From NCBI GenBank assembly GCA_964019415.1, contig OZ025868.1, positions 2,851,961 through 2,915,960 of the forward strand: DNA of 64,000 nt, read 5' to 3'. This stretch comes from Ianthella basta (Eukaryota > Porifera > Demospongiae > Verongiida > Ianthellidae). Of the stretch, positions 1 through 64,000 are shown piece after piece (within the stretch, counting starts at the first letter, position 1; each line of letters begins with the position of its first letter). The translations under genes were made by a program, and so were the position numbers. The notes beneath the pieces were generated by a model. The model was given only the letters and a program-made list of their open reading frames with translations, was not told the origin of the DNA and ran no database searches.

Positions 1-283
1 GTACATGTTGTAGTTGGGACATCTTTCAATGGTATAGCCAAGTAAGTGAATTTCAACCGTTCTACCTTCTTCTTTGTTTATAGCCTGCCTATCAAGAGTG
101 GGAGAGGATCAAGTGTAGGAACAACTTACTAAGCTTCCTAAGGTATTGGTGTGTGGTGTCCATAACAATCACACCATGTACACTTACATGGCATTATTCA
201 CAAGCAATTATTACATCCTGTTGCAAACACACACCATGCAACATACATACATCCACACACACACACACATGCAGCAAGCGCAC

Positions 284-308
284 GCACACACACACACACA
301 CTCACACA

Positions 309-382
<74 letters not shown>
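284..382. repeat. CA microsatellite
   Basis: An almost pure (CA)n tract from about 310 to 382 with an imperfect lead-in. The open frames through it are repeat artefacts (Thr-His or Cys-Val runs). Confidence 0.97.
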
Positions 383-384
<2 letters not shown>

Positions 385-855
385 GCTACTGTAAGTGCAC
401 ACAGCACATACCAAGCATACCAACGCACACTACAACGGCACCACGCACCAGATTACATCGCACACTGCACCACGACTACAACGCACACTAGGTGCACGGA
501 CAACCTGCACCACGCTGCTATGCACAGGTCTATAACCCAACAGGTGTGGTCACTGAATGAGTCATCCATGCACACACTGATATACAGTGCATACCACACA
601 CGTACCATGCAACCACCTAAGAACAACTCGACATGCTTCACTATGCACAATAATTGGTAAGGAACACTGACTCCTCTACTGACGTGCATGGCTGCCTCCC
701 TAACCTGTTCTGAGTATGCAAGGATTCCATAATGTAGTGAATCTTCTTCATATTAAGTTCTCCCTGTCTACCGACTATCAACCAGACCACTAGCAATTCT
801 ATAGCCTCTATTGTACATGCACTGTACACAATAGTTTAGATACATGTGTGTGCAC
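383..855. other. Non-coding, CA/AC-rich flank
   Basis: Imperfect CA-rich sequence between two microsatellites. I see no gene, splice pattern or element ends here. Confidence 0.6.
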
Positions 856-857
856 AT

Positions 858-900
<43 letters not shown>

Positions 901-985
901 CATGCACACACACACACTCACACAAACACATGCGTGCACACACATACACACACGCGCACACACACACACACACACACAAACACAT

Positions 986-1079
<94 letters not shown>
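856..1079. repeat. CA microsatellite, interrupted
   Basis: About 220 bases of (CA)n with scattered GCACAC, TACACA and AACACATGCG interruptions. A near-duplicate ACAAACACATGCG segment occurs twice (about 923 and 978), suggesting internal slippage. Confidence 0.97.
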
Positions 1080-1082
<3 letters not shown>

Positions 1083-1083
<1 letters not shown>

Positions 1084-2804
1084 TGACACACACAATTATA
1101 CACAGGCATAATGCACTAACTAGCTAAACTGCACATCAGTGCTTTCGTATATAATGTTAAAGCACAGTCTCGGGACACAGAAACACTCTTTAAGTGATCA
1201 TTATTCCAGGTGTATCTGCACTTGTGTTTGCCATGATAAGGCACGTGCCATCTTGCAACATGGCACTTTCCTTTTTGGCTGGAGGCATTCACACTTCCAA
1301 TTGTTCTTGTCCCAATTGTGGTAAATTCCACGAGTCAATAGGGTATTCGCATACAACATTGGAATATACACAAAGTAAAGGAATTGTACAACTCATTAAT
1401 CAGTCACGTGTGGGACTATGTCAGTCAGTCTACAATGTAATTACACTAGAATCCTCTACTCATAGCTACTGGGGAATTACTGGGGATCGATTAATTGCTT
1501 GGATGGTACTAATGGCAGTTATGGCTAGAAACAGTGAAAGTAATAGAGAAAAAGAGTCAGCCAAATGTGAAATGAACACCTTCATGTATGCCAGCATGCA
1601 AGCACACACATGTACATGATGGCTGCAGCATTGGGTGACAGCTAGGTAGGTACACCCAGCATGGCTATATACATGAGGTAAGGGCACTGAGGGGGAAACT
1701 TGAACACAGAGACAGTCCTAGGCCAGCTAGCATTCGTCTGTAGGGGGTTACTGACAGCCGTGAGAGGAGCCAAGATAAGCTAGCTAGTGTGGATAGCTAA
1801 GAGATAGATAGACTCTACTATCCATGCTAAGAGTTAGCTAACAACGTCTTGTGTAGCAGACAAGCATTTTAAACAACTTACCTGCTTGAACTTGTTCAAG
1901 TGTTCAAGAACACCCACTGGTTAGGAATTTATTGCTGTCCAAATAGAGCAAAAAGGGAAATTAAAGCATTCTTTAGCCGAGTGAATTTCTAATGACTTTG
2001 GCGCCATTTTATGATTGGCAATAGTTATGCAATGACCAAGATGTCCGCCGTATAGGAGAGCTCTGGGTTCAAGTGACATTACTGAGCCATGCATGGTAGG
2101 AGCGGTAACTGAATGGTTTACACGTCCTTATACCCAGAGTTGTATACTTTCTCTGTACTGAAATTCGTCAGTCGACGCTTCTAAGGAGGAAATGTCCGGC
2201 AATTGATTGCAGCAAACTCTTCACATAGCTAGCTAGCTAGCTAGACGCGAGCTGACCCTGATCTTGAATAACTGCAAGTAATCCACTGACACTGTATTAC
2301 ATTCTGATGTGTAGCACCGAAGTGCTGTTGTCTAATTCAAGTGGTATTAGAGCTGCATAAATGTAGCCACAACAGTAGCATGCACATTATAGGTATAGCT
2401 AGCTAGTCAGGCTAAGATAAAACAATATTTGGAGTATGTTGTCTCTGAGGGGGTCGCACAGTACAGGAAGTGCTTGCAATTGGTCAGAACTCGACATCAG
2501 GTACATGTGCATAATATGGCCTGGGTAGTGTGGGTAGCTATGCAACTCTGCAGGTGCATATTTATATAGAGTACACAAGTCATTATGCTATCAGTATGCA
2601 CAGGTACACTTGAATACCTTCGTGTTGAATAATAGTATAACTGATGTATTCACTGGTTCTATTCATATCTTGAAACAAGTCAACTTATGGGCAGGACTTG
2701 CCTGAGTAGGTCACGACTATGAAATAGAGTGATCACAGCAATCAAAAACAGCCGTTGTACTGTGTTTGATCTGCACCTAGATCTCTTCTACATATCAGGT
2801 GTTG
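1083..2804. other. Non-coding region upstream of receptor 1
   Basis: No supported gene. It contains an AGCT tandem stretch near 2228-2245 and further CTAGCTAG clusters near 1778 and 2397. The region directly before 2805 should hold the 5'UTR intron and promoter of receptor 1; I cannot place a promoter. Confidence 0.5.
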
Positions 2805-2877
2805 ATGGCTCTTGCTATTGGAATTCTCAAAGCTGTTGTTTTGGCTGTTCTGTGTCTACTTCCAAGCTCCTGCCAAG
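2805..2877 (+). CDS. Receptor 1 exon: signal peptide
   Basis: The ATG at 2805 opens 24 codons ending in phase 1 at a GTAACA donor. The peptide is a classic secretory signal: MALAIGILKAVVLAV followed by a Leu-rich core and SSCQ, so cleavage is expected near its end. An acceptor-like CAG sits 6 bases before the ATG (2796-2798), implying an upstream 5'UTR intron; receptor 2 has the same arrangement. The next exon in matching phase is the Ig-like exon at 22116, so the intron is about 19.2 kb. The link is inferred from phase, strand and the parallel with receptor 2. Confidence 0.6.
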
Positions 2878-4415
2878 GTAACATAAATTATACTATGTAG
2901 GGAGTTTAGCTGAAAAGTACTTTGTTTTATATACTGACTAGCAATTAAATTCAAATTTTGCCAGTTCTGTATACCCTAATAACATAATTGCTTGCCCATA
3001 TCAATCAGTTCACCAACATACACTGGTCAACACAGGCCCGGAGGAATTAAGCACTTTAAAGGTGCATGGTCAGGCCAAGTCAAAACAGTATTATCCACAT
3101 ACATACACATACCAAGAAGTCCCTTAATTCAAGTTTGCTATAGAAAGACATAGACATACCTGAAAAACCTGGTCAGGTCATGGCCTACAGCTGGGCAGCC
3201 TGGATAGCTCTGCCGAGCATGCAACATGCACATATATACAAGATATGTATACATAATTACAACTACTGTAACACGTATCTTAGACCAAAATGTCTTGTTG
3301 CAATGGAAACGTGATTGTTTACTGTATAATAATTAGCTACAGCTTCTCATCCTGCCCTGTTCAGTGCATGCATGTGCTAGCTGTACTGATAACCATAAAT
3401 CATTCACCTTATATGCAAATTATATACACAAATAATTGTTATATCATTGCTGATCGATTGATTACAGACCAATAGTTTTGTGTATACAATTTGCAAGTAT
3501 GAGGTGTATATGACTAGCGTGGCGGATGACCAAGCAATCCATGTACACAGCAAACAATCGTGGGTGCTGGACATATTATCTTGACAAGAAGACCTTCATT
3601 TGTGAACTATACATATATTAAAGATGCTTATACACAGTCGCAATTGAAAACTCAACCTGAGTCTTACAGAATTGTATGAGATGTATCGTCTATACAGCTG
3701 CAAGCAGACTTGCCAGTGCATGTGCATATGCATATGACTGTATCAATCTTGTTAATACTTGCACATTATACAGTATGAATATGCTTACTGTTCCGATATT
3801 AATTAATGTTACCTATTCAACATGCAGTATCAATAGCATAGAGACACATTGCTACGGAATGTAATGTGCCTAGTAGGTAGTTACTTGAGCACTTGCGTAG
3901 CAGGAGCTGTAATTCAGGACCATTTTGTCACCTCTAACTCTTTCAAGCCACTGATCACACCTCTATACAAACACAGCACCTCCTCTGTATCTTCAGTTTA
4001 TCAGCTGATGAAAGCCTACGTGGCCGAAACATCCTGAAGTACAGTTCCTGCTACGCAAATGCTCGAGTAACTACCTACTAGCCACATGCAGTATTGAGCT
4101 CTTTCATGATCATTGTAGTGATGCTCTTTCAGTTACAAAAATGAAACATTGATATTCTGTAGCTTACAATTGATGTGCATTTATATATATTATGCATTTA
4201 TCAATGATGCTATATACTATACATATGGCAACATGATGTATGTATGCACATATGGCAACATGATGTATGTATGCACATATGGCAACATGATGTATGTATG
4301 CATGCCCAAATTGCATTGACTCCTTGTACTTCTCGTGATCATGCACACTTGTACACATGCACAATTACATTGTTTGCATGCATTTACATGCAGGTGAGTC
4401 AATCATGCTGCACAC

Positions 4416-4458
<43 letters not shown>

Positions 4459-7400
4459 GTGGTATAGTAACTTAATTGCATGTTTAATGTATATATTATG
4501 AGCATAGACACCAGCACTTAAGATTGCATTACTGTTATATTGTAAGGGCTACCTCCAGCACTGGAGATCATGCTGTCAGCTAGAGGTATAATTATATTCA
4601 TTCATTCATGATATGAAATTATACAGTTGTTATGTAATTTGCATAAATGTGTTTATTATCATTCTGATTTATGAAATTAGCTAGAGTTCATGTACATGTA
4701 CACTTTCAAATCAGATTCTGCGGACTGGTATAATGTGCTAACATACCATTTTATATATAGTAAGCCGGCACAGTGTAGGTATACAGATCTATTATAGATG
4801 TGCCATTCAGAATATAACAATTAATGACAAAATTAATGCAGAGCATATGCACGCACGCATAGTCATGTATAGCCATAATAATATCTACTAATGACTTCGA
4901 AGGATACATTATCTATAGATGCATAAATACATAATGCATGTCAGGAATTCATGACAGTTATATACAGCAGGATATTGATCAAGGTCTGTATCAAGGCATC
5001 AAGACATCTATCCCGAATGGTACGTTACATGTGAAATGCAGGAGTTTACTGGTTATTGGCATGTTTATCTTGCAGCTGCATGCAGAATATCTGTCATGCA
5101 TTGATGGCCTATACATTCCATGGCCTGATAAATGATCATGATCAGTTTACATTGAATTCACTGAAATTAAAAATTGAACAGTTATTGGTCACTGAAATGT
5201 ACAGGAAATGCAATTCAAATTTCCTGTACAATGTTGTATGTTCCAGGAAATGTACCTTAAATTTGTACATTTCCTGGTCGCTGAAATGTACATGAAATGC
5301 AGCTCATAGATTTCCTGTACTTAAAAGGAAATGTACCTTAAATTTGACATTTCATTGTCACCGAAATGTACAGGAAATGCCATTCATAAATTTCCTGTAC
5401 ATTTCCTGTAGTCACATATTTCAGGAAATTTCATTTTTTCCCAGTGGTGATCACGTACTGCTGCACCCATTGCAAGCAGACATACACCATACATCCTGCT
5501 GCACCAGTGGCAAGCAGGCCAACAAACTCTGATGCACCAAATGCAACCAGATCAATCCAATAGTGTTAGCGCTGCCCCATTGGCAAGCGGACCCAACCCA
5601 TCCTGCTGCATCCATTGCAAGGAGGCAAAAATAATAACACGAATGATAGCAAATTAAAACTCTGATGCATCATTGCAAACAGATCTAGCGCACACATTAT
5701 GCTGCACTAATTGCACATCCTGCTGCACCCCTTGCAACAGTCAGCACTCGGTATGTAGTCCCTGATGTTAAACCAAAGACAAAATGTTGTCCCAACCGCC
5801 CCTGGACAGCAACAAATCCCTATATACCCCAGAGAAGCCAGCGGATGAACCACTTCCTGTGCCGACAAATGGTATGCCTAAACACCCCACCTGCAAATCA
5901 CCTACTAGCCCAATGAGTTGCACACCTTCCCGATGCATGAGTGAGACCAAACGTAAAGCCTGCTATGACCCAGGGGAACATTAAAAAACAGAAAATTCAT
6001 TTTGCCTGTTATATGTAAGTGCTGCATGAGGCCAATCTGTGCCTTAGTGCTAATGGGCATGGTGCACTTTAATAATGATTGATTCATATACTCCTTCAGT
6101 TCTGAACGGAACGTCACGAAACGTGGTAGGATTACGAAGAGGCGTAGCGTGAGTAGCCTCGCCAAGCCGAAATATGGTTTAACGCCGTTCCGTCCAAATT
6201 CTTGCCACTTTTACGGTCGCCACCATATCTAAGAGATAGGGAAAAGATCGTGTTTCGTTGTTCACAAACTCCTCCTTTAAATTTCCACCAATCTTCACGA
6301 AATTTGAAACAGTACATCACAGCAATCCGGGGGGTGACCTAAGGTGGGTGGCACCTTCACCGCTGGACTCCTTTAGACGAAATGGCTTAACATAAGTGAA
6401 CTCTGTGCTTCCGGAGTTTTACTGAGCGAGTCTACGGAATGCTCCCAATTGAATGGATGCTTCTGATTGGTTAAAGGCTGAACCATCCAGCCGAGACATC
6501 TAAATGGGAACATTCGGCACGAAGCGCTCGAGGTGCAACACCTTTCTTTTCAATGTATTAAACCGCCCCCATTGATGACGTCATAGGCAATTATGACGTA
6601 CTGCATTCCTAAACGCAACTGGTCTATTTCAAACGATATGCTGGGAACCCACCCGAAGGGCGGGCATTCAGCTAGTAAATAGAGAGGTTAAGATCAACGT
6701 TTACGGCGAACGTTGACGTCATAAATCATCACGTGACACCCTCCGCGAATAACGTACACGGTGAATTTTTAACGTTTTGTACGCCTGGAACCACGTTCCA
6801 CCGTAAGCGTATTCCGGTGAGCTTTCTCCTTGTCCGGAGGCTTCTGTTCAACGTTTCGTGAGTTTCCAGGTTTAGTTCAATATCTGTAGTATTCGAATAA
6901 GAAAGGCAGAGTTTTAAGTCATCTTCTTCGCTGCGGGACGAATCCGAACGGCTGTCGTGGTCATATAATGGCAGCTGAACGTCGATCCCAACCACATCCA
7001 GATCACTCGGATCGCTTCTAGAATATAGGGAATCGCCATCAAGAGCGTTTACCAGCGGAGAAAAGACGCAGCTACCCAACTCTAAGAAACAAGCTAACTT
7101 TGAAACGCCATTTCGTCGAACGTTTACATTGATCTTAACTTCAACGCCGTCTCTCACGGTGAACGTTGACGTCATCTCTCGGGTCACATGACCATTCAAC
7201 GTTCAGCGTTAACGTTGATCTTAACCTCTCTAATACTGACTATTTACGGTTGCTTGGAACGCCTACGGATTAGGCATTTCACGTGCTAGTCATTCGGACC
7301 AATGAAATTCGATGACACCCCAAAAGAGCGCGTATTTCATTGGTCCGAATTAGTAGCACGTGAAATGCCTAATCGGACCAATGAAATTCGATGATATCCC

Positions 7401-10400
7401 AGAAGAGCGCGTATTTCATTGGTCCGAATGACTAGCACGTGAAATGCCTAATCCGTAGGCGTTTCCAAGCAACCGTAAATAGACAGTACTAAACCTGGGT
7501 ATACATCGAAGAGAGATGGCTTCATCTTGGAGGTGCACGTTGTCTGGGTTGGCTTTGACCATTATCGGACTTGTACATATCAAAGGTAAGTCAAAGACAG
7601 ATTGATGGTGGCGACGTCTTTCCTTACAATGTCAATCCACCGTAAAAGTGGGCGTCCTCTGGGTCTCTTCACGTCTGATACATTGAGGGCTAGCGTCAGG
7701 GCTTGTGCTGCTGGCGAATTTGGGGTAGCTCTTTTGCAGTGGCCAAACTACTTCAATCTTCTTCTATGCACCGTTCTACTGATTGGCTCCTGTCCCGTTC
7801 TAGCGTACAAGCATAGACCCTAGCACAAATAAACTGGAACTAGGGGGCGTTAAGTTGTTGAACCGCGTTACTTGCTTCCGGAACTATAAATATATTCATT
7901 ATCTGTATAACTATATTCATTGGCATTGCATACTAAACCCTTCATCGAGCCTCCATTTTTTCTTCAACCGTATGCAAAATTGCAGCTCAACCCATAGGTA
8001 GAGTCCAAAATAGGAGCTCCAGTTTTATAGGACATATCCTCAGCATACGATTGATACAAAATTTAGGGGTGTCGCCTGTATGAAACGCTAGAAACTTTGT
8101 AAAATGCTGACGCCGTTTCGGTGTTCACCAAAATACAATTTTTTGTAATATCTACTTTACCTCGAGTGTAGGGCAGAAATGAATGGCACAGTATTACAGA
8201 ACAAGTTGTGCTCTATCCGTGCGTAGTAAGAATGCATCACAGCATCTTCGGATAACTTCAAAAATCTGCATACAAAATTGGTATTCTTGGCAAGCATTGA
8301 CTGCCCAAGCATGCCTTATCCAGAGGCAAATGAGCTATTTTTCATGCCTACCACAGATCGATGCCATGCCGAAGAAGCCGCTAAATACCTTCAAAGGGGC
8401 AAGTCGTGCCGATGAAGCGGCTGAGACGGATTTTTCTTTGACATCCCCGAAGTTCCAAAGTACCATGGCGAGGAAGACATCCGGTGTTGCGGTTCATAAT
8501 TTATACAGTACATTACGCTATACTATGTACATTGATTATATGCAATACTTGGTGTTTCCAGTCCATTTGTTGTAGGGTCTATGGTACAAGTCTTCATTGG
8601 AATGATTTTGGGATAGTAGATGGCAAGTAGCTGTCTGTGTCGCTTCCTGTGCCACCTGTCCAGTTTGTTTAAATGGGTCTGCTTGGTTGCCCACAGCTCA
8701 CTGTTGTACAGCAGGACACTGATGACAAGAGTCTTGAAGAGCTTAAGCTTCAGACCCGTTGGCACTAGACTGTGTCTGAAGACTACTGTACGAATGGTGT
8801 GGAGTGCAGTGTATACCTGACAGCATCTGCGTTTGATGTCCATTTCTGTGTCAAGGCAGGACCCCAGGTAGACACAGTCTTTCCACTCACATGGCCCTCC
8901 CCTTTTGACCTTCAACCACAAGTCTTGGTGTCATTCACTCTTACAGCGTGTTTACACTGGCATCCGGTTCCGGGCCAGCACGGTTCGGCACGGAACGGCA
9001 CAATAAAAAAGTGTAGTGTAAACAGAACCGAGCCGTGCCGAACCGTGCTGGCGCGGCTCGGTTAACTCACCCGTGCTGGCTCGCTTCGGCCCGGGCTGTC
9101 CTGCCAGTGTAAACGAAACCGCGCTGGAACCGTGCACTCGAGAAGAGTGCGCATGCGTACGAACGAGCGCCGTCTTCGCGTGAATTCAAAGCTACATGGC
9201 TACGTGGACAGACGACGAGACGACAAAACTGCTCGAGGTATGGGGAGACGACGATATACAGAGACAGTTGCAGAGTTGTAAGCGCAATCATGGTATATAT
9301 GAGAAGCTTTCCCGCGAAATGGCAGCAGCAGGGTACAAGAGAGAGGCAGTACCGTGCAGGGAGAAGATAAAGAAATTGAAAGCTGAGTACAAAAAAGTTA
9401 AGGACAACAACAGCAAAACCGGTAGTGCCAGGAAGACATCCAAATTTTTTGAAAAAGTGGACGAGATTTTAGGTCACAGGCCTGCTACAAGACCAGCTGT
9501 TGTCATTGACACGTCCTCCACGACTACATCTGAGGATAGCTCTGTTACAGAATGCTCAATGGTCATCTCTGATGAAGAAGAGGGAGCCTCTTCAACACAC
9601 ATTGATGTCAACGTCAGTGATGATGAACAGGATGTGAACCAAGATGCTAAGGATGTGAAGCCAAAGATAATGAAGAAAAAGCGCAAACGACCCGCAAGAG
9701 AAGAGATGATGGAAAAAGCAATGGACACAGTGATGAAGAAAATATCAGACATGCAGAAGGAGAGTGACGCCTGCTTTATTGCCCTAGAAGAGAAAAGGAT
9801 GCAGCTAGATGAGAAGATGTTAGAGATGGAAGAGAGAGAAAGGAAGGAAGCTAGAGACAGAGAGGAACGTCTACGTAGGGAAGAGCGTGAGTTTCAGATG
9901 AAAATACTACAGTTGCTGTCTCAACAGTCAGTTTTCCGTACCCCACCACCTGCCAACTACTACACTGGGGCATCTGTAACTAGTAGACCCGGAAGTGGAA
10001 GCATGTATGAGTGGCCCACTGATGAAACTCAGTGAACTCAATTGAAGTAGACTGTATGCATTTATGTAGTTACTTGCACTCAAAATACATTATGTACATG
10101 TATATACTCTTTATTGTACTGAGGTTACTACACGATTACACAGACCAATACATACAAGCGATGTCATGAAATAACAATAATAATGACAGTTATACCAGAG
10201 TAACATAACAGAGTGTATGATATTGTTATACCAGAGTAACATAATGGAGTGTATGAAATTGTTATACCAGAGTAACATAATGGAGTGTAACTATATATAT
10301 AACATTCTAGATAACTACATGAAGTATTGCACCAGGGTGTCTCTAATATCTTTAGAGTGCGCAGATGTAATAACTGGTGTAGCTGCACAGCCTGGTTGTT

Positions 10401-13400
10401 CCAACCTGGCACCCTCTAGCCAGGAGTCGACAAAGGCATCACCGTGGACTTCACACATATTGTGTAGAATACAACATGCAGTTACAACCCGAGGAACATG
10501 TGCAATATCCATGTCGTTCTGTCTGAGTAGCCTCCTCCATCTAGCTTTCAATCGACCGAAAGCGTTCTCTACTACAATACGTGCTCTTGAAAGGTGATAG
10601 TTGAAGGTCTTTTGGTTGTTAGTCATTGCTGAATTGTGTGGAAAGGGCTTCATTAGCCATGTACTCAGTGGATACGCAGAGTCACCAACCAGAAATGGTA
10701 GAATATCCTTTCCTAAGACATTCTGGCTAAAGTCATTCAGTATTTCTTTATTCGTGGCCTTGTGGTACAGCTGAGAGTTCGCTAGTACTCGTGCATCATG
10801 CACGCTTCCAGGCCAACCAACCATAATGTCCGTAAATAGATAGCCATGGTCCACTACAGCTTGCAGGACAATAGAATACCAACCTTTACGATTGTAATAG
10901 TCCGTGTGGTTTAGGGCTGGAGGTTTAACAGGGATGTGACATCCATCAATAGCACCTGCACATTGAATCATCTGCCATTTCAACTTAAATCCGTCGACTA
11001 CGTTTCGCAAACTTTCACCAGTTGGAAATTTAATGTATCGTGACTGCAGAACCTGGACAATTGCTGCACATGTATCATGCACAATGACACACACTGTGCA
11101 CCTTGCCACACCAAACAAGTGCCCAATGGTACGATATTCCCCGCATGTTGCTAGACACCGTAAAGTTATTGCTATCCGATGTTGAACACAAATAGCCCTG
11201 CGTAGATTAGTGTCTTTGCGGCAAATAACAGGTTTTAGCTGATCACACAAATAAAGAAACGTTTCTCGGCTAACTCTAAAATTTTCAATCCAATCTTCTT
11301 GTGTGAATGTGCGTAAAACGACATACTCCCACCAGTGAGCCGACCTGTAGCAATGAGAGCTAGCTATTACTTGTTTTTCAGTGCACCATACTTCAGGTTG
11401 CCTAAATAGTACTTGCTACCATGCAGATGCGCACTGCATACAATTTCCCACGAGCTCACCTCTGCAATGTCCACACCGTTCTTGGTCTGGGTACGAAGCC
11501 CACGGCAATGGCGGTGGTAAGCGCTATTAGCAGAACAGCCTTCTCTCGCAGTTGTAGTTGCCTTTGAAACGCGAGTCTCCTTCGTGCCCGGCGGCCTCTC
11601 CTCCTCAACGAGCTCTGTGACGAATTAGAGGAAGACGGGGTGCCTCTGGACGATAGCAGGAGCTGACAAAGGGTTACAACGCAGTTCGACGCCATCTTTA
11701 TCGAACAGAAACAAAACGCCGCGATACACATAGTAACTCGTATCGTATCAGCAGTGTAAACGCGGGCCAGCACCGCTTCCTGGCACGGTTCCGGAATCCG
11801 TGCCGTGCTGGCCCGGAACCGGATGCCAGTGTAAACACGCTGTTAGTCCCCACTCTTTAAGGTGTTCCTTTGCTTGTTGAAGAGCCTTTGGTGATCTATG
11901 TATGAAGTTGACATCATCAGCATACTCCAGGTCATCAAAGGGTACACCAGATTCTGAGACTTGCAGTATGTGACGTAGGGCTGCTTCCAAATAGGCTGTG
12001 AAAGGTGTAGGACTGAGACCATCTCCTTGAAAAACAGCAGTGTCAACATTGAATGTGTTACTGAGAGTTCGATTGATCTTCACTTTGGCTTGTGTGTTTC
12101 CAAAGAGTAGCATGATTTCTTTGGTCTTCTCGCTACCCAGTGCTTCTTAGAGCACATCCACAAGCTTGTCCTTGTAAACAGTGTCAAAAGCTTGGCTCAT
12201 GTCCAACAAAGCCATGCAACAGTCCCAGTTTCCTATCAAGGCTTTCTCAGTGATGGTTTTCAGGGCAGACACAATCTGTGGTGGAGTGTCCTTTCTTGAA
12301 TGCCACTTGTCGTGGCCCAATGAAGGTGTCAAACTCAGGCCTGCATGCACTCAATATAGATGATGTCATTATCTTCCTTTCCGTACACAGGAGACTGACT
12401 GGTCGGAAGGATGAGCACATACCTTGTGGTTTCCCTGTTTTGAAGAGTGGGACTATGATGGAAGTTGTGAAATCTTCTGGAGTTATCATTGTGCTCAGTA
12501 TCAGGTTGAATAGCATAAGCAGGCATCTGTGTAGATTCTCACTCCCAAACTTGTACAGTTCGTTAGGTATGCCACAAATGCCAACTGCTCTACCGTTGTA
12601 CTGTGACTTCACGGCTTTCTGGACTTGGTCTATGTCCAGTCTTAAGCTGCAATTCTCTTGTAGTTGGGACATGGCATTGGGTCTGGCAGTGGGTGGTGTA
12701 TATGCCTCTGCAAAGTGTCTGCGAAACGCAGCTGCCTTGGTTGTCTCATCTGCTATTAATACCCCATCTGCAGAGAGGTCATCTTTCTTCTGTGCTCCTT
12801 TACGCATATGTGCCAAACACTTCAATGCAGGGTAAAAAGTAAGCCTTCTTGAGTCATCTTTCACTTGCACCACTGCTTTAACCCTGTCATTCCAGTATGT
12901 TACTGCATCTTCTTTCAGCTGTCTGTGTAACTTCTTTAGCACATCCTTGCGTCGTCTTCTCAGCATCGTGGCTGTGTCTGGATCATGTGCGCTTGAATGT
13001 CTGTCCTAAGTTGGCATTGAAGCTCTGATAGTAGTTTGGCTTGCTCACTCGCATACGTATGACCACGTGGGGTTTCAGGTCTTTCACCAATGGTCTCCAA
13101 AGCCACTTCATGAATGATGTTCTTTATAGTGGTCCACAACTCTTTAGTACTCTCCCCACCCCTCTCTAGGCGATCCATGATGGGAGAGAGTTTTTCTGCT
13201 AACCTGAGCTTGTACACCACTTGAAGTTCCTTCTTGGACACTAGCACCCTTTTCACACGGACCGCTTAACCCGGGTTAGCGTGTTCACATTTGGGGTCAA
13301 ATCCAGGTCGAATCCGGGTCAAACCCGAATAAATCCGGGTTGTCATCCGGGTTCTAACCCTGCTTGCGAGGTGGGTTCGACCCACATTTATCCGGGTTAA

Positions 13401-16400
13401 AAATGGCGGCGTGAGAGTAGACGTGGCAGACGAACGGTCAAAGCTCTTTTGGGCAGATAGTCGGACGCAACCATCTGCACAGAGCAACTGGGATCGTATG
13501 GAAATGATATCTTTTTCGGTAAGATCGAGGATGAGCCGGGCGACTCACGCGTGGGTTGGATGCCCACTTAGAACCCGCAGATTGTGCTTCGTACGCATTG
13601 CGTTACTGCTGTCAGTCGTCTTCTAGCTTGGTTGGGCATAGGCCCTCCAGCGCAGGGAGAAAAATGCTATCAAAAACGTGGTGATTGTCCGCCATTTTCT
13701 TAAACTCGGGTTTGGTACCCAATCGTGAGGTCGCCGTGTGAACGCTAATCCGTGTCGAACCCGGATTCAATCCGGATCACGATTCCGGATTAAGCGGTCC
13801 GTGTGAAAGGGTTGTATATTCATTACATCGTACCTTCTATTGCACAGTTCAGTTCAAGTGTTTCTCTGTTTTGAGGAACTGCATGGCATGCAAAATTTCA
13901 GTCTGGTGATAAACATGAAATCGTCACTTGACGTGGCTGTACCACTGTAACTGCGGCTATCAAGTAGCATGCACCGATGCTAACCTCTGACAATGCAAAA
14001 GTCTATCTGATTGCGTGTAGGGTGACTATATCCAGGTCTGGAGGGGCTACCCACGTTGTCTTGTGCCTTTGAGGATGAGAAAAGAGTGTATTTGCCAGAA
14101 TTTGTCCCAACCTGTTGCAAAAATCCAGCAGGTGTGTACCATTGCTACTGATGGAACTGTACTTTGCATGATGACCTAGGCATTGATTGTTAGCATGATC
14201 ATTACCAGGTTTAGCATTCCAGTCACCGCCTACCAGTACAATTGTCCTATCTGCCACACGAGCAAGTGCAGCTTCTACAGTGTCATAGAATTCTTCTCAT
14301 ACGGATTCATCTCTGATTGAAACAGCATTAGTTGGGGCATAACAGGAGATAACTAGAATGTCTGTGTGAGAGCCATTCCTACAGGGCTGCCTTAGCAAAC
14401 AGGATATTACACGATTCGATACGCACCTGTACCACTGTAGCCTTGGCAGTAGCTTGTTCTTCAGTATTATCCCAACACTGTGATGAGAACTATTCTCAGA
14501 GCTGCTGTACAGTAGTGTGTGTTTCTTGCCTAAGTCCACTCTCCCTGTGCCTCTCATGTGTGATTCTTGAATGCAGAGGATGTTGATGTTGTACCGCAGA
14601 AGGTCAATCTCTAAACATCTGCGTTTGTGCGCTGTCAGTAGCCCATTCACGTTGAATGTGGCCCATCTTGTCTATTGCCTGTGATGTAGAACTCTGTCTG
14701 TACCTTGTCTCTGTTCCAAACTAGCTGAAGCTGGGACCATGGGATCGCCCAACTGGACGACCTCAGGCATGGTCAGTGCCCGAGTTTCCCGCCAATAAAA
14801 GTAATGATTACTGCTTTCAATGTATTCCCTATTTTTTCGAGAGAGAAACAAATGAAAACATACAGGCACTCACACGCACTACCGGTGATAAATAGAATGA
14901 AAAGTCTCAGTGGGTACCCTAGTTTAGGCACGCAAGGTAACCAGCGGCCAGGTATTAGGTCTCGTACCCAGCCCACTTCCGTCCGCCATTTTGGCTAAGG
15001 GGCAGAAGGTGGTCTGGCAAACTGATTCCACATTCTTGGGCCTAGTGACGTCTCATTCCCTGAATCAAGAATACTAATCAGGTTGCAGATCGGTCACATT
15101 TTGGGAAAATGGCATACTCCAGACCGAGGATAGAAGCAGCGTTGTCAAGCGCTTCGAGTCACCTGGGTTATCAGCATCTGACGGAGAAACAACGTGAGGT
15201 CATCATCCACTTTGTGAGCGGCGAAGACGTGTTCATTTCCCTCATTTCCATGTGTCATACCGTCTCGCGTGATCAGGCATAACGTCATTAGCCCCAGGAA
15301 TGTGGGCTCAGTTTACCAGACCACCTTCCACACCTTTGTCAAAATGGCAGACGGAAGTGGGCTGGGTACGAGACTAGTCTTGCGTAGCCCATACCCTTTC
15401 CTCCATTTCCGTTGTTGTGTATTTGGGAGGAAGGGGTCTGGGAGTTTTCCTAAGCATATGCTGTTCCACCCACACACTGCCACTGTTTACTTAACACCAT
15501 TGTGGGACGATAATTCAGAGGCGTTGATCAGGTGTTACACCGGAGATGTGCATGCATGTCTGTACAGCGTCGAAGACTGAGATAGTGAACTGCTACTTCT
15601 GTAAGCAACTGCAAACGGCGACAGATGTATTTTTGGGTCTTGGGTCCCTTTACTCGCTTGATGACAGGGGGCAGCAATCCGTAAATAAGAGATTTACCGT
15701 AACCAGTAAGAAGCGATACGAAAATATCACGGCCATTGATGAATTCTAAGATGGCTTGCATCTGTTCTGGCTTTAGATCTTGGAACCCTGCTGCGGCCGT
15801 TGCCACACACACTATCGCGGTAATATGGTCTTGTTCCACTTCGTCTTCGCTCACTCCAGCACTTGCCATTTCGCTGACTCACAACAACTCTGGTACCACA
15901 TCAAAGAGGTGTTTTATTCACACCTTGTCCGGCTTCCCACAGACATTGAACAGTTACACTTGAGAAAACTCCCAGACCCTTTCCACCCGGTTATTGCACA
16001 ATAACTGGAAAGGAAAGGGTCTGGGCTACGCGAGACTACTGGGGTATAAGACTTAATTAGTCCTTCACTAGCTACATATAGGGTACAATCAGTTTCGACT
16101 CTTCTTCGTTCACACTGCAACTTCTAGCAAACAAAATAGAGGCCATTTAGTGCACTCTCTCTCAACATTTGGGAGTGAGCCGGTCCTTCAATTCTCAATA
16201 CGTAATTGTAGACTTATATTACCCAGCAGATTACCCCCAGCTAACCTTACGCATGTGATCCTGTATGTAGTCTTGTTTACGGCCTTTGTGCTGTTATAAG
16301 CACTAGCACTAGGTACGTATATAGCCACGTGCACAGTTGTATCGGCTGTACCATGCATAGCCGGTATACATCAAAGCCTGTTACATAACAAAATATTTAT

Positions 16401-19400
16401 GAATTCATAGATCAACTAAGCTAACCTGGTTTAGCTTGAAACATCCCGTAAGAACATCTATTTAAAGGAAAGTGAGTGATGGCCTAGTGGAAGGAGTTAA
16501 TGACTTAAGCCACCTATTATTATTTACTCAAAGTACACAATGGAGATTTGACAGCGTACATGAATGCTTGCTGCCAGCTTTATTTGTATTGTATTGTATT
16601 GTATTTATTAAGGTTACCCCTTCAGCACAAGGCTGGTGTGAATGGGGGACCCAACAAGATACAGTAGGATAAAGGCAACAGGGAAAACATGAAACATAAA
16701 CAACAGGGAGAACATGAAATAATATACTGTTACTGAATTGTGATAAATTGCATTGTCATAACATAATTCAATGGTTCAATCCAAGGTCATGGTCAATGAA
16801 ATATTGCTTTAAGGCTGATTTAAAAGTAGTGTCACTTGCATCTCTGATTGACAAAGGTAGACTGTTCCAATCCTGCCCTGCACAGTAAGCAAAGGACCTG
16901 CTCAGCCAATTGGTCTTGCGTGGTTTCAAATGCAGATCATTCGGCCTTCTTGCACTCCGCAGCCCAAGGCTCTCATTCGTTGCAAACATTCTCTTCATAT
17001 AGTTCGGTCCCATACCTCTTAAGCATCTTCTGGTGCCACCACCCTCTGCATCCTCCTGTTGTGAAAGGTCATCCAGCCCAGCCTCGACCTCATGCTTGCA
17101 GACGGACAGCCATAATCTTCATCTAAAATAAATTTCATGCCTCTCTTCTGCACACGCTCCAAAGTTGTGGCATCTTCCCTCAAACATTCAGTCCAAACAA
17201 CTGCACAATAATCCAGGTGTGGGAGCACGATCGACTGGTAAAAGAGTTTCCTCAGCCTGGGAGGCAGTGCGCGTTTGACCCTGTAGAGTACTGCCAAGGC
17301 AGCCAGACACTTCCTCCTGACTGACTCAATGTGCCTCCTCCAATTTAGCTGTTTGTCAACAATAACACCCAGGTACTTAACAGCATCGTGCCTTTCTAGC
17401 ACCTGATTGTCCACCTGAACCTCCAACTTCATGGCTTCCTTCTCCCGGCCCTTTCTGGATAAACACATGAACTGTGTTTTCCTCAGATTCACTCTTAGGC
17501 CGTTCCTAGAGATCCATGATGACAGGTGGTGTAATTCCTCTGTAAGCACATCCTGTACCTCCAGGCAATTCAGATGAGAGTAGTATACTGTGGTGTCATC
17601 AGCATACATCATAACCTTGCATTTGTGTAGGGCTGATGGCAGGTCGTTCACAAATACACTAAAGAGGAGTGGTCCAAGGATGGATCCTTGTGGAACTCCT
17701 GCAGACACATCAGTCCACTCTGATGCCTCTCCACCAACGACAACTCTGCCTCCTACCAAGAAGATAGTCTTGGAACCAAAGAAATGAGTCCCCTCCAAAC
17801 CCATACCGTGCAAGCTTCCCCAACAGTAGTGTGTGGCATACAGAGTCAAAAGCTTTGCTTAAATCAATAAAACCAATCCCACAATCTCGTTCCTGTCAAG
17901 ACTCTGCCTCCAATCATCCACAGTTTTCAGAAGGGCATCCTGCGTGCTATGCTTTGGTCTTAACCCAGACTGAGATTCATGCAGGATGTCATGATGTTTG
18001 AGGTACCCATAGACTTGGGTGTGGACCAGGGATTCAAATACCTTGGCCACAACAGGCAAAATAGAAATGGGACGATACTCGTCCACACTTCGAGCATTCA
18101 CTGACTTGGGAACTGGGATAACATTGGCAGCCTTCCACTCAGTAGGGATCTGAGATGTTTTTAAACTGTAGTTAAACAGCTTACATAGACTGCTACTGAT
18201 TGCTGGAGCAGTAGTCCTGAGTATTCTGGCGCTAAGTGCATCGGCACCTGTTGCCTTGGAGGGATCAAGCTTGGACTGTGCACAAAGAACATCCTCTTCA
18301 GAGATACAGTTAAAGTGGAAGGAGCTGGAGTATTGTGGGATGGTAGGGGGTTGGTCTGGAGGGGGTACAGTCGCTGCAGATCCAGAGAAATGATCGCTGA
18401 GTCTGCTGGCTATATTATCACCATGTTCAAGATTAACAGCTGACCCAGCCCCTTTGTTCCTGCCAAGGAGCCTATTCAGCTGCTTCCATACATCCCGTGT
18501 TGTTGTAGAAGATTTGGAGACCAGTGATTCAAAGTAAGCACGCTTCCCTCGTCTTAGGTTCAAAGTGGCCTTGTTCCTAAGGGTCCTGTAGTTCCTCCAT
18601 GCCTCCTCGCTTGCAGTTTCATTAGCCAGCTTCCTCAACTTGTTCCTTCTTCTCATTAGCTTCCTGATGTGTGAGTCAATCCAAGGCAGTGGTTTCTCCT
18701 GACACGACAGCAGATGATTGGGGCATGTTTGTCAAGTACCCCAAAGAATACTTTCTTCCACTGGTTCCACCTGACATTGATGTCAGAGCTATCTGTCTCC
18801 CAAGACGCACTTTGAAGGTCCTCCAAGAGCGATTCATTGTTACATTTACCAAAGGCTCTAACTGTCTTAGTTTTTTGACCGTGAGGTTGCCCACCCATTC
18901 TGACTGTAAACACCAGGAGATGGTCACTCACACCAGCGTCCAGGCAGCCTGATTAAAAAAAACTACCTGGGTTTGACGCATAGATATGATCGATAAGAGT
19001 CGTTGAGTTTTGAGTCACTCTAGTTGGCTCTGCGATCATCTGGGTCAGACTAGCCTCATCGCTAAGGGATTGCATGCGCCTCGTACTAGAACAGTCCGAT
19101 AGATAGTTAATGTTTAAATCACCCATAACCAGGATCTCCTTACATTCCTTGTTAGCAGTCTCAAGCATGACTGAGAGGTTATCGAAAAATTGACATCCAG
19201 CATCCGGAGGGCGGTAGATGGTGCACACCAGAAGAGGTCTCTTCTTGCTAGAACCAAGCTCGATTCAAAGAGCTTCTAGATCATTGCTCTCAAGGTCTTC
19301 TCTCCTTCTGCAGCGGGAGCCATCAGGACAGAATAGAGCAACGCCACCTCCACGCCCACGTCTGTCTCTCCTGAATGTTCTGTATCCAGGAATTGACACT

Positions 19401-22400
19401 ACACTGTCAGGGCAGCTACTGTCCAGCCAGGTCTCACTCAAGGAGAGGAACAGGCTGCCATCTCCAATAGGGGCAATAAGGTCATGGATCTCGTCAACAC
19501 ATCAAGACAAACTCCGCACATTCAGGTGACCAAAAACGTTCCCCTTCTTGTACCTCTTCACTACATCTGCTAGTGAGACAGGGTCTAGGTCCACATCCAC
19601 ACTCGACTCCAGCATGGAGTGGGAGGCATGGTCAAAGGTAACTGGAGGATCAAAAAAGCTATCTGAGAGGGAGGGTAAGGAACACAATGAGCAGAACCAA
19701 TCATCATCCCCACCTGCTAGGGTAGAATACACTGCTGGAGGAACCTGTTCACACACACTGTGGAACCATTTATTGCACTCATCACACTGCAAGCCTTTTT
19801 GGTTGGCTCGCACAGGTTTTTCACACCTGCCACATGGGAACTTGTATCTCGGTCCCGGCAGCAGAAGGCAAATGGTAGCAAGATATAGCACTGATTTCTG
19901 GCTCCCTTTGAGCTTGTTCGCCACCAAGGTAGAGCGAGTTCTACACCGACTCTGGCGTCTACTGATGTCGGGGAGGCGAGGACTTCTGCCGTTGAAAGCC
20001 GCGAAGGGTTCCAAAGCAAATTGGCAGCACGTTGGAGGAGAGGAGGTAGGGAAAGGTTGCTCACTGGATGCTACTGGATGTGAGTTGGCGTTGGCATACA
20101 GGACTCGCAAGAGGATTGCGAGCAAAATCAACTCAAATTTCAGGACTTTCGCCATTATTTCAGGGCCTATCAGAGCTTTATCATTCTTCCCTTCCTATTG
20201 CAGACACATGATCAATTAGTCTCGTGAGCCGTGCATGCAGACTGTTGTGCAATACCCTACAAAACAGTCTGGTCACATTAGCCAGCTTTCTGTGGCACCA
20301 AATAGTGTAGCATTGCACAATATGTGTAAGTAATAACACTTATCTATTGCGATCATGGCTTCTGTTGTGTACTGTAATCTTATTGTTGGATAGAAAATTA
20401 CATAGAGGAGGATTGACAGCCCATCTGCTGTGCCCATCGAGTTGATTTTGTTGTAAGTAGCGATTGGGCTTCCAAACGTACCAAATGTTTCGGCAGCTAA
20501 CTTCAGTATAGCACAAATGCTTTCGCTTGGTCAAGAAACTAGTTTAGCTGAAAAGGCGATTGCTGATAGGGAAGCCGAGCTGAAAGATGCCAAGGTTTCA
20601 GTTCTGCTAGCACATGAAACCACCTCTACCCGACAAAAAACTTTGATAGCTACTTTCTGTCTGCGTTGAAGCAGCAAGGCATACCCCAACAATTCCACCA
20701 CAGGTAGTACGTTCTCTTGGAAGTCACTAGCCAAAGATTTGATTTCTTTACCAAACATTTCGGCAGCTAACTGCTGCCTTCTTCCAACTTGGAGTACAAT
20801 ACTTGTGCTATAATGCGTAACACTGAACTTCATGAAGAGATGGTGGGCAATGGCAGATCACAGTAGCCAGACTCTGCCCTGGATCCCCCTAACAACCCTT
20901 TCACACAGACCGCTTAATCCGGAATCGTGATCCGGATTGAATCCGGGTTCGACACGGATTAGCATTCACACGGCGAGCTCACGATTGGGTACCAAAAACC
21001 CGAGTTTAAAAAAAATGGCGGACAATCACCACGTTTTTGATAGCATTTTTCTCGCTGCGCTGGAGGGCCTATGCCCGACCAAGCTAGAAGACGACTGACG
21101 GCAGTAGCGCAATGCGTACGAAGCACAATCCGCTGGTTCTAAGTGGGCATCCAACCCATGCGTGAGTCGCCCGGCTCATCCTCGATCTTACCGAAAAGGA
21201 TATCATTTCCATACAATCCCAGTAGCTCTGCGTGGATGGTTGCATCCGACTATCCACCCAAAAGAGCCTTGACCATTCGTCTGCCACGTCTACTTGCACG
21301 CCGCCATTTTTAACCCGGATAAATGTGCGTCGAACCCGCCTCGCAAGCAGGGTTGGAACCCGGATGACAACCCGGATTTGACCCAGATTTGACCCCAAAT
21401 GTGAACGCGCTAACCCGGGTTAAGCAGTCCATGTGAAAAGGGTGTAAGGTACATGCAGCCCTTACCATGTGGTTGGCCATAATGCTCCAAGTCACTATCC
21501 AAAGATTTGATTTCTTTACCAAACGTTTCGGCAGCTAACTTCTTCTAAACTGCAGAATAGCCAATTACAGTATATTCTTCATCTTCACTGGTGACACTGT
21601 CTCCTTCTCTTGCATCTTACCATTCTCTGCTGGAGGAGAGGACAGTAACAGCACAGTGGTTGATGCACAAGGTAGTGAATACTCCATGTTAGGTTCCGAA
21701 ATGTTTGGTAAAGAAATCAAATCTTTGGCTAGTGACTTCCAAGAGAACTACCAGTGATGCAACCTAGCCGGTCAAGCTTCTTCAATCAATTCTACCATAG
21801 TTGCGATAGCTCAATCTACTCCAAATCTTCATTTGGCTTCGGCAGGTATAGCACACTCAATTATGCAGGATTGGTGCTAAGTGTGAAGTAGAATACCCAA
21901 TCAGATTGCAGAATAGCCAATTACAGTATTAGCTTTCTGCAATCTGATTGGATGGCCAAAATCCTGGCCACCTCATGCCATGGAAAGCTGACTCATGTGA
22001 CCAGACTCTTTTGCAGGGTCTTATGCAACAGTCTGGCTCATGAGACTAATGATTGATGTGAATCAGCTATGCTAAAGTCTAATCAGACTGTTATACTCTA
22101 TACTAATTTGTACAGGTGCTGCCCAGCGAGTGTTCCTCTACTCCACCAACTCCACCCCTTGTTTTGGTGACACTGTTGACCTCATCTGCTACTACCCTGA
22201 TGTGATGGAGAGGGTGAATGAACAACCTAGGTACACTAATAGTGTACCCACCTTGAGAATGAATGGAACACATATTTCCTCTAATGATGTATTTAACCTG
22301 AGCTTTAGAAACCAGACAACCTCAAGATTCAGAGTGAGGATTGACCCAGTCATCTTCACTGGTGACACTGTCTCCTTCTCTTGCACCTTACCATTGACTG

Positions 22401-25400
22401 CTGGAGGAGAGGACAGTAACAGCACAGTGGTTGATGCACAAGGTAGTGAATACTCCATGTTCAGTATACTACAGTGACAATTACAGGTGTAGTGTATTGG
22501 CTGTAATCTGTTGTATAGCAATGAGAGTTATGTCCGTAGTATCTGCAGCTGTTGCAATTCTAAGCTGTTTTATCTGGTATCATTTCTGCTACAGACACTG
22601 CTGCACCACCCATTCCTAATAATGTCACAGTAAATGGTACCACTGTCACGCTGAAGTGGAAGCACACTGACAAAGGACCCTGCTTTACCAACTTCACCTT
22701 CTACTACAACATCACCTGGTACCCTGTGCTGGGTGGGGTCACCCAGAGGAGAGTAGGGCAGAGTGGTGTGACTGGACCAGGTGCAACAGAGTACATCATC
22801 ACCAACCTGATGAATTTCACTGACTACCCAGTAGAGTTGTTTGCGTTCACTTCAAGTGACCCAGTTGTGTACAGTGAGGTGGCTACAGTGAACTTTACAA
22901 CTGAAGGTGCGATATGTATGCGCAGGTGTGTGCAGTAGTTATTCCACACTCCATTGTAAGTGTGATGCATATACTTAAGTGATATCAACCCAAGCTGAGA
23001 ACAGTTTTCACTTAGCATTTCATTACTTCAAGTTCAAGTGTGAGAAAAACATTTATCGTGTACTTGGAATTGTTTGTGAGAAAGAATTTTTGACTAGTCA
23101 AAGGTTAAATTAAATCACTGGAATTTTACGCCAACCAGCCTTCTACACCAATGGCGTCTCAGGAGGCTGGGGGCACCAAGCCCTATTAGTGGCAACCAGT
23201 GATTGCCTTCCCTGCTAGTCATCCTACAAAGATGGTAGAGCCACAGACAGCTGTTTCGCCCTAGTTGGGGCTCATCAGTGTGGCGTACTGATGGATGGTA
23301 AGATGACTAGCTACTCTTGTGTCCACCACTAGTGAAACACTTGTGGTTTCGACAAGAGCGAATACTAATTGGGGGAAGGCTGCAAGTCATTTACAAAAGC
23401 GTGACTTGGCGCAAGGTTGTTCAAAGGACAGTTTGTAGCAGTTGGTCCACTGCTGAGGTTTGGTTGACAGATTAATCACTGGGAATATTACACCAACCAG
23501 CCTCCTACACCAATGGTGTCTCAGGAGGCTGGGGGGCATCACGCCCTATTAATGGCAACCAAACTGTCCTTTCAATTTCTGACTAAACTGAATTTTCATG
23601 CGGCCTGACCTGTGCAAAGGAGCATGGGGGTGTCTGTTTGCATAAACCAGCCTCCTGGTATATTTCAGAAAGAAGGTGGCTTGGTACGTATGTATGCTAG
23701 TTGTATCACCACAGACTAGTAAAGGCATGCATCCTGTTTAAATTGCAATAATCACTCTTTACCTATCCCATGCACAATACTTGTGCTATAATGCGTAACA
23801 CTGAACTTCATGGAGAGATGGTGGGCAATGGCAGATCACAGTAGCCAGACTCTACCCTGGATCCCCCTAAGGTACATGCAGCCCTTACCATGTGGTTGGC
23901 CATAATGCTCCAAGTTTGCTGTAGCTTGAGTATGTAGGTCAACAGACACACAAATTCACAGACTCTTATTGTAGTACAACTTCAGCATCTGTGAGGGCAT
24001 TGTGGTAGTGCGTCTTACGGAGAATACTGGAGATCTAGAATTAGTTTCCTGAAGCAACTGTAGTCAGATGAAAGCACCCATCCAGTTGTTAGTCTTCATT
24101 CTAGCGGGCTGGTTTAGCCTGTGTTAAGAAGATGAAGGCGATCAAGGTTGGTGACAATACACAGTCCATTCTCAGTTACACCGTAGCTTTGTCCTTCAGG
24201 CAATTAGAATAGATTATGTTCTTGACTTGACATAGTTTCTCTCTTTGTAGGGGCTATTTTCTTGTCTGCCTGCAACGGCCGAGCAGAACCAATGTGCTGT
24301 TCTGTGTCTGGTTGTAAGGAACTGGTGTGCCTAAGCTTGACTAACCCGGTCCATGGCTTTAGGGAGCACCCACAGTTTCGGGGTAGTGGCACTGACACGA
24401 GTGTCTTCACAACACTTCAGTTTGTAACTGGTGATGTAAACGCCACAATAGAAGTTGCAGCTGAAGGATTTCGGCTCTGGTTTAGACTGAATATGTTCAG
24501 CAGCAGGTCTTTCTTCATACAAGCACGTGTATGGCCAGTCACTGAAGAACCTTTGTTCAGTAACAATTATACCATCTACCAACGTTCAAGTGAGTGAATG
24601 CATAGTAGTGTAATACGTAGCTGTGTTAAGTTGACTTTGAAGGATTAACATTGAATAGCATGCACTGTGTATATGTGTTTAGCGCTTTGTTTCTACAACG
24701 ACTGCACATCTCTGTTTTTGATTGTAGGCCCCCCTCGGCCCACTGTGAAATCAGCAGCCTTATCAGGAAATGCAAACTCCCTAAAGCTAAATGTTAAGAT
24801 CCAGGTATGCTGATTGAGTTTACTTCTCATGATGTTTCCCTCTGTGTAGTCTTCAGTTGAATGCTGCAGCTTTACCTTTACTAGCTATAGCAAGCCCCAC
24901 AAGCGCTAAAGGCCCTTGTGGAAACCTGTATTAGGAAGGTCTATCAGTCACTGACAGTATCACTGTCATCAAATCTTGTCAGTTGACCAACATTGCCATT
25001 GACTGTCCATTGGAATCCGTATGTCCATATAATATATTCAAGCTTTTCCAATCTGGGCATACTCTTGTGCGGGGCCATTAAAAGCGGGGATCTGATTGGA
25101 GGGCGCAATCATGTGACTGCAACATAGCTGCTCTAGCCGTGAGCATATGCCTCGCGAGCAGTCTCTGAGACACTTTGCGTTCCTCAGGTTGGGTCTCCCT
25201 AGCATCATGCACTTGCGCAGAGGATTGCTATTAAACCCCTTTCACATGGACCGGTTAATCCGCATTAAAACCCAGATAAATGTGGGTTTCCGCATTCACA
25301 CTGCGATCAAATACCGGATCCGATCCGGGTTAAAAACCTGCTGACAAGGTGGTTTTAAATCTGCATTATACGGTGAATCCGGGAGTTGATTGCGTTAACA

Positions 25401-28077
25401 CACGTTAAAACAGCGTTTAGCGAACTGTTGCACGACTGAAGTCGTGATCACTCCCACTAGGAACGATATTTTGAAAGAATACTGCGCTCCTGTGCTCAAC
25501 CCACATCGACCTGTTCACTCTCGTACCTTGAAAGAGGCGTCCCGCACTCGCTAAACTTGCGCAGACCAGCATTTGCCACTGCAACCCCACTACCGCATAG
25601 AGTGTGTTTTGTACTGCCGTTGTCCGTCGTCCTCTAGCTCGCCGCCTCCTCCCTCTCCTTGCGTGCAGCCAAAACAACACCAGGATTGAAAGCAGCTATT
25701 CGAACGCCGGAAATAAACCGTTCACCAGCGAAAATCGTCCGTGTGAACACAAACCGGATCTAACCCGGATGCAAATCCGGTTCTTAAATCCGGAATAATG
25801 GTCCGTGTGAAAGGGGTATTATTTGCTGGTGAGAGAGAGCTGCTCCGGCTGCCCGCGTGCGTACGCATGGGTATTTTATTTCACTGTAGCTATTGGTAAC
25901 ACGGGTACCTTGGCTGTTGGCGCTCACCATGCAGACAGCTTGCTTTACTGCGGCGTGTCGCTACCTTGCTGTATAAGAAGAAAGTTCCTTTAGCTGCTGG
26001 TAAGGTACACTTTTGCTTGCCTGTAGCACTGTGTTTCTTCTGCCTCCTTTAGCTATTCTATTTGCTTACTGTTGCCAGTAGGGCTTACCTCATTTCCACT
26101 ATTTGTACATGCACTAACATCGTGTAGGGAGTCACTCCTGTACATGCCGTTATATCCACCTGTCATGCCAAATTTGGCCCCCCATAATTAGGCCCCTGCG
26201 GAACCAAAACAGCAACCGAAATGGTTCCCCCTCTCCTAAATCACCAGCGCCAGCGCAGATTGACGGTCAGATTCAATGTGTACTTGTACCCTAACGCCTT
26301 TCCCAAGTTGGGACGCATTCTTACTCCAGGATAACATGTTTCGTTTGATGAAAAGGCAATTTCGTTCGTTGGATGGGCGCTTTGGTTTGATTTATAGGTG
26401 ATTTTGTTCGATGAGTGAACGATTTGTTCAATGAATAGACGATTCCAACTGACAAGATCCACTACAACGAATAACGAGATGAAAGGGACTTCTCACTACG
26501 GCGGAACCATTACGGCAGCCATTTTCTACCGTTTTGGCCCGGTGGAACCATTTCAGCGGGGGAACTTTTATGCCATGACACATCCCTCAAATATCATGCA
26601 TCAGACAGTCATAATTTGTTACCAATGGCCTGCGTTACCTAAAGCTACTCTAATCATTTGCTGTTGCGTACACACATGGCTGAGACTAGGCCAGTGTAAA
26701 CAATAACAGCACTATCCAGCCAGTGTCACCTAGCTGGCACTATCCATTTGGCCAAATGGCGCTGGATGGCTTGCACCATACATCCAACAACGCGCAGCCG
26801 AAGGCTGAGCTTGCTTGTATGTGATATGCTGTGTGATCATGACATCATGTTGTATGCAATTGCACTCATTGTCGTGTGCATGCCATTGAATTTCTTCCCA
26901 TGCACCCTCAATTCAATGGCATGCCCTTAGGCAAGCTTACATTTGCTTGCTGCAGCGTGCACTCCAATGGCGGCGGTGCAGGTTCTGACTGGCTGTAACT
27001 TGCGCTGGTGGTCTTTTTCTTCAGCCATTGAGCTCATTTACTTTCTGGCACATGTGGTGGTGTGAATGGTGCGTGTGCTGGCCTGGAGCCACTGTAACTT
27101 GCACTGGTGGTCTTTTTCTATGACCAACTAGCACAGATACTCTACTGACACATGTGGTGGTGGCTACTGTAACTTGCCCTGGTGGTGGTTTTTTCCTATG
27201 ACCAACGGGCGCAGATACTCTACTGGCACATGTGGTGGTGGCTACTGTAACTTGCATTGGTGGTGGTCTTTTTCTATGACCAACTAGCGCCGATGCTCTA
27301 CTGGCACAGGTGGTGGTGGCTGCGATATTGTAACTTGCACTGTGTGGTGGTGGTGGATACAGTGCAAGTAACAATATACACCACTAATCTAAATACAGTG
27401 CAAGTAACAATATACACCACTAATCTAAATAAATAATTAATTAAATAATATAATTCACAGAGGCTTGAGAGGATGCTGTGGACAAGTACTCAGTATGCAT
27501 GCAAACTATGAAGAATTTAATGGATTTTAAATTGGACAGATTTTTTAATTAGGCTTTCGGCCTTGTGCAAATTGCAGTCAAACAGCAAATATAAATTCCC
27601 ATAGGATAATACATAACGCATGGCGCATTTATACAGATACATAGTGTAGTATTAGTTGAAATATAGATGTAAGCCGATTATCACAAAACTTGATGGACAT
27701 GGCCAGGTGGTCCACCAGTCTATGTCATTAGCAGCATTTCGTAATTAGTGCCAGAATGCAGAATATACAAGGCAAAAATCAAATAATGACACCCAATTAG
27801 CAGGAATGTGTCGCCTTTGCATTAGCCAAGGCCCACACAGTCTAGTGTGGTTGCTTAACAATCCAAAGTTCTAGGTTCAAATCCTACTACAGCCACTTTT
27901 TAACTTTTCTTTTTTCTTAGCTGTTTGTTTGCCTACCAATCTTGAGCATTGTCACATGCTTTTTTCTGCACCAATAGCATGACACAGTGGTGGATGCATG
28001 TAATCCAGCAACCCTCCACTAGTGCTAAACTCCCTAGACTTGCTGTAGCAGGTAAACCCACTGAAGGGAGCACTCAT

Positions 28078-28160
<83 letters not shown>

Positions 28161-28170
28161 ACACACACGG

Positions 28171-28241
<71 letters not shown>

Positions 28242-31200
28242 ACATATGCTCAGGTTACAAAGGCCCCAAGACACACAGACACACAACAGACAAACACACA
28301 CACACACACACATACACATGCACACAGCTAGACCACTACCATATAGAGTCACTATATCACATCCGCCCACCACCTCCATACCCAAACACCACAGTGCAAG
28401 TAACAATGGGACCACCACATGTGGCAGTAGAGTAAATGCAGTAGTTGGAGGTAGGAAAAGACCACCAGTGCAAGTAACAGAGGGTCAAAACCACATGTGC
28501 AACTAGAGTAAATGCACTAGTTGGTGACAGAAATGACCAACAGCACAAGTAGCAGAGGGTTAGGACCACATGTAACTATATTATATCTCTATAGTATGCA
28601 ATTGTATGTAGTTTAGGTCTCAAGGACTGTAGAACGTCTGGTATATACATGTGTAGCTATACGTTGTACATTGTACTTTGAAGAATTGATCATTTTTCTG
28701 AGATAAGAAAAAATATATATATAACCACCACCACCACCATCACCACCACACAGTGCAAGTAACAATATGACCACCACATGTGCCAGTACAGTATGTGCAC
28801 TAGTTGGTAGTTGAAAAAGACCACCAGTGCAAGTAACAACGGGCGCAGGACCACACATGCCAGTAGAGTATACACGTCAGTTGGCAGTCAAAAAAGACCA
28901 CCAGCACAAGTAACAATGTGGGCAGTACCACATGTACCAGTTGAGTGGATGGGCTAGTTGATGGATGAAATAGACCACCAGTGCATGTAATAGAGAACTC
29001 AGGACCACACATGCCAGTCGAGTGGATGCGCTACTTGATGGACAAAACAGACCACGAGTTTGTGTAAAAATGGGGGCACAACCCATGCATGTACCACTAT
29101 ATCAGACAGCACGGTAGTGCTGTCTATGTAGGGATGGCAGTGGTTGTTTGTATGCTGTAATACAAACGAAAAGTCGCGCTACTCCTGAACAGGACCGAAA
29201 ACCGGCAAACGAAGCTTACCATGACGAAGCGGGGACTGAACAGTGCCCATAACTAACCTTACTTCACAGCGAAGGTGCACCTACACGTAGATAGCGCCCT
29301 CGACATTTCCCACGTTTCGTCTTCTTCTTATTCTTATTCTTATTCTTCTTCTTCTTTGACAGCCGTAGCGCACGAACCAGAGGGACCAGGAGAATACTTC
29401 ACCCACCATATTGCACCATTTTTGGCTGGCTGCATTCCTTTGTAGGTTAGAAGGCGGTGCGAGTTAGTGCGGAAGACGGCGCTTGCCGCGACTCCTGCCG
29501 TGTTGCTTGGCCAAGCGGGACAGACGCCATTTTCAAATTACGTAATTAAACCGGATGAAACCGGAGTGACTGGTGCCATTTATTAGCAGCTGCAGCAGTT
29601 AGCTTGCGCGCCGTTTGAAGGACTTTCGCGGTCGTGCGTGCATTTCTCAGCCACGGTTGGCTCCCGGTCGCCGTTCCTCGCTGGGTTAACGCAGAACCTA
29701 GGTGCTAGCCCACACCTTGAGTTCTAGGATTGCAGAAATGAGGTATAATGCCTTCACCAATGCCCAATGGTTGAGATTAAGTGACTGTGTGTTGCTTAAG
29801 CTTAGCTGCCCACTATAAAAAGTACAGAAACTAGAAATAATAAAAATTTTCTACAAAAATTGTAAGGATGTAGGGATGGCATAAAAAGGACAGAAACAAG
29901 TAAAGGCTGTTACACAGTGGAGCATTAACCATTGTCCCTACATTCAAGGATGTAGGACTATAAGGTGCAACATTCTTGCATGTAGGGACCATGGTTAATG
30001 CTCCACTGTGTAACAGCCTTTACTTGTTTCTGTCCTTTTTATGCCATCCCTACATCCTTACAATTTTTGTAGAAAATTTTTATTATTTCTAGTATAGAGT
30101 ATACATGCTAGTTAGTGGCCATCAAGACCACCAGCACAAGTAACAAAGGCTCAGGACCACTGACATCCCATAATCTCTGGCTCTTGAACCTTGAACCTTG
30201 CACTATAGCCCACCAGCACCCCCAAACCCCACCCAATTAGTTGGTGGTTGAAAAGACTACCAACGCAGGTTACAGAGGGTCGGGACAAGCACAAGCACCT
30301 TTTGAGTGCCCAATACAGCAAGCAATTGTTACTTGCACAAGGGCAGCAGCAATTCATACTTCTCATAATAGATATTAAATTACATGCATGGGTCGTGCCC
30401 CCATTTTTACACAAACTCGTGGTCTGTTTTGTCCATCAAGTAGCGCATCCACTCGACTGGCATGTGTGGTCCTGCGCCCGTTGTTACTTGCACTGGTGGT
30501 CTTTTTCAACTACCAACTAGTGCACATACTGTACTGGCACATGTGGTGGTCATATTGTTACTTGCACTGTGTGGTGGTGATGGTGGTGGTGGTGGTTATA
30601 GAAATAAATGTATACAGTGCAAGTAACAATATACACCACTAATCTAAATAATATAATATGTATTAGTTATACCACGGCGCTGAGGTGTATATGGATTTTA
30701 GGCTAAAATCCATATACACTGAAGTGCCGTGGTATAAGTGATATATACCCCGCCTAGCGCGTCTAGGCTCTTATTCGAAGGGCGGGCTTCTACCAGGGCG
30801 GCAGATCTGAAGAGCGGCTGCCAAGTTCTGTTGAATTCACAAGTGCTTTGAAGTTTTTGCCTGAAGTTAAGCCGTTGGAGCAACACTTTAAGGGGCCAGT
30901 GAAGTGATTGAGGCCTCTGCGACGTTCTCGGCCTTCATCGGCTTCGAGTGTTCTTTGCGGTCGTTGCTCGACTTTCTGTTCCCCTTGAAACAGTGCGTTC
31001 CCACTGCTGCAGTGAGTTGAGTGCCCTTGCATACGAATTAGCGCACGAGCTTGGTGTTTCTCATCTGTGCACTGTGCGGGTCGCGTACATGGTTTATCCA
31101 GCATGGCTACGGAGCGCTTTACGTTGTTGGCTTGTGTGCATTGGTTACAGCGTGATGGAGGGAGGTATTATCCTTTTCAATGATTTGCCGGCTCTTCCAA

Positions 31201-34200
31201 ATCCACGCAAAGTTGAAGCTGGCTGCAAGTTGCTGCATTTGTGCTTTGGTTCTTTAGTGTGATTTGACACCTTCGTTGTTATCAATAACAATTCTTTGTT
31301 ATCTTTCACACCTTCCATATTTGGGTTGGGATATAACAGGATTTAAGCACCCCTGTGCATATATATGCTTTTTAGATCCTGTTATATCCCGGCTGGCTTG
31401 TTTACGCGATATATTTTCGCGCGGTTGCCATGGCAACGGGGTATATAAATAAATAATATAATTTACAGAGGCTATAGAGGATGCTGCGGACAAGTACTCA
31501 GTATGCATACAAACTATGAAGAATTTAATGGATTTTAAATTGAATAGTTTTTCAATTAGGCTTTCGGCCTTGTGCAAATTGCAGTCAAACAGCAAATATA
31601 AATTTGCCTAGAATAATACATAATGTATAGCGTATTTATACAGATACATAGTGTAGTAGTAGTTGAAATATAAATATAAGCAGATTATCACGAAACTTGG
31701 TAGACATGGCCAGGTGGTCCACCAGTCTATGTCATTAGCAGTATTTCTTAATTAGTGCCAGAATGCCGAATATACAGGGCAAAAATCAAATATTGACGCC
31801 CAATTAGCAGGAATGTGTCACCTTTGCATTAGCCAAGGCCCACACAGTCTAGTCTATATACAGTGCAAGTTAATATATACACCACTAATCTAAAGTAAAT
31901 GATGTATGTGAAACTTGGTGGACATATCCAAGTGGTCCACCTTTCTATGTTATTAGCGGGATTTCTTAATTAGTCTCAAAACGGCCGACATATGTGAGGT
32001 GTATGATGTATTCAACCAGCCAGGCCCGCTCAGTCATGACACTTGGTGGACCTAGCCAGATAATCCAACCCTGGCTGCTTTACTACTGTCTTGATTAAGT
32101 GGGACACAGCTGGTTGAATATACATTACACCTTTGCATATCTCGGCCATTTCCTTGCTAATTAAGTAATACTGTTAATTTTATCAGTAGCTGGACTACTT
32201 AGTGGGCCCATCAAGTTTCATGGTGAAGCGAGCGCGGCTGCTTTAATATGCCAAACACTGCTATATATATCAATATTGACCACCACCACCACTACCACAC
32301 AGTGCAAGTAACAATTAATGGGGCCACCACATGTGGCGGTAGAGTAAATGCAGTAGCTGGAACTAGAAAAAGACCTCCAGTGCAAGTAACAGCAATCACC
32401 ACCACCACCACCACCACACAGTGCAAGTAACAATGGGACCACCACATGTGGCAGTAGAGTAAATGCGGTAGTTGGAGGCAGAAAAAGACCACCAGTGCAA
32501 GTAACAGAGGGTCAGAACCACATGTGCCACTAGAGTAATTGCACTAGCACCCTTTTCACACGGACCGCTTAACCCGGGTTAGCGCGTTCACATTTGGGGT
32601 CGAATCCGGGTCGAACCCGGATAAATCCGGGTTGTAATCCGGGTTCTAACCCTGCTTGCAAGGTGGGTTCGACCCACATTTATCCGGGTTAAGAATGGCG
32701 GCGTGCAAGTAGACGTGGCAGACGAATGGTCAAGGCCCTTTTGGGCAGATAGTCGGACGCAACCATCTGCGCAGAGCTACTGGGATCGTATGGAAATGAT
32801 ATCCTTTTCGGTAAGATCGAGGGTGAGCCGGGCGACTCACGCGTGGGTTGGATGCCCACTTAGAACCCGCGGATTGTGCTTCGTACGCATTGCGCTACTG
32901 CTGTCAGTCGTCTTCTAGCTTGGTCGGGCATAGGCCCTCCAGCGCAGGGAGAAAAATGCTATCAAAAACATGGTGATTGTCCGCCATTTTCTTAAACTCG
33001 GGTTTGGTACCCAATCGTGAGGTCGCCGTGTGAACGCTAATCCGTGTCGAACCCGGATTCAATCCGGGTCACGATTCCGGATTAAGCGGTCCGTGTGAAA
33101 GGGTTGTAGTTGGTGGCAGAATAGACCACCAACACAAGTAACAGAGGGACAGGACCAAATGTACCCTTAGAGTATACGAATTGGAATTAGAATTGAAATC
33201 AGAAATGTTCTTAACATGCATGTGGGGAATCCTTTTAGCCAGAACGCTACTCTTCCAGCAGCCCACAATACACACAGACTTACACAAGCATTCAGTAAGT
33301 CAGAGCAAATCGGTTTGTGTTCAGTGGGTGATGTTTGTTGTTGGGGGGTGCATGCAGTCACTGAAAATCTTGCCGCCATGGCCTGGGCATGATCTATTGA
33401 CATCCCATAATCTCTGGCTTGTGAACCTTGAACCTTGTACCTTGCACTCTACCCCACCAGCACCCCCAAACCCCACCCTATTAGTTGGTGGTGGAAAAGA
33501 CTACCAGTGCAAGTTACAGAGGGTCAGGACATGCACGAGCACCATTGGAGTGCCCAATGCAGCAAGCAATTGTTACTTGCACAAGGGCAGCCCATTTAAT
33601 GTCTATAATTATACAAGAAGTGCCAAATGCTGCTGTCCTTGTGCAAGTAACAATTGCTTGCTGCATCGGGCACTCCAGTGGTGCTCGTGCATGTCCTGAC
33701 CCTCTGTCTGGGCACTATATGTGAACCGTGTTCTGCCCAAGTGCAAGTTGCATACCTGTTGCTACATCTTGCTCCAACTTGTGCCGTTCGTCTAGCACCA
33801 GCACTGTACTTGCATTCATAGTGGTCCCCCACTGCATGCCAATCGATGCTGGTGCCCGGTCCCCCTGACCTTCAGCAACTTGCGCTGGTGGTGTTTTTCC
33901 TTCCTTCAACTAGCGCAAACACTCTACTTGCACTCGGGGTGGTTACTCTCGGCAACTTGCACTGGTGGCCTTGTTCATAGAAGCATTGGCGCATATACTG
34001 CATACGCAGATTGCAACTTGCACTGTGTGGTGGTGGTGGTGGTGGTGGTGTATATACAGCACAAACACTCTACCTGCACTAGGGGTGGTTACCCTTGGCA
34101 ACTTGCACTGGTGGTCTTGTTCCTAGTAGCACTTGCACATATATATATATATATGTATATATATATAGTATGGTGATTGCGCAACTATAGGGATTTAAGC

Positions 34201-37200
34201 ATTGGCAGGTGGTCCTATATATGTGATATAGACCTAAAAAGAGGTCTGATATCATGATATCAAGGCTCTGATTGTGCAACAGGTCTGATATCAAGAAGGA
34301 ATATAATGAAACCAGAGCCAAATGTGCGTACTGTCAGGCGAAGCAGTCTTACCATTTCACTGTGGCCATGACAATCAGTGCTGCGGAGGATCTTGACGCT
34401 CCAAGAAAAAACGCGACCGCTAAAAATCGTTGCACAAAAGGAAGTCGGTTGGATATCAAAATGCATGCGTAAAGGGACATATTCTAGGAACCGAGCACTG
34501 AGTCTGGCTCTGTTGCGCGAAACTATGGCATTGAAGACGCACAGACACGGTCCGTTGAGCGACTTCTTCAGATGACGAAAACAAAGTCCAGCTGGATATG
34601 GTCGAACGCTCTCAAATGTGATTAAAATTGCCCCCTCTAGTTCTGAGTCCGCATCAAAGTCGGTGTTCTGCCAGAAAAGAAGCGTTTTCAAGACTCTCCG
34701 TGCAGCACCCAGTCACGGCCACGACATAAACTGCTGACTGTGCATTATTTTGAATTCGGTTCCCTGTAATCTCATTGGTCAGCGTGCTGCCAAAAGGCGC
34801 GCAGTATTCTCATTGGTCAGCCCTGAAGCCTGTTGTGACGTCACGGAAGCGTCTATTGAATGCAATGGTGCGTAGCCCGTTCCCAGAAGGAGCAATAACG
34901 TAATGCAGGCGCTTATCGAATACAAATGGTGTCGTCTCTGGAGAGGTCTGGCCTCGATATTGCTGCGAAGGTTCGTTCCTGTTGCGCACTCACCATACTA
35001 TATAAGACATATAGTACGGTAGGTCGGTCTATAGCCTCTATATAGGACCGAGGCACTTACATATTTACCGAGGCGCAAAGCGCCGAGGCAGCATTTGGTA
35101 CTTCTTGTATTATAGACATTATAAATGGGCTGCCCTTGTGCAAGTAACAATATGCTTGCTGCATCAGGCACTCCAATGGTGCTCGTGCTTGTCCTGACCC
35201 TCTGTAACTTGCGCTGGTAGTCTTTTCCACCACCAACTATAATTGGGTGGGGTTTGGGGTGCTGGTGGGCTAGAGTGCAAGGTTCAAGGTTCAAGAGCCA
35301 GAGATTATGGCATGTCAATGGATCGCACCCAGGCCATGGCGGCAAGATTTTCAGTGACTGCACCTCTAACAACAAAACATTGCCCACTGAACACAAATCT
35401 AAACTGATTTACTCTGATGTACCAAATTGCTTGTCTGTGTGTATTGCGGGCTGCTGGAATGGTAGCCTTCTGGCTAAAGAGATTCCCTACATGCATGTTA
35501 ATAACATTACTGATTCCAATTCCGATTCTAATTTGTTTACTCTGCAGCTGAGGGCACATGTGGTCCTGATCCTCTGTTACTTGTGCCGGTGGTCTTTTCT
35601 GCCACTAACTAGTGCATTTACTCTAGTGGCACACGTGGTTCTGCATCTGTTACTTGCACTGGTGGTCTTTTTCTACCTCCAACTACCACATTTACTCTAC
35701 TGCCACATGTGGTGGTCCCATTGTTACTTGCACTGTGTGGTGGTATATGTATATATATATTTTTAAAAATTGTTACAGGAAATAACACAAAACCGAGTCC
35801 ATCAACTACAGGCAAACACTAACTCAAACAGCAACAGTCCTAAAGAAATCAAAAAACTCTAACCCTAACAGAGACAGTCCTAAAGATGTCAAAATGAAGA
35901 ACTACATCCTAAAATTGAAGCACAATTAAAGTTCTGGATACACACACTAAATCTTTGACACAGTTTAAGATACTCTAGGGGGTCCTTGGAAATTGATTGC
36001 AGTCGTGATGCCAACTGATGGAGGAAGTCTATTGTATCCTCGCCGAAGGATCCCATGGTCTCCACGGCAACTGGGACAAAGTGATGGTTCTGCGAGATTT
36101 CACGATAGATGTCTCTCTTTCTTCTCGCTGCCATGTCTGCCACCCGTCCAGGGCCAGACATGGCAATGTGGATGTTGGAGGCTGCCATCAGAATCCCAGC
36201 AGGTGGCATCCCAAATGAGAAGCCGGCCTTGGGCCCATGGTGTAATAGTCATTCCATCAGGGCGTTTGCCATCCGTACGAGACAGTCCTTGGGGCTCTAG
36301 CACTGATGAAATGTTAGCGCTGGCGAGGGACTGTTCAATGATGGTGTTCAACTGACCATGGCGGGGGATTCTGCCTATGCTCCTGCGACAACTCAGGCCA
36401 TGAAGCCCTGTTTCGTCCACTCTCTTCCCACAGTGGGTGCAGTCGTGGGGGGCACAGATGTGAATGCCCAGTCGAAGACTGGTGGCAATGCGGATTGTTG
36501 CGTTGCACATCCGAAGGCCGAGGGCGCTTATTGGTGGGGCCGTGAGCCAAGCGCCTGACTCCTTCTGACTGCAGGCCTGTAGCCATGCCCGATCCCTGGG
36601 GTCTGCTGTCTGCTGGCTGGACAGGCGGGAGAAGCAACACTCAATGGTTAGCGAGTCCCAAGCCTTCTGTTTGATGGCTGCTTGTCCTGTAGGTGGATTG
36701 ACGGACTGGTCCACTAATTGCCTCCATTTCTCCAGTGCCTGGGCCTGGATGGTTGGAAGGAACGGGACCACATCTGCGGGTAGGATGGCCTGTGAGATAG
36801 GGACACTGCCAGCTAACATCACTGAGCTGGATGTTGCAGATTGACTCCAACAGAGATCTCTGGAGACCGTCAAAACAGTCTAACGAAGGTGACAAAAAAC
36901 AGGGGGCAGTTCTTAGAGTGTACAAAAGCTTTGGAATGGCAAAGGCACTCCGGAGAAGGCTCAGGGAATCGTGGGCCTCAAGCAAAAGCAAACGCTCACC
37001 CATCCTCTGCAGATCGGCAATCTTGGCCTTGATGACATCCTCAATTGCCTCAATGCCACCTATTGGTGATCCCAGTAGGACTGCATGACTTGGATCGGTG
37101 GGGTGAAGAGTGGGAAAAGTGACCAAAATGGAGGACCTTGTATTGTCATCCATGCAGATCACTTCGGACTTGGCCTGGTTCAAGGCCAGGCCAAGGAGTG

Positions 37201-40200
37201 GAGCCTGGCTCTCAATGTGAGCCAGGTCTGAACAGATCTCATCTAGCGTGCCACCCAGGGTCCCGTCATCCAGATAGAAAACTCTAAATTGGGACCGGAG
37301 GGAAAGGATAAGGTCGTGGATGCCCAGGCAGAAAAGGAGTGGTCCAAGAGGGTCTCCCTGCTGGACACCCTCAGCAGACATGATGGTGCTGCTTCTGTAA
37401 AACAGAAAGGATGGGAATCTGTACGCAGAGAAGGCGAGGGGGTACACATTGGGAGCCTTGGCCTGGACCTCCCTGAGGATGACGTCCCTCCTGATGGAGT
37501 TAAACGCGTTTTGGAAATCCAATTTTAACATCAGGTTTCCAGGCTGTAGTTGGGTGAGGTAGGCTCTGGCTGTGTGGACTGCACCCTCCGCGCCCTTCCT
37601 TGTGCCAAAGCCCAACTGTAGGGGAAAGAGCAAAGAGCCCATATCCTCAGAAACGGAGTTCCCCAGGCACTTGGCCGCCAGTCGGCGGAGAGTACAGCCC
37701 ACTGCGATAGGCCTAACTCCACCATCTGGTTTGTTGAAGCCGAGAAGTCTGGCCCCAAAGAAGAATGGTATGACAGGGTGAGGAACTTTGCCTGAAATTA
37801 CCAAAGTGACAAAAGAGGCCAAGGCCTGTACAAAGGAGGCACCCACCTCTCCTAAAGAGGGGGAGACAAGGTCCTTAAGGTGTTGGGGGAGCAGCCCATT
37901 GGGTCCCCCAGCAGAACCAACAGGGAATGACATGACTGCCTTTTTTACTTCAAGGGGGCTAACCTCTAAAGTGTCTTGGAGCAATGGAGCAGGCGGGAAT
38001 GTACTGTCGGGATGTGCTGGAGGGTGCTTCCTGCTTAGCTGGTTTAGTGATCTTTCATCTGGGATACACAGGGACTCTGCAGAACTCGCTAAGCGAACAG
38101 CTCCCTTAAAGTCTCCCTCTTCTAGTTTGGCAGAGACTCTGGTGGCTAAGTTGTTAGGTGCTGTAGGCCTTGGCTTCTGCTTCTCTGGCAAAGCATGGGG
38201 TGGGTTAACCTCATCCTGAATGGCCTGGTTAACTATTGAGGCAAGGTTTCGTCTGTGGCCACCCCTCTTGGGAGCCACAAGACATCTCCTTGGGAAGAGG
38301 ATTAGGCGCTCCCAGGATTCAACGTTATTCTGGGTGTTGATGGAGTACAGGATGGATGTCAGCCTCTGGGCTAATTGAGGTCTGGAGCCTCTAGGAATTC
38401 GTTTGAGAATCCTACCGCTGAAACAGCCAGGGTTGAGTGAGGATGGAGATGAGGCGACAACCTGTTGAGTAGAATCCTGCTGGAAAGGTGCATTCGGCAC
38501 GGTTTGGGGCCGAGAGACCGGGGCCGTGGGGGTTCCCGGTAGCGATGTTGAGAGGGAGTCGGCTGGCGGCTCCCCGGACCCTGGGCAGCGGTTAGCCTGG
38601 GGGCCGTGAGTTTTCATCTTTCCATCGAGCCGGACTTGGATGGTCCGTCCACAAGTCACGCAGGGAGCTGACGTGATCCTACCCGGCATGGCGCTGATTG
38701 GAGGGTAAACGTTCAACAAGAGGGATATTGACCAGGCGATCAAAAGTAGCCGAAAAATTAAGCGCGCTAATGATAGCTGTGCTGAATACTGGGATAGAAG
38801 GCTAGTGCCCTTGTGGCTAACGGTGGGGGTAGTGAGGGGCGCAATGGAGGGGATAGCATTTGAATCTCTACAGTTCATCCTCACCGCCCGTCCGCCATCT
38901 TGTTAATCTCTGATTATATATATATATATATATTGCATTGCATGGGTCTCTCCGTGTGCTCAGCATATGCCAGCTGGTCGGACACAGGCTGGTAGTGCCA
39001 TTGCTACTCAGGCCCCAGCTAGTAATGCACTGGCTGGTCATGCATGCTCTGGCAAAGGATAGTCCAGGCTGGCCTGGTGATGTCAGTGTGACTGACCTAC
39101 CATGTGTGCATGCAATTTACATGGAAGATCACCGTAGACAAACAACGGATAGTTGTAAGAAGCTGATGGTTTCTGTGTGAGACAACCCCCCTTTCCTTTT
39201 TCTCAGCTTCGGCATCGCGCTAGCTTGGGTGTATCCTCGAACCTGCGCGAACGCCTAGGATACGGCATACTTTCTTCCAAGATCCAAGATGGCTGACGGT
39301 CGGTTCATCCTGGGTTATCGCCGCGTGCTCCTTGGTAGCAGCTTATTTTAGCACGTCTACCACCTTATATTGATGTGAGGTACAGCGTGCCACGGCTGGG
39401 AACGTTTGGTCATGATTGGTCGATGCTCGCGGGAGGAGTTCGCGAACAACGGTTGGGGTTCTTCTTTTGTATTGGCAGCATAGGAGCGTGCGCGGAAAAC
39501 CGTATATTTTCTCCATAAATCCAAGATGGCGGACGGTCGTTTGGAGGTTTTTCGCCGCACACTCCTCGGCAGGGGCTTCTTCGCGCATGTCGCCCCCCTT
39601 AGATCGAGACCGGGTGTGGCGTCCGTAATCTGGGAAAGTTTGGTGTCCATGCGCCGTTGCTCCCGGGAGCAGTTCGCAAACAACCGTTCTGCTCACTCCT
39701 TCTTTATATATATAGATATGTGACCGGAAATCGTGGCTGTTTCATGTCTTGCGGCTAGAAAAGCGCCGAGACACTTCAATTTCTGATCTCTCTTTGTATC
39801 TATATGTTGAAAAACTAGCACTCTCAGTGAGTAGTAGATGGAAAGCTATTCCTTAGTCTTCAATTGACGCGCACCAGTGTAAAATCACCATTTTCATAAT
39901 GATGTCATCGAAAAAGTGCGCCCAGACCGTGCGCAGGTTCATTAACCTTGCAACCCACTTCCAACAGCCATTTTAATGGTCTGGTCCTACTTTTTACGGA
40001 CCGTGCGCGGGACTTCCGGTGGCCGTTTTAATAGTCTGGTCCTACGTTTCTACAGCGCACAGGGTATGTGTTCTATGAACTCTAGTTACACTCAGTGCTC
40101 ATGCACTAATCAGTGTGGTTGGTAGATTTGACTTGGAATTGTTTTCAGCTGCAGCATACATACTCCGAGATGAATGACACAATTGAACGAATAGGCACAC

Positions 40201-43200
40201 ATGCGCACTGCCTTACACAGCAAGGTAGTTAGTAATAATACTTATACATCGATAGTGAAAAAAACATATGGTAAAATGAAACTTGGAATTGTTGCCCACT
40301 TTAGAAACCAAGACCAGTGCCAGGTGATGCATGTCTGAACTGGACATACCATGCATACTTGAATGGATCTATGCTGAAGTTTCTTGAACAAAGAGTAGAA
40401 GATGCGAGTTTGGTACTTGTGTTTGAAGTTGAAGACAGAGATCTAATATCACAGCTGTGTGTAGAAATCTTGGCTGTGGGGGACACTGGTCTTCAAAGCA
40501 ATTCAACTTGTGGTGAGTGCATGGACTTTGCCACTGCACTTAAATTTTGACATTAAGTGGTTACTTAAGTAAATGATGTATTTCTCTAGTTACAGTACAA
40601 GTGGAATCTGGTGACACTGGGTCATATGGTGAGTTTGAATGAAACTATGCTTGTCTGTGATGTGCATATTTGGTTGTTATATGTACTGGAATGATGAGTT
40701 TACTCCAATCACGCTCTGTTTCTGCAGATTGGATAGCAGGCGTAGTACTTGTACCAGTGGGCTGTGTGATTGCACTTGTGGTGGTGGTAGTGGTAGTAAT
40801 TGTCTGCTACTGGTACTGCCATAACACCCATAAGAAGACCACCGAGGTATGTATGTACTTTATATTCCAGCAATGTGCATTAATATTGTGTCGCACTGTA
40901 AACGGTTGTACACGTGCCTTATGCTTATATGTGGCATTGCATAGCACTATTTTAGCCTCATTGTGTAATGTTAACTCTGTATAATGGTGTGCATAGTTGT
41001 GTCCTCACGCACGTCAAACGAACAACGACAAGCAACATGTGCAACACAGGGAATGAGACTCTCGGCAAATCAATGATTACTGACGCAACAACAGGGTCAC
41101 TACAAAACTGAGCATGCGTAACTACATTCATGCATTTACTAAAGGAATTCTGAACATTACAAGCATGCAATATTCACAAACATACACCATGCACACTGCA
41201 CTTCCCCTCCCTCCCTTAAGAAAATGGCTACAAGCAAGCACAATGAGTGATGATCATGAGCAGATAAACATGGATACAGCAACTACTAAAATGAGGGGTG
41301 AAACCTGTCAGGTTCGTTATGCACTCGTTGCGTGTAACGAGGCGTCACTGGCATAAGTGAAGTAGGAGTGGAAGTGGCATCATCGGTTGATGAATTCTCA
41401 ACATGCCAACTGTTAGAGGATATTCCCTCTGTGTCAGCTATCTCTGATGAGGTCTCTGCTGATGTCTCAGCTGATGGCAATTCTATGAGCATGTCACTCA
41501 TCATTCACCGCCACTGTCTCTAGATCACTCCTTGCTTGCTGTCTCTCTGTGCGCTGTTGCAAGTGATCTTGATGCCTGCGTACAATCTTCCCATTTTGCA
41601 ATCAAATGCTGAAAGATACTGGGCCATTTGACTATGATTTCACCTGGGATCTACTTCTCCCCCGCTCTGAAATTCAGGACGTACACCAGATCACCAACTT
41701 CAAACTTGAGTTGATGAGCAGAAACATGCGTTGCTTTCTGTTGCAACTGCTTGTTCTCAACATGCTTTGCTGTGTTGGGTTTCAAAAGGTCCAGTCTTGA
41801 TCGAGGTTTCCGACCCAAAAGAAGCTCTGATGGAGAGACTCCTGTAGTGCTATGTGGAGCAAGTTGGTAAGCAAACAAGACTCGGGCAATTTGGGTATCG
41901 AGGTCACCTTCTTTAGCCCACTTTTGAGAATCTGAACTGCTCGCTCTGCCATTCAAAGATGGATGATAGGGTGCGGAAGTGATGTGCTTGATGCCATTGT
42001 CCTTGAGAAATGCTTCAAATTCTTTACTAACAAAGCAAGATCCATTATCAGTGACAATGGTTTCTGGCAAGCCAAGCTGAGCAAATAACATTCTCAACTT
42101 GTCAATCGTGACCTTGGATGTTGATGAAGATACTCTGAATGCTTCAATTCATTTAGAATGGGCATCGATCACGACTAAAATCATGTGACCATGCAATGGA
42201 CCTGCGTAGTCCATGTGCAGTCTGGTCCATGGGCACATAGGCCAGCCCCAAGGATGTAAAGGAGCAACTGGGGGTAATGACTGATTGGCTTGACATTGGG
42301 AGCAGGTGCGCACTGAATCTTCAATATCTCTATCAATTCCAGGCCACCATACATACATTCTAGCCAAAGCCTTCATCTTTGTCATCCCCAAGTGACCTTC
42401 ATGAAGTTCCTGCAACACTGCCTGCTGACCTTGTGGTGAAACAACCACTCGAGCACCCCACACAATGCAATCATTGTGCATCGAAAGCTCTGATTTGCGC
42501 AATGCAAATGGTGCTAGTTCCTGGTCACATTGGCTTGGCCATCCTTGCATGACAAACTGGAGAACTGATGCAAGAGAAAGATCTCTTTTCGTCCAATCAT
42601 AGATCTGATCTGCCATGAAAGGTGAGTCCGCCAAGCACTCTGTTAGAAGCACCAATTCTTATGGTGTAGGCACCTATTCTGGAACAATGGGTAGCAGAAG
42701 CCTACTCAAACACATCTGCGTTAGCATGAGCACGTGTATTCCGAAACCTCAATGTGTACTCGTAAGTGGAGAGGAGTAAAGCCCAACGGCGAACACGAGC
42801 TGATGCCTGTGGCAATGTTGGTCGATGCTAATTCAGGAGGGCAAGAAGTCGCTGGTGGTCTGTACACAGTTCAAAATGATGTCCAAACAAATGCGAGTGG
42901 AATCATCGGACACCGAACACACAAGCCAGTGCCTCCTTTTCAAGTTGGGAGTAGTTCTTCTCACTCCCAAACAACATACGTGATGCATACCTGATTGGCT
43001 GTTCGGATCATCAGGCATTTGGTGTGCAAGCACAGCTCCGACACCGTAAGAAGAGGCATCACAGGCAAGAATCAACTTCAACTGCGGGTCAAAGTGGACG
43101 CGGAGACGGGAGGATGTCAGCAAATCCTTTGATGCTTGAAATGCCTGCTTTTCTTTTGCCCATCACCAGCGTGTATCTTTCCTCAGTAATTTGTACAGAG

Positions 43201-46200
43201 GAGCAAGGACAGTCGATAAGTCTGGGAGGAACTTGTCATAATATGTGAGTAAGCCCAGGTGAGCCTTCAACTCATAAACATTCCGTGGACTGGGAGAATC
43301 TTTCACAGCTTGGACTTTGTCTGAAAGCGGATGCAGACCTTTAGGATCAATCTGATGTCCCAAATACGTGACAGAGTCAACCATGAATTTGCACTTGTCT
43401 CTGCGGACACGTAGTCCTGCTTTCTCTAGACGATCAAACACTTGGTCCAGGGTTTCAAATGTCCCTCATCAATCGCTCCTGACACCAAGATGTTGTCTAG
43501 ATATGCAATGACTCATGGAATTCCCTGCAGAACACTTTCTATCACCCGTTGAAATATCCAGGGGCTGATGAGATACCAAATGGTAGGCAAGTATGGCGAA
43601 ATAACCCTTTGTGGGTATTGATCACCACATACTGCTTGGACTCATTGTCAAGAGGGAGTTGCTGATAGGCTTGGGTGAGGTCAATCTTTGAGAACAACAT
43701 CCCACCTCCGAGTGCCGCAAAAAGATCCTCAACCTTGGGAATTGGGTATCTGTCTAGCTTGGACACTGGATTCACTGTCAGATGGAAGTCCCCACAGATT
43801 CGAATACTGGACTTGTCACTCTTCAGAACCAGAACAATTGGGGCCACCCACTCTGAGAATTGCACAGGCTCTAGGGTACCTTCCTTAACGAGGCGTTCCA
43901 ACTCGTCTTCCACCTTGGCTTTGAATACATACAGAATGGTATGAGCTTTGCAGAAGCGTAGCATTGGGCCCACCAGGATCCTCACCTTGTGCCCACGGAG
44001 TTTACCTAAGCCACCTTGAAACAATTCTTCATGTTTGGCGACAACTGACATCAACTTGTCCTGAAGGTAATGGATTTCTCTCCAGTCCAGTCGTATTTGC
44101 TCAAGCCAGTTTCTCCCAAGGAGGTTCGGGCCTTCCCCCTTCACTACCACAAGTGGTAGCTGAGCTACTTGACTTTGTAATTGATGTTGACATCCATGCT
44201 CCCAACAACGGGGATTGCCTCTCCCGAGTAAGAGCACAATCTGATGTTTGAACTCAATGGGCTCTTGTCCAGCCACAACTCTTTGAATGTTGCTTCAGAT
44301 ACAATGGACAGGACTTTCATCACCATCACTACCGGGCAATCTTCAATTGCTATTGTCACTGTCAAGGGCTTTGAACTGCCTGCTGATCCGATGTGAAACA
44401 GAGGGTATCCGTTTACCTCATCTTTTCGCTGAACCACACGCACGGACTGTGGTTTCTTCCCAGCTGCTGTCTTCTGTTTCATGCGGCATACGGCTTTGAT
44501 GTGTCCTGTTTTGCCGCAGTAGTGACACTTCACATCCTTGAACCTGCACTTGGCAGCACTGTGTCCTGACTTGCCACAGCGATTACGATTAGCACCACTG
44601 TCTGACTTCCTTTGATCTGGATGTGACACCTTGTGGACTCCTAGCATGTGAGTGGTACCTGTTGCTCCTGGCACCTCTTGTCTGAAGCCTGTACTTTGTA
44701 ACTGCTTGACATTTTATTCAGCTGACTCCAAATCCTGTGCCAGTTCAAAGGCCTTCTTGAAGGACAGTGTGGATTTAGCCAGCAGCCATCGCTGAATGCC
44801 TGCATCATTGATACCACAGACAAGGCAATCCCGGGCATGTCTTCTAGTGCTGCTCCGAAGTTGCAGACTCTGTCAGACACCAAACCTCTAAAACAAATGT
44901 TGCAACTGACTCACCAGATTTGCAGACCCAACTATGGAACTTGAATCGCTGCACACTCTCAGTTGGAGCAGGGCTGAAGTGATTAGCTAGTGCCTTGACA
45001 AGTTCTGCGTATGTCTTTGTATCAGGCTTTGCCGGTACGGTCAAATTTTGTAGCCATTTGTAAGTGTTAGCTCCAATAAGCGAAAGGAAAACTGCATGTT
45101 TCTTGTCTGCATTCTTGATCCCGTTCGCCTGGAAGAAGTACTCCAGCCACTCCTGGTACTGGGACCATTCTTCTTTGTCCCCATCAAACTCCTCGATTCT
45201 CCCGAGGGTCACTGCCATCTCTGCCCTGAGTTCTCGGCCCATTTCATCCGCCGCTACACAATCTGTCTCGGCAGTTCTCTGCTGCTCTACAATCAGTCGC
45301 TGTCTCTCGCTAATCTGTTAAGTGACGCTGAAGCTCTCTGAAGCTGTGCAATCTGCGAGCAAAGTCTCCGCTGCTCCAGGGGCTAGCTGAAGCACGACAA
45401 ACAGAAACAACAATAACGCACACGGCATGGATCCAACCTTGGGTCGCCAATGACATGGTGCTTCCCACAACCACCGTCAAACGAACAACGACAAGCAACC
45501 TGTGCGACACAGGGAACGAGACTCTCGGCAAATTAATGATTACTGACGCAACAACAGGGTCACTACAAAACTGAGCATGCGTAACTACATTCATGCATTT
45601 ACTAAAGGAATTCTGAACATTACAAGCATGCAATAATCACAAACATACACCATGCACACTACCATAGTGTATATTGCCTGTTATGTAATACTTTGATAAT
45701 GTATTGTGCATCCCAGATCCACAAATTGAATGAAGTATGGAAATCTGCGGCTACATCATTGGATAATTCAGTTGTGTCAACGGTAGGTACAAAGGTATTT
45801 TACAAATAATATTGTTTCTTTTGGAATTGTACAAATTGTGTAATTACTCACATAGATGTTTCTTTTGCAAATTATAGCATAAATAGTGCACATGGTCAGT
45901 CTAAGTTGCGGCATTGCATAAAATGAATTACTTGGTGCTAATTTTGATCTCAGTCCCTGGCCATGACTTACTACTGTCTAGGGAAGTGAAGTCATAGGCA
46001 ATTTAACCCATTAGCGCTGAAGATTAAAATTTGCGCCGTGCATCCGGTGCCGAAATTAAAATGGCAACACACATGAGCGATTCGGCGTGCCACGATATTT
46101 TAACTTTATTCGCGCCCGAGACGGTAGGAAGAAGAGCGCCGTGTTGCCAATGTCAGGCAGAAACATGGAAGGGTCGTCTCATACGACTTCAAGACTCCTG

Positions 46201-49200
46201 CTCGCCCTGGTTTAGTCGCTGCGTCGTGTAATAAACTCACCTTCACCCGTTGCGTACTGGGTGCAAACTTTGGCACTCCAGTGCAGGCTTTGGACGCAAG
46301 TAGGGACGGCACAACGCAGCTGTTCAAAGCTCCGTGACTGCTATCTATCCTTCAAAAGTGGTGTGTCCTTACAAGGCTCGTAGCAAGAAATATACAAAGC
46401 TTAATGCGCACTTTCGGTTATGACGCCTACAGGCGTCATCCGGACTTATGCGCAAACTAATAAATGACGCCTACAGGCGTCATTCGGCGCTAATGGGTTA
46501 ATGTGGGGAATAAGACCACATTCATTGCTCCCAGTCATAATAACAGTTCCTGGCAACCTTTGTGTGGTTTACACACGGAGTTCATCACTGAGCAGTAGGT
46601 ACAGGGTGATTGTATGTGCTAGCATGAGGAAGAAGCTAGCACCTGTGAAGTGCTCAAAGCTTTTATACAGTATGTGACAATATAATGTTAACATTCTGTT
46701 TGTATAGAACAAAAGGAACATCTGTTTTTATAGAACGGCGGAAAAACGGCCAGAAAAACGCAATGTACCATTGGTCAAATCAAACGAAAGATTTACGCAA
46801 CGGTTCCAGACGGTTCGGCGGGCAAATGCAACAATATCAGCGCGCATTGGGGACACCAGCCAGAGAATACGACGTCTGCGAGTCACTTATCCCTCGTTCT
46901 GGAGCTACACACCACCCTCATTCCTATTCCTGAACGAACCGTTTTGTTCCCCCACCATTTCGGCGCACTAAACCGTTCTTTTCTTACCATCTTGTTAGAC
47001 CACACAATGCACTGTAGAACGGTCAATTCATTTATTTTTAACGCAACGAAGCGGAAACTAAACGTTAACGTTACAATGTCACTTACTGTATTTCTATCAT
47101 TTTGCACCAACTTGGCAGACATCTACACAACAATCCAAGGAGTAATCTAAAGTGGTTGACGTCATCGCTGCTGGCTGCTTTAGGTGGTGACATAAGAAAT
47201 TCTATGCCCACAGAGTTTGCTGAGACAGTCTATAGAAAGGTCCCTATGAAAAGTGACATTTGGATTGGATTTTCAGTAGCTTTTCTATAAGAATGGATAT
47301 CATTGTTTTGGGAAAAGATCTTGTTCTGTGAAATTTCTCCTGCATTAGAGAGGCTTAGCACAACGTAACACGTAACATAGTAAGCTTATTACGAGCACAA
47401 GAAGTAATGTTTTTGATGTAACAAGGCTGCTTATTGCGTTTATTTTATACGTACATTGTTTGGCTACAGAAAACTCGTCTTAGATCATTCGCGCTGCTGT
47501 CATCCCTCAGCTGCTTTCACTTCTTCTCGGTCTCCGAACTCGGCTAGTTTGAGTCCATCCCCCGTGTTGCATTCAGAAAACCAGCTGAAGCCGTCATGCG
47601 TTCACTTTCAGGCAGCAAACGCTGTAATACTGTTGTGCAAAGTTGTGGCAGTCAAGCACCCCTTTTGCATGAGGGTCAGCCTGTTGGGAGGACATAGCTG
47701 GGACACTGCAGAAAGAATTTCTTGCAAAATTCAAAATCCAAGCGTTTCCCATGTCTCCTGTGTCTTTTTGCTAGCGCAGCAAGTTCCATCTGCGAAATTC
47801 GTATCATCTGAATTGAGCACAGCCATCCACAAACCAACCTCTGTGCTGTTACTCGCCATTTTCACCCACTCTAAGGCAGTGCTTACGATTAGGTCAGTGC
47901 CACATTATGCTATGTTCGAACGTTGTTGCGTTAAATCGAAGAACGTATGAATTTGCTCTGTGCCACGTGCCCTTATTACACTATGTTTGAACATTGTGCT
48001 AAACCTCTCTATTGTGGTGTAGTATGAATGGTTACATGCTTGTGTGTGTAATTTCTTTCATGAGATAGGGTGCCCTAAATTCAGTCAGGGGCGGATCTGG
48101 GGGGGGGGGGGGTGGCTTTGGGGCTTGAGCCCCCCTCCTTGGCCCAGATCGGAAATATGTTTCTTAGCAAATTGCACTGACGTGTACATCCAACAGAACA
48201 GGTCTTTCATTCACTTTTGAGATGTGTAGAGTACAGGTACTAATAGCATATAGATCTCATTACCATGGTAACAGGCAATTTAACTGATGTTTCTGAAACT
48301 CGTAGACTTTCACTTGCATTTCACGCGGGGTCTAAATCCTTTAGATACTGGTGTCTAAATCCCATAGAACCCTCTATAGTAGAGAAACTGCAGCTGATAA
48401 CAATAGTAGCGCCATAACATACGATAGAATGCACAGGTCGCCCGGCTTATTTGTTTCATTGATAAGCAGGGTACAGAAACAACCCGGCTATGAACCAGAG
48501 CTAAGAAATTGGAACTGCAGCTGGATACGAGCTACGTGGACAACAGGCTTTGGTAGCTAGCTAAGTACACAGCTCTGGGAAACACTGTGGCTGACGTGGC
48601 TGACAGTAAGCTTACGCATAACTGATGCGCCGCATCCACTGCCGACCTGTAGGAAACGTCTGCTGCAAGATGAGCAACCCAACTTGAGACCCGAATCACA
48701 CGACATTTTCTCCGCCAGTGTCAGGAGTAGCTAACTACTTCCGGAAGATGCGTGATGACGCAGGGACGAGTAGGTAAACTGATTCGCTGCCGGCTCCTTA
48801 CCCAATCATTTGGGATCTATAACACTTAAATGCTGACCAATCAGTGTCACTGAAGATATAGACCACTCAGCACTCGGACGCTTTGCGCCCTCATGCCTCA
48901 TGCTCTAAATCTCAGAGACACCTCTTGGTCAGCATTTAACTATTACAGAGACTCATTGCATGAAATTGCAATGAATGTAGTTATAGCTTCAAAATGGCTG
49001 GATGAAATAACCGGTCATTCAGCTGAATTTCACCGCAAGAATCAAGCTTCTTTGACCTTCGGCACCCAAGTTACGCTCCAAGGTATGAAAAGTAGTCGAT
49101 AGCTTACACTACAACTGAGCAAACTGTGGATTGTTAGTTAGTGTATATAAAATGGTTAGCATGAATGGTACCCTGGGGGGGGGAGGGGGGTGGAGGGGGA

Positions 49201-52067: not shown

Positions 52068-53222
52068 AGTTAACTGTGTCCTTTAATGTGAGTTACACAG
52101 TTAAAGATGCACATCAGTTTGTTTGTATGCATCATGCAATGTAACAAGGCCTTGTATAGCCTGGAGTAAAACAGCACTTTAGATGAAATTTGATGGAATC
52201 ACAAATTTGATGGCATCAGGTCTTTTAAGTGTATGTAGGCATCTTCGTTATCAAGTGTAATCATGCACTCCTTGCTCATACATGCAGTGAATGGTTGAAT
52301 GCCAATTAACTGCTGTGTGTGTGTTGTACAAGGCAGTATATAATTAGCTTTCTTCTTCTTATCTATGTTTTCATAACCAATGGTTCAATTCCCACTTTTC
52401 TGCAGCTCCCTACTGTATGCCTAACGAGAACGCACTGTGTGTTTGACAATGCTGCACATTAATTGTCAGAGTAACTCTGTAACAATGTATTTTACTGACA
52501 TGGTGCATTTGCACGCACACAGTTTGGGGGCCTTTCTTCAACAGTATTCAGCAGATGTCTTTCTAGATCCCACCTCAGACACCGTAACAGCGAGTGAACA
52601 CAATCTTCCACTGCACTTATCCCACATTTCGATACGGGTAGTTCTGCCGTGCAACATCACCAGGGCCAAGGTTCAGTGTATACATCCAGAGTCAATAATA
52701 CTGTACAGCTGCACAGCCAGCAGTGGCAAAGGACTTCTTCCTTGAGTCCAGCTGCATATATCGGCTCCATCTGCAGGCCAGTGAGAAGGGGGGGGGGGCA
52801 TAATCAGAATGTGAAGAATACATCCAGAGGCTAGTATATAGCTAGCTATATTGCTGCCTTCGTAGGCAGATGAGCATTAGGTGGATACTTAATTGGTCAT
52901 GTCCACCGCGGCTCTTAGCAAAGTGAGCTTAGCTGCTTTACTACTGTCATGACTAAGTGGGATCGGGTTGGTTAGATATATGGTTAGATATACCTTGCAT
53001 AATTCATCCATGTTGGCACTAATAAAGTATAATTCTGACAATATCGTTAGTTGGTGGATCACTTTGGCTATGCCCACCATGTCACATGGTGAAGCCAGCT
53101 GCAGCTGCAGGCTGGCTGCTGTACTGGCATGACTAAGTAACCTGCAGGGTTGGTCACATATGGGGTGCGCCTTGCATCGGCCATTTTGTCTCAAGGAGGT
53201 GTCGCAACTAATACATACAAAA
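52068..53222. other. 3' flank of receptor 1, no gene
   Basis: Probably the 3'UTR followed by non-coding DNA. A G run lies at 52790-52798 and a repeat related to 31920-32150 at 52900-53130. No coding exon supported. Confidence 0.45.
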
Positions 53223-54354
53223 TCACGGCTGTTTCGAGGCGGCAGCTTAGTTTTTGCGAGTAAATTGGAAACGGGAATCCAACAGTTGGCGTATTTGAAA
53301 GGATGGCCTTGTTTTTAGCCTTTTTCTCCATGATCTCTTGGACAATCACTACGTTACGGCAACGACAGGTAAGCTTGATAGTTGTTAATGTGCTTATGGT
53401 TTTAAAAGCGTTGTTCACGCCTTTTCACTTGTGATATATGGACATATACTTTCTTATGTTCAATTGCTTGTAGCGCGATTCTCCGGGTTTTCCTGCAATG
53501 ATGTTATACGTTCTGAGATAGTCCAGCCATCATACAACACTGTACTGTTGAGAGTGTTCTACTGCCATTTTCCTACAACCCGTTTTAAGAGCAAATATTT
53601 TGGTTATTATTGTGAACAGTGCAGCCATCATTGTTGGGCTGACTGCATATCAATGCTTCTTTACAGGATGCCAGATTGCATCAGAGCAGTGCATTCTTTG
53701 AAATGCAAACTGCTGTACCATGTGGCTGAAAATTTATGTACATATAGTTACTGTTGTTATACTAATAGTACTAAAATGCAATTACAACTATGCATCCTAG
53801 AAACACTCTGCATGCATGCAGCGTAGCATTGCTGCTTTTTCAAACATTGTACTGTATTGTATAAATTGTATTGAAACATGTGTGGGGATTGCACCGCAGT
53901 TGGCTGCATGCATGGAAAGTATCATTAAAATCAACACATTATGAACAATACTGTATAGCTAATGCATCTGATGTTAGTAGGTTGCTATAGCTATATTTTG
54001 TAATCTAATTTATTTTTATCTTGTCCTTCCTTAGCTTATACCTGGTTACAACACTTCCTTTCACAAACACCCAATCAGAGCCAGATAGATATGTTGGGGG
54101 GATGTCCTCTGCAGCTGTTTCCACCCCCGGCCCCCATTCCTCTTTATACAGGTAATTGTCATTGTCAACTGGCTCATTAACAACTATCAAGCTTACCTGT
54201 CGTTGCCGTAACGTAGTGATTGTCCAAGAGATCATGGAGAAAAAGGCTAAAATATATTGCGCGTGTCTTTGCGAGGGAGATACCCAGCACCTCAAGGCCA
54301 GTTCCCAAACCCAAACTAAACTGCCGCCATTTATATTGTGCGAAACAGCCGTGA
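53223..54354. mobile_element. Long inverted-repeat element with a mirrored exon
   Basis: TCACGGCTGTTTCG (53223) is mirrored at 54354. The arms (53223-53395, 54165-54354) are reverse complements over most of about 175 bases, with short deletions. Both arms contain the same candidate first exon (FLAFFSMISWTITTLRQRQ in effect, ending in AG|GTAAGC), reading inward from each end. The centre (53400-54160) has no recognised domain. The target duplication is unclear. Confidence 0.7.
53303..53368 (+). CDS. Candidate short exon in the left arm
   Basis: ATG at 53303 opens MALFLAFFSMISWTITTLRQ and ends at CAACGACAG|GTAAGC. It is hydrophobic, and could be a signal peptide or membrane anchor. The same exon is present in reverse in the right arm, ending at 54193, but there the start codon context differs. 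No downstream exon was identified. Confidence 0.3.
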
Positions 54355-54359
54355 AATGA

Positions 54360-55142
54360 CACTGATTATGAAATCCTTATCAGTTATTTATTTAACTATT
54401 CCATAATAAGAAGTAACATTGCACAGCCAATATGCCTGTGTCGGGTATACAGTATCTTCAGTTATAATCACATGAGTACGTATACTATGTAGTTATATTT
54501 ATAGTGTTAATATACAAATGCATGAAGCGAATCCTTTGCACCAGCAATAATATATCAACAAATCCATGTGCACCAGTACCAAACACAATAATTACGTATA
54601 CACTGTGGCTAATTATGTGCTGCTAACCATGTGCAAAAATCACAGTGCACGTGGTTACCACTCGCAAGTACTATTGCCACTTGTGAGGGACTATAATTAT
54701 AGCATTCATTTTACAGGTTGCCATGTTCACCCCACATGACCATAATAATTATGCATATATATATGCGTACAGCTTATGTAATAACTATGTAGTCTTAAAA
54801 AGTCTATGTGTCCAATACATAGTAACAGCTATATATTACACAGTTCAATTACCGGTCGTTTGTTGTCACCATGCAATTGCAAGACTATTCTATGAAGGTG
54901 CAATCGTCTCCATTGGCAACCGACTGTCCATTCTGAGAGGAGGTGAAGTAGTCCTTTAAGTGTGGAGAAGATGTGACGTATCACGGGGACACTCCATGCC
55001 CTCCCAAGCAGAAGCAGCTTGTGTCTCCCATAACGACCAAGGTTGGCAACAACCCTAACAATAGAGAGATAGCAGAACAAAATAGTTACAGTGCCTATCA
55101 AAAGGTGGCTACAGTCCACACATGTGTGACACACAGAACAAC
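54360..55142. other. AT-rich non-coding
   Basis: No recognised element. A - strand frame (55248-54829) is open for 139 codons with several Cys and Leu-rich stretches, but it crosses the boundary of the next element and is not supported as a gene. Confidence 0.45.
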
Positions 55143-55149
55143 CTCCCAC

Positions 55150-56569
55150 CATAGATAGAGGAAGAACGGGATTGGCAACGCGGACCGGAAGTGCGTATAA
55201 ATTCCGTACCTCCCATATGTTCCATGTTCCGAACACCCCCGTATCCAAGCAACGGTTGTTAAGGACGAGGTTTTGCTTACAAATCGCCGTATTTTAGCAG
55301 TGATAGATGCCGTATAACCCTGGAAACCTGCTATTATCCACGACCAGCGAGTTCTCTAGCAACCGTGAGCTTCACACTTCAGACCGACCCTCGATCGCCG
55401 GGCCCATGAGTGCAAAGAAGGACGCTGTATGGACAAACGAAGTTTTGCACTTATGACTGAGCCCTGTGGAACGTTTTTGGTGAGTGCTTTGTTGCTGTTG
55501 TGACCTGTCAGCTTGCTAGAATGGCGTAACAGGCAAATCGTCCCAATCCGTCACCTTTTACCCACTAGAAAATCGTTCTTTATCATGCCCCCTGCCAAAT
55601 GACGGCTTACGCGGCAGAAGGGCGCCAGGAGGAAGACTGACTTGGCTCGACAAAGTCGGATTGGGCCCAAGGACAGCGTGGGACTGCAGTCTACAGCCAA
55701 AGATAGATGACAACCCTCTCCCAAAACGTCCCGGGACACCATCCAGTTAACTTTGGTTTTTCTTGTCATGAACACTGTTACTTTGCTATTCACTTTAAGT
55801 ATATACTGGCATGTATTACCTTTATCATGCATGGTTGTTGCATGTAGCTATAGCAATTGCTATATGCATGCAATAATTATTTATGTGATATGGGATATGG
55901 GAATCTTGTTTAATCTGGGAAAACTTTTAGCCCAAGGGCTACTTCCCAAGGCGCCCAGCAAACAATACAATAAAGGACAAGAAATCAAACAAGGACTCAC
56001 TTACCCTACCTCCTTATGACTGTGGCTTCCACAAACACGTATATACAGTAACCAGTGATGGACAAATGCTGATACAACAACTCCCTCATCAGCATGTCGA
56101 GTCTCTGAAAAAAGACAAAGGCAATAGCCTGCCATATGCATCCCAACAACTCTTGAGATCTGATATCCTCTTCTCGTAGAATAGTTGGTATGATTTAACC
56201 CTCCTCGAATCCACGGACTATCTTCGACCAGCAATACAGCTACTTATACCTGAGATGAGTTCAGTACAAAAAGACGATACTTCATTCTCCTTCGCATGAA
56301 CAGCCTCCTTAAACCTCCGTACCTCTTCATTCTGTGTTACAGTACACTCCGGTCCCTAAGATGTCCAAAGCGTCACTGACCTGCTTGGTAAAACACCTGT
56401 GAACGTGCGCAGCTTCCGCCATGATCGCGTACAATACTGGCAAACCAGAGAGCCAACAATCGATAAGTGAGAACGTCCGCCATGTTGTTACTAAGGGAAC
56501 ATGTGACCTGTTCGGGAGCTGGTACCACTTCCGGTCCGCGTTGCCAATCCCGTTCTTCCTCTATCTATG
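55150..56569. mobile_element. Inverted-repeat transposon with 7-bp target duplication (1420 bp)
   Basis: CATAGATAGAGGAAGAACGG and its reverse at 56569 start inverted repeats of about 45 bp that run through GATTGGCAACGCGGACCGGA. CTCCCAC lies directly outside both ends (55143-55149, 56570-56576). Termini starting with CA and a 7-8 bp duplication are compatible with P-type or hAT-type elements. The internal frames (55832-55551 and 56234-56001 on -) have no recognised transposase, so it looks non-autonomous. Confidence 0.85.
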
Positions 56570-56576
56570 CTCCCAC

Positions 56577-59400
56577 TGCACCCCATCTTTACTTGGAAAT
56601 CCCATGACCCACATTCATACATCCCACCATCATGCAGGAAGTTCTAGGTTAATGCAAATGCCCATGCAATCACCACCTCTCCATTTAAGTGAACCAGAGC
56701 ACGTCCTTCCATGCCCACTCCTGCCTCCATGCCTACTCCATACTTCACCCTCTCTCCTCCCTCTACACCAACCTGAAGGAATTTGGACATGATCTGCTGT
56801 CATGACTTCTTATGAATGCCACATTCTCAAACATCCTGAAGAATGGCCTCTCATCACCAGGTGGAGTAAGAATGAGGTAGAGTTCAAAGAGTCACATTCC
56901 ATCTGAGACCAGAGTGGGCATAGGGTGATGAGTAGGAGAGTACAGAATACCATAAAATAGCTATTACTACATGACATATACACCCACACATGTACATACA
57001 TACGCTCATGTGCATGCATGTAGCTATACACATCTGCAGAGAAAACACTCCCCAAACATGCTGGTATGGGCATGTGTGTGCTGTACTGTAGACTGTGGTT
57101 GGCACACCTACACTGGTAGCATCTCTACAGTACACCTACATGCACAGCTTCCTTCCTTAGAGAAAAGTAGCACTGTTGAATCAGTGAGGCCATAGCCACA
57201 CTGGGCCAATGCACTAACAGATGATAGACACTATACATAGACCTACCGTAGTTCCTGACAACATAACTGGCACAGATATGTTATTAGCTACACTACAAAT
57301 GTCTTGTGTTTCATCTGTGCATGTACTGATGTCTCCATGTTACGCAGTAAACGTCTTTAGTTGAATATACAGACTTACTTGTAGTCATCCAATACAGAAG
57401 CGCCTTTCGCCACGAATTGGTAATAAATGTCCAAGAGAGTGATACAGCACCGACTTAGATTTGTCAATTAACCCTTCGCGGGGCGGGAGGAGTCGATGTA
57501 CACCTCCGCGGTGAAGATTAGGACGATTCCTTTCCACAAGTACACTTCGCCATAGTACACGCGCCATTTTTGTCGTCATTGTTATAGGGGGAATCCCAGC
57601 AGCTCTTGATAAAGCACGCATGTATAATAACGTACACATTGTATCCAATGGCCAGATATATAACAGATGAAGGTACCTCAGTGCTGCCATGGCTTCAGGA
57701 GCACTACCACTTGTGAATATTGGCATAACCCAATGGAGGGTCGAGCAAAGTCCCAATGCCCAGGTATTCAAACTACATTCCTGGCATCTTTGCATGTTGG
57801 TTGCATGTTCTTTAAACCCAAGTCTGTCTACCCTGAGTCATGGCAGTTCATGCCTTCTGTTCCTTTTGTACTTGGTATCACCCCTCTGTAGCTACCCTAT
57901 AAACCAGATGGTAGATTGGTTATGCCTATTGGGATGCTATATAGATGTAATTCCAACTGTAGCCAATCAGCTATATATTCCTGACATCTCTACTCGACTA
58001 ACACCAGTGTTGTACCCAAAGCCAGATGTACTATGGGTGCATGGGGATCAGGAAAGTATGATTGCATGTACCTGAAAGCTGCATGGCTCACGAAGCTGCT
58101 CTTAATTGTGTAGTTCAATTATATATGCTACTGAAGGGCAGATATTGTATTAATTTTGTGAGAATATACATTTTAATTGCTTAAAGGCCTTGATTGAACA
58201 TATTATAGGCCTAAGTTGACAGAAATTATCCTTGCTCTGTGCATTAGGGAGTTTTGCACCCATTTTATGTTAAACTACCATGTTGGAGAAGTTATGGTCT
58301 ATGTGCATAGCACACAGGGGTACCAAAAGAGGAGGACAATGGTGGACAGTTTATCCCAGAACTCAGTGTGAGAGGCACTACAAATGTTTTGCAAGGGACC
58401 CCAATTCTTAAACTGCCCTGGACCCCAAAAGACTGTATCTAGCCCTGGCATAAATGCTTTACATTTGTTACTATACCAAAATAGAGTGTTGAGTGAATGA
58501 TCTAATGAATACACTTACGACTACAGTCACATGAAGTATCAGTAATAGTACTGGGGCATCTGCAAGACAACCCATACCTCCCTGTCTATGATGCATGCAC
58601 TACATGCTTTGTTGGTACTGTTTCTCATTTACACTTGCTCTTGTATGCCTAGTGTACGTAATAGCAATGAAATTTGCAAGATCTGACTTACATTACAGAT
58701 GAAACAATACCTGTTTACAAAATCTTGAATGACTTGTGTGAAGTCTCTCTACAGTTTAACAGTAAGTTGTCATTGCCTTCTTGAAGAGGTGTGGTGCATG
58801 TCAACCAAACAATCTACTACAGATATATAGAAACGTCAGTACAGTTCTAATATAAACCCATGCATGTATAGGAGCAGTGTATTGATTGGCATCGTAATGT
58901 AGATCCACAGGGTATTTGGTGTTAACAATCAAGTTACTGTAATAAAGATGATGGTGTGGGGGGATGGGTGCATGCTAAATAGCTGGCATAAGCTCATTTC
59001 TTTAAATATTAACACTTTTATGCCCAATGTTGTGTGTGTGCATGGCTGGTAGGTTTGTTGTGCATGGCTAGTTTGATGTGGTACCAGTTATGAATTAATG
59101 TTTATGGATATTATATATATACCAGCACATGATTGCATGGCAGCTGCACACTATGGTAAATGTGTGTAGGCTTGAACTGCCTATCTACTATTATATTGAC
59201 AGTCCCAATCTGGGATCAGTGCATGAGTATAATTACATATTAAATTTTATATTATGCTTGGTTTGGCCTCTCTTGTGCATGAGGCTACATATACTTAATT
59301 ATATAACCTTAGTCCACGGGATGCCCCTATATTATAGCAACAGCATGCAGCAAGTCCTAAATAGAGTATTGTTCAGTAAGGCAAGCAGGGGTGGTTGGCT
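56577..59400. other. Intergenic DNA between the two receptors, no gene supported
   Basis: Several small frames exist (57385-57795 -, 57689-58075 +) but none shows domains. The + frame starting MASGALPLVNIGITQWRVEQ ends at a possible CAG|GTATTC donor (57762) and could be a first exon, but no continuation was found. Confidence 0.45.
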
Positions 59401-59417
59401 TTGGTTGGTCACACCCA

Positions 59418-59520
59418 CATGCACACGCGCGCACACACACGCACACACGCACACACACACACATGCACCACACGCACACACCACACGTATACTTACACAC
59501 CACACACACACACAATGTAC
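59418..59520. repeat. CA-rich microsatellite
   Basis: Interrupted CACACG/CACACA run, extending loosely to about 59660. Confidence 0.9.
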
Positions 59521-59839
59521 ACATTCCTGCACCCCAGACTCCTTCCTACACAAACAGATACCACAACATCCCCTACCTATCAGCACAACAGCACGTGCAC
59601 TGTTCCCACACTCACCTATGCACACACACGCATGCACACACAGACACACACCTCCCCATGCATCCCTCCAGTGGTACACGTAATTGTATTCATGTGCAGT
59701 TCTAGCTTGCAATGGTACCTGTATCAATACCTGTGTATAGTTTGTACAGGACTGGTGCAATGTAGCAGTCGGGGCTACGTGAGATTGATGTGCATTCATT
59801 TAAATGTAATGCACTTGTTTTTTTTACCTTTCAGGTTCC

Positions 59840-59897
59840 ATGAAGAAGCTTGTACAGGGTTTAGTATTACTCATCTGGGTCTGCTGTGTGACCTTCA
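59840..59897 (+). CDS. Receptor 2 exon: signal peptide
   Basis: 19 codons plus one base, ending at A|GTGAGT. MKKLVQGLVLLIWVCCVTF is a short basic start with a hydrophobic core, typical of a signal peptide. Its phase 1 end matches the Ig exon at 61206, and the polypyrimidine tract plus CAG just before the ATG marks the end of a 5'UTR intron. Confidence 0.65.
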
Positions 59898-62800
59898 GTG
59901 AGTCCATTACTGCTTGTTTTGTTTAATTGCTTTTGTGCTGTTTTTCTTTGCCATAACAGCAGACCATGCAGTGTTCTGTTTGACAACAACTGCATGTATA
60001 TTATCTACTTGCTTATACCTGTTCATATTATAGGGCTTCTTATGTAATGGTCAAACTATTACATAAGAAACCCTATGACAGGTGTGCATGTGGAATAATA
60101 ATAATATTATTATGCAGTCTTTGTCCAACACACACAGGAGGTAACTCTGGAATTAGATTCACCAACACACATATACGGTATGTTTACATTTTGAAGGGAA
60201 CTTCACTGCATTATTTCGTGCAAACTTTGGGCGAACTGCACACGAACATTGAGAGGAAACTTCACTAAGAAGTTTGGGGCAACTTTATACGAACTTCAAA
60301 CCTTTGGATGGAAACAAAATGGTACGTCCCCAGGATCAAACTTCACATGAACTTTGTGAGCCAACTTCAAATGCATGTTAACTTCTGTCAACCTTTGGAG
60401 GACTAAACTCTATCTAACCTGAAACCAACTTTGTATGGACTTCAAACGAATCCATCTCTAATGACCTTCCAGTAAACTTTGTTGTGTGCTTGTGTTAATT
60501 AATTCAAGGAATTTCGCGCCTGAAGTGTGATATTGTATCCAAGATTGTTTGAGAAGAGAAGTCTTAGAGAAGAAACAAGAAATATGTCAGCTCAGGAAGA
60601 TGCAGTACACCTCTTTCACATGGACGTGCAACCAGGTCAAACCCACGCTAGCTAATCTGGGTTTGACCCTCCCTCCGATTACCAGGGTCGAACTGAGTTG
60701 TTAGCCTGTGGCAAATGCTGGTTTGACTCACTTCATGTTAATGCATGATGTGGACACATTATAGTCCATTCTGAACCTGGGTTTGACCTGGGTTAAATTA
60801 GCGTGCTTGTATACTATAGTGCTCATGATTTAGTGAGACTTTTGTGTGCCCATTTTAGATCTATATTAGCTGATAATAATCAGACCGGGGTGCATTTATG
60901 GGGGCAGGAGGGATTCGCCACCCCTTGCAATAATTCCTCCAACCCCTTACTTTTGTATCTCCCCTTAAAATTAATTCTTGGAACATCAGTTTAACCACCA
61001 CCCCCATTTAAGAATTTTCTAAATACAGCACTGATAATGTCATATCAAAGGATTTATTCTAAAGGATTTATGCTAAAGAATAGCGTACATATGTATGTAG
61101 CTGGGCACCCCGTCTGCCAACAACCTATAGCTGTGTAACTTTCAACAACAATAAGTTGGTTTTCCTTTATATATAGTCCCTTTCTGTCTATTATCAATTA
61201 CATAGTTTCTGCCCAACGAGTGTTCCTCTCCTCCAACACCACCACTCCCTGTTTTGGTGACACTGTTGACCTCATCTGCTACTACCCTGATGTGATGGAG
61301 AGGTTTAATAGACAACCCAAGTACACTGTTACTACACCCTCCTGGAGAAAGGGTGGAAAACGCCTCTTCCTTGCCAGGGACAAATATGAGGAGGGCATTT
61401 TGAACCAGACAGCCTCAATATTCAGAGTGAGCATTGACCCAGCCATCTTCACTGGTGAACCTGTCTCCTTCACTTGCTTCTTACCATTGACTGTTGGAGG
61501 AGTGGACAGCAGCAACAGCATTACATTGAACCCACAAGGTAATGGTATGTACTGTATGCATGCATGTATGGGCATTACATAGCATGATAGCACTGAGTCA
61601 TAGGTCATCAATCACTTGCATAGAGTTCAGTAATGAAGAGCATGATATTGAGTATCATTTAACATGTCCACCCAATCTCAAGACATTGTAATATACATTG
61701 TAATGTAATTCATCTATTAACCCAATTAAGATGGTACAAAAGGGCAGGCAATGATTCTAAGCTCGAGAACTGTATTCCTCTTCATGGCATCTGAAGAAGA
61801 CTGAATTAGGAAACCATACATGCAGACAAACCTTTATTTTTACCCATGCAGTGTTCTGTCATATGATTTTGTTAATCTTGAAAATGTGGACACTATGCTA
61901 GTGCACTTTTAACATTAGATATGAACATTTTACGAATACAACATGCAAGAATTATAGTTAGACCACGTTTATGCAATTATGTAATTGTCTTCAGTGCTCA
62001 GCATTTCGATTCTGTTACCCCCTATGCCCACGCTATTCCAACACCAGTTTGTTGGCATCATCTGGATTACCTGGAGCTCACTGGTCAATCTCCTTGCTAA
62101 TCAGCTAATTTCCCACAAGAAGGCCAAAATGGCACATATTTTGTGCTTGTTTCAGCATAAAATCCTCAATATCACTGAGATCCAGCTCTAATCGGTTGCC
62201 GAGGTTATACCAAGCCCTCTCTATAGAGAGGACTTGAGAATACATACTCATTCCTCCAACGCTTGAGCTAGTCATGACTGAATTCAAATTCTACTATTGT
62301 GATTGGTACTATCAACTGGTTTCAACTGCATGCACTGCTTGCTTGCTTGCTTTTATCTTTGTACAATATACGTAGACTCTGCTCCACCACCCAGTCTCAG
62401 TTACCTCATAGTAAATGGTACCACTGTCACGCTAGCTTGGAACCACACTGACCAAGGACCCTGCTTCACCAACCTCACCTTCTCCTACAACATCACCTGG
62501 TACCCTGTGGTGGGTGGGGTCCCACTGAGGGGGGAGGGGCAGAGTGCTGTGACTGAACCAAGTGCAACAAAGTACAACATCACCAACCTGAGGACGGGCA
62601 CTGACTACCAAGTGGAGTTGTTTGGGTTCACCTCAAGTGACCCAGTTGTGTACAGTGGGGTGGCTACAGTGAACATCACAACAGAAGGTGTGTAAATAAG
62701 TATGTAGTATGTGCAGAGGACTGCAGAAGAAAATTTCTTGTTCATGCGTACAATATATATAGGCTACTGAACTTACCCGTATGAGTGTCATTACTTTTGT

Positions 62801-63412
62801 GTAATTAGTGTTTATCCTTAATTGGGCCTATGAAAATATTCAGCTTGTACTTGCTTTTAATTTGCATGGATTTTAGCACCTACGTATATAATTAGTTAAA
62901 CTCAATCAATGCACCAATAGTGACTTGAACTATTCATTGCACCTGTTATTGGCAGCTGCCACAGTACCCAGCATGGTCCTCTCATGCATGGTTTGGTTCA
63001 CTGGTTTGCATAAGTGCCAAAAGTGTGATTTGTACTTTTGGTCCTGTGTCATCCTGCAGTGTCTCTACCCACTAATGATACTTCTGGTGGAAGTGTAGGT
63101 GGTGCCGACGCTGTAACCATAGCAGGTAAGATGGCTGTAATGTCCAAGTTCCTAAAATTATTTTACAAGGAAATTCAACATGTGTAAATGGCATGTGTAT
63201 TAATACATGTTCAGAAGGGTGCTTCCGTTCTATTTACAGTTACTGTTGTTGGAGTACTTTTACTCATTAACAATCTTGAAGGTCAACAGTGTGATGTATG
63301 TAGATTACACAATAAGACAGCCAAGACAGTCTCGACTTCATTATACCAGATCTGCTCCATTCACGAAAACTCAAATGTATTAGTCACAATAAATCAGCCC
63401 ATTGGATGCAAT
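59840..63412 (+). CDS. Receptor 2: Ig-FN3-transmembrane paralogue (partial, probably continues beyond the window)
   Basis: Exons: 59840-59897 (signal peptide MKKLVQGLVLLIWVCCVTF), 61206-61538 (Ig-like), 62376-62687 (FN3), 63060-63125 (Gly/Ser stalk), 63240-63412 or longer. All internal junctions are phase 1, as in receptor 1. The membrane helix is built across the last junction (AVTIAG then VTVVGVLLLI). After it the frame stays open to a TGA ending at 63559, but an AAT|GTAAGA donor at 63413 is in phase 0, exactly the phase in which the receptor 1 transmembrane exon ends. I therefore expect cytoplasmic exons outside the window. The ATG is preceded by an acceptor (TTTCAG, 59829-59834), so a 5'UTR intron is likely. 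It lacks the extra extracellular exons of receptor 1. Confidence 0.66.
59898..61205. other. First intron of receptor 2
   Basis: Contains a patch at 60612-60800 with CTCTTTCACATGGAC, GGTCAAACCC and CCTGGGTTTGACC motifs, resembling a decayed Harbinger-type MITE, and AACTTC-rich repeats at 60200-60480. No exon supported. Confidence 0.4.
61206..61538 (+). CDS. Receptor 2 exon: Ig-like domain
   Basis: Phase 1-1 exon of 111 codons. CFGDTVDLICYYPDVMERF and VSFTCFLPLTVGGVDS carry the conserved Cys pair. Sequence in the first and last thirds is very close to the receptor 1 Ig exon, while the middle (SWRKGGKRLFLARDKYEE) differs, as expected for a diversifying ligand face. Sequons NTT and NQT are present. 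Confidence 0.83.
61539..62375. other. Second intron of receptor 2
   Basis: Non-coding; short inverted CTCTCTATAGAGAG at about 62217. No element or exon supported. Confidence 0.45.
62376..62687 (+). CDS. Receptor 2 exon: fibronectin type III domain
   Basis: Phase 1-1 exon, exactly the length of its receptor 1 counterpart (312 bases). It encodes DSAPPPSLSYLIVNGTT, VTLAWNHTDQGPCFTNL, SYNITWYPVVGGVPLRGEG and NITNLRTGTDYQVELFGFTS, a textbook FN3 domain with several sequons. The acceptor ACGTAG and donor G|GTGTGT are both in frame. Confidence 0.84.
62688..63059. other. Third intron of receptor 2
   Basis: AT-rich, ends in a good polypyrimidine/CTGCAG acceptor. No other content recognised. Confidence 0.5.
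63060..63125 (+). CDS. Receptor 2 exon: Gly/Ser stalk
   Basis: A 66-base phase 1-1 exon (CTGCAG acceptor, G|GTAAGA donor) encoding VSLPTNDTSGGSVGGADAVT. It ends in the first residues of the membrane helix (IAG). It is equivalent to the 33-base stalk exon of receptor 1. Confidence 0.6.
63240..63412 (+). CDS. Receptor 2 exon: transmembrane and start of tail
   Basis: Begins after TTTACAG in phase 1 with VTVVGVLLLINNLEG, then a Cys-containing tail (QQCDVCRLHNKTAKTV). It ends in phase 0 at AAT|GTAAGA if that donor is used; otherwise the reading frame runs on to a stop at 63557-63559. There is no kinase, SH2 or ITAM-like motif in the visible tail. Confidence 0.5.
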
Positions 63413-63559
63413 GTAAGACAACACACCTCCATATCTTCGGAACCCACTTCTGTCTTAAACAGCACTAGTGCTTCTTCGCTCTTAGTCTGTGCATCTACCC
63501 CCGGTGGTGGTGTTCGCCCCTCCTGGACAAAATGTTGCAACAAGACAGAAGCACTGTGA

Positions 63560-64000
63560 ATTGAATAATTATACCTTGCATCATGCTGGAGTAAGTGCAG
63601 GCTTACGTCTTTGGCAAGTGCACGCATGCTCTCTTCATCCATTTCCGCATCATCTAAATGATCCTACGAATCATTTGGCACACATACGTACGTAGTGTAA
63701 GTATACGCAGAACTACACATATACTTACAAGAACTTTAACATAATGCTGCAAAGCTCATTGCTCTATCCAGCAATCATGAAATAAGAATGAATTATTTGA
63801 GCTATCATACACTAAGCCAGTGACACACATACACACACACACAGGCACATGTACATACATACACACATACACACATTCACAAACAAACAAACCATTGCAC
63901 AACACCCTGTGGAGCTTATGGGCTATGGATTGACAGACATACACATTGTTATGAACGCACCCACACTCACATTCATCCTCCACACTCACGTCTAGAACTA
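63560..64000. other. Window end, probable receptor 2 intron
   Basis: CA-rich stretches at 63826-63890 and no supported exon. If the 63413 donor is used, this is intron sequence. Confidence 0.4.

Follow-up and report, generated by a model that had tools for sequence, protein, structure and literature searches.

A predicted chimeric gene of the sponge Ianthella basta joins an Ig-FN3 cluster receptor to a ZU5-Death module

Here, we describe a predicted gene of the sponge Ianthella basta that is probably chimeric, i.e., a receptor from a local Ig-FN3 cluster seems to have been joined to a ZU5-Death module of the type found on contig C5. We hold this reading, which builds on sequence comparison, with modest confidence. 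The stretch of DNA analysed (64,000 nt; the window in the following) corresponds to C1:2,851,961-2,915,960 of a genome of 209 Mb in 96 contigs. It holds 16 predicted exons on the + strand (2805-52067), which yield an uninterrupted reading frame of 1,001 aa when spliced. Their order is signal peptide, Ig-like domain, FN3 domain, an unnamed module, a split FN3-like domain, a short stalk, a transmembrane (TM) helix and a juxtamembrane exon; then come a linking exon, the ZU5 exon, a pair of UPA-like exons and two linkers, and finally a death-like exon that contains the stop. The respective features are (window coordinates, strand, description):

2805..2877, +, exon 1, signal peptide MALAIGILKAVVLAVLCLLPSSCQ; phase-1 donor; top score among 4 candidates listed for 1-22116; place in gene uncertain
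22116..22442, +, exon 2, Ig-like by eye, canonical Trp missing; phases 1/1; no Pfam match
22595..22906, +, exon 3, FN3 domain 1; phases 1/1; Pfam fn3
24251..24589, +, exon 4, unnamed module with several Cys; phases 1/1; no Pfam match; found in sister gene
24728..24804, +, exon 5, second FN3-like domain (by eye), first part; phases 1/0
40305..40512, +, exon 6, second FN3-like domain (by eye), second part; phases 0/1
40590..40628, +, exon 7, short stalk; phases 1/1
40728..40846, +, exon 8, TM helix by hydropathy; phases 1/0; also in sister gene
41012..45660, -, LTR retroelement inside the intron between exons 8 and 9; its two LTRs (41012-41197, 45475-45660) are 97.3% alike over 186 bases
45717..45782, +, exon 9, juxtamembrane; phases 0/0; both splice sites in sister gene
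48062..49164, no strand, fusion zone; receptor homology stops, mostly repeats, homology to a C5 ZU5 gene starts
49258..49309, +, exon 10, linking exon DTEVIPLPLATDVTKLT; phases 0/1; 94% nucleotide identity to the L069 exon; borders conserved
49410..49981, +, exon 11, ZU5 domain; phases 1/0; Pfam ZU5 20.6 bits (cut-off 21)
50057..50212, +, exon 12, UPA-like part 1; phases 0/0; kept in paralogs; weak donor, its position common with L012
50301..50511, +, exon 13, UPA-like part 2; phases 0/1; kept in paralogs
50793..50882, +, exon 14, linker with GC donor; phases 1/1
51323..51418, +, exon 15, linker; phases 1/1
51799..52067, +, exon 16, death-like domain and stop; Pfam Death 13.2 bits, below cut-off; hhalign 91%

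All exons named by an earlier sequence-only reading of this DNA are present on the + strand with AG acceptors and GT donors (a single GC donor in exon 14), while the UPA, Ig and second FN3 assignments within that set lack profile support. The same reading had phases agreeing at all but two junctions and allowed for an extra exon before ZU5. Such an exon was found at 49258-49309 and repairs the phase break; once it is included, phases agree at 15/15 junctions, which replaces the former count. Since exons were selected by splice signals and open frames, this agreement arises partly by construction, and at the key joining junction a phase match is expected by chance in 1 of 3 cases. Because of this biased exon choice and the chance level at the key junction, we compared the chain with its relatives.

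The introns of 19, 15.5, 4.9 and 3.5 kb within the predicted gene carry mobile elements, which speaks against a single gene. Apart from the LTR retroelement listed above, which contains integrase and reverse-transcriptase fragments, we observed a DDE_Tnp_4 transposase (- strand) adjoining a Myb/SANT-like protein (+ strand) at 9184-11415, by our own reading a Harbinger-type element. At 17019-20194 and 36641-38902 (- strand) there are frames for reverse transcriptase, among them one of 753 aa, and one frame with a PHD finger.

The Pfam check proposed by the sequence-only reading bears out one domain: the first FN3 exon scores 26.8 bits alone (cut-off 25) and 23.1 bits within the whole ectodomain. 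ZU5 and Death stay below their cut-offs (ZU5: 18.1-20.6 bits on the window vs. 21; Death: 13.2 bits on exon 16 vs. 22.6), while the Ig exon, the unnamed module and the second FN3 are without match in the Pfam scan. The Ig-like exon shows paired Cys by eye. For UPA, neither the window tail nor any of the 8 scanned family members (0/8 at E <= 1) gave a match. The second FN3-like and the UPA-like segments are thus candidate FN3 and UPA domains, recognized by eye and position only. Exon 8 is the top hydropathy window of the chain (3.43); its single TM helix sits between ectodomain and ZU5 in the predicted, phase-consistent chain, and 16/18 N-glycosylation sequons fall within the ectodomain.

At a relaxed threshold (E <= 0.1), Pfam ZU5 detects 16/20 ZU5 exons of the local family, window included (best 3.1e-6). 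A genome-wide Pfam ZU5 search at E 1e-9 returned nothing (51 candidates), the family matches being weaker than that threshold. A Pfam scan covering two of the three + frames of 40001-52600, with stops replaced, yielded ZU5 (E 0.042) and one unrelated weak match. The Death assignment of exon 16 is a putative one supported only profile-to-profile, i.e., by hhalign against Death domains of the same genome (91% probability, E 9.7e-7). A single-sequence structure model of this exon (pLDDT 65) shows six helices and has no Foldseek match below E 0.001; the respective ZU5 model is uninformative (pLDDT 35). Searching PDB by sequence and by profile brought up neither UNC5 nor a death domain. The tail region compared with 5.8 billion proteins gave no match at E 0.001 among 7,991 candidates scored, which says nothing on novelty because the database may hold few animal proteins.

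By sequence comparison, the Ig and FN3 exons of the window are of the type of a local Ig-FN3 receptor cluster. The Ig exon has 32 genomic matches (the window's own counted), and the Ig and FN3 exon family lies mostly in C1:1.96-2.91 Mb, with more copies on C9, C3 and C5. In C1:1.96-2.91 Mb and C9:2.63-2.66 Mb, Ig-FN3 exons are followed by several different TM-like stretches, an arrangement resembling an immune or allorecognition complex. A second receptor gene of the cluster is located within the window itself (60047-63559, + strand), with Ig from ~61206, FN3 from ~62376, a short exon and then a hydrophobic stretch. Furthermore, a broken extra copy of the Ig-exon end, with an in-frame stop by eye, is present at 21580-21846 (+ strand).

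More informative for exon borders is a sister gene at C1:2.793-2.801 Mb (- strand), the one place elsewhere where exons 4 (module), 6 (second FN3, part 2) and 8 (TM) find significant matches. Across the six exons 4-9 (module to juxtamembrane), 12/12 borders recur in the sister, a result independent of our exon choice, and there are three length differences, each a multiple of three. It is colinear with the window up to 48062, TM and juxtamembrane exons included, with matching pieces 76-86% alike; the LTR retroelement at 41012-45660 is absent from it. After 48062 the two diverge: the sister shows an exon-like stretch ~70 bases on and then other open stretches, which we take for its own putative tail. 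In a genome search, these tail-like stretches match the sister only (6 matches from 8 candidates), and tblastn finds no credible match to them in the window.

The 5' joins differ in certainty from the rest. The signal exon has 12 other genomic matches, all at C1:2.947-3.115 Mb, where Ig matches are weak, and the second receptor gene has its own signal candidate (60047-60140) ~1 kb 5' of its Ig exon. In the sister, no Ig or first FN3 was found within ~2.8 kb 5' of the module exon. Because of the signal-exon copies elsewhere and the missing Ig/FN3 upstream of the sister's module, we place less confidence in how exon 1, exons 2-3 and exon 4 are joined than in the joins among exons 4-16. Whether the signal-peptide exon belongs to the predicted gene is uncertain.

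For the tail, we find relatives in the same genome. With the ZU5 exon and the next exon as query, at least 153 matches were obtained (150 candidates scored), down to ~31% identity and some on small contigs that repeat C5; among the matches listed, ZU5 or death exons within the receptor cluster occur in the window only. The window shares the linking exon, ZU5 and two UPA-like exons, together with their borders, and also the death exon with this local ZU5-Death family, and the nearest relatives of the tail parts are on C5. The C5 gene L070 matches best downstream of and including the ZU5 exon (82-84% across ZU5, the exon after it and the two intervening introns), L069 for the linking exon, and C5:4,597,881 is closest to the death exon among the matches listed (75%). 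Since L069, L070 and C5:4,597,881 are each best for different parts, the donor is a mosaic or absent from the assembly. No death exon was found near L069 among the matches listed, and L070 is masked further on. In several family loci (e.g., L033, L037, L016, L029) a Death exon lies few kb 3' of ZU5.

Upstream of ZU5, the family members vary. The upstream exons of L069 and L070 read as coiled coil by eye, not as a receptor, and in L032 (C3:12,641,113-12,644,688) a protein kinase (Pfam E 5.6e-40) precedes linking exon, ZU5 and UPA-like exons. Upstream exons of L020, L036 and L018 are death-fold-like by eye; L020, the only one scanned, has no Pfam match. A TM-like stretch within 1.5 kb upstream was seen by eye in 1/19 correctly oriented ZU5 paralogs. 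This locus (L019; C16:5,968,103-5,971,672), with the stretch <=1.5 kb upstream of its ZU5 exon, is possibly a second membrane-bound member.

Both homologies end in the fusion zone, leaving ~1.1 kb between them. Most of 48062-49164 recurs elsewhere as repeats, and 48203-48254 also matches L069. The match to L069 from 49164 on has 88% identity over the 94 bases preceding the linking exon and 94% in the latter. None of three L069 coiled-coil peptides could be credibly matched to the window. Given the start of the match at 49164, the repeats 5' of it and the unmatched L069 peptides, the ZU5 copy looks cut in the intron before the linking exon. That is, two truncated genes abut in matching orientation and phase and therefore resemble a chimeric gene. 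The single receptor-ZU5-death gene proposed by the sequence-only reading is thus favoured by the extra exon, the phases and the joined truncated copies of equal orientation, with the single mRNA a prediction.

We propose the following course. A receptor of the Ig-FN3 cluster would have been broken near 48062, in repeat-rich DNA, losing the rest of its own cytoplasmic exons, and would have gained the 3' half of a C5-type ZU5 gene, beginning at the phase-0 linking exon (49258). If transcribed as one mRNA, the spliced product would be a type I membrane protein whose fast-evolving, glycosylated ectodomain may bind a ligand. Clustering or release of the receptor could expose the death domain, by analogy with UNC5B, such that the ZU5-(UPA-like)-Death tail would relay the signal to Death-domain adaptors with cell death or inflammation as possible output.

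Alternatively, the window might hold two neighbours, i.e., a short-tailed receptor that ends soon after the juxtamembrane exon and a cytosolic ZU5-Death gene with its ATG in the ZU5 exon and its promoter in the repeats of 48062-49164. Such a pair would be in line with the 18/19 ZU5 paralogs without TM-like stretch in the 1.5 kb upstream (by eye) and with an in-frame ATG 5' of the ZU5 core. The unspliced juxtamembrane frame stops at 45809 and polyA-like hexamers follow at 46023-46459, 5' of the ZU5 part, as a separate receptor would call for; no such hexamers occur after the predicted stop in 52068-53000. However, the linking exon still has its two splice sites and is 94% identical to that of L069, although a gene starting inside the ZU5 exon has no need of it, and the ZU5 part is a 5'-truncated copy for which no upstream coding exon was found. 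We consider two separate genes unlikely, while giving this reading serious weight. By comparison, we deem it very improbable that the gene is a true UNC5 orthologue with FN3 in place of thrombospondin repeats. Its order of TM, ZU5 and death domain is identical to such a receptor, but the closest kin of its tail are genes of this genome that adjoin coiled-coil-like or kinase exons, the kin of its ectodomain are local receptors, and Pfam finds no thrombospondin type 1 repeat in the ectodomain at E <= 5.

Substitution patterns bear on another reading, namely a dead or dying fusion in which truncated pieces of two genes lie side by side without function. The ZU5 exon speaks against it, where 17 synonymous and 18 nonsynonymous changes on the window branch (2 codons unresolved) give an omega of ~0.30 (C5 relative: 0.34); 18/35 nonsynonymous changes vs. 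78% expected argue against neutrality (p 0.0005). That is, the ZU5 exon is constrained on the window branch, and part of this constraint may be older than the fusion. A rougher tally of the window's private changes, made at consensus codons, points in the other direction (1 synonymous, 5 nonsynonymous). The two introns are as similar to L070 (84.0% and 82.4%) as the exons (84.4% for ZU5 and 83.3%), a comparison that does not show constraint. A dead fusion would also be in accordance with the lost canonical Ig Trp, the broken Ig fragment at 21580-21846 and the receptor-exon omega near 1 (0.98 overall vs. the sister; 0.84 for module exon 4; 1 synonymous and 12 nonsynonymous changes in the juxtamembrane exon). 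Against it, the same receptor exons show no stop in ~154 changes (P 0.0025, simple model) and have 12/12 splice borders in common with the sister. Compared with the second receptor gene of the window, Ig and FN3 show omegas of 1.35 and 0.86, and pairwise values are 0.66 and 0.68 for the UPA-like exons and 0.57 for the death exon. Since UPA-like, death and receptor omegas exceed that of ZU5, there is room for relaxed constraint. A contrast between a freely evolving ectodomain and a constrained signalling domain would be in keeping with an immune-type receptor; relaxed constraint would raise omega too. Overall, a functionless fusion appears improbable to us.

If the preferred chimeric gene is transcribed as one unit, it would be a well-resolved case of a surface receptor that gained a death-domain tail, with relatives of both parents, the breakpoint zone and the phase-0 junction visible in one genome. 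In that case, evolution would also seem able to produce the receptor-ZU5-death layout of UNC5 repeatedly. The sequence-only reading had proposed an UNC5 variant with FN3 replacing thrombospondin repeats and, beyond that, a distinct receptor class. The first proposal gives way to an ectodomain from the local Ig-FN3 cluster and a tail from the local ZU5 family; as for the second, the likeness to UNC5 looks like a lone graft and convergence rather than an ancient class. The receptor cluster is a candidate for allorecognition; to our knowledge, allorecognition genes are little known in this animal group. In a wider and tentative reading, towards which we lean less than against it, a mobile ZU5-Death graft linked a ~1-Mb fast-evolving Ig/FN3 cluster of an early animal to cell death. 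The UNC5 layout would then have been re-invented independently, and self/non-self recognition would have a candidate connection to cell death. Among literature titles and abstract openings, in a coverage outside which most subscription journals lie, we found no Ig-FN3-ZU5-Death receptor, the ones of the same layout being UNC5/netrin receptors, and no named sponge Ig-FN3 receptor cluster.

Among known systems, PIDD/FIIND proteins comprise ZU5, UPA and a death-fold domain and are autoproteolytic with an HFS cleavage motif. The window protein likewise shows ZU5, then a UPA-like region, then a putative death-fold domain, but it is a predicted membrane receptor and the HFS motif is not evident: at the likely PIDD cleavage position of the ZU5 alignment (placed by our judgement), many rows read TFS or AFS.

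The Alr genes of Hydractinia encode Ig-superfamily receptors that span the membrane once and vary in their ectodomains; they are clustered, together with many probable pseudogenes (available excerpt of PMC11067881). The cluster around the window, known from one assembly, resembles them in these respects, as a group of putative single-pass receptors. In contrast to the window gene, no death-domain tail is mentioned for Alr in that excerpt (PMC11067881).

UNC5B carries two Ig and two thrombospondin domains, and a closed ZU5-UPA-death form is proposed to open for signalling (both from the available part of PMC8358048). Like UNC5, the window gene is predicted to encode a type I membrane receptor with an Ig-like ectodomain, ZU5 and then a putative death domain. 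Unlike UNC5, it has one Ig-like domain, FN3 and an unnamed module, no thrombospondin repeat was found in the ectodomain scan, and its tail is nearest to local ZU5 genes. Membership in UNC5 was rejected on the latter two grounds.

The local ZU5-Death family (L069, L070, L032, L033, L029 and others) has ZU5, two UPA-like exons and, in some members, the linking exon, yet, in the relatives read, places a coiled-coil-like region (L069, L070) or a kinase (L032) upstream where the window has a receptor. In the sponge Amphimedon, TRADD-N proteins are described as greatly expanded, many of their architectures being unique, and fusions of such domains to a UPA-ZU5 module are described too (available part of PMC8195603). 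An exchangeable ZU5-Death module, as suggested here, fits that picture as far as this excerpt presents it.
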